A stretch of DNA of 64,000 nt from an uncultured Metabacillus sp. (GTDB lineage: Bacteria; Bacillota; Bacilli; Bacillales; Bacillaceae). This document shows, piece by piece, positions 1 through 64,000 of this stretch; position 1 is the first letter of the stretch; each line of letters begins with the position of its first letter. The notes under the pieces were generated by a model. It was not told the DNA's origin. It ran no database searches and saw nothing but the letters and a program-made list of their open reading frames with translations. The position numbers and the translations under genes were made by a program. Location of the stretch: NCBI RefSeq assembly GCF_947503125.1, contig NZ_CANNCR010000007.1:62001-126000 (forward strand), given 5' to 3'.

Positions 1-360
1 AAGAATTTTCTACACTTTTTTAAATGTTCGTGTAACTTTATTTGAACTTATATTACGCTCTAGAAAAGCAAGTGTCAACAGTGTTTTATGAATTATTTGA
101 TAATTTAGATTTATCGGATTAGTTGTATCCGCTTTCATTGTTGATATGCTTGGAATGGCTTTTTTAAAAAAATTTTGAAGAATTTTTAAAATCCGCAACT
201 GCGGAAATCGTAGGATAGAAGAATAATGTTAAGCAGGAGAGCTTGACAAGTAAAAAAGTGATCTTTGATAAAAATGATGTTACATGAAATTCGAAAGAAA
301 ATACACAAGTTTGTAAGGTTATATCCCACTATTTTTTAGATAAGACGTTAGCTTTTCAAA
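1..360. other. intergenic stretch, no gene recognised
   Basis: AT-rich sequence left of the tRNA. A 62-codon minus-strand frame (10-198) lacks a convincing ribosome-binding site and resembles nothing I know. A short hairpin, TCCGCAACTGCGGA, lies near 192-205. I see no other structure. Confidence 0.4.
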
Positions 361-365
361 TAAAA

Positions 366-394
366 AAACCCTTCATAATATGATGAAAGGGTTT
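366..394 (-). terminator. terminator of tRNA-Arg transcript
   Basis: AAACCCTTCAT and ATGAAAGGGTTT form a stem just downstream of the tRNA. On the minus strand it is followed by a run of T. Confidence 0.75.
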
Positions 395-410
395 GATATG
401 TATTGTTTGA

Positions 411-787
<377 letters not shown>

Positions 788-838
788 TTATTTTAAGGAT
801 ACAGATTTCAATTTCAAATATCACTAGCGACATTTTTC

Positions 839-867
839 ATTATATTGATATTTAATTTAAAAGTCAA
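839..867 (-). promoter_or_regulatory. sigma-A promoter of tRNA-Arg
   Basis: On the minus strand TTGACT (867-862) and TATAAT (844-839) are separated by 17 bp, a near-consensus vegetative promoter. Transcription would start near 832, run through both half-tRNA copies and reach the complete tRNA. Confidence 0.75.
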
Positions 868-890
868 TATTATTATTGAATTTTTTAAAG

Positions 891-912
891 GAGAGGGAGA
901 TCTCTCCCTCTC
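891..912 (-). terminator. terminator of the rph-rdgB-ysnB operon
   Basis: GAGAGGGAGA pairs with TCTCCCTCTC across a 2-nt gap, directly after the ysnB stop. On the minus strand a T-rich run follows. Confidence 0.75.
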
Positions 913-918
913 AAATAT

Positions 919-1431
919 TTAATTTAGGGTTACTTGCTGAGAAAGTTCCTCAACTTTCTGTCCATTCACTTCATAAAACGTAACTTTTGCGGTGTTTTTT
1001 TCAATAGTAAGTATAGCATATGTCTTTTGTCTTCGCATCGCAGGAAGTCTGATGCTTCCGGGATTTATAAATAATATGCCATCGATCATCTCAGCACCGG
1101 CGATATGTGAATGTCCAAAACATGCAATATTCGCCTTTTTCTCTAATGCACGGTATTTTAAATTCATTAATGTAGCTTTTACATTATATAGGTGGCCATG
1201 TGTCATATACAAGATGAAACCATTTACATCTACTATGATCTCATTCGGCAATTCTGAGCCAAAATCACAATTCCCTTTAACACCTTTAAAAGAACTTAAT
1301 TCTTTACTGTCTGCCGGGAGCTCAGAATCTCCACAATGCAGCATAAAGTCCACTTCTGTTTTATGGCGGTTTTTTATGTCCTCGATTTCTGCTGTTAAGC
1401 CATGGCTATCACTCATTATTAAAACATTCAT
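919..1431 (-). CDS. ysnB: YsnB, YfcE/MJ0936-type metallophosphoesterase
   Basis: Small calcineurin-like phosphoesterase of about 170 residues. Metal-binding motifs are visible in order: SDSHG near the N-terminus, HCGDSE, GNCD, THGH and GHSH, as expected for a two-metal phosphodiesterase. The physiological substrate is not established. An in-frame ATG lies at 1446, but I prefer the ATG at 1431 (MNVLIMSDSHG), which matches the family start. It is the last gene of rph-rdgB-ysnB; the rdgB stop is at 1448, so translation is probably coupled. Gene order matches my recollection of B. subtilis gerM-rph-ysnA-ysnB. Confidence 0.9.
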   Translation of the reverse strand: MNVLIMSDSHGLTAEIEDIKNRHKTEVDFMLHCGDSELPADSKELSSFKGVKGNCDFGSELPNEIIVDVNGFILYMTHGHLYNVKATLMNLKYRALEKKANIACFGHSHIAGAEMIDGILFINPGSIRLPAMRRQKTYAILTIEKNTAKVTFYEVNGQKVEELSQQVTLN

Positions 1432-1447
1432 AAATACGCGCCCCATT

Positions 1448-2041
1448 TTAAATTTGTTTAATAACTTCCAAGATCTTTTTTATAGCCTCTGCCCGGTGAC
1501 TTATCCGGTTTTTTTCCTCTTTCGGTATACTTGCCATTGTCTGATTTAACCCTTTCACAATAAAGATTGGGTCATATCCAAAACCATTTTCTCCTTGCTG
1601 CTTCATTGCGATATACCCTTCACAAGTTCCCACCACCGTTTTTGTTTGCTGTCCAGGTATTGATAAGGCCAGCGCACAAATAAATCTTGCAGAACGGTCC
1701 TCCATGCTTTTAACACCAGTTAATTCTTCTAATACTTGGCTGATATTCGCTTGATCATCTTTTGCAGGTCCAGCATATCGAGCAGAAAAAATCCCCGGCC
1801 TGCCGCCTAAATAATCAATGGCTAAACCAGAATCATCGGCAATTGTCATGCGCTGATAGGCTTCCGAAATAGCTTCTGCTTTCAATATGGCATTTTCCTC
1901 AAAAGTAACCCCTGTCTCTTCAACATCAATTGAATCAGGGTAATCTAATAGAGAGTGAACATGGAAGCCTATTGGAGATAATAATGCTTCAAATTCTTTT
2001 ACTTTCCCTGGATTTTTTGTTGCAATAATGATTTCCTTCAC
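1448..2041 (-). CDS. rdgB: XTP/dITP pyrophosphatase (RdgB/YsnA, Ham1 family)
   Basis: House-cleaning nucleoside triphosphate pyrophosphatase, 197 aa, the normal length. It hydrolyses dITP, XTP and ITP to monophosphates and so keeps deaminated purines out of DNA. The N-terminal phosphate-binding motif [10 protein letters not shown], the DDSGL metal motif and the C-terminal GFGYDPIF and ISHRAEA signatures are all present. The start is GTG at 2041, overlapping the rph stop by 4 bp (GTGA), which indicates translational coupling. Confidence 0.95.
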
Positions 2042-2805
2042 TTTGCACCAACCTGCTTTTTGATATTTTCTGTCACGATGAGTGAAAGATCGCCAAGCGC
2101 CGCTTTTTGATGTTCGATAAGAGCTAATATTCCTTCTTCAGCCAGATCAAGCAGACAATTTAATTGCTGTCTTGAAAATGTTGCTTCTTCTCCAGTACCT
2201 TGCAATTCAACAAATTGACCTTGCGATGTCATAATGACATTCATATCGACTTCTGCACGTGAATCTTCAACATAATCTAAATCTAAGATTTCTCCATGCT
2301 CATTGTCAACCCCTACTGATACAGCAGCAAGGTAATCTGTAATTGGCAGCGCCTTTATTTTCCTATCAGCAACCAATTTCCCAAGCGCAATCGTCATAGC
2401 AACAAATGCACCTGTGATTGAAGCTGTCCTTGTTCCACCATCAGCTTGAATAACATCACAGTCAATCCAAATAGTGCGTTCACCTAATTCTTTTAGATCA
2501 ACAACTGCTCGTAATGCTCTACCTATTAAGCGCTGAATCTCCATTGTCCGACCACTGATTTTCCCTTTTGAGGACTCTCGAATTGTACGCTGCTCTGTTG
2601 CCCTTGGAAGCATGGAATACTCAGCTGTAATCCATCCTTTTCCTTCACCGCGCATAAACGGCGGCACTCTATCCTCAATACTGGCATTACAAATTACCTT
2701 TGTATTACCGAAGGAGATTAAGACGGAACCCTCTGGATGAATAACAAAATCTTTTACTATATCTACTTTCCTCAACTGATCCTTAGCACGGCCATCATGT
2801 CTCAT
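2038..2805 (-). CDS. rph: Ribonuclease PH
   Basis: Phosphorolytic 3'-to-5' exoribonuclease that trims tRNA 3' ends; 255 aa is typical. It starts MRHDGR and contains the conserved core with [15 protein letters not shown] and [16 protein letters not shown]. The ATG at 2805 follows GGAGGG at good spacing. It heads the rph-rdgB-ysnB operon and lies downstream of gerM, with a terminator between. Confidence 0.96.
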
Positions 2806-2863
2806 TCTTTAATTCCCTCCAATGAAAGTCCATTAAATTCTGTAAAATTATGTACAAGAAAGA

Positions 2864-2892
2864 AGAGGTAGCTTTGTTATAAGCATACCTCT
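2864..2892 (-). terminator. terminator of gerM
   Basis: AGAGGTA and TACCTCT form a stem with a roughly 15-nt loop between gerM and rph, followed by TCTTTCTTG on the minus strand. Confidence 0.6.
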
Positions 2893-2927
2893 TTTTACCC
2901 TTTTTATAGTATATCAAAAACGTGCTA

Positions 2928-3998
2928 TTAAAAACTACCTGTGTTCACTTTAGCAGGTCTTGTAACAGGCTCGGTCAACTTTTCTCCATTCTCTCTCATT
3001 AATTCTGCTTTTCCATTTACTGTTACAGCAACACTTTCGACCCCTTCTTGCTCAGTTAACGTTAATACCAGTGATTGGAGAACCTCTGATGAAATGATTT
3101 TTTGTTCTTCATCAAAACTTCCATAAATTGATTCATTAAAATCTAAGGTTACCTTTCCATCTTCATATTTAGGCGCGCTTAATAATTCAACATCATTTTG
3201 GAAGCCGCTAATTAAACCTGTTGAAGGTGAAGGTCCCTCAATAAGCTCTTTTACTGCAGCAGCGATTGGATCTGTTTCCGTATTACTCACCCGCTTTGTA
3301 ACAGGAACATAGTACTGTTGCCCATCAGCTTCAGCCGTGTAATAAACGGTTAACGGATGGGTATTTGTAATATCAACAACATCTGTAGAATCATGATTAA
3401 TACCGCTTTCTCTACTCACACCATCCTGAATTGGTGTTCCATTTACAGGCATTTCCTTCTGCTCATGGCCATTCACCCAAATCTTTACCTTTTCCACATT
3501 ATCAAACTGTGTTAATGTCCATGTAATTGCTTGTAAAATTTTTGCTTCATCTTCTTTTTTATAATCATTGAATTCCTTAGAAAAATCTGCAATGGCTACA
3601 CCGTCTTTAATATCAACCCCTAATACTTGAGTATCTTGCGGTAGTACGGCACGAAAACCATTTGGAAGAATATTTGATATTGGTCCGCCTTCTACTAAGT
3701 ATTCTAATGCTTGTTTTGCGACACTTTTCGTTTTTGGTAGGTTCATTGAATAAGGGACAACCAATCCGTTTTTATCGATTAAATATAATTGACTTGTCAC
3801 ACTTTCCTCTGATGCTTCATCTGATACACCCTCTACATTTCCCTCTGAATTTAACTGTTCAGCGTCATCTGTAAGGGTCACATCTTGTGGTGGATCAATT
3901 TCTTTTGCAGCTTGTTCAGCATTAAATAAACCACAACCAGAAAGTAACATAGATGATGCAATAACCGTTATTGCTATCTGTTTGTTATATTTAGACAT
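2928..3998 (-). CDS. gerM: GerM sporulation/germination lipoprotein
   Basis: Lipoprotein with lipobox LLSGCG near residue 20 and two tandem GerMN domains, roughly residues 70-190 and 220-345. Both repeats share the KQALEYLVEGGP / AAVKELIEGPSP type segment and the later D-F-S/N core. In B. subtilis GerM takes part in sporulation and spore germination at the forespore envelope. A first ATG lies at 4004, but GGAGGG abuts it; the ATG at 3998 has 7-bp spacing, so I use that. It sits between racE and rph, as in B. subtilis. Confidence 0.95.
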   Translation of the reverse strand: MSKYNKQIAITVIASSMLLSGCGLFNAEQAAKEIDPPQDVTLTDDAEQLNSEGNVEGVSDEASEESVTSQLYLIDKNGLVVPYSMNLPKTKSVAKQALEYLVEGGPISNILPNGFRAVLPQDTQVLGVDIKDGVAIADFSKEFNDYKKEDEAKILQAITWTLTQFDNVEKVKIWVNGHEQKEMPVNGTPIQDGVSRESGINHDSTDVVDITNTHPLTVYYTAEADGQQYYVPVTKRVSNTETDPIAAAVKELIEGPSPSTGLISGFQNDVELLSAPKYEDGKVTLDFNESIYGSFDEEQKIISSEVLQSLVLTLTEQEGVESVAVTVNGKAELMRENGEKLTEPVTRPAKVNTGSF

Positions 3999-4129
3999 TC
4001 TCATCCCTCCAAAGGCAGTTTGTACTACTATGTATACGAGCTATTATTTGTTTTAGACCGATTTTTTGTACAAACTTTCATGAATAGCTACTCGCATTCT
4101 TGGAGGGTACCGTATGGGCACACAAGGAA

Positions 4130-4156
4130 AGAGGCTGCTCAATTGAGACAGCCTCT
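4130..4156 (-). terminator. terminator of racE
   Basis: AGAGGCTG and CAGCCTCT form an 8-bp stem around CTCAATTGAGA, downstream of racE. The T-run is weak on the minus strand. Confidence 0.6.
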
Positions 4157-4169
4157 CTCTTCGTATCTA

Positions 4170-4985
4170 TTAAGATTTCAGTTGCACATCCAATTTGATT
4201 GATTTGACACACTCTATTTCATGTTCAAACCATTTTGTTGCAATTTTTTCAAACAATTCTCTTGGACCAGTTGTTAAAAAAAAATGCTGTTTTTTACCTG
4301 AGGATTGGTTTAATGCCTTTTTAAACGACAGAATTGTACTAACTTCTCTAGCAGTTTCATCCCCAGAGCAAATGATTTTTACTGCTTGTCCCATGAATCT
4401 TTCAATTTGCGGCTGAAGAATTGGATAATGTGTACAACCGAGAATTAACGTATCTATAGGAGAACCTTTAAGTGGTGCAAGAGTTTCTTCAACGATTAAA
4501 TCCGCTTCTTCACCTTCATACTCACCACTCTCAACAAGTGGGACAAATTTAGGACACGCTAAACTTTCAACTGTTAATCTACTATTTAATGTTTTAAGCG
4601 CTGTTTCATAGGCAGCACTTTTAATGGTATTCACCGTACCAATAACACCGATATGATGATTTTTTGTTACTTTAACAGCTGTTCTAGCTCCGGGAAATAT
4701 AACGCCAATAACAGGTATATCAACATTTTCCTGAATTTCCTGCAAGGCAATCGCTGTTGCTGTGTTGCATGCAATGACTAGCATTTTTATATGATGATTC
4801 TCTAATAAGTAATTTGTCATTTCCCATGTAAAACGACGTACCTCTTCAGCTGGTCTCGGGCCATATGGACAACGCGCTGTATCACCTAAGTAAATGATTT
4901 CTTCTTTTGGTAATTGTCTCATAATTTCTTTTGCTACTGTTAATCCGCCGACTCCCGAATCAATAACACCAATAGGACTTTTCAA
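4170..4985 (-). CDS. racE: Glutamate racemase (RacE/MurI)
   Basis: Cofactor-independent racemase that makes D-glutamate for peptidoglycan; 271 aa. The aspartate/glutamate racemase folds are clear: [10 protein letters not shown] at the start, [11 protein letters not shown], the first catalytic cysteine in ACNTATA and the second in GCTHYP. The start is TTG at 4985 with a GAGG ribosome-binding site. It lies just downstream of the MarR-type gene ysmB. Confidence 0.96.
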
Positions 4986-4994
4986 ACAATCGCC

Positions 4995-5444
4995 TCATTC
5001 TTCTCTCATTTCTTGTTGCAATTTAATTAACGATTTTTCTAGTAAGATCACTTCATCTTCCTTGAAATGAACAAGTATATCTTTTAAGTAATTTTGACGT
5101 TTATGAATCACTTCTTCGATAATTCGTTCACCTTCTTCTAATAGATGAATTCGTACAACTCTACGATCTTTTGGGTCTTTCACTCTAATAACCAATTGAT
5201 TTTTTTCCATACGATCAACTAAATCTGTCGTTGTACTACACGCCAAATACATTTTATTAGATAGCTCGCCAATTGTTAAGTCCCCATTTTCCCAAAGCCA
5301 TTGTAAAGCAATAAATTGCGGGGGTGTAATAGCATAATCACTTAATATTTCCCTGCCTTTTTGCTTAATAATAGCTGATATATGACGCAGCGCTTTTTCT
5401 AAATCGGCTACGGTTTGTTCATTCACACTTGCATGATTTGTCAT
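4995..5444 (-). CDS. ysmB: YsmB, MarR-family transcriptional regulator
   Basis: About 149 aa with a winged helix-turn-helix: an ITPPQFIALQWLWENGDLTIGEL region, then the TTDLVDRMEKN recognition helix and the DRRVVRIHL wing, typical of MarR. Candidate starts are GTG 5462, TTG 5453 and ATG 5444; I use ATG, which leaves the usual length. The upstream region holds overlapping inverted repeats (5457-5520) that would cover the ribosome-binding site, suggesting autoregulation. Targets are unknown. In the ancestral order it follows gerE. Confidence 0.88.
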   Translation of the reverse strand: MTNHASVNEQTVADLEKALRHISAIIKQKGREILSDYAITPPQFIALQWLWENGDLTIGELSNKMYLACSTTTDLVDRMEKNQLVIRVKDPKDRRVVRIHLLEEGERIIEEVIHKRQNYLKDILVHFKEDEVILLEKSLIKLQQEMREE

Positions 5445-5456
5445 TACATTCAAAAC

Positions 5457-5520
5457 CCTCACTAATGAAATAGTGAGGATGACTCTTACACAAGATTTTA
5501 TAGCAATCTAAGTCATCCTC
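5457..5520 (-). promoter_or_regulatory. overlapping inverted repeats in the ysmB leader
   Basis: CCTCACTA/TAGTGAGG (5457-5464 / 5471-5478) is a perfect 8-bp repeat overlapping the ysmB Shine-Dalgarno. GAGGATGACT/AGTCATCCTC (5475-5484 / 5511-5520) is a perfect 10-bp repeat sharing GAGG with the first. The two hairpins are mutually exclusive. They may be MarR operators in DNA or an RNA switch hiding the ribosome-binding site. Confidence 0.55.
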
Positions 5521-5615
5521 ATTTCATATTTTCCATGTTTTCCACAAAAAATGCAAGCTGCATGAGGACGATCAGATCAACCCAATAATAAAAAAACGAT
5601 CATTATATAAATAAT

Positions 5616-5648
5616 AACCGGCTTCCTTACTGAAAAGGTTAGCCGGTA
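5616..5648 (-). terminator. terminator downstream of gerE
   Basis: ACCGGCT (5617-5623) pairs with AGCCGGT (5641-5647), with further CCTT/AAGG pairing inside. It lies just after the gerE 3' fragment, where the intact gene would end. Confidence 0.75.
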
Positions 5649-5652
5649 TTGG

Positions 5653-5730
5653 TTAGAGCTCTAGTTCACCCATTCGAAGGAGCTCGACAACCGCTTGAGA
5701 ACGTCCCTTAACACCAAGCTTTTGCATTGC
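5653..5730 (-). pseudogene. gerE: gerE 3' fragment (last 25 codons plus stop)
   Basis: On the minus strand the frame reads AMQKLGVKGRSQAVVEL and ends LRMGELEL before a TAA stop. This is the C-terminal third of the LuxR-type regulator GerE, including the end of the recognition helix and the dimerisation helix. The first 49 codons lie 33 kb away at 38780-38926. The break falls inside the DNA-recognition helix, so neither half can work alone. With the halves joined the protein is 74 residues, the length I know for B. subtilis GerE. I read this as a developmentally interrupted gene rather than a decayed one. Confidence 0.93.
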
Positions 5731-5735
5731 ATTCG
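5725..5735. other. left attachment site of the gerE element
   Basis: CATTGCATTCG here matches CATTACATTCG at 38774-38784 in 10 of 11 positions, with CATTCG identical. The match falls exactly where gerE is interrupted. Confidence 0.85.
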
Positions 5736-5755
5736 TAATCGGGTTTGAAAACGAA

Positions 5756-7372
5756 CTAAATTTTTAAGTTCTCCAGTTCTATTGTTCCTAATGGAGTTAT
5801 AATAAGTACCAGCCCATTCCTATCCACAGTAATTACATCAATAAGCTGTTTTAAAACCAATTGCAACTCATCTATTTCAACAAAATTAAGATTCACCAAG
5901 CGTTGTAATCCATCATGAACTTGGGACTTTATATAGTCTAAGTTATTAGTTGTTTTACTCGTATCTTCTAGGTTTTTAAGTTCTTCTTGAATGTCCTTAA
6001 TCTCCGCTTCATAGGTTTCCTTCTCAAACTCAAATTGTCCTTTGTCTATGTTTCCTAAATTAAATTCTTTCCTGAGATTCATAAGAAACGTTCTATTTTG
6101 CTTTAATTGTGCTTCTAACTTCTTTCTCTTGTTTTTATTTGCCTTTTCATCGTTAGTGGTAGTAATTTCAAGACCTGCACTCACTTCATCAATATTTACT
6201 TTTTTTTCTAATTCCAACTTAATTGTTTGCAGAACTCCTATTTTAAATTCTTCAAATGGTGCCCACAAATCATTAATGCACCCTTTAGTTCCTATTCTCC
6301 GTCTAGATGAACATATTAGATACCTATACTCTTGACCTTTCTTGCCAACTTTCCCTGACTTCATGGAAACATAACTGCTACCACAGTGAGCACATTTAAC
6401 TAACCCTGAAAAAGGATTTACTTTCACATTTCGTACTCCTCCTCTTTTTCCTCCTCCCCTCTTAAGTCGAATTTTCTGAGCATCTTCAAATATTTTATCT
6501 GTGATAATTGGTTCCCACTCAATTTGTTCGTTTCTTTCCCATTTTTCTTTGGGCACTTGAACTAACTTATTTCTTCGATTTTGAACATCAGAGACATCTG
6601 TAACTTTTTTTACAGTATATTTCCCGTGGACATTTCTCCCTGTATACGCCTCATTTTGCAGCATTCTCTGTACTGTTGTAATGCCCCATTTTTCATTTCT
6701 CGGTGAAGGTATTTCCTCATGATTTAGATACTCTATTATTTTTTTTTCACCCATACCATTGATATATAAATTGAAAATTTTTCGCACGATGTCAGCTTTA
6801 TTTTCATCAATTTCTAAGGTTTTCACTTTGTTTTTAGACTTTTCATCTACTTTTATTATCTTTTTATAACCGTATGGAGCTGTACTTCCAGTAAAATTCC
6901 CTTTCAATGCAGATTCTCTAATACCAGCTCTTGAAGAAACACTTATTTGTTGAGACAGCTTTTGGTTAACTGCTGACATAATGGTGAAAACCATCTCATC
7001 GTTAACATCCACTTTTGAATCATAATTGTCATTGATGGATATCAGTCTAATCTCTAGGGCATCAACTAAAGTCCGTTTTAAAGCAAGTGCATCTAAAGAG
7101 TCACGAGAAAAACGCGAAAGTGAAGTAAAAATAACAGTTGAAAAATATCCTTTCTTGGCATCTTCAATAAGTAGTTTAATATCATCTCGCTCCATAATGT
7201 TGGTTCCCGTTGACCTATCTTCATATATAAATTCTGGTCGAACCTCTAAATCTTCCATTTTAGCTTTTTGGAGACATATTGATTTCTGATGTTCAGGTGA
7301 ATCCTTTTGTGATTCTTTTAATGTAGAAACACGCACATAAACGGCTGCAAGATTACTTTTGTCCTTCTGCAT
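5756..7372 (-). CDS. Large serine recombinase, probable gerE-element excisionase/integrase
   Basis: 538 aa. The N-terminal resolvase domain (1-150) has catalytic YVRVST, with both Arg and Ser present, and SRFSRDSLD with both arginines. A Recombinase domain follows (about 165-290: APYGYKK, then NLYINGMGEKKIIEYLN). Next comes a zinc ribbon with CAHCG and a later CSS/C cluster, then a coiled coil (about 400-480). This is the layout of SpoIVCA and phage large serine integrases. The stop lies 20 bp from the recombination core and the gene points into the gerE 3' fragment. A terminator-like hairpin and a promoter candidate lie in its leader. The most likely role is excision of the element during sporulation, restoring gerE. 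Confidence 0.93.
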   Translation of the reverse strand: MQKDKSNLAAVYVRVSTLKESQKDSPEHQKSICLQKAKMEDLEVRPEFIYEDRSTGTNIMERDDIKLLIEDAKKGYFSTVIFTSLSRFSRDSLDALALKRTLVDALEIRLISINDNYDSKVDVNDEMVFTIMSAVNQKLSQQISVSSRAGIRESALKGNFTGSTAPYGYKKIIKVDEKSKNKVKTLEIDENKADIVRKIFNLYINGMGEKKIIEYLNHEEIPSPRNEKWGITTVQRMLQNEAYTGRNVHGKYTVKKVTDVSDVQNRRNKLVQVPKEKWERNEQIEWEPIITDKIFEDAQKIRLKRGGGKRGGVRNVKVNPFSGLVKCAHCGSSYVSMKSGKVGKKGQEYRYLICSSRRRIGTKGCINDLWAPFEEFKIGVLQTIKLELEKKVNIDEVSAGLEITTTNDEKANKNKRKKLEAQLKQNRTFLMNLRKEFNLGNIDKGQFEFEKETYEAEIKDIQEELKNLEDTSKTTNNLDYIKSQVHDGLQRLVNLNFVEIDELQLVLKQLIDVITVDRNGLVLIITPLGTIELENLKI

Positions 7373-7399
7373 ATTGCTCTTTAACCTCCCTAAATAAAA

Positions 7400-7426
7400 A
7401 ACCTCATAGCATAAAGCTGTGAGGTT
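7400..7426 (-). terminator. terminator/attenuator in the recombinase leader
   Basis: AACCTCATAGC and GCTGTGAGGTT form an 11-bp stem with one G.T pair and a 5-nt loop. On the minus strand TTTTTTATTTA follows. It lies after the degenerate recombinase gene and before the active one, downstream of a promoter candidate, so it could gate recombinase expression. Confidence 0.8.
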
Positions 7427-7440
7427 TACTTGTTCCTTCT

Positions 7441-7469
7441 ATTATAAAATGTTTGTAGTTTCAGTGTAA
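7441..7469 (-). promoter_or_regulatory. promoter candidate for the serine recombinase
   Basis: TTACAC (7469-7464), 17 bp, TATAAT (7446-7441) on the minus strand resembles a sigma-A promoter. The overlapping CATTTTATA is also a partial match to the sigma-K -10 (CATAnnnTA). It begins right after the upstream stop codon. Confidence 0.5.
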
Positions 7470-7472
7470 GTA

Positions 7473-7946
7473 TTATTTATTTCCTGTCCTCAAATGAGTA
7501 ACCATTTCCTGTGCAACTTCTTCCAGCGTTAATCCCATGTTTATTGCAGCATGCATTAATTGAAATTTTAACTCATCATCATATACACCGGAATCATAGT
7601 CTTCTTCTAAAGAAATGAGGCGAAGTCCTAAGCCATTTACCAGTATCCTTTTTAAAGTAAGTGTATCAAAAGTATCCAAAGAAAGCCGCGAGAGCGAAGT
7701 AAAGACCACAATTGAAAAAAGCCCTTTCTTTGCATCTTCAATTAGCAGTCTCATGCTCTCACTGTCCATAATTTTTGTTGAAGTTGAATCATCTTCATAC
7801 ATAAAGTTCGGTAGAAACTCTAAGTCTTCCATTCTTATTTTTTCCATGCAACTAGATTTTTGGTTCTCAAAGGAGTCGTGATTAGGACCTTGGTGATTAG
7901 ATACTCCTACATATATTGCTGCGATTTTAGCTGTCTCCGTACTCAT
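7473..7946 (-). CDS. Stand-alone serine-recombinase N-terminal domain, catalytically degenerate
   Basis: 157 aa, corresponding only to the resolvase domain of its neighbour, with clear paralogy (ESMRLLIEDAKKGLFS against DDIKLLIEDAKKGYFS). Key residues have changed: YVRVS became YVGVS (active-site Arg to Gly) and SRFSRD became SRLSLD (second Arg to Leu); the nucleophilic Ser remains. It lacks the DNA-binding Recombinase and zinc domains but has its own GGAGGAG ribosome-binding site and stop codon. It could be a decayed copy or, since the frame is intact and it sits upstream of the active recombinase, a regulator that binds it through the dimer interface. Confidence 0.85.
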   Translation of the reverse strand: MSTETAKIAAIYVGVSNHQGPNHDSFENQKSSCMEKIRMEDLEFLPNFMYEDDSTSTKIMDSESMRLLIEDAKKGLFSIVVFTSLSRLSLDTFDTLTLKRILVNGLGLRLISLEEDYDSGVYDDELKFQLMHAAINMGLTLEEVAQEMVTHLRTGNK

Positions 7947-7983
7947 TTATTTACTCCTCCTATTTTTAAAGCCACCATTCTTA

Positions 7984-8136
7984 TTATGAGGTTTTCTTAT
8001 TTTGATTATAGCGTAGTTCTTGTGATTGGATTAACACTTTATTAATTGTTTGACTTACAAGTTGGTCTACAACCTCCCCAGATGATTTTCCATGGGAACT
8101 AGCTGCTACCACAAAAGTTAACTTTTTCTTCGCCAT
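7984..8136 (-). CDS. Small protein upstream of the recombinase pair, unknown
   Basis: 50 aa starting MAKKKLTFVVAASS, with AAAGGAGATG a few bases before the ATG at 8136. A longer in-frame start at 8178 lacks a site. The product is basic and ends NQNKKTS. It is the first gene of a three-gene minus-strand set (this protein, the degenerate recombinase, the active recombinase), 37 nt from the next. Recombination directionality factors of serine integrases are often small, basic and encoded nearby, so that is a possible role. I do not recognise a family. Confidence 0.65.
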   Translation of the reverse strand: MAKKKLTFVVAASSHGKSSGEVVDQLVSQTINKVLIQSQELRYNQNKKTS

Positions 8137-8289
8137 AAAAAAATCATCTCCTTTCTCTGCATGGATATGCAGGCTCAAATTTGTCCTATTACTTTTTTGT
8201 TTTGTTAGGCTGATTTTTGCAGTTTTGAACTGTGTAAGTCAGTATACATTCCGAAAAATACAAATAAAATATTGATATTGGTTTTTTTT

Positions 8290-8298
8290 TATTGTATG
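8290..8298 (-). promoter_or_regulatory. possible mother-cell sporulation promoter (-10)
   Basis: CATACAATA on the minus strand fits the -10 consensus of both sigma-E (CATACAaT) and sigma-K (CATAnnnTA). It is about 150 bp upstream of the small gene that leads the recombinase cluster. The matching -35 region is weak, so this is only suggestive. Confidence 0.4.
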
Positions 8299-8344
8299 TA
8301 GATTCAAAATTTTTTCAAAAAATTTTTAAATACGCAAAAAAACC

Positions 8345-8362
8345 CGGAGAGAGTTCTCTCCG
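8345..8362 (-). terminator. terminator of the lipoprotein gene
   Basis: CGGAGAG and CTCTCCG pair across AGTT, and TTTTTTT follows on the minus strand. Confidence 0.85.
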
Positions 8363-8407
8363 AGGTCAATTTTTCCCTATGTCACAGTAAATACCAAAAA
8401 TAATCTT

Positions 8408-9475
8408 CTATTCATTAAAAGTTGGTCTAGAAATCTTCACAAGCTCAATCGCTTGCTCTAGTTCATATTCATGTCTACTCCATATATGGAATTCATCTTT
8501 GGTTTTTGTAACAGCAAAATCATGTGGATTCTCTACTGGAATAGGAAACTCTGAAATAAAGTCAAGGTTGCTATTGTAAACCCCCAATGAGATTTGGTCT
8601 CCATCGGCTAGAAACACATAGATATTTCCGTTGTCATCCCCGATAATATCCACATCATCAGTCATTTGAATTCCCTTTAATTCTCCATCTTCAAATAATG
8701 GTTCACCTGTTACAAGGTCTATTACATGAATACTGCCATCATCATCACTTACGAAAAATAATTTTTTCTTTACAGTATCCACATAAACTGTTGATTCGTA
8801 TGGGTTCTGCTTTTGAGTAGATGCCATTTCCAATACATCTTTAACATTATCGAACTCCAAAATAGGCTCTCCATCTATATACAATGTGTTTTTATCTTCC
8901 GTACTTTTGATTACCCCTTCTCCTTCAGAAGTGTTCACGAAATAAAGTTCACCATCTTCTTCGGGAATTTGCTTACCCGTATCTTTAATAACATTCATAT
9001 CATCAAAATTAAATTGTCCAATCGTCAATACATCATCTTTCATTTCATACAGCGTATTCCCCCTAGCATATTGAGGTTCGCGTTGTATCCTATGAAATCC
9101 ATTCTCTGCATTCGTAATGCTTTTCCATCCATTTTCACTACCTGATACCCCGATGGTTCCGTCATCATCATTAAAAGTCATATAAATTCCATCATCCGAT
9201 TCTACTACATAGATATCGGATGGGCTATTATGTTCCTTGTTCAAATCAAAAGTGCCTCCTCCAAAGACTTTGACTGTTTCGATTAGTTGAAAGCCTTCTT
9301 TATCTACACTAACTTCTCTACTTTCTTCTGTATTTTCTTCTTCCTCATTTTTAGTTGATTCTGTTTCTTTAGTTGCAGGTGTAACATTATTTTCACTTGC
9401 TTCTTCTTCATTTCCGCAACCTGCCAAGGCTAAAAATAAAAGTAAAATTAATAAATGGTAAGAGCGTAACTTCAA
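8408..9475 (-). CDS. Hypothetical lipoprotein
   Basis: 355 aa. The N-terminal signal ends in lipobox ALAGC (Cys about 20), followed by an acidic, low-complexity linker (about 22-55) and then a region rich in short beta-strand segments such as NTLYEMKDDVLTIG and NIYVFLADGD. This suggests a beta-propeller or repeat-sheet domain exposed on the outer face of the membrane. It has its own terminator. The downstream neighbour (in its direction) is the recombinase cluster; upstream lies a small membrane protein. I recognise no specific family and assign no function. Confidence 0.8.
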   Translation of the reverse strand: MKLRSYHLLILLLFLALAGCGNEEEASENNVTPATKETESTKNEEEENTEESREVSVDKEGFQLIETVKVFGGGTFDLNKEHNSPSDIYVVESDDGIYMTFNDDDGTIGVSGSENGWKSITNAENGFHRIQREPQYARGNTLYEMKDDVLTIGQFNFDDMNVIKDTGKQIPEEDGELYFVNTSEGEGVIKSTEDKNTLYIDGEPILEFDNVKDVLEMASTQKQNPYESTVYVDTVKKKLFFVSDDDGSIHVIDLVTGEPLFEDGELKGIQMTDDVDIIGDDNGNIYVFLADGDQISLGVYNSNLDFISEFPIPVENPHDFAVTKTKDEFHIWSRHEYELEQAIELVKISRPTFNE

Positions 9476-9522
9476 CTATGTTCATCTCCCTATAAGATTT
9501 TTTAATTGAATTATTCGATATT

Positions 9523-9879
9523 TTAAACTTTAGGTTTTGCCATTAAGTGAATAGCTAAAGCAACTCCAAATACGAACAATGAACCAAAAATATGTCCAGT
9601 GAAAGACCACACCAGAACTCCCCATAGTACAGACAATAAAACAAGAAAAATTACTTGGACAACCGGAAGCCAATATAGGACCATACCTATGAAAAACATA
9701 ATAAATACTGCTGTCCAGCTATAATCAAAAAAAGTTGCTGATGAAAAAAAGCTAACTACAAACACTTCAGCCATAATGAAGTATATAAATGACCAAGAAA
9801 CACCGTATTTTTTCTCAAACTCCATATCTTTTACGGCTCCCTTAATCCCTTTTCGAACCTCATCACGGTCTAAGTCCAT
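9523..9879 (-). CDS. Small integral membrane protein
   Basis: 118 aa from the ATG at 9879, preceded by AAAGGGGGG. A longer in-frame start at 9927 would run through the operator region. After a charged N-terminus (MDLDRDEVRKGIKGAVK) come about four hydrophobic segments: FIYFIMAEVFVVSFF, AVFIMFFIGMVLYWL, IFLVLLSVLWGVLVW and LFVFGVALAIHLM. It is divergent from the XRE regulator at 10022; the paired palindromes between them probably control both. Function unknown. Confidence 0.75.
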   Translation of the reverse strand: MDLDRDEVRKGIKGAVKDMEFEKKYGVSWSFIYFIMAEVFVVSFFSSATFFDYSWTAVFIMFFIGMVLYWLPVVQVIFLVLLSVLWGVLVWSFTGHIFGSLFVFGVALAIHLMAKPKV

Positions 9880-9925
9880 AATTATCCCCCCTTTAACAAG
9901 TTCCTGAGAAAATTTTACCACATTC

Positions 9926-9968
9926 ACACTTATAAGTGTTATAAATATAAAAATAACACTTATAGTGT
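9926..9968. promoter_or_regulatory. paired operator palindromes between divergent genes
   Basis: ACACTTATAAGTGT (9926-9939) is a perfect 14-bp palindrome. ACACTTATAGTGT (9956-9968) is a near-identical second copy, 30 bp centre to centre. They lie between the membrane-protein gene and the XRE regulator gene, the usual place for a self-controlling repressor to bind. Confidence 0.75.
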
Positions 9969-10021
9969 ATTAATTTTAAATTGTGCGCTTTATATGCTTG
10001 TGTCAACAGGTGGTGAAGCTA

Positions 10022-10360
10022 TTGGAATTAATACAAAAGTTGGGTGAGCGTATTCGATTTTTACGAAGAGAAAAAAACATAAGCCAAGAACAACTAGGAG
10101 AGTTATCGAACTTACATACGAACTACATTGGAGCAATTGAACGCGGCGAGAAAAACATTACTTTAGAGAGTTTGGTGAAAGTCTCTAAAGGATTGGAAGT
10201 TTCCTTAGATGAACTTTTTCGTTACTTGGAACCGATGGACGAGCCTGATGACCTGCAAAAGGTTGTTGATTTATTATCCAATCGGTCTTCTGAGGACCAA
10301 TCCTTAGCTTTTAACCTATTAGTTGAAATTTTTCATTGGGAACAGAAGAAAAATCAATAA
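10022..10360 (+). CDS. XRE-family helix-turn-helix repressor
   Basis: 112 aa from TTG 10022 with GGTGG 8 bp upstream; the frame also extends to 9983. An HTH_3 domain spans about residues 5-60 (GERIRFLRREKNISQEQLG, then LHTNYIGAIERGEKNITLESL). The C-terminal third is short, with EPMDEPDDLQKVVDLL, possibly for dimerisation. It is divergent from the membrane-protein gene, with two ACACTTATA(A)GTGT palindromes between them, so autorepression is likely. A terminator follows. Confidence 0.88.
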   Translation: MELIQKLGERIRFLRREKNISQEQLGELSNLHTNYIGAIERGEKNITLESLVKVSKGLEVSLDELFRYLEPMDEPDDLQKVVDLLSNRSSEDQSLAFNLLVEIFHWEQKKNQ

Positions 10361-10374
10361 TGAGGAAAAAAAAG

Positions 10375-10409
10375 GAGCATAAACTTATTCGGTTTAATGC
10401 TCTTTTTTT
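10375..10409 (+). terminator. terminator of the XRE gene
   Basis: GAGCATAAAC pairs with GTTTAATGCTC (one bulge), then seven T. Confidence 0.8.
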
Positions 10410-10498
10410 GTTTTGTAAAAGATTCAGGTATAGATTCTCTTAAAGCAGTTCATAATTACATTAGCAACAAAATACCAGAATACCAGATTAGGAGAGAT

Positions 10499-10602
10499 AT
10501 GAAGAAAATCTTTGGAAAAAATATGCTATTTCATTAGAAGAACATCAAAAAAGGGATAAAATTCTCTATCATTCAAAGTTATTTAAAATACACCCTATCG
10601 TA
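10499..10602 (+). pseudogene. out-of-frame 5' part of the RecJ-like gene
   Basis: An ATG at 10499 has an ideal GGAG site, but its frame stops after MKKIFGKNMLFH. Moving to the -1 frame at the A-run 10516-10521 continues with KKYAISLEEHQKRDKILYHS and then joins the RecJ-like frame at 10603. One extra A (seven instead of six) would fuse both parts. Frameshift mutation, sequencing error, or programmed slippage on the A-run are all possible. Confidence 0.65.
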
Positions 10603-12195
10603 ATGCAATACCTTTTTCATCAAGGGGTAAAAGAGACAGAAAAAATCTTTACTTTTCTTTACCCCACGACTAGTGATTTTCATGACCCATTTTTATTTAA
10701 CGATATGAAAGTAGCTGTGGATAGAATTATGAAAGCTATTATCAAGAAAGAGAAAATTTTTATTTTCGGCGATTATGACGGCGATGGTATTACATCAACA
10801 ACTTTACTTTTAAAATGCTTACAATTCCTAGGCGCAGATGTAAGTTATAAAGTCCCAATGAGAGCAGAAGGATACGGATTGAAGGCGTCTAGCATTCATA
10901 GATTACCAGATAACATTTCTCTAATTATTACTGTTGATAACGGGACAACTTGCCACCAAGCACTTACTGCAGCAGCAAAAAGAGGGATAGAGGTCATTGT
11001 CACGGACCACCACGAGATATCGGAAAAAGGGATACCAAACTGCCTTGCCTTTTTAAACCCCAAACGAAAAGATAACACTTATCCTTTTCAGCACCTTTCA
11101 GGTGCAGGTGTTGTATTTAAATTGGCTCACGCACTTCATCTTGCACTAGATAGGGACTGGAGTATCCATTATAAGGAATATATTGAATTCGCAGCCATTG
11201 GAACAATTTCTGACCTTGTGCCATTAAAAGGTGAAAATCGCACGATTTGTAAACTTGCTCTGGAGAAAATGAATCATGCACCTTCTGAAGTGCTCAAAAC
11301 CATTTGTGCACTCTTAAAGGTTAACAAGGTTAGCAGCAGCACGATATCGCATCAAATTGCTCCACTTCTAAATTCACATGGGAAACTTGGAGACCCAAAT
11401 CAATCGGTTGATTTATTAGTTTCGGAAAATGTTAACGCTGAGAATGTAATGAGACATATTGAGCTAAACGAGAAGCGAAAGCGTATGTCTGATATCCAAT
11501 ACGCCATCTGTGAAGAAGTAATCAAGAAAAACAAATCGTTTGAACAACCTGTCATCACTGTTTATGGTAATTTTCAAAAAGGATGTATCGGAAGCCTGGC
11601 TTCTAAAATTTCTAAAAAGTATCGAAAACCTGTCATCATTGTTGGAGAGAACGGTGCAGGTTCTGGAAGAAGTGTATGCAGCTCAAGATTTTCCCTGCTT
11701 AATACACTAAATCGATGTAAAGAGCATTTGATTAAATTTGGAGGACATCATTGTGCTGTGGGATTCTGTATAGAGCCTTCGGACCAAAACATTCAAACCT
11801 TCTTTGCAACTATTCAAGAAGCAGCCAAAAAAGAAGGCAGTTCCTTCTCATTCAAATGGTATTTTACTGAACAGTCACCCGTTGAATTCAAAAGGGGTAT
11901 TTTCGAGGGTTTACAATTGTTAGAACCTTTTGGAAAGGACTTTTACCAACCTGTCTTCCTATCTCCTGCGCTCCACATAAAAGAGGTTAAGATGTTTGGT
12001 GACAATGGAGAACACGCAAAATTAATTACTGATAACAGTGATACATTCTATTTTTATAATCAATCTTCCATGGCTCGAAGCTATAAAGACCAGTCCAGAA
12101 ACTTTTTCTACTCTTCAACATTAAATGACGAAAATGAATTTCTGGCACATGCCGTCGAACAGCCAATAAATTTAGAGTATTATGGTATATTCTAA
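10603..12195 (+). CDS. RecJ-like single-strand DNA exonuclease (DHH family)
   Basis: 530 aa from the first ATG in the open frame, though this ATG has no ribosome-binding site; the better start is at 10499 in another frame. DHH motifs are present: FGDYDGDGITS (motif I), TVDNGTT (II), VTDHHE (III) and the AAIGTISDLVPL segment (IV). A DHHA1-like region follows with the GRSVCSS and FGGHHCAVGF signatures. Chromosomal RecJ of Bacilli is about 780 aa, so this is a short form lacking much of the C-terminal domain. RecJ degrades ssDNA 5' to 3' in repair and recombination. On a plasmid-like element it may serve recombination or anti-phage functions. Confidence 0.85.
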   Translation: MQYLFHQGVKETEKIFTFLYPTTSDFHDPFLFNDMKVAVDRIMKAIIKKEKIFIFGDYDGDGITSTTLLLKCLQFLGADVSYKVPMRAEGYGLKASSIHRLPDNISLIITVDNGTTCHQALTAAAKRGIEVIVTDHHEISEKGIPNCLAFLNPKRKDNTYPFQHLSGAGVVFKLAHALHLALDRDWSIHYKEYIEFAAIGTISDLVPLKGENRTICKLALEKMNHAPSEVLKTICALLKVNKVSSSTISHQIAPLLNSHGKLGDPNQSVDLLVSENVNAENVMRHIELNEKRKRMSDIQYAICEEVIKKNKSFEQPVITVYGNFQKGCIGSLASKISKKYRKPVIIVGENGAGSGRSVCSSRFSLLNTLNRCKEHLIKFGGHHCAVGFCIEPSDQNIQTFFATIQEAAKKEGSSFSFKWYFTEQSPVEFKRGIFEGLQLLEPFGKDFYQPVFLSPALHIKEVKMFGDNGEHAKLITDNSDTFYFYNQSSMARSYKDQSRNFFYSSTLNDENEFLAHAVEQPINLEYYGIF

Positions 12196-12309
12196 CATCA
12201 GAATCATATTTTAGAATTAGAAAGGTTCATTATAAGCAATCCTCCCAAGGACTCCATTACATATCCAATTATGGATATATAATAATAAACAAAATGGAGG
12301 TCTATTATA

Positions 12310-12468
12310 ATGAATTACAAATGCCAATTACAGATGTTGAAGATGTTTCTAGAGGATAGAATTAGAAATACGAATGAAGCGATGATAGCAAGAAGAAATA
12401 AGAATCTGAAGCACGAGCGTAGGGTATACCAGGAAATTTTAGTCTTATTAAGAGACTATAAACTATGA
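12310..12468 (+). CDS. Small basic protein, unknown
   Basis: 52 aa starting MNYKCQLQMLKMFLEDRIRN and ending LLRDYKL. GGAGG lies 9 bp before the ATG and an AT-rich promoter-like stretch lies upstream. The composition is basic and helical with heptad-like spacing. I recognise no family. Confidence 0.55.
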   Translation: MNYKCQLQMLKMFLEDRIRNTNEAMIARRNKNLKHERRVYQEILVLLRDYKL

Positions 12469-12502
12469 TGGTTATATTAATAATTATTAGGATATGGACA
12501 TG

Positions 12503-12543
12503 AAAATAAAAAAAGCATTGCGTTAAAACCCTAAGTAGTTCAG
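12503..12543 (+). repeat. left inverted repeat of an 0.9-kb cassette
   Basis: A 20-bp AT-rich block ending AAAGCATTGCG (12503-12522), then GTAGTTCAG (12535-12543). Both blocks occur exactly, in inverted orientation, at 13378-13416. Confidence 0.8.
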
Positions 12544-12624
12544 TTATTGTGGAGAAAACTTAAAATAACAAGCTAAATAACATTTGATTTCACAGGTTAA
12601 TTCATATAGTAAATAGCACACAAA

Positions 12625-12660
12625 AAAGCTCAGAGTTTACTGCTCTGAGCTTTCTTTTTT
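12625..12660. terminator. bidirectional terminator
   Basis: AAAGCTCAGAG and CTCTGAGCTTT form an 11-bp stem with T-runs on both strands, downstream of the YunG-like gene on the minus strand. Confidence 0.8.
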
Positions 12661-12690
12661 TAGGGAACTTATTCCATTAAAACCCCCTTT

Positions 12691-13044
12691 TTATCTGAAT
12701 AAAGCAGTTGATACTTTTTGTTTTAAGTAGTTATACTGTTTGGCATTAGTATCAGCAAATGCTTCTTCTCTATTTGAAAGTAAATCCTTATATGTAATGT
12801 TCTCTATAAATTGAGAATCTGTTAAATCGTATCGTTTCTTATTAATGAAGTTATAAAAATGCCACCCATCGGGCAGTTTGGTTTTCATTATTTCCCCACC
12901 CAAAATATCATTTACTACTAGTGCTGTTACACCACATTGTCCTTTGGCAGGGTTTTCCTTACTCCATTTGGAACTTGACTCTAAAGACCAGGACTCTAAC
13001 AAAATCTTCTTTATTTCTTCTACTTTTATCGTTTTCTTCTCCAT
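12691..13044 (-). CDS. YunG-family protein
   Basis: 117 aa with GAGG 6 bp before the ATG. It has the family-like segments SWSLESSSKWSKENPAKGQC, GVTALVVNDILGGEI and DGWHFYNFI, followed by YDLTDSQF. A conserved Cys (GQCG) and His (WHFYN) could form a papain/NlpC-like dyad; that is inference from spacing, and the function of B. subtilis YunG is not established as far as I know. It lies inside a pair of inverted repeats (12503 and 13416) and may be cassette cargo. Confidence 0.75.
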   Translation of the reverse strand: MEKKTIKVEEIKKILLESWSLESSSKWSKENPAKGQCGVTALVVNDILGGEIMKTKLPDGWHFYNFINKKRYDLTDSQFIENITYKDLLSNREEAFADTNAKQYNYLKQKVSTALFR

Positions 13045-13377
13045 ATAAATCCTCTTTTCTCAATAGATTAACTCAAACTAAAGTTATTAAGCAAACCTGC
13101 CTTTTAGCGGAAAAAGAGTTATTTGCTTATATACTTTAACATAAATTACCTATTCCCTTTGGTTGTTTTTTAACATCTCAAATGACAGCCTAATTCGCAC
13201 TAAAAATAACACATTGACAATAGCTATTGTCATCCCGTTAATTGGTATGCTATTTCACGCGTTAATTCTGCAACGAAACAGGAATAACCCTTACATACCA
13301 ATAAAAAATCGAGTACAAAACCTTTGCGATTTAATACTCGATTTCTATCGCTAATTCTATTGTTTCTCCAAGTTATC
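13045..13377. other. gene-free part of the inverted-repeat cassette
   Basis: Holds the upstream region of the YunG-like gene and a hairpin at 13306-13344. A 63-codon plus-strand frame at 13163 lacks a ribosome-binding site and I do not accept it. Confidence 0.4.
13306..13344. terminator. hairpin, terminator-like
   Basis: AAATCGAGT (13306-13314) pairs with ACTCGATTT (13336-13344). On the minus strand it is followed by TTTTTTATTGG. Confidence 0.5.
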
Positions 13378-13416
13378 TGAACTACTTATTAAAACCCGCA
13401 ATGCTTTTTTTATTTT
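13378..13416 (-). repeat. right inverted repeat of an 0.9-kb cassette
   Basis: Reverse complement of the block at 12503-12543: the 20-bp AT-rich part and GTAGTTCAG are identical, with diverged bases between. It abuts the stop codon of the methyltransferase gene. Confidence 0.8.
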
Positions 13417-13418
13417 AT

Positions 13419-15059
13419 CTATTTTCTTTCTCGTCTTCTTTTCATAAGTTTTTTCCAAATAACTCTAAAAGAACTAACGAATTCTTCTTCTAATGCCAAA
13501 TACTTAACTAAAACCTCTCTATCAACAAGGTCTAATACCTGTTCAAAATCAGTATTATTTCTAATACAATCATCTATATGTTCAAGTAATTTTTTCGCCA
13601 AGTTGTCATCGATATTTTGGAGATTTGGCAGCATAATTTTTTCGACTTCTCCAGGTAAAATCTCCAATACTCCTCCACCATAACTTCTTCCCTCTATTTC
13701 AGTAAACGCTAAAGTTATGCTGTTATAATACGAGAGTAAAATCTTTTGATGATTAAGCCCCTCATTAAAACGAACCCTATGCATAGTATCCGTACTTACC
13801 GCATTAATTTTGTTTATAACAAATTTCGGATATAGGTCATTTCTTCTTAAAATAAAAGCATCTGGTTGCCACACAGAGGGAATGTGATACCAATATTTTC
13901 TTAAACCTAACTTATACCCATTATTGTGCCCTACTTCTTCTCCCCATTTTATATATTCCTTATGACCCTCAGAAAAATTATCTGATGATTCATTAGGGAA
14001 ATATACTAACTGGGCAGGCAAGTTAGCATTTACATTCGCTAGCCAATCTTCGTGATTAAAATAAATCCCCTTCGCATGGGCACTTCTACCAATCAACGGA
14101 ATAATTACTTCTTCCAATCCGTATTCCTGCACTACTTCTTTTTTTACTGAGAAGTATTTATTATTACCTGTAGTTATGCCAATATCTACATCTGCGATTT
14201 CTTCAAATTTATTAAACCTAGAATCAGAAATTACACTATTAATCGCTTCAATCTCATGATTAGATAAAAAGTATTTTGTCCATTTATCTTTTGAATGGTC
14301 AACCTCTTTGTACTCAACTGGTTGCCCCATGATTTCCTCATTTAAAGACTGTAGGTTTGTAACATCAATTAGAGAAATTTTGTTTTCTAAATTAATGTCA
14401 TCTCCTTTTTCACCTAACAAAAGTACAACCTCTTGTTGAACATCAGGGAATACTAATTCCTTGAATGTAATTACCGTAATTTTAGATAGTGTATTCTCTA
14501 GAAACTGTCTTAAATCAGCAGCGTAAGCAACTTGTAAGAGCTCAGCAGGTATTATTAATCCAATTTTTCCGTTTGATGATAGCAATTGGACACTTGCCAC
14601 TACAAATGATACCCAAGCATTAATCAATTTATTTGATTTCATTCCGTTTCTGACAAGAATGTCAGACTGCGTATCTCGCTGTTCGGGAGTGAGATATTGA
14701 TAACGAATGTAAGGTGGATTTCCAATTATTAAGTCATATTCATTAAATTGCAGATTATCGGTGAATTCCGAGAAGAAATCATTATTAATAATATTTATAT
14801 GATGATTTCCTTTTAAAACTTTTTGTTTAGCTTTTTCCGCTTCTTCTTCTATAATTTCTATAGCCGTACACTGGTCAAATTCGACATCTTCAATTTCTGT
14901 TAAGCCTTCAAGGAATGCACCATCCCCACAGCTTGGTTCTAATATATTTTTTTTCGGTCCGTCTTGAAAAGCCCAGCGAATTATAAAGTCTGTTAGTTCT
15001 CTTGGTGTATAGTAACCTCCACGAAGCTTCTGTGAAGAATTTTGAGCTTTTAATTTCAA
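13419..15059 (-). CDS. N6-adenine DNA methyltransferase (Eco57I/TaqI-like)
   Basis: 546 aa. KLRGGYYTPRELTDFIIRWA at the N-terminus is typical of gamma-type adenine methyltransferases. Motif I (AdoMet binding) is ILEPSCGDGAFL and catalytic motif IV is IIGNPPYIRY. The rest (about 270-546) resembles the TaqI-like target-recognition part, for example GITTGNNKYFSV and PLIGRSAHAKG. It is 12 bp downstream of the type IIG-like gene and likely co-transcribed with it. It may methylate the second strand of the target site, or protect it independently. Confidence 0.9.
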   Translation of the reverse strand: MKLKAQNSSQKLRGGYYTPRELTDFIIRWAFQDGPKKNILEPSCGDGAFLEGLTEIEDVEFDQCTAIEIIEEEAEKAKQKVLKGNHHINIINNDFFSEFTDNLQFNEYDLIIGNPPYIRYQYLTPEQRDTQSDILVRNGMKSNKLINAWVSFVVASVQLLSSNGKIGLIIPAELLQVAYAADLRQFLENTLSKITVITFKELVFPDVQQEVVLLLGEKGDDINLENKISLIDVTNLQSLNEEIMGQPVEYKEVDHSKDKWTKYFLSNHEIEAINSVISDSRFNKFEEIADVDIGITTGNNKYFSVKKEVVQEYGLEEVIIPLIGRSAHAKGIYFNHEDWLANVNANLPAQLVYFPNESSDNFSEGHKEYIKWGEEVGHNNGYKLGLRKYWYHIPSVWQPDAFILRRNDLYPKFVINKINAVSTDTMHRVRFNEGLNHQKILLSYYNSITLAFTEIEGRSYGGGVLEILPGEVEKIMLPNLQNIDDNLAKKLLEHIDDCIRNNTDFEQVLDLVDREVLVKYLALEEEFVSSFRVIWKKLMKRRRERK

Positions 15060-15071
15060 TTTATACCACCC

Positions 15072-18000
15072 TTAATTAAATACATGCTTATACTCAGATA
15101 TGCCATAAAGGTCGGTAACTGCATTCGTGACTGAAAGTTTTAAATCATCCTTCTCATTAATTAAAGCACTTCTCTCTCTTCTATCTAAACCTTTATTTGC
15201 TAGTTTTTTATTTATAGAATAGATTTCTCTGGTATTCATTACTATTGAATCATAAAGGTTCTTCTGTGTGCTATCTGTAAAATCCACATTAATTATAGGT
15301 AGTCTAGATAAAACAGAGGTTCCTCTGGAATGGAACCCACCTTCAAAGTCACTACCAATTACGCTAGTTAGCCATTCAATTGCAGGATGATTTAATACTG
15401 CTTGTATAAATTCAAGTACATATGGACTATTTGGATTCTCAGTAATTGCACAAAATCCAGCAGTTCCTCCAGAAGCAATTAGCATATCATGGTCATCATA
15501 TAAGTATAAAGGTTTTCTCGTAAGAATACCAACTATTAATTTAGGTGTGTTGATGAACCTTGTTAGAGCTTGAATTCGACCGTAATGATACCATGTATCA
15601 GGAGTAGCATGGGGTACATCTCTTCCTTTTGTAGCGCCTGACACCTGTTTAGGAACTAATCTGTCGTAAAAATCATTCAAGTATGCCCATGTCTCAGAGA
15701 AGAGGGATGACATCTCTGCTCTACTATAAATTTCACCATTCTCATTATAAGGGAATATAATCCATTTATTTGGTGAAACATAGTCGTAAGTATCAATGTT
15801 TTTTTCTATTTTTTTTGTTGGTTTATAGTAAGGCTTAAGAATATTTTTTTCAATCAGATATTCCTTTTCCTCTTTTAAAATTTTAAAATATTGGCTATCT
15901 TGGTCAATAATTTGGTCTTCACTAAACCAGTAGATTGGCACTGGGCGCTCTGCGCTTGTTTGAATCCCATTAAAAATTTCAGCTATATTTTCATCATTAA
16001 TTTTCCCACCAAATAGTGTGGCATTTTCATATAACTTATTAATTAACCTAGCTTTTTCTTCATCTGATACTAACACCCAAGAATTTTCACTTAAAATGTT
16101 GCTATTTAAAGTGACTCTCAGGAGTTTCTCTTCGTTTTCTTGGTTAATCCACCAGTCTTGTAGGTTTTCGACTTCTTCAAAAATAAACTGTGAACTTTTC
16201 AATTTACCTGCTAACAGTACAGAACTATAAGTTGTAACATTTTTGTCTTTAAATAATTGTGCTGCTCCGAAATCTATAAATTCTTTTACATATCCGTTCT
16301 TTGCTAAGATATCTCTCAACTTTTCTCCTGCAACAATTTTTGAGAATTTATTAGGAACAATGTAACATAGGATTCCATTATCTTTTAACTTATCCATAGC
16401 TCTTTCTATAAATAACATGTACTTATCAAATTGTTTATAGGAAGAAGTATACATTTTTTCATAAACCCATACCTCATCCCCTGGAAGCAAAGTATTCATA
16501 TCGGACGTTTTAACATAAGGTGGATTACCAATAATAGCATCAAATTTTTCTACATTATTATTAAATTTCCAGTTGAATGCTGAGATTAAGTATTTGTCGT
16601 TATCTTCAATTTTTCTTTTTTTGAGATGACCAAATTCTACAAGTGCATTTCCTGTTTTAATATTCTCATTTAGCACTGGTAACAATGAATTGCCTCTTCC
16701 TAAAGTTGGCTCTGTTTCTTCTTCCAATAGCTTTAATAATAAACTGAACTTACATACTTCAACAGCATTAGGGTCAATATCTAAACCATATATAGAAGAT
16801 GTAAGAATTTCTTTTTTTTCATTAAAAGGTAAAAAAAAGCGTTCATCCTCCCCTTCAATGAGAAAATCTTTATCAAACTTCTCATACCAGTTTCTTACTT
16901 GTTCCATCAAGTAGCCAAATGATTCAATAAGAAAAACACCAGAACCACAAGCAATATCCGCTATGTTTAGTTTTTTTATTTCATCCGGAGATTTATCTTT
17001 TGTCAGTGGTTCTAATGATTTTTTAACCATATACCTTACTATTTGAAGGGGTGTTGTCACAACATCTCTGTTAATATTCTCAGCTTTTTTAGATAAGATA
17101 ATTTTATTATCAGCAGTTAAAGTTAATTTCTCAGATAAAAATATCTCATAAATTTCACCGAGGATGTTTGCATCAATTATATTATAAATGAAGGGACTTT
17201 CTGGATAATAAAGGTCTTTAATAATATCGCTTACCACTTCATTATTTAGGTCTAAGACAATTTCAGCGTTTTCAAATATCCCAGAATTATACTTAACATC
17301 TGCCTCTTGCAATACTTTTAATAATTCATTCTTTAATCTATCTTCATTTTCAATAGTATCTAGCAATTTATAATATGTTGGTAAGTTTCTATCTTCACAG
17401 ATTCGTAAAAAGATAATTTGATTTATAAAAGATTGAACAGCATCATTTATATAGGATATTTGATATTCGGGATGGGTTTCGTATAAGTCGTTTGCTAAGT
17501 TTACTCTCCACTTGTTGATTTGCTTAAGAAATAGGCTGTCAACTGTTACAACATCCCGATTTACTACTAGATTTCCTAATTTCTCATCATAATCACTACT
17601 GTATACAGCCTCTTTAGATAGTAGAGAATGAATTTCTTCCCATTTTTCAAGATACTCCGTATAGTGATACCTTTTTAATAAAGCCTTCTGTGGAACATCA
17701 TCCTCCATTGGCGCCACTGTTGTATCATATATATATAAATATTCAAAATTTGTTAATACAGCTATTTGATGACGAGCAGTGACACCATAACTCCTGGTTT
17801 GAATAGCTGGCTCAGGAATGTTTGTAATGTCAACATGTGGCTTTTTAACTTCTATAAAAAATTTCTTTACTCCCCTAATGGTAATGGTGTAATCAGGTCT
17901 TTTTCCTTTTGTATCAAACTTCTCTGGTACTATTTCCCTTATGTATGGGTCTACGCCTTTTTTGTTACTAACATCCCATCCAAGTAGTTCGAGGAATGGA

Positions 18001-18104
18001 TTAATCAAAACATCCCTTGTTTCATGTTCATTAAAAGAATTTGCTTTATAACTGTCATAGTTTTTTTTGAAATTTTCTACTAATTTTTCTAAAAGACCCG
18101 TCAT
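15072..18104 (-). CDS. Type IIG-like restriction endonuclease/methyltransferase fusion
   Basis: About 1010 aa from the ATG at 18104 (AGGA 9 bp upstream; GTG 18125 is the alternative). The N-terminal nuclease domain has the PD-(D/E)XK pattern PDYTITIRGVKKFFIEVKKP near residues 75-95. The methyltransferase core follows, with motif I IADIACGSGVFLIESF (about 385) and motif IV AIIGNPPYVKT (about 545). The C-terminal 350 residues are TaqI-like specificity sequence with ASGGTAGFCAI and FHSRGTSVLSRLPI. Such enzymes cut and methylate with one polypeptide. With the adjacent methyltransferase and the upstream putative nuclease it forms a restriction-modification cluster. Confidence 0.9.
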   Translation of the reverse strand: MTGLLEKLVENFKKNYDSYKANSFNEHETRDVLINPFLELLGWDVSNKKGVDPYIREIVPEKFDTKGKRPDYTITIRGVKKFFIEVKKPHVDITNIPEPAIQTRSYGVTARHQIAVLTNFEYLYIYDTTVAPMEDDVPQKALLKRYHYTEYLEKWEEIHSLLSKEAVYSSDYDEKLGNLVVNRDVVTVDSLFLKQINKWRVNLANDLYETHPEYQISYINDAVQSFINQIIFLRICEDRNLPTYYKLLDTIENEDRLKNELLKVLQEADVKYNSGIFENAEIVLDLNNEVVSDIIKDLYYPESPFIYNIIDANILGEIYEIFLSEKLTLTADNKIILSKKAENINRDVVTTPLQIVRYMVKKSLEPLTKDKSPDEIKKLNIADIACGSGVFLIESFGYLMEQVRNWYEKFDKDFLIEGEDERFFLPFNEKKEILTSSIYGLDIDPNAVEVCKFSLLLKLLEEETEPTLGRGNSLLPVLNENIKTGNALVEFGHLKKRKIEDNDKYLISAFNWKFNNNVEKFDAIIGNPPYVKTSDMNTLLPGDEVWVYEKMYTSSYKQFDKYMLFIERAMDKLKDNGILCYIVPNKFSKIVAGEKLRDILAKNGYVKEFIDFGAAQLFKDKNVTTYSSVLLAGKLKSSQFIFEEVENLQDWWINQENEEKLLRVTLNSNILSENSWVLVSDEEKARLINKLYENATLFGGKINDENIAEIFNGIQTSAERPVPIYWFSEDQIIDQDSQYFKILKEEKEYLIEKNILKPYYKPTKKIEKNIDTYDYVSPNKWIIFPYNENGEIYSRAEMSSLFSETWAYLNDFYDRLVPKQVSGATKGRDVPHATPDTWYHYGRIQALTRFINTPKLIVGILTRKPLYLYDDHDMLIASGGTAGFCAITENPNSPYVLEFIQAVLNHPAIEWLTSVIGSDFEGGFHSRGTSVLSRLPIINVDFTDSTQKNLYDSIVMNTREIYSINKKLANKGLDRRERSALINEKDDLKLSVTNAVTDLYGISEYKHVFN

Positions 18105-18206
18105 ATCTTCACATCCTACTCTCACATATTCTTAGTAAAATTATACCAGCAATATATCATTATACAATTACCGTTTAAAAATTAACTTTTCATAGATAGA
18201 ATAAAA

Positions 18207-18236
18207 AAAACAAGCAGGAGGGTTCCTGCTTGTTTT
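18207..18236 (-). terminator. terminator of the 201-codon gene
   Basis: AAAACAAGCAGGA and TCCTGCTTGTTTT form a 13-bp stem with a 4-nt loop. On the minus strand TTTTTTTTAT follows. It separates the small nuclease gene from the type IIG gene. Confidence 0.9.
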
Positions 18237-18249
18237 GAGAATCTATAAG

Positions 18250-18834
18250 TTACAGTGGTGGTAGCTTTAATTTCGTTATTAGTTCAGAAGCAAAAATCTC
18301 TTTTGAATCTTTCTGCAAATTAATAATCTCATACTTATCTGTTTTATAATCATCAATATTACAGTTAAATTTATCGTTAAATGTTACCAAAACAAATTGC
18401 ATATCTTCATTTTTTCCCCAAATTAAATTATTTGCACGAAAAGTATCCTCATCAATTTTTACTGTTTTGGCAGCTTTTACAGATATCCCCCTCAATACTT
18501 TAGGTTCTCCAACTGCATTCCCATGTTTAAAGGGATTGATTACTGCAATATCAATTTCATTTTTACCAGTTTTGTATTTATTTAAGAAGTTTTGATTAGT
18601 AACAACAGCATATCCCTTAGATTCTATTTGGTGTTTACACAAAAAATAAACAAAACGATGAATAATAAACTCAGGTAAACTTTTATAATTTGAATGGATG
18701 CCAGTCATACTTATTGATGTTTCAATAAATGTTTGGTAACAGTCCCTAACTTCCCCATTAGTGATAGAGTAGAGATTGCGTTCAATATAAGTGTTAATTT
18801 CTAATAGGTATCTCTCCGAAATTTCTCTTAACAT
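18250..18834 (-). CDS. Putative PD-(D/E)XK restriction endonuclease
   Basis: About 194 aa from the ATG at 18834 (GAGGGG just upstream; an earlier ATG is at 18855). A helical N-terminal half is followed by a nuclease-like core: FIIHRFVYFLCKHQIESKGY, GKNEIDIAVINP (candidate Asp) and RGISVKAAKTVKIDED (candidate S-x-K in place of E-x-K). This spacing fits small type II endonucleases. It sits upstream of the type IIG and methyltransferase genes but has its own terminator. I recognise no named enzyme; it could instead be an unrelated defence nuclease. Confidence 0.6.
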   Translation of the reverse strand: MLREISERYLLEINTYIERNLYSITNGEVRDCYQTFIETSISMTGIHSNYKSLPEFIIHRFVYFLCKHQIESKGYAVVTNQNFLNKYKTGKNEIDIAVINPFKHGNAVGEPKVLRGISVKAAKTVKIDEDTFRANNLIWGKNEDMQFVLVTFNDKFNCNIDDYKTDKYEIINLQKDSKEIFASELITKLKLPPL

Positions 18835-19022
18835 ATTTCCCCTCATTGTTTCCATGTTAGCTAGTAAACTTTAGATTTTTTCCATCAACAAGTAATAGAT
18901 TTCCCTTTTATAAAATTCTACTTTTATACTATGATAGGAAATAACCAGTTAATTTTCAATCAAAAGAGACAATTCCAGCTTTATCAAAATTTCACTTTAA
19001 TTAGCAAAAGGAGTATTTAGTA

Positions 19023-20087
19023 TTGAAAAAATTATATTTAGTTCTAGTCCTATGCATAGTTTTTTTAGTCTATTCTCCCCAACTAGGAGTTGCGGAGACA
19101 AATGAGGTGCCGCCAAAGGCTGAAACTTCTGTTAAGACACCAAAAGCATCCTATCAATGGGATAAAGTTGATGAAGGTCTTTACCACTTTATATTCACAA
19201 GTGATTTTAGCAAACTTACTGAAAATGAGAAACTCAACACTTTTTATGAACAGTTAGCGAAGTTTAAAAAAGAACATTCAGGGGAAACAATCGTTGGCTA
19301 TCAAGCTACAACCAATAATACTCCTTCTGCTTCCATAAATGGCTTTATGGTATCTACAGAAAAGAAAGCAATGAATGGTGCTGTTCTTGCAGCAATCATA
19401 ACAGGGATTGTTACTGGATTAATTGGGTTAATTACTTTAATCTATACAGTTAGGAATAACAAAAAGACGCTTTTCGTAAATAATATTACATCTGAAAGAG
19501 TAAAGTGGATGGGTCAACTAAAAGAGTATGTAGCGGAATTTATCTCTTTAGCTAGCTTTTATAATGAGAAGCCTGTCTTAGAAGACGCAAAAGAAAAAGG
19601 AGAATATCTTGATAAAATTATTCATGCCAGAGCAAAAATAAAGCTCCACCTCAATTATAAAGGGGAAGCAGATAAGAAGATAATGGAGATTGTTGATAAA
19701 ATGTCTTCTAACATTATGACAGCTTTCGAAACATTTACTCTCCTTAAAAAAAGTGATAAAGAAAAAGTTGCCTATGTTATGGAACAGCACAAGGAACAAC
19801 TAGATAAAAGAATTAAATCAAAAATCGATAAAAGCATTCAGGACACTCCTAAATCTCAATCAATACCAGATTATCAATCAGTCTTAAAAACAGTTACGGA
19901 AATTGTCCATGAAGCGCAAAATGAAGAGATTGCACTGTTTAATAACCGTTTTAAGAAGGAGTTTAAACAATTAAAAAAAGAACTACAAAACAATACTGAT
20001 ATATTATTAGAGCATACGCAAAAGTATTTAAAAGAGGAATGGAACCGAGTAAAACAGGAAGCTGAGAAAGGGAATTTATCAAAGTAG
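19023..20087 (+). CDS. Signal-bearing single-pass membrane protein with cytoplasmic coiled coil
   Basis: 354 aa, TTG start with AGGAG upstream. A signal peptide (1-24, ending around GVAET), an exported segment (25-118), and a transmembrane helix (about 121-143, AAIITGIVTGLIGLITLIY) are followed by a long charged, helical cytoplasmic tail. Just inside the membrane it reads LFVNNITSERVKWMGQLKEY, a motif I associate with widespread uncharacterised membrane proteins often found near defence genes. Convergent with the partition operon, with a terminator between. Function unknown; a membrane-acting defence or signalling role is speculation. Confidence 0.8.
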   Translation: MKKLYLVLVLCIVFLVYSPQLGVAETNEVPPKAETSVKTPKASYQWDKVDEGLYHFIFTSDFSKLTENEKLNTFYEQLAKFKKEHSGETIVGYQATTNNTPSASINGFMVSTEKKAMNGAVLAAIITGIVTGLIGLITLIYTVRNNKKTLFVNNITSERVKWMGQLKEYVAEFISLASFYNEKPVLEDAKEKGEYLDKIIHARAKIKLHLNYKGEADKKIMEIVDKMSSNIMTAFETFTLLKKSDKEKVAYVMEQHKEQLDKRIKSKIDKSIQDTPKSQSIPDYQSVLKTVTEIVHEAQNEEIALFNNRFKKEFKQLKKELQNNTDILLEHTQKYLKEEWNRVKQEAEKGNLSK

Positions 20088-20109
20088 TGAATAAATAAAT
20101 TAGTATTAT

Positions 20110-20136
20110 AAGCCACTTTAGATAGTGGCTTTTTAA
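20110..20136 (+). terminator. terminator of the membrane protein gene
   Basis: AAGCCACT and AGTGGCTT pair across TTAGAT, followed by TTTTA. Confidence 0.8.
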
Positions 20137-20519
20137 AAGTATCCTTCTTGCCTTAACGCATTTTCAATAACCAAATTTACCCATGCACTTTTAGAAATTT
20201 TTCGTTCAATATGATTGATGTTATCGTAAATCTTAACATTTTCCTCTTTTTGGTCTGCAATGAAGCGTTCTAAAACTTTATTTAATGAAGATTCAATGGA
20301 GACAATTATTTTTATGTACTCATTCTTTTCTTGTTTATCATATGAAATCAGTTGTCTTTCTTCCCGTTTTTCCTGCCCCTTAAGAATGCCATCCTCCTGT
20401 TCTTCTTCTGAATTTATTTGTAACCGTTTTTTAGCTTGATTTGTTCTCGTTCGTCTTTCCTCTTCTTTTGCAGCTTCTACTTCTATTTCATCTAGTTGGC
20501 TTAAAAAATCATCAGTCAT
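20133..20519 (-). CDS. Partition partner protein (ParB-like role), unknown family
   Basis: 128 aa, highly charged, with an acidic/basic N-terminal two-thirds (EEERRTRTNQAKKRL) and a conserved-looking C-terminus, SAWVNLVIENALRQEGYF, reminiscent of short ribbon-helix-helix or helix-turn-helix adaptors. The start overlaps the parA stop by 8 bp, so the two are translationally coupled. Plasmid partition operons usually pair ParA with a small DNA-binding protein; the palindromes at 21444 and 23646 are candidate sites for it. Assigned by context. Confidence 0.65.
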   Translation of the reverse strand: MTDDFLSQLDEIEVEAAKEEERRTRTNQAKKRLQINSEEEQEDGILKGQEKREERQLISYDKQEKNEYIKIIVSIESSLNKVLERFIADQKEENVKIYDNINHIERKISKSAWVNLVIENALRQEGYF

Positions 20520-21327
20520 TTAAACTCGCTCCCTTCCCCCTTAAAAACACTTTATTTGAGATGATACGAATATCTTCCATGATATTCTTTGACCAAACAT
20601 CTTTTAAATCATTCAACATGATACCTTCATTTTTACTCGTAGAAACTTTTTGAGAGTAACGAATGCTACCTAGAATTTTTTCTTCAGGTATTCCATTTTC
20701 AATTAATCGATTCCTGAACATTTCTAACTGTTTTAATGATTTCTCTTTAGGTCCTTTATGTTCTACTTTGTTAAAGACAATACCATAATCAATCTGATAA
20801 CCAGCTTCTTTATATTCACTTACTAATTCAACACTGCGTTCCGCAGAAATAATACCATCCATGTCGATATCGGTCGGTATAACAATAAAATTCGAAGCAG
20901 AAATTGAATAATTTACTACATCTGAATTCTCATTAGGATGTGTATCTAAAATGACAAAATCAAACATTTTGGTTAAAGGCTCTAATTTATTCCTTAAAAC
21001 ATCTAGCTGTTTTGGTCGTGGTACATTTTTTTTCACCCAATCAGCATAATCATCGACCCGCTCATCGCTTGGTATGTAGTAAATATTATCCCTGAACTTT
21101 TGAATTACCTCCGATGGCTTTGCAGCTCCCGTAAGCCAATCATATGCAGACACATTAAACGAATCCCTATCTTTTAAAAATCCAGTTGCAATACTGCTAT
21201 TTTGACATGTATCAATGATACAAACTTTTTTTCCTTGTTCTGACTGTTCTGCAATCGAGATGCTTAAAAACCGTGCTAGGGTACTTTTTCCTACTCCACC
21301 TTTACCTGAATAAACTGTTATAACTCC
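20512..21327 (-). CDS. parA: ParA-family partition ATPase
   Basis: 271 aa from the ATG at 21327 (GGGAGG 8 bp upstream; an in-frame start at 21369 is weaker). The deviant Walker A YSGKGGVGKST starts near residue 6, Walker A' CIIDTCQNSS follows, and Walker B is FVILDTHPNENSDVV. No N-terminal DNA-binding domain, so it is the small, type Ib-like form. It would bind ATP and non-specific DNA to segregate the excised or plasmid form of the element. The overlapping 128-aa gene downstream should encode its partner. Confidence 0.93.
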   Translation of the reverse strand, partial: GVITVYSGKGGVGKSTLARFLSISIAEQSEQGKKVCIIDTCQNSSIATGFLKDRDSFNVSAYDWLTGAAKPSEVIQKFRDNIYYIPSDERVDDYADWVKKNVPRPKQLDVLRNKLEPLTKMFDFVILDTHPNENSDVVNYSISASNFIVIPTDIDMDGIISAERSVELVSEYKEAGYQIDYGIVFNKVEHKGPKEKSLKQLEMFRNRLIENGIPEEKILGSIRYSQKVSTSKNEGIMLNDLKDVWSKNIMEDIRIISNKVFLRGKGASLND

Positions 21328-21443
21328 CATTAAATATTCCTCCCTACACCCTTCTAAATAAAGGTTCATTTATCACTTTCAGTAATTCAATCTTTATTCC
21401 TTTCTATAAAGATAAAAAAATAGAAATTTATATTTATAAAAAG

Positions 21444-21463
21444 ATAAAAGTATATACTTTTAT
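21444..21463. promoter_or_regulatory. palindromic operator or parS-like site upstream of parA
   Basis: A perfect 20-bp palindrome with core AAAAGTATATACTTTT, about 117 bp upstream of parA. The central AAGTATATACTT recurs at 23646-23657. Confidence 0.65.
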
Positions 21464-21822
21464 TTTTTGCAATTATCCACCAGCATTTCTAAGTAGCGAT
21501 TTTCCCGTTTTAAGCCTTTTGCCTGATATTTTCGAATCAATTGTTATCTAAGAAACTTAAAATGAATGATTTGCCCTTTTTTGTGAATTCTACAGCCAAT
21601 ATTTCTTTATAGGATGGGTTTTAAAATAACGCACAATAGTGCGTTCAATCATTTAAGGACAGACAGTGAAAAGAAAAAGAAAAGACCTAGTGGAGAAAGT
21701 GATTAAATTCAGTGGACATAAAAAGCTGTGATGTCGTGAACAAGATTTTAAAACCATGCGCCTTCACATTTTCGAAAAAACATCGAAAATGCTTGTCGTT
21801 TAAAAATTTCTTTCTAAATAAA

Positions 21823-21849
21823 AAACGAGGATGGGGTTTATCCTCGTTT
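21823..21849 (-). terminator. terminator in the control region
   Basis: AAACGAGGAT and ATCCTCGTTT form a 10-bp stem. TTTTTTATTTAG follows on the minus strand. It could end a short transcript crossing the iteron-like repeats. Confidence 0.65.
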
Positions 21850-21960
21850 GCCAGGCGGCAGCCGTCTGATGACTTTAGGAATCAGACAACTATCTTTACT
21901 AATAAAGTACCCTCTAAATTTCTCAGAACACTTGGGGCTACAAGAATAATTCCATATTTC

Positions 21961-22019
21961 GGTTGTAACCCTATACCATACTTTTTTTCTTCGGTTGGAA
22001 CTCTATACCATACTTTTTT
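21961..22019. repeat. iteron-like repeat pair 1
   Basis: Two direct copies, 32 bp apart, of a unit containing GGTTG(T/G)AACCCTATACCAT followed by a T-run (starts 21961 and 21993). Confidence 0.85.
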
Positions 22020-22153
22020 TTATAAAAGAAGCTGGTTTAATGGTTTAATTTTTTTACTTCGAATAGTAAATTTATGTTTAACAACTATTTTTCTAATAAA
22101 TCACTCTTCAAAATCCGCTCCTCCTTATAGCTCTAAGTCTCACTCCGTATTTT

Positions 22154-22212
22154 GGTTGTAACCCTATACCATACTTTTTTTCTTCGGTTGGAACCCTATA
22201 CCATACTTTTTT
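22154..22212. repeat. iteron-like repeat pair 2
   Basis: The same pair recurs 193 bp further on (starts 22154 and 22186), right beside the end of the putative initiator gene. Confidence 0.85.
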
Positions 22213-22220
22213 CACAAAAA

Positions 22221-22241
22221 AAGAGTGAAATTATCACTCTT
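22221..22241 (-). terminator. terminator of the putative initiator gene
   Basis: AAGAGTG and CACTCTT pair across AAATTAT and overlap the stop codon; TTTTTTTGTG follows on the minus strand. Confidence 0.75.
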
Positions 22242-23280
22242 TCTCTTTTTGATTTTTATTGTCTTCTTCTTTAGCTAAACCAAACAATGTTCGCACAGAA
22301 CGATACCATTCATCATTTTGTACTTGTGTTGTGACGAATACGAGACTAGGATTGATGAAATAGATTTGATTTTCAGCTTCGAATGACCCTAAAACGTTAG
22401 CCTGTTTTAAGATTTTAAAATACATTTCTAACTTTTCTCTTTGATTCCCATCCATTCGCTTAGGTGTTTGACCAGTTATTGCTTTCCAAAGTTCTTTTTT
22501 GGTCAATTTCTTAATTAATTTTGGATTGTGTTCCAATGCTGTAAGAGCGTCTTTGTACCCTTTAGTGATATCATCATGGTAATTTTTGCATAGTATGTAA
22601 GCTTGGGGATGAACAAAAGGTAATAATCCTGCGACTAATGATAAAGGGTACAATTCTAATTTTTTCTTTCTTCTTTTGTCATTGTTCTTTTTTTCAACGA
22701 TTTCATCTATTTTTTTAATGAATTTTGATAAATTTCTCTGGAATATTTTCACACAATACTCTTCATGTTCATCAAATTCGCCTTTAATTACATATTTTCC
22801 ATGCATTTTATAACCAAATGCATTGTCTTTTCCTAAACGAACTGGTACAAGTATTTCAACTTCAATTAGAGAATCTAATAAAGCTTTTGTTAGTTTTCTG
22901 GAAGCCCCAATGTAATTGGCAATTTCAGTTTGACTTAGGGGTTTCCCCTTTAATGATAATGGAATATCTTGAAAAGAAATCAAAGGCAATAATTTAACGA
23001 AATAGTGCATTCTGGCTTGTGTTAATTTCCCTGAAATTTCTTTGATGCTCCGTTTAATTTGAACAAACCCTTTCCGATTGTTTTTTTTATAATCTTCTTC
23101 TAGTTTCATTTTTTCTATGAATGCTTTGATTTGATTTTTACTTCTAACATCCGATTTATCTAAATCAATTAGCCTCAAAAATCGTTCTTTCCCTGTTTTT
23201 TTGCTCTTTACCTTAATATAAGCTTCTGTTACCTCCAAGACTTCTTCAAATTCCATAATTCGATTAAAATTCGTATCCAT
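22234..23280 (-). CDS. Putative plasmid replication initiator
   Basis: 348 aa, basic. The middle contains a winged-helix-like segment (GKPLSQTEIANYIGASRKLT, then KALLDSLIEVEILVPV), and the C-terminus holds ELWKAITGQTPKRMDGNQRE. Four iteron-like repeats lie directly downstream and the parA pair beyond them; this grouping is why I call it an initiator. I cannot place it in a named Rep family from sequence alone, and a large regulatory protein is the alternative. The start ATG at 23280 follows TAGGAGG. Confidence 0.6.
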   Translation of the reverse strand: MDTNFNRIMEFEEVLEVTEAYIKVKSKKTGKERFLRLIDLDKSDVRSKNQIKAFIEKMKLEEDYKKNNRKGFVQIKRSIKEISGKLTQARMHYFVKLLPLISFQDIPLSLKGKPLSQTEIANYIGASRKLTKALLDSLIEVEILVPVRLGKDNAFGYKMHGKYVIKGEFDEHEEYCVKIFQRNLSKFIKKIDEIVEKKNNDKRRKKKLELYPLSLVAGLLPFVHPQAYILCKNYHDDITKGYKDALTALEHNPKLIKKLTKKELWKAITGQTPKRMDGNQREKLEMYFKILKQANVLGSFEAENQIYFINPSLVFVTTQVQNDEWYRSVRTLFGLAKEEDNKNQKEKE

Positions 23281-23471
23281 TTCTATTCCTCCTAATAAAT
23301 TTTAAATATCATTTTTTAGGAGTCACTCTAAAAAAATTGAAGGACTTTCATCGAAAATATAAAATGAATAAATAGGTTCATATTATGATTTTGTTTGAAT
23401 TGTTTTTGTAACTCCACGAATAAGAACATCTAGGATTCTTAATCAATTTATATAAAATCTCGTCCATTTTC

Positions 23472-23499
23472 GAAGGCTTCTTACTAGCCTTCTTTTTTT
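23472..23499 (+). terminator. terminator with no obvious gene
   Basis: GAAGGCT and AGCCTTC pair, then seven T on the plus strand. No plus-strand gene lies upstream, so a small transcript antisense to the initiator leader is possible. Confidence 0.65.
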
Positions 23500-23645
23500 A
23501 ATGTCTTTGTTATAACTTCTTATTTGTATACATCATCTTTAGTAATCTACAACAGAATTTTTCAATTTCCTAGTTTCGCGTTCTTTTTTTATTTAGGTTT
23601 ATATTGATTATTTCCTTTTATAAAAATAGAAAGATAGAAAGATTG

Positions 23646-23657
23646 AAGTATATACTT
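23646..23657. promoter_or_regulatory. second copy of the parA-type palindrome
   Basis: AAGTATATACTT, extended on one side as AAGTATATACTTTTAT exactly as at 21444-21463. It lies about 90 bp upstream of the 89-codon gene. Confidence 0.6.
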
Positions 23658-23746
23658 TTATCTACCAAATAAGTCGTATTTCTTTAATCAAAAATTTCAT
23701 TTTCTATGTATTATAGGTTCATACGGAACAAAGGAGGAATATTTTT

Positions 23747-24016
23747 ATGAAATTCATGAACCCAAACGATTTGATTATCACAATAGACTGGAAAGATGAA
23801 AGTACGCTTATGAGGGAAGGATTTGTAACGATTTCAGACTCTTTTTCACAGCGTCACATTTCAGTTGAAATGGTGTTGTTCCCTGCCGAAAACCGAATCG
23901 AAATTGACTGTGTAGAACTGATACGCTTATATCCTTCGCAAAAAGGGTTAGATGTGGATATGGGTGAATTAAAAACATTGTTGATGACTCATATTAAAGA
24001 ATGCTTAAACACATAA
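23747..24016 (+). CDS. Hypothetical 89-residue protein
   Basis: Starts MKFMNPNDLIITIDWKDES after a strong GGAGG site and ends in a terminator (24017-24044). It is predicted mixed alpha/beta, acidic, with no signal peptide. It is the only plus-strand gene of this part of the element, and its promoter region carries the palindrome shared with parA, so it may belong to the same regulon. No family recognised. Confidence 0.75.
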   Translation: MKFMNPNDLIITIDWKDESTLMREGFVTISDSFSQRHISVEMVLFPAENRIEIDCVELIRLYPSQKGLDVDMGELKTLLMTHIKECLNT

Positions 24017-24044
24017 AAAAGGACGAATTATTTCGTCCTTTTTT
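24017..24044 (+). terminator. terminator of the 89-codon gene
   Basis: AAAAGGACGAA and TTCGTCCTTTT pair across TTAT, with a T-run. Confidence 0.9.
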
Positions 24045-24163
24045 ACTCATGAAACATTTATCCCTTATCGGAATCAGCGACTACTATAAAACAGGAATAG
24101 AGCCTTTTGCTTTGGTCAATTGTCATATTGAAGTTCGTAAAATAAATAGATATAATGACTATT

Positions 24164-24442
24164 TTATTTGTATGAGTTATTTAACCAATTAAAGAACCTT
24201 CGAGTCGGTATTATAATTCTACTGCCCACCTTCTTGCATGGAAACTCCGGATTCCTTGCCATTTCATAAATTTTGCTGGTAGAGACATTCAATATCTTAG
24301 CTGCCTTATCTGCTGTTAAAGTTTCACCGTATTGTTCCACCACATTGTTATTTCCTTGCATCTCCTTTAACTCTTCTAATATCTCCACTTTAATTTTTTG
24401 CAGTTCCTCGGAAAGAATCTTTCTTATAATATCTTCAATCAT
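24164..24442 (-). CDS. Excisionase-type helix-turn-helix protein
   Basis: 92 aa. An N-terminal helix (EDIIRKILSEELQKIKVEIL) likely oligomerises. The C-terminal half is a MerR/excisionase-like domain: TLTADKAAKILNVSTSKIYE, then PCKKVGSRIIIPTRRFFNWL. It overlaps the upstream gene by 8 bp, and that gene has the same layout, so the two appear to be duplicated, co-translated DNA-binding proteins. They lie near the tyrosine recombinase at 25080 and could serve as its directionality factors, or as regulators. Confidence 0.8.
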   Translation of the reverse strand: MIEDIIRKILSEELQKIKVEILEELKEMQGNNNVVEQYGETLTADKAAKILNVSTSKIYEMARNPEFPCKKVGSRIIIPTRRFFNWLNNSYK

Positions 24443-24866
24443 TTTGTTCCCCCAAGTTCCAATAAGCTTCCCCGCCGTCTAACCAATGAAACAACCTAGC
24501 TGTATCAACTTTTGAGCTGTATATTTTCGGGAAATTCTTATCAGTTTTACCTAGTTTTCTAATCGCATAGACACTTAAGTTTAGTATCTCAGAAGCGTTT
24601 TTTAATGTGATGACAGAGCTATGCTTATCAACCTGAGATTTATATTTCTCCCTAACCTCGTCGTCAATTTGAAGTGCTTCTTCATACCTTTTTTCGAATA
24701 ATTCATAGTCAATTTCTTCTTGTCCTTTTTTTAGATTTTCTAGTGTATCTGATTCTTCCGAATGCTCTTCATTAACTTGACCAGTATTAATTTCTGGATT
24801 CTGTTGTAAATAAAGTTGTATTTCTTCTCGAACAATTTTTCGTATTAGATTTTCAAGTTCACTCAC
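24435..24866 (-). CDS. Second excisionase-type helix-turn-helix protein
   Basis: About 143 aa from GTG 24866 (AAGG 9 bp upstream; GTG 24875 is the alternative). The N-terminal helix ELENLIRKIVREEIQLYLQQ resembles that of its neighbour; an acidic linker follows, then the HTH domain HSSVITLKNASEILNLSVYA with KVDTARLFHWLD. It is the partner of the 92-aa gene (8-bp overlap). Diverged duplicates of this kind may act as a heteromer; that is inference. Confidence 0.75.
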   Translation of the reverse strand: MSELENLIRKIVREEIQLYLQQNPEINTGQVNEEHSEESDTLENLKKGQEEIDYELFEKRYEEALQIDDEVREKYKSQVDKHSSVITLKNASEILNLSVYAIRKLGKTDKNFPKIYSSKVDTARLFHWLDGGEAYWNLGEQND

Positions 24867-25079
24867 TTCAACCACCCTTATATCATCATGACACTATTCA
24901 TTTATGATGTTTTTTCTTTTTATTATAAATGAGCCAACACCTAAAGAAATATTAGAATTATTTGAATTCCCTCTGTAATTCAATCAATGAATGATTTTTC
25001 AAAGCTTCATAGATTTTTTTGCAAACAGTTTTCGGGATGAATGATTACAGTTCATAGAATACACCTCCTTTTTAAAAAG

Positions 25080-26300
25080 TTAATTGCTCTTTTTGAAATT
25101 ACGCTTTAATGGCGGGTCAAGTTTAACATAGCAGCGCCCAACTGTATCCGTTCTTGAGTGCCCTAAATGTAGCATGACATATAATTTTCTCATCTGGTCC
25201 CAAGTGAATGGTTTCATTGGCAAGCCTTTTTTTAGACGATAGTAGTTTAGTCTTTTCCTTTCATTTTCAATTCGTTGGTCTATTTTTTCTTTATTTGAAC
25301 CTTGTAAATTAACATAGTTCCTTATTTTCTTCCATAAATCTTTTTTTGAAGTGAATTTTGTAGAATCATATAATTTCTGTGCAAAACAGCGTCTCGTCGA
25401 GTGACTAGTGTAGCGTTTAGTGACATTCCCTTTTTCATCTCTTTCCACCAAACCAGCTTTTTCAGCTATTTTTTTGTAGGTCTCTTGCATATATTTTGAT
25501 GCAGCTTCTTTGCTCATTTGCTTTCCTTTCTTATCAAATAACGGAAAGAGTGGAGAACCGTCTGCTTTCCCTCTTGTTAAATTGGCATAAAACAGCTTCT
25601 GGCTCATATCCATCGGAACTTTTCTGCTAAAGTTATTTTTATCTTTTTCGTAATACTTTGTCATTTTTTCTAAGTCGATATTTCTTGCCTTTAAATTAAT
25701 TTCAGCCGTAATCCTTCCGCCCGTGTGTCTTTGTGCTAATATGATATTTTTAACCGTTTCGTAATTGAGGTTCGTTTTGGGGATAACTTTATCAATATTG
25801 TTAACTATCATGCGGTATTCCTGGTCTGTGGCTTTCATCGAGGTTCGTTCATCGTGGTGCATTGTGGCTTCTTCTTTGTAAATTTTATATAAGTAACCTG
25901 TGCCTTCTTCCACGCTCCCTTTTAAGCCTACTCTTACCTTTTCTATTCCGTTTTTCTTCCACACACCGTGCTCTTTTACAATTTCCTGCAACTTTCCGAA
26001 TGCATGTATACAATTCTCCACATGGCTTCCTGAAACCGGTTTTTTATCGCTTCTGGCATGGAATCGCTCAAGTAATCCATCAATATGTTTCTCAACCCAT
26101 TCTGCTTTCCAAAACTTTGGATTATAGGCATCACGGCTTTTTTTATCCGTTGCCTGTTCTTTAATTTCATCAAGGGTTGTGTTAAAAAAAGTTTTAACTT
26201 GCCCAAAATATCGTTTGGCTGTACTTTCCGAAATATCGCCTTTTTTTACACCACAATTAAATGCTTGTTCTACCATTGCCAAAGCATGGTCTTTCTTCAT
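25080..26300 (-). CDS. Tyrosine recombinase (integrase family)
   Basis: 406 aa from the ATG at 26300 (GGAGG 8 bp upstream; the ATG at 26306 touches the site). The catalytic set is visible: Arg in HTGGRITAEINL, HxxR in TSHSTRRCFAQKLY, and LGHSRTDTVGRCYVK with the LGH histidine and the Tyr nucleophile. The N-terminal part (about 1-150) would bind arms or core DNA. It is mid-element, beside two excisionase-like genes, and not at an element end, so it may serve dimer resolution of the circular form or mark an older inserted module. Confidence 0.85.
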   Translation of the reverse strand: MKKDHALAMVEQAFNCGVKKGDISESTAKRYFGQVKTFFNTTLDEIKEQATDKKSRDAYNPKFWKAEWVEKHIDGLLERFHARSDKKPVSGSHVENCIHAFGKLQEIVKEHGVWKKNGIEKVRVGLKGSVEEGTGYLYKIYKEEATMHHDERTSMKATDQEYRMIVNNIDKVIPKTNLNYETVKNIILAQRHTGGRITAEINLKARNIDLEKMTKYYEKDKNNFSRKVPMDMSQKLFYANLTRGKADGSPLFPLFDKKGKQMSKEAASKYMQETYKKIAEKAGLVERDEKGNVTKRYTSHSTRRCFAQKLYDSTKFTSKKDLWKKIRNYVNLQGSNKEKIDQRIENERKRLNYYRLKKGLPMKPFTWDQMRKLYVMLHLGHSRTDTVGRCYVKLDPPLKRNFKKSN

Positions 26301-26404
26301 AAACATCGCCTCCCTTCACGGTATTTTTTAAAATAAAATTATTTAAAATTCTAGAATTTTGTTTTTTATTTAGATTAGAAGTGTCTTCTAGTAAGCACCT
26401 TTTT

Positions 26405-27180
26405 ATGACAAAATACAGAAAAACAAATGAGAAAATGGCATGCTAAATGGCAGTTGCTCATTTTGGACTTTCTGCAGTTTCCTTCTTATCCGAATCGCCA
26501 AAACATCGCTCCCAACCTGCCCTCATGGGGCAGGTTGCTCCCTCGTTTTGGCGAACGGATGAAGGAAACTGCACTTGCTTCAAAGATTCCAGCTTTGGCT
26601 GCCAGCTCCGCGCGAGCGCGAACCTGAACAGCCAAACCCTCCATCTTCGAAGCCGTTTCGCTAAAGCCACAGTCTCCGAAAGAGCTTCGTGCCAGCACGA
26701 ACCTCTTTCGAAGCCTTTAGGCTTCATCGAAACAAAACCAAATGAACGCAAATAGCAATTCTCCAACTTATGCATACCATTGCCCGACTTAGAGAGAAAA
26801 TTGTGCTTGCTCCTATGTTTGCTGCACATATCAAGAAATGAATGACAATCACTCAAGTTTCATTTCCTCATATGTACAGCAATTTAAATAAAAGCAATGT
26901 TCTCTCCTTGTTGCAGACGCTTCACCGTACTCCTTGGTCCCCTATCCAAGTTTCCTCCACGCACATGAGAATCTTTATACCCCTGTATAAAGATTGCTGA
27001 GCCCTCACTCCTCATGCGATTCCCTAAGTTTCCCTAGGTTCACCTGCCTAGCTGTCAAGCTAGTGCCATATCCACACGGGACTTAGGCATGTTGGGATTA
27101 ATCGCCTGTTACGGCATGCACACATTGTGTGCGAGCAATGCAAAATATACACTCATTATCAAAATCACTAATTGCTACAA
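26405..27180 (-). ncRNA. Large structured non-coding RNA candidate, class unknown
   Basis: About 775 nt, clearly richer in GC than the rest of the element, with no credible gene. Helices include 26474-26485/26561-26572 (12 bp), 26496-26504/26545-26553 (9 bp), 26514-26522/26528-26536 (9 bp), 26594-26601/26629-26636 with an inner 603-613/616-626 arm, 26677-26692/26695-26710, 26710-26725, 26821-26842/26858-26880, 26970-26980/26985-26995 (11 bp), 27048-27063 and 27118-27132. Several plus-strand A.C mismatches become G.U on the minus strand, fixing the orientation. AAATGAG/CTCATTT followed by GTTTTT (about 26405-26465) could end it. Large ornate RNAs such as GOLLD, ROOL and OLE are comparable in size and setting; I cannot assign it to one. 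No group II intron domain V seen. Confidence 0.72.
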
Positions 27181-27240
27181 CCGATTTTCATGAATATTAA
27201 ATTGTTAAACTTCCTTAAGACTAATGCGACAACTACTTTT

Positions 27241-27330
27241 CTAAACATCCAATTTTATTCCGACACAGTTTTTTCTCCTCTTTTTTATTATTCTTGCTAA
27301 TTCTGATTTGGAATCATTGGCTATACGCAT
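27241..27330 (-). CDS. Possible small basic peptide upstream of the structured RNA
   Basis: 29 aa, MRIANDSKSELARIIKKRRK and on to GIKLDV. An AGGAGGAG site lies 12 bp upstream; the same site also serves an overlapping ATG giving a 4-residue peptide. The position 5' of the structured RNA is suggestive of a leader. Weak evidence. Confidence 0.3.
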   Translation of the reverse strand: MRIANDSKSELARIIKKRRKNCVGIKLDV

Positions 27331-27362
27331 CCCATGTTCTCTCCTCCTCTTTTTTAATTTTT

Positions 27363-27389
27363 TTAGGGAAATCCACGCATAAAATTCAT
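27363..27389 (-). CDS. Possible 8-residue leader peptide
   Basis: AAGGAGG, 8 bp, then ATG reading MNFMRGFP and a stop. A strong ribosome-binding site in front of so short a frame suggests a regulatory leader, but this could be chance. Confidence 0.25.
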   Translation of the reverse strand: MNFMRGFP

Positions 27390-27847
27390 TTACATATCCT
27401 CCTTTTGATTTTTTTGCCTTGTTTGGTCAGGTGGCAATAACCTGTGTTCCCAAAATGCAATTGTGACAAGTCTGCCTTAAAACATTCGTGACAAGGGACA
27501 TCCATAAACTAAAAACAACATTGCAACACGGCAATAAATTATTATTCTCCGCCAATATTCAGTTGTAATTTTGGGTTGTTTTCACTATATGCTGCTGTTT
27601 TCATTACATGCGCGAAAGAGCCATTTCTTTGTCGAAATGCCTGTACTATTTACTATCTTGTTTACATTCTTTTATCTATCTCTATACGAGATAATTTCTC
27701 GCTTCAGCGAAAAAAGGTTAATACATATTTTTATCATAATTCCATTTAGTTGTTTTGGAGAAAAAAAAGGGATTTTTTGAATGAATTGTCTGTTTTCCTT
27801 GTATGATGAAGAACAATCGATTAAAACATGGTAAAGGAGTGATTAAA
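27390..27847. other. AT-rich intergenic stretch
   Basis: No gene accepted. A 69-codon plus-strand frame at 27571 has no ribosome-binding site and hydrophobic runs typical of chance AT-rich frames. Confidence 0.4.
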
Positions 27848-28861
27848 TTGGAAGTTGATTATGTAAAATTTGAAGAATTAGTGATGAACTTGGAAAAAAG
27901 ATATCGTGCTCCAAAGCTTAAAATCAAGGAGTATGCGTTATCGAATGAACAATTAGGAAAAGTTCGGTTTGATGAGGAGGACATTCATTTTGAGGTTAAA
28001 CAAGATGTAAGTTCTGGGTGTCTGATGGTTCCTTCAAGTTACGAAGAGTCTCTGAATCTTCCGTTATTGGTTAATAAATTTATAAGGTACTCCATTGATT
28101 ATCATCGTGGACCTCTTTTTCAAATTACGGTCGAGTCCGGGTATTGGAAGTTAAAAAACCAAGACATGCGTTATAAAGAGTATGTCGTAGAACTTAAGAA
28201 CACTATACATTTAAATTACTGGTTCGAACAAAAGAGATGGGCATTTATTAAAAAGGAAGACTGGTTGAAGATGTACCGAGACATGCAACAGGATTTAAAT
28301 CAACCGATATTAAAACAACTTGAAATGGCATTTGCTGACCTTCTTGATACCACTGCAAAAGTACGCCATTCCTTATCCAGCAAACAGTTAACTCCACTAG
28401 CAAAAGAGTATATTTCGATTCTCCGTGATTTAAGATGGTATATAGAAAGAGTACCGAAGCTATGGTTCATTTTTAATGTCTATTCGAAAGATATGTACTA
28501 TCGGATTCTTGATAGACTGAACAATCTACATAAGTGGTTAGATGAAGCAGACGCATTTATTTACGATAAAGAAAAGAATCAAGACCCTATTGCTAAAATA
28601 GATGAAGAGAATACTCCATTATATCTCCTCGATAGAGCAGCCGAACCACTTCTTCTGGAAGGATATGAAGTATTTAATAACTCCGTTACTCCCTCCTTAC
28701 AAACCATCTTCACTCACAATAAGCCATTTGAAACTCACGCCAATAAACAGACCCTCAAAGATTATGAAACAATAGCTCTGGGTATCTCAAGAAAAAAGAA
28801 AAAGACCTTTGTTTGGATGAATGAAGTAAAAGCACAATATAATATTCGTAAAAAAGACTAG
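27848..28861 (+). CDS. Hypothetical protein, 337 residues
   Basis: The start is TTG at 27848, 8 bp after AAAGGAG; an in-frame ATG at 27803 lacks a site. It begins MEVDYVKFEELVMNLEKRY, is rich in aromatic and charged residues, has no signal peptide or membrane span, and contains helical stretches such as LADLLDTTAKVRHSLSSKQL. The C-terminus is basic (SRKKKKTFVWMNE). It lies between the structured RNA and a bidirectional terminator shared with the GIY-YIG-like gene. No family recognised. Confidence 0.75.
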   Translation: MEVDYVKFEELVMNLEKRYRAPKLKIKEYALSNEQLGKVRFDEEDIHFEVKQDVSSGCLMVPSSYEESLNLPLLVNKFIRYSIDYHRGPLFQITVESGYWKLKNQDMRYKEYVVELKNTIHLNYWFEQKRWAFIKKEDWLKMYRDMQQDLNQPILKQLEMAFADLLDTTAKVRHSLSSKQLTPLAKEYISILRDLRWYIERVPKLWFIFNVYSKDMYYRILDRLNNLHKWLDEADAFIYDKEKNQDPIAKIDEENTPLYLLDRAAEPLLLEGYEVFNNSVTPSLQTIFTHNKPFETHANKQTLKDYETIALGISRKKKKTFVWMNEVKAQYNIRKKD

Positions 28862-28948
28862 GCAAATTTCCGCTAACAATTCATATTCGGGATTGAAGGT
28901 TATTAGGGAACACTATAAATGACTTACTATAAAGCATTAAAGAACGCA

Positions 28949-28982
28949 AAGTGCTCAGATATAAATTTTTATCTGAGCACTT
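28949..28982. terminator. bidirectional terminator
   Basis: AAGTGCTCAGATA and TATCTGAGCACTT form a perfect 13-bp stem between two convergent genes. Confidence 0.8.
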
Positions 28983-28994
28983 GAACAACATATT

Positions 28995-29942
28995 CTATAC
29001 AATTCTAAAAAAATCGTATTTACTTCGTTTATCTTTCAAATCATAGAATGGATTATGTTCAAATTGAGCTGGTATAACCTCTGAATATAGTTTTACATGT
29101 AGCCGTTTAGTATCGATTTCTACCGAAACATAATCTACATTTTCCTTGAATAAATCTGAATACTCAGTGTGTGTTTTCGAAGGAAATCTATACTTCATTA
29201 TGTCGTTATATTTTGGTTGAAAATACCTAATCAAAGCAGCTTCTGTAAAGTTTATCTCCTGTTTCTTACGAATTAAATCGTAAGGTCGCTCAGTTATTTC
29301 CAATTGTTTAATAAAAATATCAAAGCTTTTTTGTTTATCTTGCTCTATAGGAGATAGAAAACCTATAGTGTTTCTATCAAAATCCCAAGAAGATAAGAAG
29401 ATACTCTTATCATCTTCCTTTTCTGCATAAATTTTCTGCAAGGTTGAATGAGATTTTAATCTCTCATAGACTGTTCTCTCACCATCCTTACCAAAAGAAC
29501 GACCAATATAAACAACTTCACAATCCATTACATATCCATTCGCTATTAAGAACATAAATGAATTAGCCTTAAGTACGTAATTACCTAATGCATCTTTAAT
29601 TTCTAAATCATCTTTATTCGGACTTAATACAACTTCTAATTCTTGGTTTTTCAAGTTATTAATCAACCTAAATTCAACTTTATCATCAGCTCTATCATCC
29701 ATAATCTTAATTTCCAAATCTATATATTTTTCATCTATTTTTATAGAATCACGAACAAAAATTATTTTAGGTGCTTTAACAACCATATAAATATGCATTT
29801 TAGGTATTTGATTGTACTTATTTTCAAGCTCTAATAAACTTGCAAAATCATAATGTCGAAAAAACATTCCATATGATTCCACCATTGAAATACCAAGGTT
29901 TGAGCCAGTGGAAAACTCTTCCTTATCCTTCATTTTTCTCAT
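28995..29942 (-). CDS. GIY-YIG-like nuclease domain protein
   Basis: 315 aa. The core pattern starts at about residue 145: CEVVYIGRSFGKDGERTVYE with RLKSHSTLQKI just after, corresponding to the YIG strand and the Arg helix. The late glutamate motif is FTEAALIRYFQPKYN (about 232-247), as in GIY-YIG proteins (E..LI...P.YN). The first strand is VVYIG rather than a textbook GIY, so catalysis is not certain. The N-terminal 140 residues are mostly beta and unfamiliar. In this cargo context a defence or homing-like nuclease is plausible. Confidence 0.65.
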   Translation of the reverse strand: MRKMKDKEEFSTGSNLGISMVESYGMFFRHYDFASLLELENKYNQIPKMHIYMVVKAPKIIFVRDSIKIDEKYIDLEIKIMDDRADDKVEFRLINNLKNQELEVVLSPNKDDLEIKDALGNYVLKANSFMFLIANGYVMDCEVVYIGRSFGKDGERTVYERLKSHSTLQKIYAEKEDDKSIFLSSWDFDRNTIGFLSPIEQDKQKSFDIFIKQLEITERPYDLIRKKQEINFTEAALIRYFQPKYNDIMKYRFPSKTHTEYSDLFKENVDYVSVEIDTKRLHVKLYSEVIPAQFEHNPFYDLKDKRSKYDFFRIV

Positions 29943-30340
29943 CCTATCCCTATTACTTTAACTCCTCTTACATTACTGATGTTAATTACACAATACATTT
30001 TTATTTTACCACACCAAAATTTAGGTTATCTGTATAACTTAGGATAAATATGATTTTTAAATAAAGTAGTAATGAAATACCAATATTACAATCACTAAAT
30101 ACTTCTTCAATTATTTGTCCTTTGGAATAACTCCTTTTTTTATTACAAATAAAAACAATGGAAATTCCCTTGTCATGCCCAGTGTTCTACACATTAGTTC
30201 CAGTTTCATCAATACATATGTATATCGCCGTTTTCTAACTTTCAGTCTGGGTTACATGAAAGCATCCAAACGATTTTATTTTTGACTGATAATCTGAATT
30301 TGTGTAATTTCCCTCAAACTTTTTTGACCAAATTAATAAG
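29943..30340. other. intergenic stretch, nothing recognised
   Basis: AT-rich; no frame with a ribosome-binding site and no strong hairpin. Confidence 0.4.
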
Positions 30341-30649
30341 TTAAATAAACATTAAGGTATATAGAGAACCAGTAAGAGCAAAACAAAAGTAGAAAACAAA
30401 CATTTTAGATAGTGCCTCTTTTACTTTATATCTAAAGCCTGCTCCTAAGAATATTAGTACACTGTAAAGAAACCCAAATATCCAAATGCAGCCTAGCAAA
30501 TTGCCTTTGCTATTCATATTACCAAGCATAGATAAATTCCAATGGAACGGGTTTGAAAACATTACATAAACGAAAACATAACCAACAAAGAACAAAAACA
30601 GAACAATAATAAATCGAAAGGCAATCTCCAGAATCTCTTTTACCTTCAT
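30341..30649 (-). CDS. Small integral membrane protein
   Basis: 102 aa with three likely membrane spans: FRFIIVLFLFFVGYVFVYVM, LLGCIWIFGFLYSVLIFLGA and KMFVFYFCFALTGSLYTLMF. No family recognised. It may belong to the same remnant transfer module as the VirB2-like gene upstream; that is only proximity. Confidence 0.65.
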   Translation of the reverse strand: MKVKEILEIAFRFIIVLFLFFVGYVFVYVMFSNPFHWNLSMLGNMNSKGNLLGCIWIFGFLYSVLIFLGAGFRYKVKEALSKMFVFYFCFALTGSLYTLMFI

Positions 30650-30774
30650 AAGCTATCACTTCCTGATTATAAAAACGAACAGTTTCTTTATACAATATAT
30701 TTAGATTTTAACAATCAAATCCTTGTAAATCTTTGTTCAATCTGTTTTTCCAATTACCTTTTATATTTAGCAAT

Positions 30775-30823
30775 AAAAAAGGCAGTCAAATGAATTCTAT
30801 GTTTATCACAGAATCAGACAGCC
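30775..30823 (-). terminator. terminator of the 174-residue gene
   Basis: GGCAGTC/GACAGCC (one mismatch) encloses a second stem; TTTTTTATT follows on the minus strand. Confidence 0.65.
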
Positions 30824-30845
30824 TGGTTGTCTCTTTATTGGCATC

Positions 30846-31370
30846 TTAGCTTACTTGGCATGAAGCCCATTTTTCTATATTAATATCCGCTTTTGGACAC
30901 TTGTTATGTTTTTCAAGTTGCTTCCAAAAACGATAAATGATGGTTTCACTCATTGTTTGAATAAACTCATCTAGCTCTTTATTTATCTCTGTTAAGTGAT
31001 TTTGCAAAGAATCAATGAATTTTTTCCCGTATTGGTTTACTACTGATAAATATTTCTCTTTATCTGCAGTGATAGAATTATATTGTTCTAATGTTTGTTG
31101 AAAATCTCGATTATATTGTTTTAATGTAACCTGAACAAATTTGACATCCAAAAACAGTTCTCTGCTCTGTTCCATCGAAAGCAGCGTAACTCCCTCTGCC
31201 GTTTTTATTTCCCCTTCTTTGAAATTCACATACAGCATGCGCGTAGCTATGAGTGATTCTAACGAAGGTCTTTCTTCAACTGGCTCAAGAATGTTAAAGC
31301 TCTTCTTCTTTCCTTCATATGCTTTTTTCTCTATATCAGTGTTTTTAAAAACAGTTTTAATAAAATTCAT
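30846..31370 (-). CDS. Hypothetical coiled-coil protein
   Basis: 174 aa from the ATG at 31370 (AGGGGGG upstream); a longer frame to 31463 adds a hydrophobic stretch without a site. It begins MNFIKTVFKNTDIEKKAYEG. Long helical segments (VTLKQYNRDFQQTLEQYNSI) suggest a coiled coil. It follows the VirB2-like gene and may be part of the same transfer remnant. No family recognised. Confidence 0.65.
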   Translation of the reverse strand: MNFIKTVFKNTDIEKKAYEGKKKSFNILEPVEERPSLESLIATRMLYVNFKEGEIKTAEGVTLLSMEQSRELFLDVKFVQVTLKQYNRDFQQTLEQYNSITADKEKYLSVVNQYGKKFIDSLQNHLTEINKELDEFIQTMSETIIYRFWKQLEKHNKCPKADINIEKWASCQVS

Positions 31371-31472
31371 TATGAATTCCCCCCTAAAATCTTTTTTGGC
31401 GTACATACATACGCTTGAAAGAATCATAATTACAATATCTATTAAGTCAATAAAAAAAGGCAATAAGCCTTT

Positions 31473-31871
31473 TTATAAAGTTTGAAAAGTATCAATAAGA
31501 TTCAAGATATGATAAGCCGAGAATGCGATAAGCATCCCTATTCCAGCACGAATAATCATTTTCTTAGCTTCTTCTATCTTAAACGGGTCACCCTCTGACA
31601 TTGTGTATTGGAAACCAGCCTGTATTATCATAATAAGTGCCAATCCGGATGACACATAAACTACGGCATATGCGAAAGCATTGAAGCTCTCACTAATCTT
31701 TGAAACATTTTCATCTACATTGTCATTTTGGGTTACTGGCATGCAATAACCTGCTCCAGAGTCCCAATACGCACCACCGCTGTAGCAATTGACCTCACCA
31801 GGTCTCTTTGCATCTGCGACTGTCGGGGATAAACAGAACATGATAATCCATAAAGAAATTAATCGTTTCAT
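31473..31871 (-). CDS. VirB2/TrbC-like pilin
   Basis: 132 aa. A signal peptide (MKRLISLWIIMFCLSPTVAD) precedes a Cys-containing segment. Two hydrophobic helices, AYAVVYVSSGLALIMIIQAG and IRAGIGMLIAFSAYHILNLI, flank the polar loop FQYTMSEGDPFKIEEAKKMI, the classic TrbC/VirB2 pattern. VirB2 proteins build type IV secretion conjugative pili or, in Gram-positives, surface channels. No VirB4, VirB6, coupling ATPase or relaxase was found in the element, so this is an orphan or remnant. Confidence 0.8.
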   Translation of the reverse strand: MKRLISLWIIMFCLSPTVADAKRPGEVNCYSGGAYWDSGAGYCMPVTQNDNVDENVSKISESFNAFAYAVVYVSSGLALIMIIQAGFQYTMSEGDPFKIEEAKKMIIRAGIGMLIAFSAYHILNLIDTFQTL

Positions 31872-31969
31872 ACTCCCTACCTTCCTTTACCGAAAAAAAG
31901 ACATTGGGGCAGTGAAATTATATTCGATTTCTTTGTTAATGCAATAAACAACGCAAAAAAGCTACTACA

Positions 31970-31989
31970 TGATTAGTATTGTAGTAGCT
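31970..31989 (-). terminator. terminator of the 114-residue gene
   Basis: AGCTACTAC and GTAGTAGCT close a hairpin, with TTTTTTGCG on the minus strand. The loop in this minimal pairing is only 2 nt (9-bp arms at 31970-31978 and 31981-31989), so the inner pairs probably open. Confidence 0.55.
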
Positions 31990-32026
31990 ATCCATGAAAT
32001 CTACTTTTTAATATATTAGCAGGTAA

Positions 32027-32371
32027 TTATAGCAGTTTTCTTTTAGAAAGATAATTAAACATGTCCTCGACCGTTTCAAATATGTTGTATGCTTCTTCTG
32101 CATTTAAATCCGTATCGTTTAAAGGAATCAATGTGTAATGACAAGTTGTGTAGTATACTTTCTTAAATATTTCTGAATTGGAATCACATACTTCTTTTAA
32201 ATTGCTTTCTAAGTTCAATTCTATTGTTGATTTCGTTGTAACGGACTCAATCGCATTAAACAGCGTTACATACAGAGCAAATTCTTTTTCTGTATAATGT
32301 GACAAAGTATTTCTCAATCTTTGAACTTGCGCTTTTTCAATTTCGCTTAATTGTTCATACCCATAGAACAT
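32027..32371 (-). CDS. Hypothetical protein, 114 residues
   Basis: Starts MFYGYEQLSEIEKAQVQRLR; largely helical and acidic, with LNAEEAYNIFETVEDMFNYL near the C-terminus. No signal peptide, no membrane span. A terminator follows. No family recognised. Confidence 0.7.
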   Translation of the reverse strand: MFYGYEQLSEIEKAQVQRLRNTLSHYTEKEFALYVTLFNAIESVTTKSTIELNLESNLKEVCDSNSEIFKKVYYTTCHYTLIPLNDTDLNAEEAYNIFETVEDMFNYLSKRKLL

Positions 32372-32407
32372 TGTTTTTCTCCCCTTTATACGCTTTACTT
32401 TTTCGAA

Positions 32408-32503
32408 TCACTGGTTTTCCTTTAAATCTTTTCGATAAACATATTGGACAGCCAAAAAATACATAAGCATGAGCACATTATGCACAATAAGAAAATAGAC
32501 CAA
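32408..32503 (-). CDS. Small single-span membrane peptide
   Basis: 31 aa from TTG 32503, with GAGG 8 bp upstream. It reads MVYFLIVHNVLMLMYFLAVQ and then a basic tail, YVYRKDLKENQ: one membrane span with the positive end likely cytoplasmic. Toxin-like or regulatory small peptides have this form, but no antitoxin RNA was identified. Confidence 0.45.
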   Translation of the reverse strand: MVYFLIVHNVLMLMYFLAVQYVYRKDLKENQ

Positions 32504-32593
32504 GGGCATCACCTCTTTCAGTTTTACTTTTTATACACGGTTATTTAACATTTTCAAGCAAAAATAAAAAAAGACTCAACAATGAGCCTTTAC

Positions 32594-32986
32594 TTAATAG
32601 TCAGTAGACACTAATTCTTTCACAAACTTCAGCATATCTTCCCCAAAATTGTCATCATTATAGGATACCTGTATGTCATCTACATGTTTCTCTTCATGCT
32701 CATCTAGAACCGTCATAGATGTATAGTACAGCGTTTGTTGTAAGGCATTCGCAAGGCTCACAGCACATGCTAGGTTAGCTTGATAAAATGGATTATCGGG
32801 ATGCACATGTAGTTCGCAAGCAACTGATTCAGCAATATCATAATTATTTGCAAATGCTTTTTTCCATAGTGGCAACAATATTTTTACTACTTCTTCTGCT
32901 GCTTTTGCATGCCGCTGATTATAAGCATGAGCATCTTTCAAACTCTTTTGTAATCTCTGGATATGCTGTTCCATATTTTCCATCAT
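32594..32986 (-). CDS. Hypothetical protein, 130 residues
   Basis: Begins MMENMEQHIQRLQKSLKDAH, mainly helical, with CELHVHPDNPFYQANLACAV in the middle and an acidic C-terminus. No signal peptide or membrane span. No family recognised; it is possibly regulatory cargo of the element. Confidence 0.65.
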   Translation of the reverse strand: MMENMEQHIQRLQKSLKDAHAYNQRHAKAAEEVVKILLPLWKKAFANNYDIAESVACELHVHPDNPFYQANLACAVSLANALQQTLYYTSMTVLDEHEEKHVDDIQVSYNDDNFGEDMLKFVKELVSTDY

Positions 32987-33211
32987 GCTGTCTCAGCCCC
33001 TCGTTAGTATATAACTAGTATATGAGAGTGAGAGAACAATCAGGACCAAAGAACAAGCTGTATTTCATTTTATTTAATCTCTGTTTAATTTTATTTCATT
33101 TCAATTCATTTTGATTCTTCTTCATCCCACCTTTATTGGCAATTCTATTATCTATATGTACAATTATTAATAACAAATCTTTTTTGCTATCCCTTACTTG
33201 GAGGTGTCGTA

Positions 33212-34303
33212 TTGAATTTTCATGAAGAGACAATTGAGGAATTATTAGATATGTATTATCAAGGTATTTTGGATGAATTAAAGATATTAAGAATAGACAT
33301 GGTAAAATTAGTCATCCACGATGAGCGAATAGACTCAACAATAGCAATTGATTTAAAAAGGGCAGGAATTGATACAAATAGTCCTGGCTGGTATAACAGT
33401 AAATTTGAAAAGTATGATTATCAAATCGATAATCCAAAGTTAAAATATTACCCAAGAAAGGGATTTTTCCAGAAGGAATATTGCGAGTTTTTAATCACAT
33501 ATTCTCCCTTTTACAATGATTCAATACAATTTAATTTTTCTATAGATTCGATTGATGTACACATTGGGGAGCCTAGCAATCTATTCAAACTCATGTTTAA
33601 TCACATTATTTATGATGACCATTCAGACGGAACATGGGACATGTTTCAAACCATTTCACTTCATGGAGTAAAAGAAAGTGAAGCAGAAGTTATTCTCGAA
33701 CAAGCACTGTATTATCTTTCACGAAAATTCCCTTCTGACTATAATGATTATCCAGAAATTATTACATTTTATGGGGAAGACGGTCAAATTGACCATTTTG
33801 AATACGATAATGACGATTCAACAGAACTATCTTATACAAAATCCCAATATAACGAGGTATTCATTTTTTATAATGAAGCAAGAAGAAAACATGACCCCTT
33901 ATCTTTTTATAGGGTGTTAGAATATTTCTTTATCATCAATCGGAAATCTGAATTTAATTCCATTATTGATTATTATAATCAAGACAAAAATATAGATAAA
34001 TTAATTTTAGATGTCACAAAAATCTTTAGAAAAGATGAAGAAAAATTGTTGGCTTATCTATTAAACACTTTAGATACTAAGGAAATTTTAAGCTTAGCAT
34101 TAAAGAAAGGGCTAATAGAAAAGGAAACAAATGAGGATTTAGCTCAAAAGCTCTATAATTTTAGAAACAGTATCGTTCACTCCAAAAAAGAAGATACTAA
34201 CAAATTTTTATTGCCAGGTCCGTTATCTTCAATGGAAAAAGACAAATGGCTACCAATCCTTGAAAAGCTCGCAATGAATTGTATAATGTATTTCTGCAAT
34301 TAA
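33212..34303 (+). CDS. HEPN-motif protein, candidate abortive-infection effector
   Basis: 363 aa, TTG start with GGAGG upstream. The N-terminal 220 residues are mostly beta and unfamiliar. The C-terminal helical domain contains LAQKLYNFRNSIVHSKKE, a clear R-x4-H HEPN ribonuclease motif. HEPN proteins with this layout (for example ApeA-type) act as RNA-cutting anti-phage effectors; Abi-type toxins use the same motif. It is monocistronic with a strong terminator. Function is inferred from the motif and the defence-rich context. Confidence 0.7.
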   Translation: MNFHEETIEELLDMYYQGILDELKILRIDMVKLVIHDERIDSTIAIDLKRAGIDTNSPGWYNSKFEKYDYQIDNPKLKYYPRKGFFQKEYCEFLITYSPFYNDSIQFNFSIDSIDVHIGEPSNLFKLMFNHIIYDDHSDGTWDMFQTISLHGVKESEAEVILEQALYYLSRKFPSDYNDYPEIITFYGEDGQIDHFEYDNDDSTELSYTKSQYNEVFIFYNEARRKHDPLSFYRVLEYFFIINRKSEFNSIIDYYNQDKNIDKLILDVTKIFRKDEEKLLAYLLNTLDTKEILSLALKKGLIEKETNEDLAQKLYNFRNSIVHSKKEDTNKFLLPGPLSSMEKDKWLPILEKLAMNCIMYFCN

Positions 34304-34311
34304 TCATAAAA

Positions 34312-34347
34312 CTAATCAAGCTTGTACCGGTGTACAAGCTTGATTAG
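34312..34347. terminator. bidirectional terminator, 16-bp perfect stem
   Basis: CTAATCAAGCTTGTAC and GTACAAGCTTGATTAG pair perfectly across CGGT, between convergent genes. Confidence 0.85.
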
Positions 34348-34356
34348 AATATTTTA

Positions 34357-34992
34357 TTATCTGTAATTAAAACGAATTTCATCTATTAAATTAAGGATAA
34401 CACCGTCTTTATTTATTATTCGAAGCTTTTGAAGTCTACTGATGCTTTCATCAAATTCATTTCTGCTGATTGCTTTCCCGCTATTTGTGTAAGGTAATTG
34501 ATAGTTCAATTGCTTATACAAATCGTCAGCTTCGCATGTTCCTTTAAACAGATTTAATGTGTTTATGATATGTCCATCAAGTAACGATAGTTCAAATTTG
34601 AACGGATTAAATTTAAATACATTAACAATAACACGAGCAGCAACATAAGGTAATATTTCTGGTGTAGTTAATCCACCAGCAATCGCTACGGTAGAATCAG
34701 TTAGAGAATCTAGCATCTGCTTTATATTGAACCGAACATTTCCTGGTTTGTAATTAGCTACACTACTTAATCTTGATTGAGAATGATTTAGTTGAGTGTA
34801 AGTCATCATTAATTCTTCTTCTTTAGAACTTGGAGCACTAACAGTCACTGAATCGAATACTGCATTAAAGATAATTTCTTTACCGCCACTAAGTAAATTG
34901 AATTCAGTTAATTCGCTTTCAACCATATTTCTAACTGTTACTGATATTTCTTTCTCTTTTTGTTGTTGACTTTCTGTATCTCTTATCCACAT
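34357..34992 (-). CDS. Hypothetical protein with C-terminal winged-helix-like part
   Basis: 211 aa from the ATG at 34992 (GGGAG 8 bp upstream); the longer frame to 35022 lacks a site. The middle has a hydrophobic stretch, EILPYVAARVIVNVFKF. The end, ISRNEFDESISRLQKLRIIN followed by KDGVILNLID, looks like a winged helix. Downstream of the XerD-like gene. No family recognised. Confidence 0.65.
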   Translation of the reverse strand: MWIRDTESQQQKEKEISVTVRNMVESELTEFNLLSGGKEIIFNAVFDSVTVSAPSSKEEELMMTYTQLNHSQSRLSSVANYKPGNVRFNIKQMLDSLTDSTVAIAGGLTTPEILPYVAARVIVNVFKFNPFKFELSLLDGHIINTLNLFKGTCEADDLYKQLNYQLPYTNSGKAISRNEFDESISRLQKLRIINKDGVILNLIDEIRFNYR

Positions 34993-35204
34993 AATTCCCA
35001 CTCCCAATATAAATATGAACACTAGATAAATTTACCAAATTGTACTTACAATTTCAATTTTAATTAGGAGTATAATATATTATTTAATCCATAGAATTGT
35101 TTCCACTATCCTATCAAACTTTTAAGTGTTATGATTTTAGCTATTTTAAATTTGTAAAATCTTCAATTAGACATCAACCAACTTCATTTGTTTTTACTCA
35201 CTCA

Positions 35205-36110
35205 TTAAAACATCATGTCATCCAATTTTTCTGAAACATCCTGTAAAGTATCCATTGCATACCGCCTGGTGATTTCTATCGATTCATGACCTAAAATATT
35301 CGCTACACTCACGATATCAAGTCCTTGACCCTTGATTAGATTACGAGCGTAAGTATGTCTAAACACATGGGCATGTAAATGGATTTGTTCTTCTTCTGGT
35401 AACAACGCATTATACAATTTTCAGACCTTCTCTACGACCCGTTGAAGCGAGCGTTTCTCCATTCTTTTTTTGAAATTAGATAAAAATAATGCTTTATCGT
35501 TATCTTCTCTGGTATCCAGGTACTGCTGCACATAGAATTTTGCTTCTTTCGGAAACGGAACTTTTCTTGGTTTATTTCCTTTTCCTCTGACTGAAATGAC
35601 TCCACCTCTTTTGAAAACTAAGTCTTTGCGATTCAACCGTTCGCATTCCTCGATTCGAATCCCAGTATATGCCAACAGATGAATAATTGCCATGGTTCGT
35701 TTATTCCCTGTGTTTTCGGCAGTTCTCAAGACACCTCGTAATTGATTTTTAGTTAATGCTTTTATTTCTAAATCAAATACACTTGATTTCTTTGGTTTTC
35801 GGATATGACTGCATATGTGCTCCATCCCATTTGCTATCGTAAATTGCTTAATGGCATTAAAATGGCGGATAACGGTATTGTGTGATTTCTCTTCTTTTTC
35901 CATGAAATTGATGTATCCTTGAACATCACTTCTCAACAAATCATAAAGCGACCGGTTATGGTCATCGAGATATTTTTCAAACTTTTTTACATCCGCTAGA
36001 TATCCATCTATGGTTTGGTCAGCTTTTCCATGTTCGATTAAATAGTGTTCAAACTTTTGAAGTGGGTTAAAATCTACTTCGAATAATTGTGCGACACTTT
36101 TTTTCTCCAT
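35205..36110 (-). pseudogene. XerD-like tyrosine recombinase interrupted by an in-frame TGA
   Basis: The frame spans about 301 codons, the usual Xer length. It has an N-terminal core-binding domain (FEHYLIEHGKADQTIDGYLA), catalytic Arg in AYTGIRIEECERLN, HxxR in HAHVFRHTYARNL, LGHES, and the Tyr in ITRRYAMDT. A single TGA at 35421-35423, after QRVVEKV, splits it without any change of frame. A TTG three bases on has AAGG 8 bp upstream and opens the last 70 residues, which carry HxxR and Tyr. Nonsense mutation is simplest; readthrough or split translation is possible. Confidence 0.88.
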
Positions 36111-36204
36111 TCAGATACCCTCTTTCTATATAATTTTGACTCATTTACTCTCTTATTTGACATAAAAATCTAGTTATATGACACTTATAAATTAAAATAA
36201 AAAA

Positions 36205-36234
36205 AGAGAACTCCTCTTTAAAGGATTGTTCTCT
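36205..36234 (-). terminator. terminator of the DprA/PRTase operon
   Basis: AGAGAAC and GTTCTCT pair, with TCC/GGA inside; TTTTTTTATTTT follows on the minus strand. Confidence 0.8.
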
Positions 36235-36310
36235 AGGTATTTTTTGTTAAATTAATATCAGCCAAACATGATTGTTCTAAATACTATTTGCCTGCCTTAG
36301 AAACTTAATT

Positions 36311-37441
36311 TTATCCATATAATATTTTATATAATTTTCTTATTTCTTCTTTAGCCTGTCCATTGTAATCACCACTAATATCATCTTCGCTTTCTAGTTC
36401 GAAAGAATAGCTTGGGCTAAAAACATTTCCCGTCAGTTTGTAGTCTTGCTTATAATACTCTATTCCCCAACCTCTTTTGAATCTTCCTAGAGATACAAAT
36501 ATTACTTTCCTTACTCCTGCATGAAATAACAGATTTCTAAGGGTTTCAAATGAAGTACCATTGGTCAAGTAATCATCTATAACGCAAATTACCTTTCCTT
36601 TTAACTTATTATTTTTTTTATACTCTGGATTGATGTTGATACTTGGAAAATGCCTAGAACAATATAATCTGTCATCATTATTTGTAAATGAGTGACTTTT
36701 TCTAATAGCAGTGTGTCTGACAAAAAGAGGAGCAGTTAATTTTTTCCCCATTAAAATCCTAGCTCTTTCTTTTAATGCCCAAAGGTCTTGATTTATTTCA
36801 GTTCCAGATGATGGCATTATCGCCCATATATCAACTTCTTTAAAAACTGAATTATGAATTATAGAGGCTAAAAAGTGCAACTGTAAAACCTTAAAGTATT
36901 GTTTATTACCAAATTTGAGTAAGCTTCTAAAACCATCTACTATCTCTTTTTCTGATTTTGTTACATCACCCTTTGTATTGGCACTAGTTAAAGAATAGAC
37001 TTTTGCATTTTCATCGATATCAAGTTCGTAAAACCAAACCTTTTGATTCTTAATAATCTGAATAACCTTATAAAGAGCTTTTGGTGAGGGAATTACGAGC
37101 CCGTATTTGGAAGGTAATTCATCCTGTACATCTGACCATTCTGGTGTTAAGAGTGCTGTTTTTGTACTTGCAGCGATTCTTAAATCATCATCGTTACTTC
37201 CGACTATAATATATGTACCTGAGTTATCATTTTTCACTAAATCTCTTACTTGCCATCTATAACAGAATTCTACAAATTCAAACTCCTTGATTATATCTGC
37301 TATTTTGGAACGGTCATGTGACATAATAATGATTTTATCACCGTCATTATTCAATTTCTTCAATAATTTTTTTATGCCGTTATAAATTTCATTTTCTTTA
37401 TTTATTAAGGTAGCAGTTGGAAAAACGATGGTCTTACTCAT
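36311..37441 (-). CDS. Phosphoribosyltransferase-domain protein paired with DprA-like protein
   Basis: 376 aa. The N-terminal 110 residues look HAD/Rossmann-like (SKTIVFPTATLINKENE, later DKIIIMSHDRSK). The C-terminal domain has the PRPP-binding signature KVICVIDDYLTNGTSFETLR near residue 295, with the two adjacent acidic residues of type I phosphoribosyltransferases. Its start overlaps the DprA-like gene by 8 bp, so the two are a translational unit. I recall DprA-like/PRTase pairs listed as candidate anti-phage systems, but cannot check this here. Confidence 0.78.
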   Translation of the reverse strand: MSKTIVFPTATLINKENEIYNGIKKLLKKLNNDGDKIIIMSHDRSKIADIIKEFEFVEFCYRWQVRDLVKNDNSGTYIIVGSNDDDLRIAASTKTALLTPEWSDVQDELPSKYGLVIPSPKALYKVIQIIKNQKVWFYELDIDENAKVYSLTSANTKGDVTKSEKEIVDGFRSLLKFGNKQYFKVLQLHFLASIIHNSVFKEVDIWAIMPSSGTEINQDLWALKERARILMGKKLTAPLFVRHTAIRKSHSFTNNDDRLYCSRHFPSININPEYKKNNKLKGKVICVIDDYLTNGTSFETLRNLLFHAGVRKVIFVSLGRFKRGWGIEYYKQDYKLTGNVFSPSYSFELESEDDISGDYNGQAKEEIRKLYKILYG

Positions 37442-38468
37442 GCCCTCTTTCCCCCTCGATGTAATCTAAAATAATAGAATTTACCAGGTCATCTACAGAA
37501 ACACCTTTATTCTTAGATACGAATTCAAGTTGATTAATCAAATCAGCGTCTATACTAATGTTCGTAAAGTGTTTTTTATTAAACGCAGTTTTTAATACAT
37601 CACTAGCATCTTTTATAGGAATAGCACTTTCAGTTTTTAATAATTTTTGGACTCCTGATGAAAGATTTCCATCTTTTCCGTTATCAGAAGGGCAAAAAAT
37701 TTTTTTCCCTTGTGTATAGGCAAACCGAGCAGTATGCATAGTACCACTTTTCTCGCTGGCTTCAAAAACAATTACCCCACTTGATAACCCTGAGATTAAG
37801 CGATTTCTAGCTACAAAATTTGATTTAAGACCTTTGGTTCCGATGGGATACTCGGAAAGTAAAGTTCCTCCATTTTCTAGAATAGCATCAGCTAACTTAC
37901 TGTTTTCTTTTGGATATATAGTATCTAATCCATGAGCAAGTACAGCAACAGTTGTTCCTCTATTTTCCAAACATACTCTATGGGATTCAGCATCAATCCC
38001 TTTTGCTAAACCACTCACTATAACTGTATTAGCTTCAACCAATCCCTTTACAATTCTATCCACAAGATGAATTGAGTGTGGACTCGGATTTCTTGTTCCT
38101 ACACATGCAATCGATTTATCTACATTTAGATTTTCTAAGTTGCCTTTAACAAATAGAAACAATGGACTTTTCTTAATTGCCTTCAAGTTAGCAGGGTAAT
38201 CCTCATCATAATACGACAATATCTTAATGCCCTCATCAGCACTTTTTTGAATCAGATTATTTACAGCTTCCTCAGCCTTTTCAACCTTTTCTTCGTCGTA
38301 AAATACTTTTAGATGGTCATCGTTAAATACATTATGTTTGAATTGTAAATCAAAAGCTCCACCATTGAATAATGCGATTAAATCCTTATTAGAGAAATGA
38401 TTAACAATATAATTTATTAAAGCACCATCTATACCCAAATGCTTTAATATTAAAAGTTCTTTAAGCAT
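37434..38468 (-). CDS. DprA/Smf-like Rossmann-fold protein
   Basis: 344 aa. It has the DprA core: YPANLKAIKKSPLFLFVKGN, CVGTRNPS, VIVSGLAKGIDAESHR, GLDTIYPKEN, NFVARNRLISGLSSGVIVFE and SGTMHTARFAYTQGK. Canonical DprA loads RecA on ssDNA during transformation and ends in a winged helix; this one ends in a short segment (LINQLEFVSKNKGVSVDDLV) more like a ribbon-helix-helix. It overlaps a phosphoribosyltransferase gene, unlike the chromosomal dprA locus, so I read it as a defence-type or nucleic-acid-sensing paralogue. Confidence 0.85.
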   Translation of the reverse strand: MLKELLILKHLGIDGALINYIVNHFSNKDLIALFNGGAFDLQFKHNVFNDDHLKVFYDEEKVEKAEEAVNNLIQKSADEGIKILSYYDEDYPANLKAIKKSPLFLFVKGNLENLNVDKSIACVGTRNPSPHSIHLVDRIVKGLVEANTVIVSGLAKGIDAESHRVCLENRGTTVAVLAHGLDTIYPKENSKLADAILENGGTLLSEYPIGTKGLKSNFVARNRLISGLSSGVIVFEASEKSGTMHTARFAYTQGKKIFCPSDNGKDGNLSSGVQKLLKTESAIPIKDASDVLKTAFNKKHFTNISIDADLINQLEFVSKNKGVSVDDLVNSIILDYIEGERGHE

Positions 38469-38666
38469 CCTTATCCTCCAGGTATTACAATTATTTAAGC
38501 TTTAATTCTGGTTCCATGATTGAAAATATTCATTGTTTTATACAAAAAAGTTATAATCCAATTTTACCACATTTACATAAAGTTACTTTCATCAGATATT
38601 AAGTATTACTCATTAAGTCGAAACTTGTTAACCCGTTCTAACTGAAACTTCCCTTACTTCTACATA

Positions 38667-38700
38667 GAAAAGAACTTAGACGCTTGTCCAAGTTCTTTTC
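38667..38700. terminator. hairpin between gerE 5' fragment and dprA-like gene
   Basis: GAAAAGAACTT and AAGTTCTTTTC form an 11-bp stem. It would end the truncated gerE transcript on the minus strand, though the T-run there is short. Confidence 0.55.
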
Positions 38701-38737
38701 TGGTCGTTTTTCATTTAAGCTCAACTTCCAAACCCTT

Positions 38738-38926
38738 TCATATCAACACTTCATTAGTTATGCTTTCAGTGAACATTACATTCGAGATGTGGTTTCGAAC
38801 CGTTTTTTCGCTTATGAAGAGCTCGCTAGCAATCTCCTTTGTTGTCTTATCTTGGACTAACAATTCGAATACTTCTCTCTCTCTTTTCGTGAGTAATGGC
38901 TTTGATTGAAACTCTTTCTCTTTCAA
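38738..38926 (-). pseudogene. gerE: gerE 5' fragment with chimeric tail
   Basis: TTG start at 38926 with AAGGAGG upstream. The first 49 codons are the GerE N-terminus: KPLLTKREREVFELLVQDKT, EIASELFISEKTVRNHISN, the LuxR-type helix-turn-helix. After the recombination core (38779-38784) the frame continues into the element for 13 codons (VMFTESITNEVLI) and stops at 38738. The missing C-terminus lies at 5653-5730. GerE controls late mother-cell coat genes together with sigma-K. The fragment keeps its own sigma-K-like promoter, so excision would give a functional gene in place. Confidence 0.93.
38774..38784. other. right attachment site of the gerE element
   Basis: CATTACATTCG, matching the left site CATTGCATTCG in 10 of 11 positions. 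Confidence 0.85.
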
Positions 38927-38990
38927 GTATTGTAACCCTCCTTGCTAAGGTGAGAGCTGATCAAACGGATGGGTATATATTTAGTCAACA

Positions 38991-39019
38991 TATATTATGT
39001 GTTTCTTCAGGTCACTGTG
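38991..39019 (-). promoter_or_regulatory. sigma-K-like promoter of gerE
   Basis: On the minus strand CATAATATA (38999-38991) fits the sigma-K -10 consensus CATAnnnTA exactly, with CAC about 17 bp upstream as a -35. It is about 65 bp before the gerE start. In B. subtilis gerE is transcribed by sigma-K. Confidence 0.65.
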
Positions 39020-39060
39020 ACAGAAATATGAAGGAAAAGGTGGTAAAAACCGTCTATTTT

Positions 39061-39528
39061 TTACAAATTTGCCAATTTCACCTGTTGCATTCGTTTTTTA
39101 TCCTCTTTAGTCCATGGAATAGCTTTTCCTGTCTGCTTCGAGATCTGGACAATCGTTCCTCGGCCGACAAAAAGACTCTCACCATTTTGATTGATTCCTA
39201 AATAATGCAAGTCAATTGATGATGTACCAATTTTGTTTATTTTTACGTATAATTTGATTTCATCATCAAAAAAGGCTTGATTTAAGAAATCACATTGCAA
39301 GTCTGCCACAACCGGTATCTTTCCTCCATTTGCATCCAACCATTGCTGCATTAAGCCTATTTTTTTAAAGAATTCAATCCTACCTAATTCAAAATATGTA
39401 AAAGGAGCCGTATTGTTCATATGTCCAAACATATCTGTTTCGGAAAATCTAATTTTTATCTTATGATAAAAGGAAAAGCTGGTTAAATAAGATTCATCAA
39501 ACCGATCAATATATGAAATATTTTTCAA
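39061..39528 (-). CDS. ysmA: YsmA, hotdog-fold acyl-CoA thioesterase-like protein
   Basis: 155 aa. The 4HBT pattern is clear: KIRFSETDMFGHMNNTAPFT (the catalytic Asp in the D-x-x-G-H-x-N motif) and then YFELGRIEFFKKIG; the later VGRGTIVQISKQTGKAIPW matches the family's C-terminal strand. The substrate is unknown, probably an acyl-CoA. It lies between sdhB and gerE as in B. subtilis. Confidence 0.88.
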   Translation of the reverse strand: MKNISYIDRFDESYLTSFSFYHKIKIRFSETDMFGHMNNTAPFTYFELGRIEFFKKIGLMQQWLDANGGKIPVVADLQCDFLNQAFFDDEIKLYVKINKIGTSSIDLHYLGINQNGESLFVGRGTIVQISKQTGKAIPWTKEDKKRMQQVKLANL

Positions 39529-39554
39529 AACGTTCAGTCCTTTCCACTTATTAA

Positions 39555-39710
39555 TAAGAAAAGCGCAAGCGCCTTGCTCAGCCTAGGGCAAATAAGACGA
39601 TTTAGAATAGAAGGCGTTCTTTGCCTTCAATTCCAAATCGGCTAGACCCTAGAGGGGCTAGGCGCTGGAGTTAGACACAAAAACTAAGTACAAAAAGTTT
39701 CTTTCTTAAC
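39555..39710. repeat. bcr1-like repeat, copy 1
   Basis: Begins TAAGAAAAGCGCAAG and ends with GGCGCTGGAGTTAGACAC and a CTAAGTACAAAA tail, with inner inverted segments. The ends resemble the bcr1-type intergenic repeats of Bacillaceae as I remember them. Confidence 0.7.
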
Positions 39711-39712
39711 GA

Positions 39713-39928
39713 GTAAGAAAAGCGCAAGGTGCTTAGCATTCGGCAACAAGCATAAGGTGAATAGGAATAGAAGGTGTTCTTTATCTTCAATTCCTATTTG
39801 ACTAGACCTTAGAGGCAGTCAAAAACTAGGGCGGCCTTATCTCTTGACTGCACTTGCACATCCTGTGCTTCGCCGATGGCGCCTGGAGCTAGACACTAAA
39901 ACTAAGTACAAAATTTTATACTTTCTTA
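39713..39928. repeat. bcr1-like repeat, copy 2
   Basis: A second, diverged and longer copy in tandem. It has the same TAAGAAAAGCGCAAG start and GGCGCCTGGAGCTAGACAC end, followed again by CTAAGTACAAAA. Together the copies fill the ysmA-sdhB gap. Confidence 0.7.
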
Positions 39929-39948
39929 AACTTCAACAAAGAAAAAGA

Positions 39949-39966
39949 CTGACTTAAAAAAGTCAG
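39949..39966 (-). terminator. terminator of sdhCAB
   Basis: CTGACTT and AAGTCAG pair across AAAA just after sdhB, with TCTTTTTC on the minus strand. Confidence 0.8.
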
Positions 39967-39982
39967 CCCTTTCCTAAAACTG

Positions 39983-40744
39983 TTAACCTTGGTCACTGCC
40001 AAAGAAATTACGGAATGATTGAATAGTTGTATCACGGTTTAATGCTGCGATTGATGTAGTTAAAGGAATACCTTTTGGACATGACTGAACACAGTTTTGT
40101 GAGTTACCGCAGTTTGCTAAACCGCCATCACCCATAATGGTCTCAAGACGCTCTGATTTATTCATTTCACCTGTTGGATGGGCATTAAACAAACGTACTT
40201 GTGATAATGGAGCAGGACCAATGAAATTAGATTTGCTATTTACGTTAGGACATGCCTCTAAACACACACCACAAGTCATACATTTTGAAAGTTCATAAGC
40301 CCATTGACGTTTTTTCTCAGGCATTCGTGGTCCTGGACCTAAATCATACGTACCATCAATTGGTATCCATGCTTTAACCTTCTTAAGTGAATCAAACATA
40401 CGCTTACGATCCACTTGCAGATCACGTACAACAGGGAATGTACGCATTGGCTCAAGACGGATCGGCTGTTCAAGCTGATCAACAAGAGCCGTACATGATT
40501 GTCGCGGCTTCCCATTGATGACCATTGAACAAGCACCACATACCTCTTCTAGGCAGTTCATATCCCAGTTAATAGGTGTTGTTTTCTTCCCTTCCGCATT
40601 AACGGGATTTCGGCGAATTTCCATTAAAGCTGAAATTACGTTCATATTCGGACGATATGGTATTTCAAATTTTTCTTGATAAGGGGCAGCATCAGGTGAT
40701 TCTTGACGAGTAATAATAAATTGAACGACCTTATTCTCACTCAT
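39983..40744 (-). CDS. sdhB: Succinate dehydrogenase iron-sulfur subunit
   Basis: 253 aa. Three clusters are visible: the [2Fe-2S] set in NCLEEVCGACSMVINGKPRQ with a following SC, the ferredoxin-type CMTCGVCLEACPNV, and CGNSQNCVQSCPKG. It carries electrons from SdhA flavin to the SdhC haem and menaquinone. Its start overlaps the sdhA stop (TAATG), giving tight coupling. Last gene of sdhCAB, then a terminator. Confidence 0.97.
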   Translation of the reverse strand: MSENKVVQFIITRQESPDAAPYQEKFEIPYRPNMNVISALMEIRRNPVNAEGKKTTPINWDMNCLEEVCGACSMVINGKPRQSCTALVDQLEQPIRLEPMRTFPVVRDLQVDRKRMFDSLKKVKAWIPIDGTYDLGPGPRMPEKKRQWAYELSKCMTCGVCLEACPNVNSKSNFIGPAPLSQVRLFNAHPTGEMNKSERLETIMGDGGLANCGNSQNCVQSCPKGIPLTTSIAALNRDTTIQSFRNFFGSDQG

Positions 40745-42507
40745 TATTTATCCCCCTTTTTACTTTTAGAATAATCACGTTTACGTGGCTTGATGAGTGA
40801 TACATCTACATCTTCGTATTTAAACTCAGGTGCTGTACGGTCTCCTGTGTAGCTAGCCATTGTTGTTTTTAACCATTCTTCATCATTGCGATCCGGGAAT
40901 TCAGGTTTGTAATGTGCTCCGCGACTTTCATTACGATTGTAAGCACCAAGTGTTACGACACGTGATAATTGAAGCATGTTTTTCAATTGACGGGTAAATG
41001 TTGCCCCTTGGTTGCTCCATTTTGCCGTATCGTTAATATTGATGTTATCAAAACGTTCAATAAGTTCTTGAATTTTCTCATCTGTTTTAAGAAGTTTATC
41101 ATTATGTCTTACAACGGTTACGTTATCTGTCATCCATTCTCCTAATTCCTTATGAAGAACGTATGCATTTTCACTGCCATCTAAGCTCATGATACTATTC
41201 CATTTTTCCTCTTCCTGTTTCACATAACCATCAAACACTGTAGACGAAAGATCCTCAGCACTCTTTTCAATGCCATTAATATACTTAACAGCATTAGGAC
41301 CTGCAACCATACCGCCATAAATGGCAGATAATAAAGAGTTCGCTCCTAAACGATTCGCTCCATGCATAGAGTAATCACATTCACCAGCAGCGAATAAACC
41401 AGGAATATTTGTCATTTGGTCATAGTCCACCCATAATCCACCCATTGAATAATGGACCGCAGGGAAAATCTTCATTGGTACTTTACGTGGATCGTCACCC
41501 ATGAATTTCTCATAGATTTCAATAATTCCGCCCAATTTAATATCAAGTTCTTTAGGATCTTTATGCGATAAATCTAAGTACACCATATTTTCGCCGTTGA
41601 TTCCAAGCTTCTGTTCTACACAAACATCAAAGATTTCACGTGTAGCGATATCACGAGGAACAAGGTTTCCATATGCAGGATATTTTTCTTCAAGGAAATA
41701 CCATGGTTTACCATCTTTATACGTCCAGACTCGTCCACCTTCACCACGTGCTGACTCACTCATTAGACGAAGCTTATCATCTCCCGGGATAGCAGTTGGA
41801 TGGATTTGAATAAACTCACCATTCGCATAGTAAACACCTTGCTGATATACAATCGATGCAGCAGATCCTGTATTAATGACTGAGTTTGTTGATTTACCAA
41901 AGATAATTCCAGGGCCACCTGTTGCCATAATAACGGCATCTGAACGGAATGATTCAATTTTCATTGAAGTAAGATTTTGCGCGGTAATTCCACGGCACAC
42001 GCCTTCATCATCAATGACGGCACCTAAAAACTCCCAGCCTTCATACTTGGTTACAAGACCGGCAACCTCATAACGTCTAACCTGTTCATCCAATGCATAA
42101 AGCAGCTGTTGACCAGTTGTTGCACCAGCAAATGCTGTACGATGGTGCTGTGTTCCGCCAAAACGTCTAAAATCTAGTAATCCCTCAGGAGTACGATTAA
42201 ACATAACACCCATTCTGTCTAATAGGTGAATAATAGCAGGAGCAGCTTCGGTCATCGCTTTAACTGGCGGCTGGTTCGCCAAAAAGTCTCCACCGTATAC
42301 AGTGTCATCAAAATGCTCCCAAGGTGAATCTCCTTCACCCTTCGTATTTACTGCACCGTTTATTCCCCCCTGTGCACACACAGAGTGAGAACGTTTAACT
42401 GGTACTAATGAAAATAAATCTACTTGAACGCCGGCTTCAGCGGCCTTAATAGTAGCCATTAAACCGGCTAATCCGCCTCCGACAACGATTATTTTACTTT
42501 TGCTCAT
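40744..42507 (-). CDS. sdhA: Succinate dehydrogenase flavoprotein subunit
   Basis: 587 aa from the ATG at 42507 (AAGGAG 8 bp upstream; GTG 42516 is in frame but touches the site). FAD-binding VVGGGLAGLMATIKAAEAG opens the protein; RSHSVCAQGGINGAV covers the flavin-linked His region; the active-site segments HPTAIPG, ESARGEGGRV and the NRLGANSLLSAIYGG end motif are all present. It oxidises succinate to fumarate on the cytoplasmic face. Confidence 0.97.
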   Translation of the reverse strand: MSKSKIIVVGGGLAGLMATIKAAEAGVQVDLFSLVPVKRSHSVCAQGGINGAVNTKGEGDSPWEHFDDTVYGGDFLANQPPVKAMTEAAPAIIHLLDRMGVMFNRTPEGLLDFRRFGGTQHHRTAFAGATTGQQLLYALDEQVRRYEVAGLVTKYEGWEFLGAVIDDEGVCRGITAQNLTSMKIESFRSDAVIMATGGPGIIFGKSTNSVINTGSAASIVYQQGVYYANGEFIQIHPTAIPGDDKLRLMSESARGEGGRVWTYKDGKPWYFLEEKYPAYGNLVPRDIATREIFDVCVEQKLGINGENMVYLDLSHKDPKELDIKLGGIIEIYEKFMGDDPRKVPMKIFPAVHYSMGGLWVDYDQMTNIPGLFAAGECDYSMHGANRLGANSLLSAIYGGMVAGPNAVKYINGIEKSAEDLSSTVFDGYVKQEEEKWNSIMSLDGSENAYVLHKELGEWMTDNVTVVRHNDKLLKTDEKIQELIERFDNININDTAKWSNQGATFTRQLKNMLQLSRVVTLGAYNRNESRGAHYKPEFPDRNDEEWLKTTMASYTGDRTAPEFKYEDVDVSLIKPRKRDYSKSKKGDK

Positions 42508-42541
42508 TAAGCCCACTCCTTTTAATAGCTATTGCTAAAAA

Positions 42542-43150
42542 TTACACGAATGCAAATATTGCTCGAACTCCCACGATTGATAGCGCTAAAAAGATCGCCA
42601 GCGTAACATAAGTGGAAATAACTTGTGAGCGAGGAGTAACAGTAATTCCCCAGCTAACAGCAAATGACCATAATCCGTTAGCAAAGTGGAATATGGTTGA
42701 AATAACTCCAATTAAGTAGAATGCTAGCATAAAAGGACTGCTTAAAATGGAAGCCATCATATCATAGTTTACCTCCGCTCCAAATGCAGCAGCTATTCTT
42801 GTTTCCCAAACATGCCATGCAACAAAAATAAAGGTAATAATACCTGTTACACGCTGAAGCATGAATAGCCAGTTGCGCAGAAAACCATAATTGCTTACAT
42901 TGTTTTTAGCTGTAAAAGCGATGTAAACTCCGTAAATTGCATGGTATAAAAGCGGAAGGAAAATAACAAAAATTTCCAATAGATACCTAAAAGGAAGCAT
43001 CTCCATAAAATGAGCTGCCTCGTTAAATGCCTCTGCACCTCTTGTTGCAAAGTGATTGACAACAAGGTGCTGAACTAAAAAGAGGCCTACAGGAATTACT
43101 CCTAGCAATGAGTGCAGTCTGCGATTCACAAACTCTCTGTTTCCAGCCAT
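42542..43150 (-). CDS. sdhC: Succinate dehydrogenase cytochrome b558 subunit
   Basis: 202 aa with five membrane spans and histidines suited to bind two haems (QHLVVNHFATRG, LPLLYHAIYGVYIAF, FVAWHVWETR, IFHFANGLWS). It anchors SdhA and SdhB to the membrane and passes electrons to menaquinone. First gene of the operon, with AGGGGGT upstream and a clear vegetative promoter about 200 bp further up. Confidence 0.96.
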   Translation of the reverse strand: MAGNREFVNRRLHSLLGVIPVGLFLVQHLVVNHFATRGAEAFNEAAHFMEMLPFRYLLEIFVIFLPLLYHAIYGVYIAFTAKNNVSNYGFLRNWLFMLQRVTGIITFIFVAWHVWETRIAAAFGAEVNYDMMASILSSPFMLAFYLIGVISTIFHFANGLWSFAVSWGITVTPRSQVISTYVTLAIFLALSIVGVRAIFAFV

Positions 43151-43669
43151 TAAACTTACCCCCTAGTTTCAATAATGCTCCTACAAATTTTTAAACCTAC
43201 GCCTTCAAGTTCACCCATTAATCTTTTCCTGATAAAGTTAAACTTTAATCAATTTAAATACGAATGACCATATGAAAAAAAATAATGAGCGTAAACAGGC
43301 AGACAATATATGTACCCTCTGCCAGCTATTCAGATTAAATGTGACAAATACATTTTACTCCCATAAAGTAAGAGCGTCAAGAAAACGTGTTCATAAATTC
43401 TAATTTTTCGACAAATCTTATCGTATTTAATTTTATTTTATCAATATAGTGGTCCTCCAACAACAATCTCTATGTAAATACAAGAAATTATAAAGTTTGG
43501 GCTCCCGGTAAGGAGATAACGAAAATTGATTTATCCCTCCCCTTCTAAACTTAATCTATCTAAAATAGATTTTCCGCTTTTTTATTTGAAACAAACCTAT
43601 TTTACTTAATATTACATGTTTTTCAGTACAGAACTTGTTATATAATAAGCTTAGAAAGAGGGGAATACC
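43151..43669. other. sdhC-yslB divergent intergenic region
   Basis: About 520 bp with the sdhC promoter (43352-43380), a roughly 195-nt sdhC leader containing a GGCAGA/TCTGCC-type hairpin (about 43298-43325), and a TATAAT (43641-43646) that may serve yslB. No gene seen. Confidence 0.5.
43352..43380 (-). promoter_or_regulatory. sigma-A promoter of sdhCAB
   Basis: TTGACG (43380-43375), 17 bp, TAAAAT (43357-43352) on the minus strand. Confidence 0.75.
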
Positions 43670-44158
43670 GTGAATAAACAATTAGAACTCGTAAAAATGG
43701 AAGAATTAAAAGAAATTCAGGTACCAGCATTTAGTTTGGAATTGTTAAGAGACGTGCTGCTTCCAGATATTCTTGGACAAGATCATCAGCAAATGCTCTA
43801 TTGGGCTGGAAAAGGAATTGCTCGTAAATATCCCGTACAATCAATCGAAGAGCTCGCAGCCTTTTTTGAAGCGGCAGGCTGGGGAAATCTCACTTTACTA
43901 CATAATAAAAAAAATGAAGTTGAATTTGAGTTAAGTGGAGAGCTCGTTTCAATTAGACTAAATAAAACAGATGATTGTACGTTTCAGCTGGAAGCTGGTT
44001 TTATAGCCGAACAGTTGCAATTGATGAACAAATACATCACTGAGACCTATGAACAAATCAAAAAACGTGCGGGCAAAGTTATGTTTATCGCACAATGGGA
44101 CGAAAAAGATTTGCTTGATGAGGTCACCATCGGAAAACGCAGCAAACGTAAACTTTAA
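43670..44158 (+). CDS. yslB: YslB, DUF2507-family protein
   Basis: 162 aa, GTG start with GAGGGG upstream. It contains the family-like LLRDVLLPDILGQDHQQMLY and WAGKGIARKYP segments, an alpha/beta V4R-type fold by resemblance. Function unknown. Its position between sdhC and lysC matches B. subtilis; it faces lysC across a shared terminator. Confidence 0.88.
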   Translation: MNKQLELVKMEELKEIQVPAFSLELLRDVLLPDILGQDHQQMLYWAGKGIARKYPVQSIEELAAFFEAAGWGNLTLLHNKKNEVEFELSGELVSIRLNKTDDCTFQLEAGFIAEQLQLMNKYITETYEQIKKRAGKVMFIAQWDEKDLLDEVTIGKRSKRKL

Positions 44159-44170
44159 ATGCAGTATGAT

Positions 44171-44206
44171 GCTGTCTCAAAATGAGTCATGCCATTTTGA
44201 GACAGC
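44171..44206. terminator. yslB/lysC shared terminator
   Basis: GCTGTCTCAAAATG and CATTTTGAGACAGC form a perfect 14-bp stem between convergent genes. Confidence 0.85.
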
Positions 44207-44216
44207 CCTAATTTGG

Positions 44217-44711
44217 TTATACCCTTGCTGTTACTTTTGAAAGGTCAAAGGCGCTGTGAAGAATATCTACCGCTGTTACCATATGCTCACCGGAAATGAC
44301 TGTAGATACTTTAATCTCAGATGTGCTAACCATTTTCACTTCAATTTCTTGTTCGGCTAGGACAGCGAACATTTCAGCAGCAACTCCAGGATTGGAAACC
44401 ATTCCTGAACCGACAATGGATACTTTAGCAAGACCTGATTCAGATTCAATTCGTTCATATTTTAACTTAGACTTATGTTGCTCAAGAATAGAAATCGTAT
44501 CCTCAAGATCGCCTGTTTTAATCGAAAATGAAATCGTTGTTTTATTGTCACTTGTCGTATTCTGAATGATAATATCTACATTCAAACCATGCTTCGCTAA
44601 TGTTGAAAAAATCGTAGATAGTGTTGTTAATTCATTTGGCAGTCCTAAAACTGACACTCTTGTTACTTGATCCTCAAACGCAATCCCTCTTACAATTAGG
44701 TTTTCCTCCAT
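44217..44711 (-). CDS. lysC: Aspartokinase II beta subunit (internal start within lysC)
   Basis: A second start is well supported: GAGGAGG, 8 bp, ATG at 44711 reading MEENLIVRGIAFEDQ in the lysC frame, giving 164 residues with both ACT domains. B. subtilis aspartokinase II is an alpha2beta2 enzyme whose beta chain comes from just such an in-frame start; the length agrees. Confidence 0.8.
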   Translation of the reverse strand: MEENLIVRGIAFEDQVTRVSVLGLPNELTTLSTIFSTLAKHGLNVDIIIQNTTSDNKTTISFSIKTGDLEDTISILEQHKSKLKYERIESESGLAKVSIVGSGMVSNPGVAAEMFAVLAEQEIEVKMVSTSEIKVSTVISGEHMVTAVDILHSAFDLSKVTARV

Positions 44712-45446
44712 TTTTGCTTCCTCCTCTATGATCGTTCCTCGTTCATTTTCCATGCTTGACCGAACCTCTAATGGAATATTATAATTTTTCGCAAACTCAA
44801 CCGCACGCGGATGTAATACTCCCGCACCTAAATTTGCCAACTCTAGCATTTCATCATATGAGATTGCGTCAAGCTTTCTGGCACCTTTTACATATCGTGG
44901 ATCTGTTGTATATACACCTGTTACATCCGTGTATATATCGCATTGATCCGCTTTTAAAGCAGCTGCAAGTGCTACTGCTGTTGTATCAGAACCGCCTCTG
45001 CCTAAAGTGGTAATTTGCAAAGTATCTGATGCGCCTTGAAAGCCGGCCACTACTACAATTTTCCCTGCAGTCAATTCTTTTTTTATGACATCAGGATTGA
45101 TATTGGTTATTCTTGCATTTCCATGGCGTTCTTCTGTTTCAATTCCTGCCTGCCATCCTGTAAAAGAAATCGCCTTATATCCTTCTTCCAATAATGCCAT
45201 CGCTAATAAAGAAATGGTCACTTGTTCACCTGTAGTGAGTAGCATATCCATTTCCCGCTTACTAGGTTTTGCCGAAATTTGGTTTGCCAGATCGACAAGC
45301 TGATCTGTAGATTTCCCCATCGCTGAGACGACAACCACTACATCGTTTCCTTTTTCTTTTTCTTGAATGACACGGTTAGCTACATTGAGAATTCTTTCAA
45401 CAGAGCCAACAGAAGTACCACCAAATTTTTGAACAATAATACCCAA
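44217..45446 (-). CDS. lysC: Aspartokinase II (alpha subunit)
   Basis: 409 aa. The kinase domain has VQKFGGTSVGSVERI, VVVVSAMGKSTD, TTGEQVT and TTLGRGGSDTTAVALAAALK; two ACT domains fill the C-terminal 150 residues. It phosphorylates aspartate, the first step towards lysine, diaminopimelate (cell wall and spore dipicolinate), methionine and threonine. Expression is under a lysine riboswitch and terminator in the leader. An internal start gives the beta subunit. Confidence 0.97.
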   Translation of the reverse strand: MGIIVQKFGGTSVGSVERILNVANRVIQEKEKGNDVVVVVSAMGKSTDQLVDLANQISAKPSKREMDMLLTTGEQVTISLLAMALLEEGYKAISFTGWQAGIETEERHGNARITNINPDVIKKELTAGKIVVVAGFQGASDTLQITTLGRGGSDTTAVALAAALKADQCDIYTDVTGVYTTDPRYVKGARKLDAISYDEMLELANLGAGVLHPRAVEFAKNYNIPLEVRSSMENERGTIIEEEAKMEENLIVRGIAFEDQVTRVSVLGLPNELTTLSTIFSTLAKHGLNVDIIIQNTTSDNKTTISFSIKTGDLEDTISILEQHKSKLKYERIESESGLAKVSIVGSGMVSNPGVAAEMFAVLAEQEIEVKMVSTSEIKVSTVISGEHMVTAVDILHSAFDLSKVTARV

Positions 45447-45533
45447 AATTACCTCACCCTTCTGTTTTTTTCAATGATCGGATTATGTCTGCTTGAAGGT
45501 TAGAGCCATTAAATGATTTTTTACAAACAAAAA

Positions 45534-45561
45534 AGCAATGAGACAAAAACATCCCATTGCT
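45534..45561 (-). terminator. riboswitch-controlled terminator of lysC
   Basis: AGCAATG and CATTGCT close a hairpin followed by TTTTTTG on the minus strand, 85 bp before lysC. The TCTCATTG in its 3' arm is duplicated in the last aptamer strand (45590-45597), fitting a switch between terminator and antiterminator. Confidence 0.85.
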
Positions 45562-45589
45562 AACTAAACGAAAAAAATTCGTCTTTATA

Positions 45590-45770
45590 CAATGAGATAG
45601 CTCTCCAAGAAATCCCTTTCTTGACAATTTTACATCTATTAAATGTAAAACCAGCAAGTAAAGCAAATGGTGCCTTACTCACTTCGGCGAACATCCCCTT
45701 TTACCAGCTGTCATTGGAGACCATTCCTCCTCAACCTGGTTACTCTTGAAGTTCGCACCTCTACCATCAT
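45590..45770 (-). promoter_or_regulatory. Lysine riboswitch (L box)
   Basis: Minus-strand hallmarks in order: AGAGGTGCGAACTTC, AAGAGTAACC, GGAGGAATGGTC, AAAGGGGATGTTCGCCGAAG, then CTGGTTTTAC and GGAGAGCTATCTC. These are the conserved lysine-aptamer segments. Lysine binding should favour the terminator at 45534-45561 and switch off lysC. Confidence 0.93.
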
Positions 45771-45850
45771 TTAACAAACTAACGATCAAAGTATGAAATT
45801 ACTTTTTACATTACCAAACTTTTTTTAAAAACGCAAGCATCATTCATTCC

Positions 45851-47629
45851 CTACTCTTTTAAGGCTTCAATGATTTGCATAGCAATGCTTTCAGGCATAC
45901 CGGCTTCCCTAAATTCTTCAACGCCAGCTTCCTTCATTTTTTTTAAGGAACCAAAATGCTTTAGCAGTGCTTTCTTTCTTTTTTCCCCTACACCAGGTAT
46001 ATCATCTAAAACGGAATGGAAGGCATTTTTCCCACGTATCTGACGATGAAAGGTGATCGCAAAGCGATGGACTTCATCTTGAATTCTTTGCAGTAGATAA
46101 AATTCCTGACTATTTCTTTCAAGTTGAATCATTTCAGGCGGGGAGCCGATGATCAGCTCTGATGTGCGATGCTTATCATCTTTCACTAAACCTGCAATGG
46201 GAATATCAATCCCCAGCTCGTTTTCTAATACATCTTGAGCTGCAGCTAAGTGTCCTTTCCCCCCATCAATAATCACTAAATCTGGTAAAGGAAGCTCTTC
46301 TTTTAGAACACGGCTATAACGCCGTCTTACAACCTCTCTCATCGATTCATAGTCATCAGGGCCTTTAACACCTTTAATTTTATATTTACGATAATGCTTT
46401 TTGGATGGCTTACCATCTTCAAATACAACCATTGCTGAAACAGGGTCTGCTCCTTGTATATTTGAGTTATCAAAGGCTTCTATACGGTGGGGGGTATGAA
46501 TACCCAGCTTATCCCCAAGATTTTCGACAGCTTTAATCGTTCTCTCCTCATCTCTTTCGATTAGCTGAAACTTTTCTTTTAATGCTATTTTTGCATTCTT
46601 ATGTGCCAATAAAATTAAATCTTTCTTTTGGCCGCGCTTCGGTTGGAGAGTTTTTACATCCAATAGCTGTTCAACAACATCCACTTCAATACTATCTGGC
46701 AGTAAAATTTCCTTTGGCACAAAATGATTGGCCTTTGAATAAAATTGTCCTAAAAAGGTTAAAAACTCCTGTTCTGGGCTGTCATAAATCGGAAACATGG
46801 AAACATCACGTTCAATTAGTTTTCCTTGACGAATAAAAAAGACTTGCACACACATCCAGCCTTTATCATAAGCATAGCCGAATACATCGCGGTCCACATG
46901 GTCATTTAACGTCATTTTTTGCTTTTCCATTGTTGCTTCTATATGCAGGATTTGGTCCCGATATTCTTTTGCTCGCTCAAATTCTAATTCCTCAGAAGCC
47001 TTCACCATTTTTTCAGTTAAATCTTCTTTTATTTTTTTATATCCGCCATTTAAAAACTTAGTAATTTCCTCGACCATTTGCCGGTTTGTTTCTTCTGATA
47101 CATCATTTACACAGGGTGCAAGACATTGTCCCATATGATAATAAAGGCAAACACGATCAGGCAGTGTTGAGCATTTTCTTAACGGGTACAGTCGATCCAG
47201 CAATTTTATCGTCTCACGGGCAGATTGTACATTGGGATATGGTCCGAAATACTTCCCTTTATTTCTTTTTACTTTTCTAGTCACAAGTAAACGCGGATGA
47301 CGTTCATTTGTAATTTGAATAAACGGATATGTTTTATCATCCTTCAACATTACATTATATTTTGGATCATATTTTTTAATGAGATTTAACTCCAGTATCA
47401 GGGCTTCTAAGTTAGAGGAAGTGACAATATATTCAAAATCAACAATTTCATTGACTAAACGCAGTGTTTTTCCATCATGGGAACCTGTAAAATAAGAACG
47501 AACCCGGTTCTTAAGCACTTTTGCTTTACCGACATAAATAACGGTTCCTTGGCGATCCTTCATGATATAGCAGCCTGGCTGATCAGGAAGAAGTGCAAGC
47601 TTTTCCTTTATTTGTTCTTTCACTAGCAA
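45851..47629 (-). CDS. uvrC: Excinuclease ABC subunit C
   Basis: 592 aa. The N-terminal GIY-YIG nuclease ([20 protein letters not shown], 3' incision), the UVR motif ([13 protein letters not shown], about 205), the RNase H-like 5'-incision domain ([32 protein letters not shown]) and C-terminal helix-hairpin-helix repeats ([18 protein letters not shown]) are all present. Nucleotide-excision repair. A 16-bp inverted repeat lies in its upstream region. Confidence 0.97.
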
Positions 47630-47670
47630 ACACTCTCCTAACTATTTTGTTTAAGACTTTTACTTCTGTT

Positions 47671-47729
47671 AAATAGGCAGTAATCCCCCACTATAATGAT
47701 AATTTACCATGGCGGATTACTGCCTATTT
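47671..47729. repeat. 16-bp perfect inverted repeat upstream of uvrC
   Basis: AAATAGGCAGTAATCC and GGATTACTGCCTATTT flank 27 bp. No T-run follows on the minus strand, so it does not look like a terminator for trxA, which has its own. Confidence 0.8.
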
Positions 47730-47811
47730 GTTGTTACAACTATTTTATCATGTCTCCTCTCATTCGTCCTATGTTAAATAGTCGAATTACAAGTAATGAT
47801 TTCCTAAGGAA

Positions 47812-47840
47812 TAAAAAAAAGGACTGACAAAAGTCAATCC
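47812..47840 (-). terminator. terminator of trxA
   Basis: GGACTGAC/GTCAATCC with one G.U on the minus strand, then TTTTTTTTATT. Confidence 0.8.
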
Positions 47841-47846
47841 TCATTT

Positions 47847-48161
47847 TTATACATGCTTGTTTAAAACTTCAGCTAATGCTTCTTTTGGTTGGTAGCCAAC
47901 GGCTTTGTCAACTACTTCTCCGTTTTTTAAGACAAGTAAAGTCGGGATGCTCATTACGCCGAATTTACCTGCAGTTTCTTGGTTTTCGTCGACATCAACT
48001 TTTACGATTTTCACTTTATCTCCCATATCTGAATCAAGTTCTTCAAGAACCGGAGCAATCATCTTACAAGGTCCGCACCATGGTGCCCAGAAGTCTACTA
48101 ATACGACCCCTTCGTTTGTTTCACTTGAAAATGTTTGATCTGTTACATTTGTTATTGCCAT
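47847..48161 (-). CDS. trxA: Thioredoxin
   Basis: 104 aa from the ATG at 48161, which follows TAGGAGG; in-frame sequence to 48209 is leader. The active site is [12 protein letters not shown] and the cis-proline segment is [13 protein letters not shown]. General disulfide reductase. A likely promoter has an extended -10, TGCTATACT, about 40 bp upstream (TATACT at 48205-48200). Confidence 0.97.
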
Positions 48162-48254
48162 TGTAATTCCTCCTAATTTGTAGGGTAAAATATGTTTAAA
48201 GTATAGCACTCACAATCGAAGTAAGCTAACAATTTGCTTCTCTATTACTTTTCC

Positions 48255-48286
48255 CAATGTTTCGCTATCGAAACATTGTTTTTTAT
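48255..48286 (+). terminator. plus-strand terminator-like hairpin without a gene
   Basis: CAATGTTTCG and CGAAACATTG pair perfectly across CTAT, followed by TTTTTT on the plus strand. No plus-strand gene is nearby, so it may instead be a hairpin in the etfA-trxA spacer. Confidence 0.45.
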
Positions 48287-48290
48287 CATA

Positions 48291-48312
48291 CGAAAAGCAC
48301 GCATTTGCGTGC
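48291..48312 (-). terminator. terminator of the fad-etf operon
   Basis: GCACGC/GCGTGC hairpin just after etfA, with TTTTCG on the minus strand. Confidence 0.65.
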
Positions 48313-48320
48313 CTCCCATA

Positions 48321-49298
48321 TTAAGTATGAATTTTAAGTTTTTTAAACTCCTCTGTTAAGAGCGGAACGACTTCAAATAAATCACCGACGATTCCATAAT
48401 CTGCAACTTTAAAAATATTTGCTTCCGGATCCTTGTTAATCGCTACAATGACTTTGGAATTTGACATACCAGCTAAATGCTGAATCGCTCCTGAGATACC
48501 GCAAGCAATATATAAGTCTGGTGTTACGACCTTACCTGTTTGCCCGATTTGCAATGAATAATCACAGTAATCAGCATCACATGCTCCGCGCGAAGCTCCG
48601 ACAGCACCACCTAACACCTCGGCCAATTCCTTTAATGGCTTAAAGCCATCCTCACTTTTGACCCCGCGTCCGCCAGCAATTACTACCTTTGCTTCTGATA
48701 AATCGACCCCTTCAGAAGCTTTTCGTACAACCTCTTTTACAATGGTTCGTAAATCTTTAATATCTACTGATAGTGAGCTGGATGTTCCGTTTCTCGTTTC
48801 ATCTTTTGGAAGTGGAGCAATATTATTTGGACGAATTGTAGCAAATATGATGTCATCTGTGACAATTATCTTTTCAAATGCTTTTCCTGAATAAATAGGT
48901 CTTGTAAATACGACATTTCCCCCTGCCACTTCGATAGCTGTTGCATCAGAAACCAAACCTGTGTTTAATTTTGCTGCAATTTTTGGTGATAAATCCTTCC
49001 CTAACGCAGTATGGCCGAATACAATGCCTTCTGGATGTTCATTTTGAATGACAGCTAAAAGCGCTTGAGCATATCCATCAGGTGTATACGTTCGAAGTTT
49101 ATCATTTTCAACCGTTACCACCCTGTCTGCACCATATTGAATGAGTTCTGTTGATAAAGATGCAACATTTTCCCCCATTAATACGGCAACCACTTCTCCC
49201 CCTTCAGAAATGGTTTTCCCTGCTGCAATCGCCTCAAAAGATACATTACGCAATGCTTGATCGCGAACTTCACTTAATACAAGAACTTTTCTACCCAT
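48321..49298 (-). CDS. etfA: Electron transfer flavoprotein alpha subunit
   Basis: 325 aa. The C-terminal FAD-binding region is clear: KVVIAGGRGVKSEDGFKPLK, GAVGASRGACDADYC, IGQTGKVVTPDLYIACGISG and IVAINKDPEANIFKVADYGI. It pairs with EtfB to pass electrons from acyl-CoA dehydrogenases to the respiratory chain. Last gene of lcfA-fadR-fadB-etfB-etfA. Confidence 0.96.
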   Translation of the reverse strand: MGRKVLVLSEVRDQALRNVSFEAIAAGKTISEGGEVVAVLMGENVASLSTELIQYGADRVVTVENDKLRTYTPDGYAQALLAVIQNEHPEGIVFGHTALGKDLSPKIAAKLNTGLVSDATAIEVAGGNVVFTRPIYSGKAFEKIIVTDDIIFATIRPNNIAPLPKDETRNGTSSSLSVDIKDLRTIVKEVVRKASEGVDLSEAKVVIAGGRGVKSEDGFKPLKELAEVLGGAVGASRGACDADYCDYSLQIGQTGKVVTPDLYIACGISGAIQHLAGMSNSKVIVAINKDPEANIFKVADYGIVGDLFEVVPLLTEEFKKLKIHT

Positions 49299-49345
49299 TT
49301 ATTTTTCCCCCTGTTCTGATCATTTGATCCGATTCATTCTCCCTT

Positions 49346-50119
49346 TTAAATTACCTTTGCTTCGTTGCGAAGAAGTGATACCAGTTCTTTTACTTGATCT
49401 TCTAACTCTCCTTGTAAAACCTTCCCTGCTTCTTTTTTTGGAGGTAAGAAAATTTCAATTGTTTTTGTTTTTGCTTCAATATCATCTTCATCCAGATCAA
49501 GATCATCTAATTCAAGCTCATCAAGCGGTTTTTTCTTTGCCTTCATAATACCAGGCAACGATGGGTATCGCGGCTCATTTAGTCCCTGTTGTGCTGTTAC
49601 TAATAATGGCAAAGTTGTTTCGATAACTTCAGAATCCCCTTCAACATCACGAACAATCGTCACGTCTTCCCCATCAATATCAAGCTTTGTAATCGTTGTT
49701 ACATATGGGATGTTTAATAATTCGGCTAATCGTGGACCAACCTGTCCCGATCCGCCATCAATAGCTACATTCCCTCCGAGAATAAGATCAAAATCTTGCT
49801 CTTTAAGATACTCTGCTAAAATTTTTGAAGTTGTAAATTGATCACCAGCTTCTACATCATCTTCTATATTAACTAAAACCGCTTTATCACAGCCCATCGC
49901 TAAAGCCGTACGCAGTTGTTTTTCAGACTCTTCCCCGCCGATTGTGACAACTGTAACTTCCCCGCCATTTGCATCTCGCAGCTGTATTGCCTCTTCAATT
50001 GCATATTCATCATACGGGTTTATAATAAATTCGGCGCCATCCTCTTGAATTTGGCCATTAGAAACAACGATTTTCTCTTCAGTGTCAAATGTTCTTTTCA
50101 TCAAAACAAAAATATTCAT
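49346..50119 (-). CDS. etfB: Electron transfer flavoprotein beta subunit
   Basis: 257 aa from the ATG at 50119 (GGGGG upstream; in-frame 50134 is earlier). It opens MNIFVLMKRTFDTEEKIVVS; NPYDEYAIEEAIQLRD and the AMP-site region LILGGNVAIDGGSGQVGPRL are typical. It forms the heterodimer with EtfA, 47 bp downstream. Confidence 0.95.
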   Translation of the reverse strand: MNIFVLMKRTFDTEEKIVVSNGQIQEDGAEFIINPYDEYAIEEAIQLRDANGGEVTVVTIGGEESEKQLRTALAMGCDKAVLVNIEDDVEAGDQFTTSKILAEYLKEQDFDLILGGNVAIDGGSGQVGPRLAELLNIPYVTTITKLDIDGEDVTIVRDVEGDSEVIETTLPLLVTAQQGLNEPRYPSLPGIMKAKKKPLDELELDDLDLDEDDIEAKTKTIEIFLPPKKEAGKVLQGELEDQVKELVSLLRNEAKVI

Positions 50120-50170
50120 TTCCCATTCCCCCATGTGTCATTAAGTATTTTTGAAGCAATTCCTTATATG

Positions 50171-50944
50171 CTAGTTCCCCTTGAAAGTTGGTTTGCGTTT
50201 TTCAATAAATGCTGAAATCCCCTCTTTCGCATCAGCACTTTCAAAAATCTCACCAAAGCTTTCAGCCTCTTGTTTCATCCCTGCTTCGTATACTGATGTT
50301 TTACTGGTATGAAGCAGTTCAATCACCGCCTTGACAGAAAGAGGACTTTTTTGTGCGAATTTTGCTGCAAGCTTTTTCGCTTCTTCAAGAAGGCTTTCCT
50401 CTGGAAAGGAGTGGTTAGCAAGTCCCAGCTTTACAGCTTCGGCTCCTGTAATCGGTTCACTTGTTAGCATCATTTCTAATGCACGGCCTGTTCCAATATA
50501 TTTTGGGAGTCTTTGCGTACCGCCAAAGCCTGGAATAATGCCAAGCTGGAGTTCCGGCAGGCCAAGCTTGGCATTTTCTGTAACTAGGCGAATATGACAT
50601 GACATGGCTAGTTCCAGCCCCCCGCCTAAGGCAGCGCCATGTATCGCAGCAATAATCGGTTTTTTAAAAGTTTCAATTCTTTCAAATAATTCCTGCCCAG
50701 CCGCAGCCATTTTAGAAAATTCTTCACCTGATGGCACTTGAAGGAATTCTTTAATATCTGCTCCTGCCGAAAAAAATCTCCCTTCACCATGTAAGACAAT
50801 CGCCCGTACTTCCTCATCTGTTTCCATTTCATCAAGCAAAATTGAAAGTTCTCTCAATACATTTGAGGATAGTGCGTTTGCTGGTGAATGGTCAATTGTC
50901 ACAACAGCAACCTTATCTTCTTTTACAAGCTTTAAAAATTCCAT
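50171..50944 (-). CDS. fadB: Enoyl-CoA hydratase
   Basis: 257 aa crotonase-family enzyme. Oxyanion-hole segments FFSAGADIKEFLQ and HGAALGGGLELAMSCHIRLV are present, with the catalytic glutamates in PELQLGIIPGFGGTQRLP. Hydrates trans-2-enoyl-CoA in beta-oxidation. Third gene of the fadR operon. Confidence 0.93.
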   Translation of the reverse strand: MEFLKLVKEDKVAVVTIDHSPANALSSNVLRELSILLDEMETDEEVRAIVLHGEGRFFSAGADIKEFLQVPSGEEFSKMAAAGQELFERIETFKKPIIAAIHGAALGGGLELAMSCHIRLVTENAKLGLPELQLGIIPGFGGTQRLPKYIGTGRALEMMLTSEPITGAEAVKLGLANHSFPEESLLEEAKKLAAKFAQKSPLSVKAVIELLHTSKTSVYEAGMKQEAESFGEIFESADAKEGISAFIEKRKPTFKGN

Positions 50945-51060
50945 GTCATTTCCCCCTCGCCTATCAGCTTTTACTCTAATGTATGTTTGTTTCTGACTTA
51001 TTAAGTACTTTCGATTTAGATTAAGGTTTTTCCTTTACATATTTGAAATACGGTTTATCT

Positions 51061-51645
51061 CTATCTTTTCGTAAAGCCATATACAATTAAGTCATGAACC
51101 TTTTTTGCTTGTTTTGGTAAATCATATTTTTGCTCGTTCATAACCCAGGTTGTAACAGTTTCATCAATCGTTCCAAAGATCATTTGTCTTGTTAATCGAA
51201 GATCCAGATCCTCTCTAAATTCTCCCGTTTCCTTCCCGGCTGTAATAATTTTATCCACTACATTGAAGTAACCCTTTAATACCTCATTTATCCTTAAGCG
51301 CAGCTCTTTATTTGATTGTCTAAGCTCAAGCTGTGTCACGATCGCTAAATGATGATCATCAGCGAGCAATGAGAAATGTGTTTTAATAAGAGTAAATAGC
51401 TTTTCTGCCGCTGTTTCAGATGACTTTATTTCACCTTCGATTTTTTCGATAAAGATGCCCATTTTCTCTTGAAATAGTGACACAAGGATGTCTTCTTTGT
51501 TCTTGAAATACAAATAAATGGTTCCATCAGCAACACCTGCTTGTTTGGCAATCTTTGATACTTGTGCTTGGTGATACCCATTTTCAGCGATTACGATTAC
51601 AGCAGCATCTATTATTTGTTTATATTTCGGTTTTTTCTGTTTCAA
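51061..51645 (-). CDS. fadR: FadR, TetR-family regulator of fatty-acid degradation
   Basis: 194 aa. The N-terminal TetR helix-turn-helix reads IIDAAVIVIAENGYHQAQVS, KIAKQAGVADGTIYLYFKNK. The C-terminal domain would bind long-chain acyl-CoA, which releases it from DNA. A 20-bp palindrome matching the FadR box lies at 51667-51686, just upstream of its start, so it is autoregulated with the genes downstream. Confidence 0.94.
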   Translation of the reverse strand: MKQKKPKYKQIIDAAVIVIAENGYHQAQVSKIAKQAGVADGTIYLYFKNKEDILVSLFQEKMGIFIEKIEGEIKSSETAAEKLFTLIKTHFSLLADDHHLAIVTQLELRQSNKELRLRINEVLKGYFNVVDKIITAGKETGEFREDLDLRLTRQMIFGTIDETVTTWVMNEQKYDLPKQAKKVHDLIVYGFTKR

Positions 51646-51666
51646 TGGTCGACTCTCCTTCTGGAA

Positions 51667-51686
51667 ATGAATGAATCATCATTCAT
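51667..51686. promoter_or_regulatory. FadR operator
   Basis: ATGAATGA and TCATTCAT form an inverted repeat, fitting the known FadR box (TGAATGA-n-TCATTCA type). It lies 22 bp before the fadR start. Confidence 0.85.
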
Positions 51687-51753
51687 GTTTCATGATAAAT
51701 TTTCCTACCCATAATGTCAAGCCTCAATTCGTTTTTATATAATCCATTCACAA

Positions 51754-51778
51754 GAATGGACCCAATAAGGGTCCACTC
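51754..51778 (-). terminator. hairpin after lcfA
   Basis: TGGACCC and GGGTCCA form a 7-bp stem between lcfA and fadR; the T-run is weak, so it may attenuate rather than end transcription. Confidence 0.5.
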
Positions 51779-51811
51779 TATATAGCCTTACTTAATCATG
51801 TATTAAAACCC

Positions 51812-53500
51812 TTAATTTGCGTTTTTGAATTTTTCTTTTTCCTCATCTATTAGGACACGCCTTAATATTTTACCGACGGCAGTTTTTGGCAACTCTTTAC
51901 GAAACTCATATATGTGTGGAACTTTATATGCCGCTAAATGCTGTCTGGCATATTCATTAAATTCCTCTGGTGACGCTGTCTGATTATCCTTTAATACGAT
52001 ATATGCCTTAACCGTCTCACCTCGATACGGATCTGGTATCCCAGCAACAACCACTTCCTGAACCTTCTCATGCTCATAAAGAACTTCTTCTATCTCACGT
52101 GGATAGATATTATATCCACCAGCTATAATCATATCCTTTTTCCGGTCAACAATGTAGAAATATCCTTCTTCATCCATAAAACCGATATCTCCTGTAAACA
52201 GCCAGCCATCTTTGAGAACAGCTTCTGTTTCCTCACGCTTATTCCAATATCCTTTCATTACTTGAGGACCACGAATGACGATTTCACCAAGCTCATTTGG
52301 TTCAGCAAAGCCACCTTTTTCATAGGACAGAATGGCTGAATCTGTATTTGGCCACGGAACCCCGATGCTTCCTGTTTTTCGTTTCTCCCAAAAAAAGTTT
52401 GCATGTGTGACTGGTGAAGCCTCTGATAAACCATACCCTTCAACAAGACGCCCTCCTGTTATCTTCTCAAACTTTTCTTGAACCTCAACAGGAAGTGGTG
52501 CTGAGCCGCTTATACAGCAATTAATCGAAGAGAGATCGTAGTTTTGGATGTTAGGATGGTTCAGCAAAGCAATATAAATGGTTGGTGCACCTGGAAAAAG
52601 TGTCGGTTTTAGCTTTTCAATTGTTTTTAACGTGTCTGTTGCATCAAATTTCGGAAGGAGAATCATTTTAAATGCCTGCATAACAGACAGATTCATCACT
52701 GTTGTCATCCCATATACATGGAAAAATGGGATAATACCCAGGACAGATTCTTCTCCTCGCTTACATTTATACATCCAGTGAGCACACATTTGCGTATTTG
52801 CCGCAATATTTGTATGGGTCAGCATTACACCCTTTGGAAAACCTGTTGTCCCACCAGTATATTGTAAAATCGCAATGTCTTCTGAAGGCCTTATATCAGG
52901 CAAATCTGCTTTTGGCTCAGCTATGGACAGGATCTTCTTAAATAAATGTGTATCACCCTTGTGTTCAATATTTACAACGAGTTGATTCTGTTTTTTTTGA
53001 ACAAACGGATATAGAAGATTCTTAGGGAACGGCAAATAGTCTTTTATTCCTGTAACAATAATATGCTTTAAATTTGTTAACGCTTTCATTTTTGATACTC
53101 TTGGATATAATAAATCAAGTGTAACAATGTATATAGACTCACTATCTTTTAGCTGGTATTCGAGCTCTCTTTCCATGTAAAGCGGATTTGTTTGGACAAC
53201 AATACCGCCTGCTAATAATACTCCGTAATAAGCAATAACTGCTTGCGGACAATTAGGCAGCATGATCGAAACTCTGTCACCCTTTTGTAAACCAAGTGAT
53301 TGTAAATAATTGGCCAGCTTTAACGACTGATTGCTAAGCTCTGCATAAGTCAGTTCTTTTCCTAGGAAATGAATAGCTTTTTTTGTTGGGAATTCAGCTG
53401 CGGCTTGAAGTAAATATTCATATAATGATGTGTCTTCAAAATGAATTTCGTGAGGGATTTCTTTTGGATAATGACGTATCCAAGGTTTCGGACATTCCAT
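51812..53500 (-). CDS. lcfA: Long-chain acyl-CoA synthetase
   Basis: 562 aa. AMP-binding motif AILQYTGGTTGFPKGVMLTH, VEGYGLSEASPVTH, the GWLFTGDIGFMDEEGYFYIV hinge region and the C-terminal catalytic lysine in LPKTAVGKILRR are present. It activates fatty acids to acyl-CoA with ATP. First gene of the cluster, GAGGAG before the ATG. Confidence 0.96.
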   Translation of the reverse strand: MECPKPWIRHYPKEIPHEIHFEDTSLYEYLLQAAAEFPTKKAIHFLGKELTYAELSNQSLKLANYLQSLGLQKGDRVSIMLPNCPQAVIAYYGVLLAGGIVVQTNPLYMERELEYQLKDSESIYIVTLDLLYPRVSKMKALTNLKHIIVTGIKDYLPFPKNLLYPFVQKKQNQLVVNIEHKGDTHLFKKILSIAEPKADLPDIRPSEDIAILQYTGGTTGFPKGVMLTHTNIAANTQMCAHWMYKCKRGEESVLGIIPFFHVYGMTTVMNLSVMQAFKMILLPKFDATDTLKTIEKLKPTLFPGAPTIYIALLNHPNIQNYDLSSINCCISGSAPLPVEVQEKFEKITGGRLVEGYGLSEASPVTHANFFWEKRKTGSIGVPWPNTDSAILSYEKGGFAEPNELGEIVIRGPQVMKGYWNKREETEAVLKDGWLFTGDIGFMDEEGYFYIVDRKKDMIIAGGYNIYPREIEEVLYEHEKVQEVVVAGIPDPYRGETVKAYIVLKDNQTASPEEFNEYARQHLAAYKVPHIYEFRKELPKTAVGKILRRVLIDEEKEKFKNAN

Positions 53501-53883
53501 CTTTTACTCCTCCTCAAATGCTATTCTTTAACAGTACAAGCTATATGGATAAACTTTACCATTCAATCTTTATGTTTTTTTGCGGAGAGGAGGCTGGTAT
53601 TGGTTTAGTAAGATGAAAACTACACTAATAGTCGTAAACAGACGTCGCTCTTCCCCTTCCCTTCTTATAAAAAAGTATAGCAGATTTTTTCATATTCAGA
53701 AATATAAATATTTTCAAATAGTATTAACACAAGCTCCTATTCTATAAAAGAAGATTTTTCAAGGGTAGGGTGTCCCCCAAGCTGCTATATTTAGAATTAA
53801 TAAAGCCTGACATCTTTTAAATGCCAGGCTGAAAGTAGAGCAAAATGACTAATATTCGACATTGTTTGCTACCAATTGATATT
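53501..53883. other. intergenic region upstream of lcfA
   Basis: Contains the lcfA upstream region and a terminator for the yshE transcript (53804-53830). A plus-strand 77-codon frame overlapping lcfA is a shadow. Confidence 0.4.
53804..53830 (-). terminator. terminator of yshE and the 26-residue gene
   Basis: AGCCTGACAT and ATGCCAGGCT form a 10-bp stem (one G.U on the minus strand). Confidence 0.7.
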
Positions 53884-53964
53884 CTAAAAAAACACTAAAT
53901 AAATAATCCCTATTAGGATAAATAAGCCGCACAGCCCAAACATTACTTTAGCCAAAGTCTCCAA
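53884..53964 (-). CDS. 26-residue single-span membrane peptide
   Basis: TTG start with GGGAG 9 bp upstream; the sequence METLAKVMFGLCGLFILIGI plus IYLVFF is almost wholly one membrane helix. It begins 15 bp after the yshE stop, in the same transcript and before its terminator. Unannotated genes of this size are easily missed; the coupling to a DUF350 membrane protein hints at a small subunit. Confidence 0.5.
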   Translation of the reverse strand: METLAKVMFGLCGLFILIGIIYLVFF

Positions 53965-53978
53965 TTTGCCACTCTCCC

Positions 53979-54386
53979 TTAAATCCCAGCTCCAATAACA
54001 AATGATAATCCGACAGATATCACGAGTGAAATAAAGCCAACAGCACGGTTATCCTTTTGGATTTCCTCATCAATTTTAAATTTTGGGGTCATAAATTCAT
54101 AAATGAAATAGCCTAAAAGCAGCAGGATAAAACCGAAAAGTCCGGACCCCATCATTTCTAATAAGCTTTCATGCTGATTGATTGAAAATCTGAAAATATT
54201 GGCAATACCAAAGATTTTACCACCTGTTGCCATGGCAACAGCCATATTCCCCTTTTGAATTTCTTCCCAATTTTTATACTTCGTCACAAGCTCAAAGATT
54301 GTTAAAAACACAATGATACATAGAACAACAACGCTGTAGTAGGCAGCAATTTGAACTAATTCATTTTCCCAAAATCCTTTCATCAT
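53979..54386 (-). CDS. yshE: YshE, DUF350 membrane protein
   Basis: 135 aa with four membrane spans (AAYYSVVVLCIIVFLTIFEL, a conserved polar GNMAVAMATGGKIFGIANIF segment, LFGFILLLLGYFIYEF and the last RAVGFISLVISVGLSFVIGA). Function unknown. It follows mutS2 by 11 bp. Confidence 0.88.
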   Translation of the reverse strand: MMKGFWENELVQIAAYYSVVVLCIIVFLTIFELVTKYKNWEEIQKGNMAVAMATGGKIFGIANIFRFSINQHESLLEMMGSGLFGFILLLLGYFIYEFMTPKFKIDEEIQKDNRAVGFISLVISVGLSFVIGAGI

Positions 54387-54397
54387 ACCTCTCCCCG

Positions 54398-56758
54398 CTA
54401 TTTGAGTTCAACAATGGTAACCCCGGTTCCACCTTCACCTGCTTCACCAAAACGGGTGTTCTTCACACTTCGATGGTTTTTAAGCAATTCCTTTACACCT
54501 GTACGAAGGGCACCAGTACCTTTCCCATGAATGATCGAAACTCTTGGGTAACCTGCTAAAACTGCATCATCTAAGTATTTTTCGACCTTAAGAAGAGCGT
54601 TTTCGTAGCGTTCACCACGTAGATCCAGTTCAACGGATACATGATAATCCTTTCCTTTAACTGTTGCGAGCGGCCGCTCCTGTACTTCCTGTTTTGGACT
54701 TTTTATATATTGAAGGTCCTTTTCCTTTACCTTCATCTTTAAAATTCCCATTTGGACCTGCCATTCATCATCATTCACTCTTTCAATTAAGTGACCTTTT
54801 TGATCGAAGCTTATCACCTTTACTTCATCACCGGGAGTAAACGTTTGCTTGACTGGATCCTTTTTTTCAACTTTTTTACTTTTCTTAAAGACCGGAACCG
54901 CATCTTCTAAACGTTTTCTTGCATCAATAAGCTCATGCTCTTTTACTTGTGCATGCTGTTCCTTTCTCATTCGTCTTAAATCGTGAATAATTTTTTCCGC
55001 TTCTTTTCTTGCTTCTTCAATCTTTTCCTCTGCTTTTCGTTCAGCTTTTTCATATAAAGCATCACGCTTTTCATTAAATTCAATGATTTGCTGCTGCAAC
55101 TCTTTATGAAGCTTTTCAGCTTCCTTGCGGATATTTTCTGCTTCCTTCCATTCTTGCTCAGCTGTCTTTTTGCTTGTTTCTAATGAAGCGATCATTGTAT
55201 CCACTTCTGTACGTTCATCGCTCATCTGTGCTCTAGCCATGTTTATCACATGTTCTTGTAAACCTAATCTCTTAGAAATTTCAAATGCATTACTTCGACC
55301 AGGTACACCAATTAATAACTTATATGTTGGGCTTAATGTTGTAATATCAAATTCAACACTTGCATTTATAACCCCGCTTCGATTGTAACCATAAGCCTTT
55401 AATTCAGGGTAATGGGTAGTGGCTACAACTCGTGCGCCTCTGTTATACACTTCGTCGAGAATAGAAATGGCCAGTGCTGCACCCTCCTGCGGATCTGTAC
55501 CGGCTCCAAGCTCATCAAATAGCACTAAACTATTTTCATCAACCTGTTCAAGAATATCAACAATATTAACCATGTGCGAAGAAAATGTACTCAAGCTTTG
55601 CTCAATCGATTGTTCATCACCAATATCAGCAAATACATGGGCAAATACAGCAACTTCAGAGCCATCAAGGGCCGGTATTTGCAATCCTGCCTGTGCCATT
55701 AATGTACATAAGCCCAATGTTTTTAACGCTACTGTCTTACCACCTGTATTTGGACCCGTTATCACAATTGTAGTAAAGTCTGTTCCGAGTTCGATATCAT
55801 TTGGAACCACTTCATCTATAGGCAAAAGTGGATGACGCGCCTGAAACAGCCTTATCACACCTTTATTATTGACGTTTGGCTTTGTTCCTTTAATTTGCTT
55901 GGCAAACCTCGCTTTTGTAAACATAAAATCCATTTCAGCTAAGCAATAAACATTTTGTAAAATGTCCTGACTATTTTCGGCAACCTTCTCAGAAAGCAGT
56001 CTTAAAATCCGTTCGATTTCCACTTTTTCCTTTACCTTAGCTTGTTGAAGGGTATTATTTAAATCTACAACTACTTGAGGTTCAATAAAAAGAGTTGCTC
56101 CTGAGCTTGATTGATCATGAACGATTCCGCCATATGATGACCGGTATTCCTGTTTAACCGGGATGACATAACGATCATTTCTAATCGTAATAATTGCATC
56201 GGAAAGCATTTTTGTTGCAGAAGACGAGCGAATCATCGATTCTAATTTTTCCCTTACCCTTGCTTCTGTTGTCCGAAGCTGCTGACGAATCCCTTTTAAT
56301 GTATCACTCGCACTGTCAAGCACATAGCCATTATCATCAATGCATTGTGAAATGTTTTTCTCAAGGTCTTGCATGAGAATAATTTTCTCTGCAAGCACTG
56401 GGAGGTGATGCAATTCAATTTCCTCTTCAACCATTTTATCTATAAACCGCTTCATATTACGTCCTGCATAAAGTGTTCCGGCTACTTCAATTAATTCAGG
56501 TGCACTTAGCATTCCGCCAATTTTTGCGCGCTTAACAGCGGCTCTGACATCAACTAAGCCGCCAAGGGGGACATTCCCTTTTAACCGTAAAACTTTGGAA
56601 GCCTCATCCGTTTGCTCCTGGGCAATTAGGACTTCTTCAAAATGGCTTGAAGGAGTTAACGCTTTTGCTTTTTCTTTCCCTAACGAGGATGAAGCATGGT
56701 TAACAAGCTGGTCTTTTACTTTTTCAAATTCTAAAACATGTAATACTTTTTCCTGCAA
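54398..56758 (-). CDS. mutS2: Endonuclease MutS2
   Basis: 786 aa. The ABC-type ATPase has Walker [38 protein letters not shown] and Walker [21 protein letters not shown]; a long coiled coil follows (about 510-625), and a C-terminal Smr nuclease domain has [12 protein letters not shown] and [14 protein letters not shown]. MutS2 lacks the mismatch-recognition domain; it acts on branched DNA and, in B. subtilis, on collided ribosomes. TTG start. Confidence 0.96.
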
Positions 56759-56824
56759 AACCGTAAACCTCCTAGTAATTGCATGATCGTTTCTCTTTAA
56801 AAGAAATTTTCTATGATATTGTCT

Positions 56825-58570
56825 TTAACTTAAAATCTTATTTCCAGATTTATTATGATGTCTATTTAAAAACGTCCGCAGCTTATTGATCTCCCATGTA
56901 TTTATAACATTATCACTCATGATCCAGCCTTTTTTAGCAGTCGCTACTCCCACTCTCATATCTTCGAGCATATCGGTATTATGTGCATCTGTATTGATAA
57001 CAAGTTTTACCCCTGCTTCTTGTGCCTTTCTTACATGTTCAGCACTTAAATCAAGACGATGAGGATTTGCATTTAATTCTAACGCAGTATCCGTTTCCTT
57101 TGCTAGTTGAATCAGCATATCAATATCCACATCATACCCGTTTCGTTTCCCGATAAGGCGGCCAGTTGGATGAGCAATAATGTCAACATGTTTGTTCTCC
57201 AATGCTTTTTTTAAGCGGCTCATAATAATTTCACGAGGCTGTGAAAAACTAGAATGAATGGAAGCAATCACAAGATCCATCTCACTTAATAGTTCATCAT
57301 CATAATCTAATGTACCATCAGGCAAAATGTCCATTTCGACACCTGCAAGAATGGTCATATCATCATACTCCTCATTTAAGGCCTTAATTTCCTCTCGTTG
57401 CGCTCGCAGACGTTCTGGTGTTAACCCGTTTGCAACCTTTAAATAGTGAGAGTGATCAGTAATGGCAATATAGCTGTAGCCCTTTTTACGGCAGGCCTCC
57501 ACCATTTCCCTTATCGTAAACGCACCATCGCTCCAAGTAGAGTGCATATGCAGGTCACCTTTTATATCCTCTAATTGAATAAGCCTCATTTCTTTTGTGA
57601 AAAAATCTACCTCTGTACCATCCTCGCGTATTTCCGGTGAAAAATGCGGAAGATTAAAATATTCATAAAATTCACTTTCTGTAGCAAAGGTTTTTATTTC
57701 ATTTGTTTCAATGTTTTCTACTCCATATTCACTTATTTTTTCTCCACGCTCTTTTGCAAGCTGCCTCATCCTCACATTATGATCTTTTGAACCTGTAAAA
57801 TGATGAAGAGTAGTGGCAAATTCCTCAGGCTTAACGATGCGGAAATCTACGTTTACTTCATAATCATAGCTTAATTGAACAGAAACCTTTGTATCACCAT
57901 TAGCGATAATTGCAGATAAAGCAGGAATAGCTAACAGCTGTTCACGAACCTTCCCCGGTTCAGTTGTTGAAATGATGAAATCTAAATCCTTGATCGTTTC
58001 CCTCATACGTCTTAAAGAGCCTGCTTTTGAAAATCCTTTAATACTTTCACATTGCCTGAGATATGCTTCAATTTTCTCTGCAATGGGCAGCATAAATGCT
58101 AACGGAAGACGTTCAGGACGATTTCCCATTTCCTCGATCGCCGCTAATATTTTTTCTTCTGTTTTTTCCCCGAAGCCTGCCAGCACTTGAATTTTATTCT
58201 CCTCGCATGCCTGCTTTAAGGCTTCAACACTATCTATTTGTAATTCTTTATAAAGCTTGGCAATTTTTTTGCCGCCTAAACCTGGCAGCTTTAATAATGG
58301 CAGCAATCCCGCTGGAACCTCTTCCTGCAATTGCTCCAGAACTTCTGATTTCTCTGTTTCTATATATTCTTTAATAACGGCTGAGGTTCCCTTGCCAATT
58401 CCCGGGATTTTAGTAAAATCATCGATTAAAGCAAGGCTTCTATCATCTGTTTCAAGTGCATTTGCCGCTTTTCGAAACGCTGCTATTTTAAACGGGTTTT
58501 CACCCTTTAACTCCATTAATACCGCAATTTTTTCTAATAAACGAATAACATCCTTTTTATGAATAGTCAT
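56825..58570 (-). CDS. polX: DNA polymerase X with PHP domain
   Basis: 581 aa. N-terminal helix-hairpin-helix DNA-binding parts (LIDDFTKIPGIGKGTSAVIK; LLKLPGLGGKKIAKLYKELQ), the family-X palm with FSKAGSLRRMRETIKDLDFI carrying the metal-binding aspartates, and a C-terminal PHP domain with DLHMHSTWSDGAFTIREM and ITDHSHYL. Gap-filling repair polymerase with a 3'-5' exonuclease in the PHP domain. GAGGTGAAACC precedes the ATG. Confidence 0.95.
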   Translation of the reverse strand: MTIHKKDVIRLLEKIAVLMELKGENPFKIAAFRKAANALETDDRSLALIDDFTKIPGIGKGTSAVIKEYIETEKSEVLEQLQEEVPAGLLPLLKLPGLGGKKIAKLYKELQIDSVEALKQACEENKIQVLAGFGEKTEEKILAAIEEMGNRPERLPLAFMLPIAEKIEAYLRQCESIKGFSKAGSLRRMRETIKDLDFIISTTEPGKVREQLLAIPALSAIIANGDTKVSVQLSYDYEVNVDFRIVKPEEFATTLHHFTGSKDHNVRMRQLAKERGEKISEYGVENIETNEIKTFATESEFYEYFNLPHFSPEIREDGTEVDFFTKEMRLIQLEDIKGDLHMHSTWSDGAFTIREMVEACRKKGYSYIAITDHSHYLKVANGLTPERLRAQREEIKALNEEYDDMTILAGVEMDILPDGTLDYDDELLSEMDLVIASIHSSFSQPREIIMSRLKKALENKHVDIIAHPTGRLIGKRNGYDVDIDMLIQLAKETDTALELNANPHRLDLSAEHVRKAQEAGVKLVINTDAHNTDMLEDMRVGVATAKKGWIMSDNVINTWEINKLRTFLNRHHNKSGNKILS

Positions 58571-58658
58571 GGTTTCACCTCTACCTCATTAATCAAAATG
58601 ATACAAATATTTTTAGAAAAAGTACAATTTTTACAAACATCATTTACCGAATAGAAAA

Positions 58659-58684
58659 AACTTCTCTATGCGTGAAGAGAAGTT
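58659..58684 (-). terminator. terminator of zapA-yshB
   Basis: AACTTCTCT and AGAGAAGTT pair and overlap the yshB stop; TTTTTTCTAT follows on the minus strand. Confidence 0.75.
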
Positions 58685-59222
58685 ATGACATGTACTGAAT
58701 CCAGAGTTCATTTACCTTATCTGAAAAATACGGTGTATGATTGACGATCAAATTCGATAGCAATGATTGATCTAGTGCTTGTTGAAGCTGTTCAATTGGA
58801 ATGAGCGCACCAATAAATAGTAAAATAAATAGCACGAGATAGGATTCTAAAAATCCTAAAATGGAGCCCGCCCATCTATTTAACTGCTTTAAAATTGGCA
58901 GCAATGCAACAAAATCCAGCATGGTGCCAATGATTTGCATAACAATCTTTGTTCCTATAAATAATATAACAAAAGCAACAGCACGGTAATAAGCTCCTTC
59001 TAAATTTTCACCATTTAGTAAGGTTAAAACGGCCGGACCATCACTTGATACAGGATACGGAACCCACAGCTTTAATTTCGGTGCAAGATCATCAAAATAC
59101 TGATATGCTACAATATATGCAACGATAAACCCGGTCAAATGCACAAATTGGAGAATAAAACCGCGTTTTAAGCCGACTAGGATTCCGAATAATAGAATAA
59201 TAAATAGTACTAAATCTAGCAT
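58683..59222 (-). CDS. yshB: YshB, CvpA-family membrane protein
   Basis: 179 aa, four membrane spans starting LVLFIILLFGILVGLKRGFI, with the CvpA-like arrangement LNRWAGSILGFLESYLVLFI near the middle. CvpA was linked to colicin V production in E. coli; the role in Bacilli is unknown. Nine bp after zapA and probably co-transcribed. Confidence 0.88.
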   Translation of the reverse strand: MLDLVLFIILLFGILVGLKRGFILQFVHLTGFIVAYIVAYQYFDDLAPKLKLWVPYPVSSDGPAVLTLLNGENLEGAYYRAVAFVILFIGTKIVMQIIGTMLDFVALLPILKQLNRWAGSILGFLESYLVLFILLFIGALIPIEQLQQALDQSLLSNLIVNHTPYFSDKVNELWIQYMS

Positions 59223-59231
59223 TTCTTAGCT

Positions 59232-59489
59232 TCAATCCTTTTCTATTATTTGCTTCTCTAGTTTTTCATACTCTTCTTTTAGCTTTAAATATTCGTGAAC
59301 TACATTTACTGCTGTTAAAACAGCAAGCTTATTTATATCAAGAGAAGGGTTTTTACTATTAATCTCTCGCATTTTATCATCAACAATTGAAGCAACTGCA
59401 CGAATATGACTGGTGCTTTCTGCCCCTACAATTGAGAATCGTTGACCATATATATCTACTATCGTTTTCGATTTAGGGCGATTTGACAA
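59232..59489 (-). CDS. zapA: Cell division protein ZapA
   Basis: 85 aa from TTG 59489, which sits 8 bp after GGAGG and yields [20 protein letters not shown], the length of B. subtilis ZapA; an earlier in-frame start at 59513 has a poorer site. The rest ([40 protein letters not shown]) is the standard ZapA head and coiled coil. It promotes FtsZ filament bundling. Confidence 0.93.
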
Positions 59490-59622
59490 CGATAAATCCT
59501 CCATTTCCTGCAAATCCTACACCTTATCATAACATGAAGCTTTAGGAAATGGGAAGAAGATCGATATTTCGATTCATTTCGCACGATTCCACGACTATTT
59601 TAGAAGATGAAAGGATGTCAGG

Positions 59623-60561
59623 ATGGCAAACACAGTGATTAAGGTAACGACTGATACAATCGAAAAAATGGAAGCGCACTATGCTTCTGTTAAAACAGCG
59701 AAAACCCCTCAAGGTGCTGTTTTTTCAGCAAAAGTGAATGGTTGTACCATTACAGCTTACAAATCAGGAAAGGTATTGTTTCAAGGAACCCGGGGAGAGG
59801 AGGAGGCGTTAAAATGGGAAACTCACAGTGAACCAGCTAAAAAACATGTAATAGCCTCAACGAAAAAAGCATCAATCGGTTTCCAGCCGCCAGCAAATAT
59901 TTCAAGCTTATCCATTATTGGGTCTGATGAGGTTGGCACAGGTGATTTCTTTGGGCCAATGACAGTGGTTGCAGCATATGTTAAAAAAGAGCAGATTCCT
60001 TTGCTGCAAGAGCTTGGGGTAAGGGACTCAAAAAATCTAAAAGATCCGCAAATTATCGAAATTGCTAAAGATTTAATTCAGACCATACCATACAGCTTAC
60101 TTGTGCTTCATAATGAGAAATACAATGAACTTCAGCATAAGGGAATGTCCCAAGGGAAAATGAAGGCATTATTACATAATCAAGCCATCAACCATCTTCT
60201 TAGCAAAATAACTCCAGAAAAGCCTGACGGGTTATTAATTGATCAATTTGTTGATCCTGCTATTTACTTTAAGCATTTGCAAGGAAAAAATGTCGTTAGA
60301 GAAAACATTTACTTTTCAACAAAAGCTGAAGGAATTCATTTGGCAGTTGCCGCTGCTTCGATTATTGCCAGATACTCATTTGTAAAAGAGTTTGAACGTT
60401 TATCCGAGATAGCAGGTGTAACACTTCCAAAAGGTGCTGGGGCACAAGTGGATATTGCTGCAGCAAAAATCATTCAAAAAAGAGGCAGTCAATTTTTGGC
60501 CTCGATTAGTAAAAAGCATTTCGCTAACACGGACAAAGCGTTGAGATTAGCGAAAAAATAA
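59623..60561 (+). CDS. rnhC: Ribonuclease HIII
   Basis: 312 aa. An N-terminal substrate-binding domain (about 1-90) and a catalytic RNase H2-type fold with IIGSDEVGTGDFFGPMTVVA and GVRDSKNLKD, then LIDQFVDPAIYF. Degrades RNA in RNA-DNA hybrids. Divergent from zapA, convergent with pheT. AAGGATG precedes the ATG. Confidence 0.96.
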   Translation: MANTVIKVTTDTIEKMEAHYASVKTAKTPQGAVFSAKVNGCTITAYKSGKVLFQGTRGEEEALKWETHSEPAKKHVIASTKKASIGFQPPANISSLSIIGSDEVGTGDFFGPMTVVAAYVKKEQIPLLQELGVRDSKNLKDPQIIEIAKDLIQTIPYSLLVLHNEKYNELQHKGMSQGKMKALLHNQAINHLLSKITPEKPDGLLIDQFVDPAIYFKHLQGKNVVRENIYFSTKAEGIHLAVAAASIIARYSFVKEFERLSEIAGVTLPKGAGAQVDIAAAKIIQKRGSQFLASISKKHFANTDKALRLAKK

Positions 60562-60566
60562 GGAAA

Positions 60567-60588
60567 AGGGCTGTTTTAAACCAGCCCT
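60567..60588. terminator. rnhC/pheT shared terminator
   Basis: AGGGCTG and CAGCCCT pair across TTTTAAAC between convergent genes. Confidence 0.75.
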
Positions 60589-60594
60589 AATTGT

Positions 60595-63015
60595 TTATCC
60601 ACGCAAGGTAGCTCCAATTTTTTCTTCTACTGTCCTTAACACGTTTTCATGTGCTTTTGTTACTTCTTCATCTGTTAACGTGCGCTCAGGGTCAAAATAA
60701 CGAAGTGAGAAAGCAACTGATTTCTTTCCTTCTTCAAGACGATCACCCTCATAAAGATCGAAAACAGCCACTTCTTTTAGCATGTTACCACCTGCTTGGG
60801 TAATAATCTGTTTAATATCTCCCGCTACAACATCCTGTTCTACAACAAGTGCAATGTCTCTAGTAATGGATGGATAACGCGGAATCACTTCAAAACGTGT
60901 TTCCTCAACCTCTACTGTTAACAGATCAACTAATGAAAGCTCGAATACATAAGTTTCTGATAGGTCTAACTGTTTTTGTACAGATGGATGAACTTGACCG
61001 ATGAAGCCAACCAATTTATCACCAAGGAAGATTTCCGCTGTGCGCCCCGGGTGCATGCCATCACGTTTTGCTTGCTTATATAGAATGTGATTTGTCAGAC
61101 CTAGAAGATCTGCTAATCCATCAATAATTCCTTTTACAACATAGAAATCAACTGGCTTTTTCTCACCTTGCCAAGAATGTATATGCCATAAGCCCGTTAC
61201 TGCAGCTGATAATCGTTCTTTCTCAAGCGGCTGCAAATCCTTTCCTTGCGAAAGGAAGACTGAGCCAATTTCATATAAAGCAACTTGATCAATTTGTCTT
61301 GCTACATTGTATTTTAGCGCTTCTAATAAATTTGGAATAAGGCTCAATCTTAGTACACTTCGTTCTTCACTCATCGGCAACGCAAGTTTCGTTAATTCTG
61401 AGAGTTCAAGGGCATATTTTGCCGCTTTCTCTTCACTCGTTAATGAATACGTGATTGCTTGATATAAACCAGTACCTTCTAAGTAGCGACGTACTTTACG
61501 GCGTTTATGTTGATAATCCGTCAGCTTTCCTGGGAATGCCTGCCCAACCGGTAATGTTGTTGGAATATTGTCATAACCATAAAGCCTTGCAACCTCTTCT
61601 ACCAAATCCTCTTCGATCGAAATATCACCTCGGCGAGTTGGGACTGTGACAGTAATTGTTGAGTTGTCAACCTCTACTCCGAATTGGAGACGGTCAAAAA
61701 TTGACTTTATTTCTTCAGCTGAAATATTCATTCCAAGAACACGGTTTATCTTTTCAACCGTTGTTTGAACGACTACTGGCTTAAAAGAGACTGATTGAAC
61801 TTCTACCGTACCTTCAAGCACCTCTCCACCTGCATATAAGGAGATTAACTGTGCTGCACGCTCAGCTGCGGCTTTGACACGATTTGGATCAACCCCTTTT
61901 TCATAACGGGCACTTGCTTCACTTCTTAACCCGTGATCCTTTGAAGCAATACGAATTCTTTGTCCATTAAAGAAGGCGGATTCCAAGAGAATGGTTTTCG
62001 TGTCTGATTGAACTTCCGAATTTGCACCACCCATTACACCAGCTAAGGCAACCGGTTCTGTACCATTTGTTATCACTAAATGGTCTGTCGTTAACGTACG
62101 CTCTTGATCATCGAGCGTTACAATTTTTTCTCCAGCTTTTGCTCTGCGAACAACAACTTCCTTTGAGCCGAAGCGATCATAATCAAAAGCATGTAATGGC
62201 TGACCATATTCTAAAAGAACAAAGTTGGTAATATCAACGACATTATTATGCGGACGAATCCCTGCTGCCATCAAGCGAGTTTGCATCCATAACGGAGATG
62301 GGGCAATGGTTACATTTTTAATCACCTTTGCTGTGTAAATTGGATTATCTTCAGCTGCATCAACTTTTACTGTCACAGCATCCGAGGCTTTTTCACCAAT
62401 GCTCTCATATGAAATTTCAGGATACTTCACATTGCGATCTAAAATAGCTGCCACTTCATGGGCAACTCCTAGCATACTTAGTGCATCAGCACGATTCGGT
62501 GTTAAGCCTAGCTCAAGAACAGCATCATCAAGATTTAATTGCTCAAGTGCATTAGCCCCTACTACAACATCGCTAGGAAATACAAAGATGCCTTCTGAAT
62601 ATTCCTTTGCTACAAGCTTAGATTCAATTCCAAGCTCCTGTAATGAACAAATCATCCCGTTTGAAGCTTCCCCGCGAAGTTTTGCTTTTTTAATTTTAAA
62701 ATTCCCTGGTAGAACAGCTCCAACAGTTGCAACTGCAACCTTTTGGCCTTTATCCACATTCTTTGCACCGCAAATAATCTGAACAACTTCCCCATTTCCT
62801 AGATCAACTTGACATTTATTCAGCTTGTCAGCATTAGGATGTTGTTCCTTCTCGAGAACATGACCTATAACAACACCCTTTATGCCTTCGTTTAATACGT
62901 CAACACCTTCTACTTCAATTCCGCTGCGGGTAATTTTTTCAGCTAATTCATCAGGTGTAATCCCTGATAAATCGACATACTCGGCTAACCATTTATATGA
63001 AACAATCACGTTCAT
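60595..63015 (-). CDS. pheT: Phenylalanyl-tRNA synthetase beta subunit
   Basis: 806 aa. A tRNA-binding EMAP-like domain ([33 protein letters not shown]), B3/B4 editing domain ([14 protein letters not shown]), B5, and the C-terminal FDX-ACB domain ([13 protein letters not shown]). It follows pheS by 10 bp and forms the alpha2beta2 enzyme with it. Confidence 0.97.
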
Positions 63016-63025
63016 AACCTCCTAA

Positions 63026-64000
63026 TTAAACTCGTTTAAATTGTTTTAAGAAACGGACATCATCTGTATAGAAATGACGGATGTCATCGACTCCGTACTT
63101 TAACATGGCGATACGTTCTCCACCGATTCCAAAAGCAAACCCGCTGTATTTCTTTGAGTCAAAGCCAGCCATTTCAAGAACGTTCGGATGGACCATTCCT
63201 GCTCCAAGCATTTCAATCCATCCTGTTTTCTTACAGATATTACAGCCTTTTCCTCCACAAGAGAAGCAAGATACATCTACCTCCACAGAAGGCTCGGTGA
63301 ATGGGAAGAAGCTTGGACGTAAACGAATTTCGCGTTCTTCTCCGAACATTTTCTTTGCAAATATTTCAAGAGTTCCTTTTAAATCACTCATGCTAATGTT
63401 TTCATCAACAACTAGCCCTTCTACTTGTGTAAATTGATGGGAATGGGTAGCATCATCGTTATCTCGACGGTACACCTTTCCAGGGCAGATGATTTTCACT
63501 GGACCTTGACCTTTATGCTTTTGCATTGTTCTTGCCTGTACCGGTGATGTATGTGTCCGTAATAGCAGCTCTTCAGTAATATAGAATGAATCCTGCATGT
63601 CACGTGCCGGGTGTCCTTTAGGAAGATTTAACGCTTCAAAATTAAAGTAATCTGTTTCCACTTCTGGGCCTTCAGCAATTTGGTATCCCATTCCAAGGAA
63701 TAAATCTTCAATTTCTTCAAGTACCGCTGTTAACGGATGGTGATTTCCAACTTTAACAGGTCTTCCTGGCAACGTCACATCGATTGTTTCCTGTGCCAGC
63801 TTTTGTTCTACAGCTAATTGTTCTAAATGCTCCTGTTTGCTTGAAATCGATGTCGCAATTGCTTCTCGCACTTCATTAGCAAGGGCACCCATTACTGGAC
63901 GTTCCTCAGCTGAAAGTTTTCCCATGCCGCGTAAAACCTCTGTGATTGGTCCTTTCTTGCCTAAATAAGCAACTCGTATGTCATTCAATGCTTTTAAATC
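63026..64000 (-). CDS. pheS: Phenylalanyl-tRNA synthetase alpha subunit, partial at window edge
   Basis: The frame is open to the right edge; about 20 N-terminal residues are outside. An internal ATG at 63988 is not the true start, as the preceding codons (DLKAL) continue the protein. Class II motifs are present: [60 protein letters not shown] and [20 protein letters not shown]. First gene of pheST. Confidence 0.97.

What the first reader, a model, noticed from the sequence alone, without database searches (positions are those of the whole stretch)
5653..38926. gerE is split by a 33-kb element that should excise in the sporulating mother cell
Seen: GerE codons 1-49 at 38780-38926 and codons 50-74 plus stop at 5653-5730, same strand, with a shared CATTCG core at both break points and a SpoIVCA-like recombinase at the left end. 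Joined at the core they give exactly 74 residues, with HISNAMQKLG across the joint. Known: sporulation-specific excision restores sigK (skin), spoVFB and, in B. cereus, gerE. Inferred: the cell needs excision for late coat-gene control and the break is tolerated because the mother cell is terminal. This plasmid-like 33-kb version with Rep and Par genes may differ from those described.
Basis: partly seen in the sequence, partly recalled or inferred. Interest (0 to 1): 0.92.

Follow-up and report, generated by a model that had tools for sequence, protein, structure and literature searches.

The report
Mobile element splits sporulation gene gerE
A 33-kb mobile element carrying anti-phage defence genes sits inside the sporulation gene gerE and is most likely cut out when the cell makes a spore, one case of what looks like a common integration site in Bacillus-like bacteria.

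Summary
gerE codons 1-49 (38780-38926) and 50-74 plus stop (5653-5730), minus strand, flank a 33,049-bp element with CATTCG at both ends; the assembly shows no second gerE. The kind is known: gin of B. cereus ATCC10987 sits at the same codons and is excised in sporulation by GirC plus 42-aa GirX (PMC5595907). New here: (1) the recombinase belongs to a clade found with split gerE, in two classes; the window's class includes integrases of Paenibacillus larvae phages, and one such phage was seen integrated in gerE (PMC12453123). (2) gerE is broken after codon 49 in 15 of 80 genomes of the host's family (14 with an element) and 16 of 397 sampled in its order, in 10 families. (3) A conserved 50-aa ORF (7984-8136) upstream of the recombinase is the likely directionality factor. 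(4) The element ends form a dyad around the AA predicted as gin's cleavage point. (5) Cargo: restriction-modification, ShosTA, RecJ, ParA; no Rep found. Excision in the sporulating mother cell is inferred, not shown. It works like gin, but fails gin's three-recombinase feature.

The parts
38780..38926 (-). gerE codons 1-49 (5' part, TTG start)
   Evidence: 48 of 48 residues after the start identical to B. subtilis GerE 1fse
5653..5730 (-). gerE codons 50-74 plus stop (3' part)
   Evidence: same residues as L027; 2-15 synonymous and 0 non-synonymous codon differences to 9 intact copies (these were found with a pattern that fixes many residues)
38991..39018 (-). sigma-K-like promoter AC-N17-CATAATATA, 64 nt before gerE
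   Evidence: a like site in 17 of 18 relatives checked; the consensus is recalled
38779..38784 (.). core CATTCG at the gerE 5' junction
5730..5735 (.). core CATTCG at the gerE 3' junction
38757..38780 (-). element end, right arm of the dyad
   Evidence: 12 of 24 positions pair with the left arm around AA; shuffled mean 6.6, share of shuffles at 12 or more 0.017
5734..5757 (-). element end, left arm of the dyad
5756..7372 (-). large serine recombinase, 538 aa (gerE-type, class A)
7473..7946 (-). truncated paralogue of the recombinase, 157 aa, invariant Arg14 replaced by Gly, probably inactive
7984..8136 (-). 50-aa ORF, candidate recombination directionality factor
   Evidence: conserved upstream of the recombinase in 6 of 7 class A loci looked at
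8166..8188 (-). conserved box TAGGACAA-N11-CATA before the 50-aa ORF, possible mother-cell promoter
   Evidence: not enriched genome-wide
8408..9475 (-). putative lipoprotein, 355 aa
   Evidence: weak hits under cut-off
9983..10360 (+). HTH_3 regulator
10603..12195 (+). RecJ-type exonuclease, 530 aa (the genome has another RecJ, in an 816-aa frame, on contig C5)
13419..15059 (-). Type II DNA methyltransferase (M.Eco57I-like)
15072..18125 (-). Type IIG restriction-methyltransferase
20512..21369 (-). ParA-type ATPase
24164..24442 (-). HTH_17 small DNA-binding protein
25080..26306 (-). tyrosine recombinase, 408 aa
31473..31871 (-). T4SS pilin-like protein
35205..36110 (-). second tyrosine recombinase, in two ORFs
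36311..37441 (-). ShosT-like
   Evidence: E 9.6e-51
37434..38468 (-). ShosA-like (DprA family)
   Evidence: E 4.9e-90

Best explanation
A non-phage integrative element (a defence island with restriction-modification, ShosTA, RecJ and ParA) entered gerE at codon 49 through its own large serine integrase. Shown by sequence: the precise split, an intact integrase gene, element ends that form a dyad around a shared AA, conserved gerE halves, a kept sigma-K-like gerE promoter, and a conserved 50-aa ORF beside the integrase. Inferred: in the mother cell of a sporulating cell the 50-aa protein is made, acts as directionality factor and turns the integrase to excision; the 33-kb circle leaves and gerE becomes continuous in time for sigma-K transcription. 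The forespore keeps the element, so it is inherited through the spore.
For: Exact split and single gerE. The same site as gin, whose sporulation-specific excision by GirC and GirX was shown in vivo and in vitro (PMC5595907). In the host's family (80 genomes) a window-like recombinase (E <= 1e-30) is in 15 of 15 genomes with an element-split or mixed gerE and in 2 of 65 others. Outside the family 12 of 12 split genomes score 516-751 bits against the recombinase profile; the 19 intact controls reach at most 224.4. Tree: 30 gerE-type rows apart from 15 others, support 100/99. Dyads of 12-21 of 24 in 14 of 14 element end pairs tried. The 50-aa ORF family is recovered in leave-one-out 6 of 6. A phage close to Xenia, which has a related integrase, was seen integrated in gerE (PMC12453123; for Xenia). 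One relative's assembly holds intact, 5'-edge and 3'-edge forms (G014). The window's 3' part differs from 9 intact copies only at synonymous codons. Small sporulation-induced directionality factors are known for SPbeta (SprB) and C. difficile skin (CD1234); passages seen.
Against: No expression or junction data. GirX and GirC sequences were not at hand, so homology to them is untested. The window's small ORF is of a different family from the class B one. In two of the six leave-one-out runs (G169, G394) a second ORF copy in G218 scored better than the left-out ORF. The conserved box is not enriched in the own genome (4 hits against 6 in the reversed control), so its link to SpoIIID or sigma-E is weak. 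The window's dyad is the weakest of the 14. No intact gerE was seen in this assembly.
Confidence: 0.8

Rival explanations
1. The element is stuck: a recent or decaying insertion that inactivated gerE, in a strain with poor spore coats or no sporulation.
For: No intact gerE in the assembly. One relative, G013, shows that gerE can be lost at this codon: it is fused after codon 49 to racE.
Against: Intact recombinase that keeps the invariant residues of its family, element ends with a dyad, no non-synonymous change in the 3' part against 9 intact copies although it has no start of its own, sigma-K-like promoter kept.
Confidence: 0.12
2. The element excises, but like an ordinary prophage or ICE (stress or conjugation signals), not tied to sporulation.
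For: Tyrosine recombinases, ParA and a pilin-like gene suggest a mobile life; related integrases are in phages.
Against: gin is excised in sporulation and not by mitomycin C; the target here is a mother-cell gene; the small ORF has its own upstream box with a CATA part like a -10.
Confidence: 0.07
3. Assembly artefact or chimera.
For: Draft genome of 244 contigs.
Against: One contig holds both halves; the same break is found in other genomes.
Confidence: 0.01

Closest known systems
gin element of B. cereus ATCC10987 (PMC5595907)
   Same: Inserted in gerE at codons 47-49; no phage genes found; serine integrase; restriction-modification and recJ; about 30 genes.
   Different: gin has three serine recombinases; here one intact, one truncated, plus tyrosine recombinases. 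ShosTA and ParA here. Whether the 50-aa ORF is related to GirX is untested.
Paenibacillus larvae Fernvirus phages (Xenia; Xeni_IDv2, PMC12453123)
   Same: Xenia integrase 44.5% identical over 98% of the query; the stretch after it holds a gerE-like core inside an inverted repeat; integration of Xeni_IDv2 into gerE was observed.
   Different: Tailed phage; no match to the 50-aa ORF family in six frames of the whole Xenia record (best E 0.65).
skin (sigK), SPbeta (spsM), vfbin (spoVFB)
   Same: Mother-cell gene split by an element with a serine recombinase and, where known, a small directionality factor (passages seen).
   Different: Different target genes; prophage or prophage-like.
SCC elements (CcrA/CcrB)
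   Same: Large serine recombinases on genomic islands (recalled).
   Different: Best NCBIfam match is CcrB but far under its cut-off (88.8 against 900 bits); different target.

Membership tests
gerE-intervening (gin) element | Insertion in gerE at codons 47-49 with a short shared core | tested here: met
   core CGAATG against CATCTCAAA in gin, both holding the AA of codon 49
gerE-intervening (gin) element | No phage structural genes | tested here: met
   Pfam on 33 element proteins, PHROGs on 20 of them
gerE-intervening (gin) element | Three serine recombinases girA, girB, girC | tested here: not met
   one intact (5756-7372), one truncated (7473-7946)
gerE-intervening (gin) element | recJ and restriction-modification genes (in gin of ATCC10987; recJ not in all gins) | tested here: met
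gerE-intervening (gin) element | GirC and GirX homologues | not tested
gerE-intervening (gin) element | Sporulation-specific excision | not testable with these tools
   needs cells
gerE-type large serine integrase clade | Falls with recombinases found beside gerE halves or in split-gerE genomes | tested here: met
   class A, 8 rows, 100/100
prophage | Terminase, portal, capsid or tail genes | tested here: not met
   (Pfam 33, PHROGs 20 proteins)
plasmid / replicating element | Replication initiator | tested here: not met
   no Rep by Pfam (33 element proteins), NCBIfam or PHROGs; 22234-23280 has no plasmid match; an unknown Rep is not excluded
ShosTA defence system | Adjacent ShosT and ShosA genes | tested here: met
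   activity not testable

The most novel reading that the evidence does not exclude
gerE codon 49 is a long-standing shared docking site for one clade of large serine integrases, used by temperate phages and by non-phage defence islands alike across the order, with two att specificities and two families of roughly 40-60 aa directionality factors, each placed under mother-cell control. Mobile elements have thus repeatedly made the last mother-cell regulator into a switch that removes them only where it costs nothing.
Probability: 0.6. Interest if true: 0.75.

Novelty: new variant of a known kind. Interest (0 to 1): 0.6.

Why it matters
gerE-intervening elements were described from B. cereus and B. 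toyonensis, with a prophage noted in B. glycinifermentas (spelling of the paper, PMC5595907). The survey here suggests a common site: 15 of 80 genomes in the host's family and 16 of 397 sampled in the order are broken at it. It gives a testable directionality factor, suggests why a phage that integrates into gerE could be tolerated by spore-formers, and shows a sporulation gene as a home for defence genes (ShosTA and restriction here; Gabija and Lamassu proteins in relatives).

Tried and rejected
Rep gene: not found (Pfam, NCBIfam, PHROGs as above; ParA and 22234-23280 had no match in plasmids at the limits set; no viral relative of 22234-23280). 28995-29942 has only distant hypothetical matches on plasmids.

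Shared cargo with other gerE elements: at E <= 1e-5, beside the recombinase and its truncated copy, only one weak HTH match to G019 (8 relatives in 15 pieces, REN3 and G052 incomplete). RecJ: in 100 genomes searched, the only matches in other genomes above the level of the chromosomal RecJ are in G078 and G082, whose gerE is intact.

Host regulator box: TAGGACAA with CATA 10-11 nt further on is at the same place in 4 of 6 class A loci, in a fifth (G218) AATA stands for CATA, and G169 lacks it. It fits the SpoIIID consensus as I recall it (WWRRACARNY; my paper search with that string found nothing; the passages seen give the consensus only as a logo). It is not enriched in the own genome, and class B loci hold a different box. 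Kept as a hint only.

Weak points of my counts: the order survey calls a gerE split from the best E-value (weaker than about 1e-27); 23 of those 24 genomes were opened and the window makes 24; 8 of the 24 proved diverged but intact. Genomes with E of about 1e-28 to 1e-32 were not opened, and the match list was cut. In the family, 6 of the 14 element-split cases were read at the break; the other 8 rest on match coordinates plus the recombinase locus. gerE 3' parts and the intact copies were found by a pattern that fixes many residues, so the 296 synonymous to 4 non-synonymous codon differences (25 distinct 3' parts, the window's among them) are biased, and the window's 0 against 9 intact copies partly so. 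3' parts were found in 22 of 27 recombinase loci; missing in L015, L087, L089, L091, L097, and not found in the longer stretches of G254, G459, G227 and G341 either. In the tree CBP1 is counted as gerE-type without any gerE evidence; G227, G341, G254 and G459 are counted because their genomes have a split gerE; four rows without an intact ORF were dropped and two further hits were not taken. The family candidates were gathered by similarity to the window's recombinase. The 14 end pairs are not all that could have been paired; the scan for the dyad centre was made for the window and Xenia only. The class A small-ORF set was picked by eye from ORFs upstream of 7 recombinases; G227 had none. Of 46 viral-contig loci with a related recombinase, 16 hold a gerE half (13 C, 3 N), 2 an att core only, 19 are too short to tell, 9 none.

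Full report
What is there. gerE has neighbours as in B. subtilis (order recalled): a 4HBT thioesterase 39061-39528 and an Fe-S protein 39983-40744 on one side, a MarR protein 4995-5462, a racemase 4170-4985, a Germane-domain protein 2928-4004 and RNase PH 2038-2805 on the other. Codons 1-49 are at 38780-38926 and codons 50-74 plus stop at 5653-5730, both on the minus strand. The 5' part matches B. subtilis GerE (1fse, 74 aa) without a change from residue 2 to 49 and then leaves it. CATTCG stands at 5730-5735 and 38779-38784, so the element is 33,049 bp. The assembly (5.44 Mb, 244 contigs, 100% complete, 2.78% contamination) shows no other gerE. RacE scores nearer to the B. subtilis protein than to the B. 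anthracis one (397 against 378 bits; the species of these chains are recalled), so the host is probably not of the cereus group; it was not named.

The survey. With an intact GerE as query, all 80 genomes of the host's family have a match; in 15 it does not reach beyond residue 60, and one further genome, G014, has both an intact and a half copy. Of the 15, G013 has no element: codon 49 runs straight into racE. In the order sample 16 of 397 genomes are split (17 had no match at the limit); all 16 break right after HISN, codon 49. They lie in 10 families. A window-like recombinase at E <= 1e-30 is in 17 of 80 family genomes: the 14 element-split ones, G014, and two with intact gerE, G022 and G068.

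The recombinase. The 538-aa protein has resolvase, recombinase and zinc-ribbon domains. A profile of ten such proteins scores 516-751 bits in 12 of 12 split genomes outside the family, nothing in G013, and at most 224.4 in the 19 intact controls, 7 of which have some hit at 1e-40. In a tree of 45 rows the 30 counted as gerE-type are one side of a branch (100/99), in two classes: A (8 rows: window, G218, REN3, G049, G169, G394, G227, phage Xenia) and B (22 rows). G218 is the nearest, 62%. Among phage records 20 match at 1e-30: 19 with P. larvae hosts (42.5-44.5%) and CBP1 of Caldibacillus (32.7%); one plasmid matches in part. Just after the Xenia integrase stands AACCACATCTCCAAT, a gerE-like core, inside an inverted repeat, and a 2025 paper reports Xeni_IDv2 inserted in gerE of P. 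larvae with nine bases duplicated and the phage opened at its base 38,418 (PMC12453123: passages and section 14 seen); the core of Xenia itself is at about 38,424 (a different isolate). In a viral contig collection 16 of 46 related loci hold a gerE half.

The att sites. In 14 of 14 elements paired, the two element ends form a dyad (12-21 of 24) around AA of codon 49; the gene sides do less (7-11); shuffled arms give a mean of 6.6 and reach 12 in 1.7%. The window scores 12, the weakest. In a scan of the centre by up to 6 nt either way, window and Xenia peak at AA. The paper on gin predicted cleavage at the same AA. Class A ends carry TTTCAAAC/GTTTGAAA-like arms, class B GTTTGCAA/TTGCAAAC-like ones.

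The likely directionality factor. Small class B elements (about 4-5 kb: G133, G088, G311) led to a 41-46 aa ORF with a motif like PLxxGKExYG, found also in G071, G030, G052 and, weaker, in G341, G044, G019, G021. Class A loci lack it but have another small ORF just upstream of the recombinase (in the window and G218 upstream of a truncated copy): window 7984-8136 (50 aa), REN3, G049, G169, G218, G394, in 6 of 7 loci looked at. Leave-one-out finds each of the 6 again (E 2.4e-11 to 2.3e-5 in 24,715 ORFs); best outside the set is a second copy in G218, which twice beats the left-out ORF; the next are at 0.0024 or weaker. Phage Xenia has no match. That these are directionality factors is inference from size, place and the precedents GirX (42 aa), SprB (58 aa) and CD1234 (72 aa).

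Timing. The gerE 5' part keeps a sigma-K-like promoter (38991-39018), with a like site in 17 of 18 relatives checked (consensus recalled). The 50-aa ORF has a box TAGGACAA-N11-CATA, shared in 4 of 6 class A loci and in part in a fifth. SpoIIID with sigma-E drives spoIVCA in B. subtilis and the skin factor in C. difficile (PMC517825, PMC5025042: passages seen). The genome-wide count does not support the box as a common host site.

A natural sign of excision. In G014 one contig ends one base after codon 49 of the 5' part, one holds intact gerE, and one ends with the recombinase side followed by the start of the 3' part: as expected if the sequenced culture held both forms. This is a class B relative, not the window.

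Cargo. Type IIG enzyme and Eco57I-like methyltransferase, ShosT and ShosA, RecJ, ParA, pilin-like protein, two tyrosine recombinases, one in two ORFs. Relatives: G049 carries GajA, GajB, a PDC-S37/Hhe-like protein and a dGTPase; G071 a Type I specificity subunit, LmuA/LmuB and a reverse transcriptase; G044 a terminase and a tail protein, so probably a prophage; G030 an LXG-domain protein. Ten proteins per call were given, not whole elements.

Novelty. The kind is known since 2017. My paper searches (open-licence PMC only, listings seen) showed no later survey of gerE insertions, which does not exclude one elsewhere. What I found in none of the listings or passages seen: the host range, the two classes, the small-ORF families, the link between gin and P. 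larvae phages, and the defence cargo beyond gin's restriction-modification genes.

Noticed in passing
7473-7946: Truncated recombinase between the 50-aa ORF and the full one; invariant Arg replaced by Gly. G218 (L094) has the same order, with its catalytic Ser replaced by Ala: two probably dead copies in the same place.
   Followed up: partly
L079 (G013): gerE is fused after codon 49 to racE in one 332-aa frame, with no element: perhaps the scar of an imprecise excision.
   Followed up: partly
L076, L077, L078 (G014): Contig ends that look like a mixture of excised and integrated forms in one culture.
   Followed up: partly
L116, L117, L118: Very small gerE elements of about 4-5 kb with recombinase, small ORF and few other ORFs.
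   Followed up: partly
L119, L120 (G254, G459): Recombinase adjoins the 5' part of gerE in opposite orientation; the 3' part was not found in the 20 kb fetched.
   Followed up: no
35205-36110: Second tyrosine recombinase split in two ORFs inside the element, and another at 25080-26306: possible nested elements.
   Followed up: no
L064 (G030): An LXG-domain protein of 760 aa in a gerE element.
   Followed up: no
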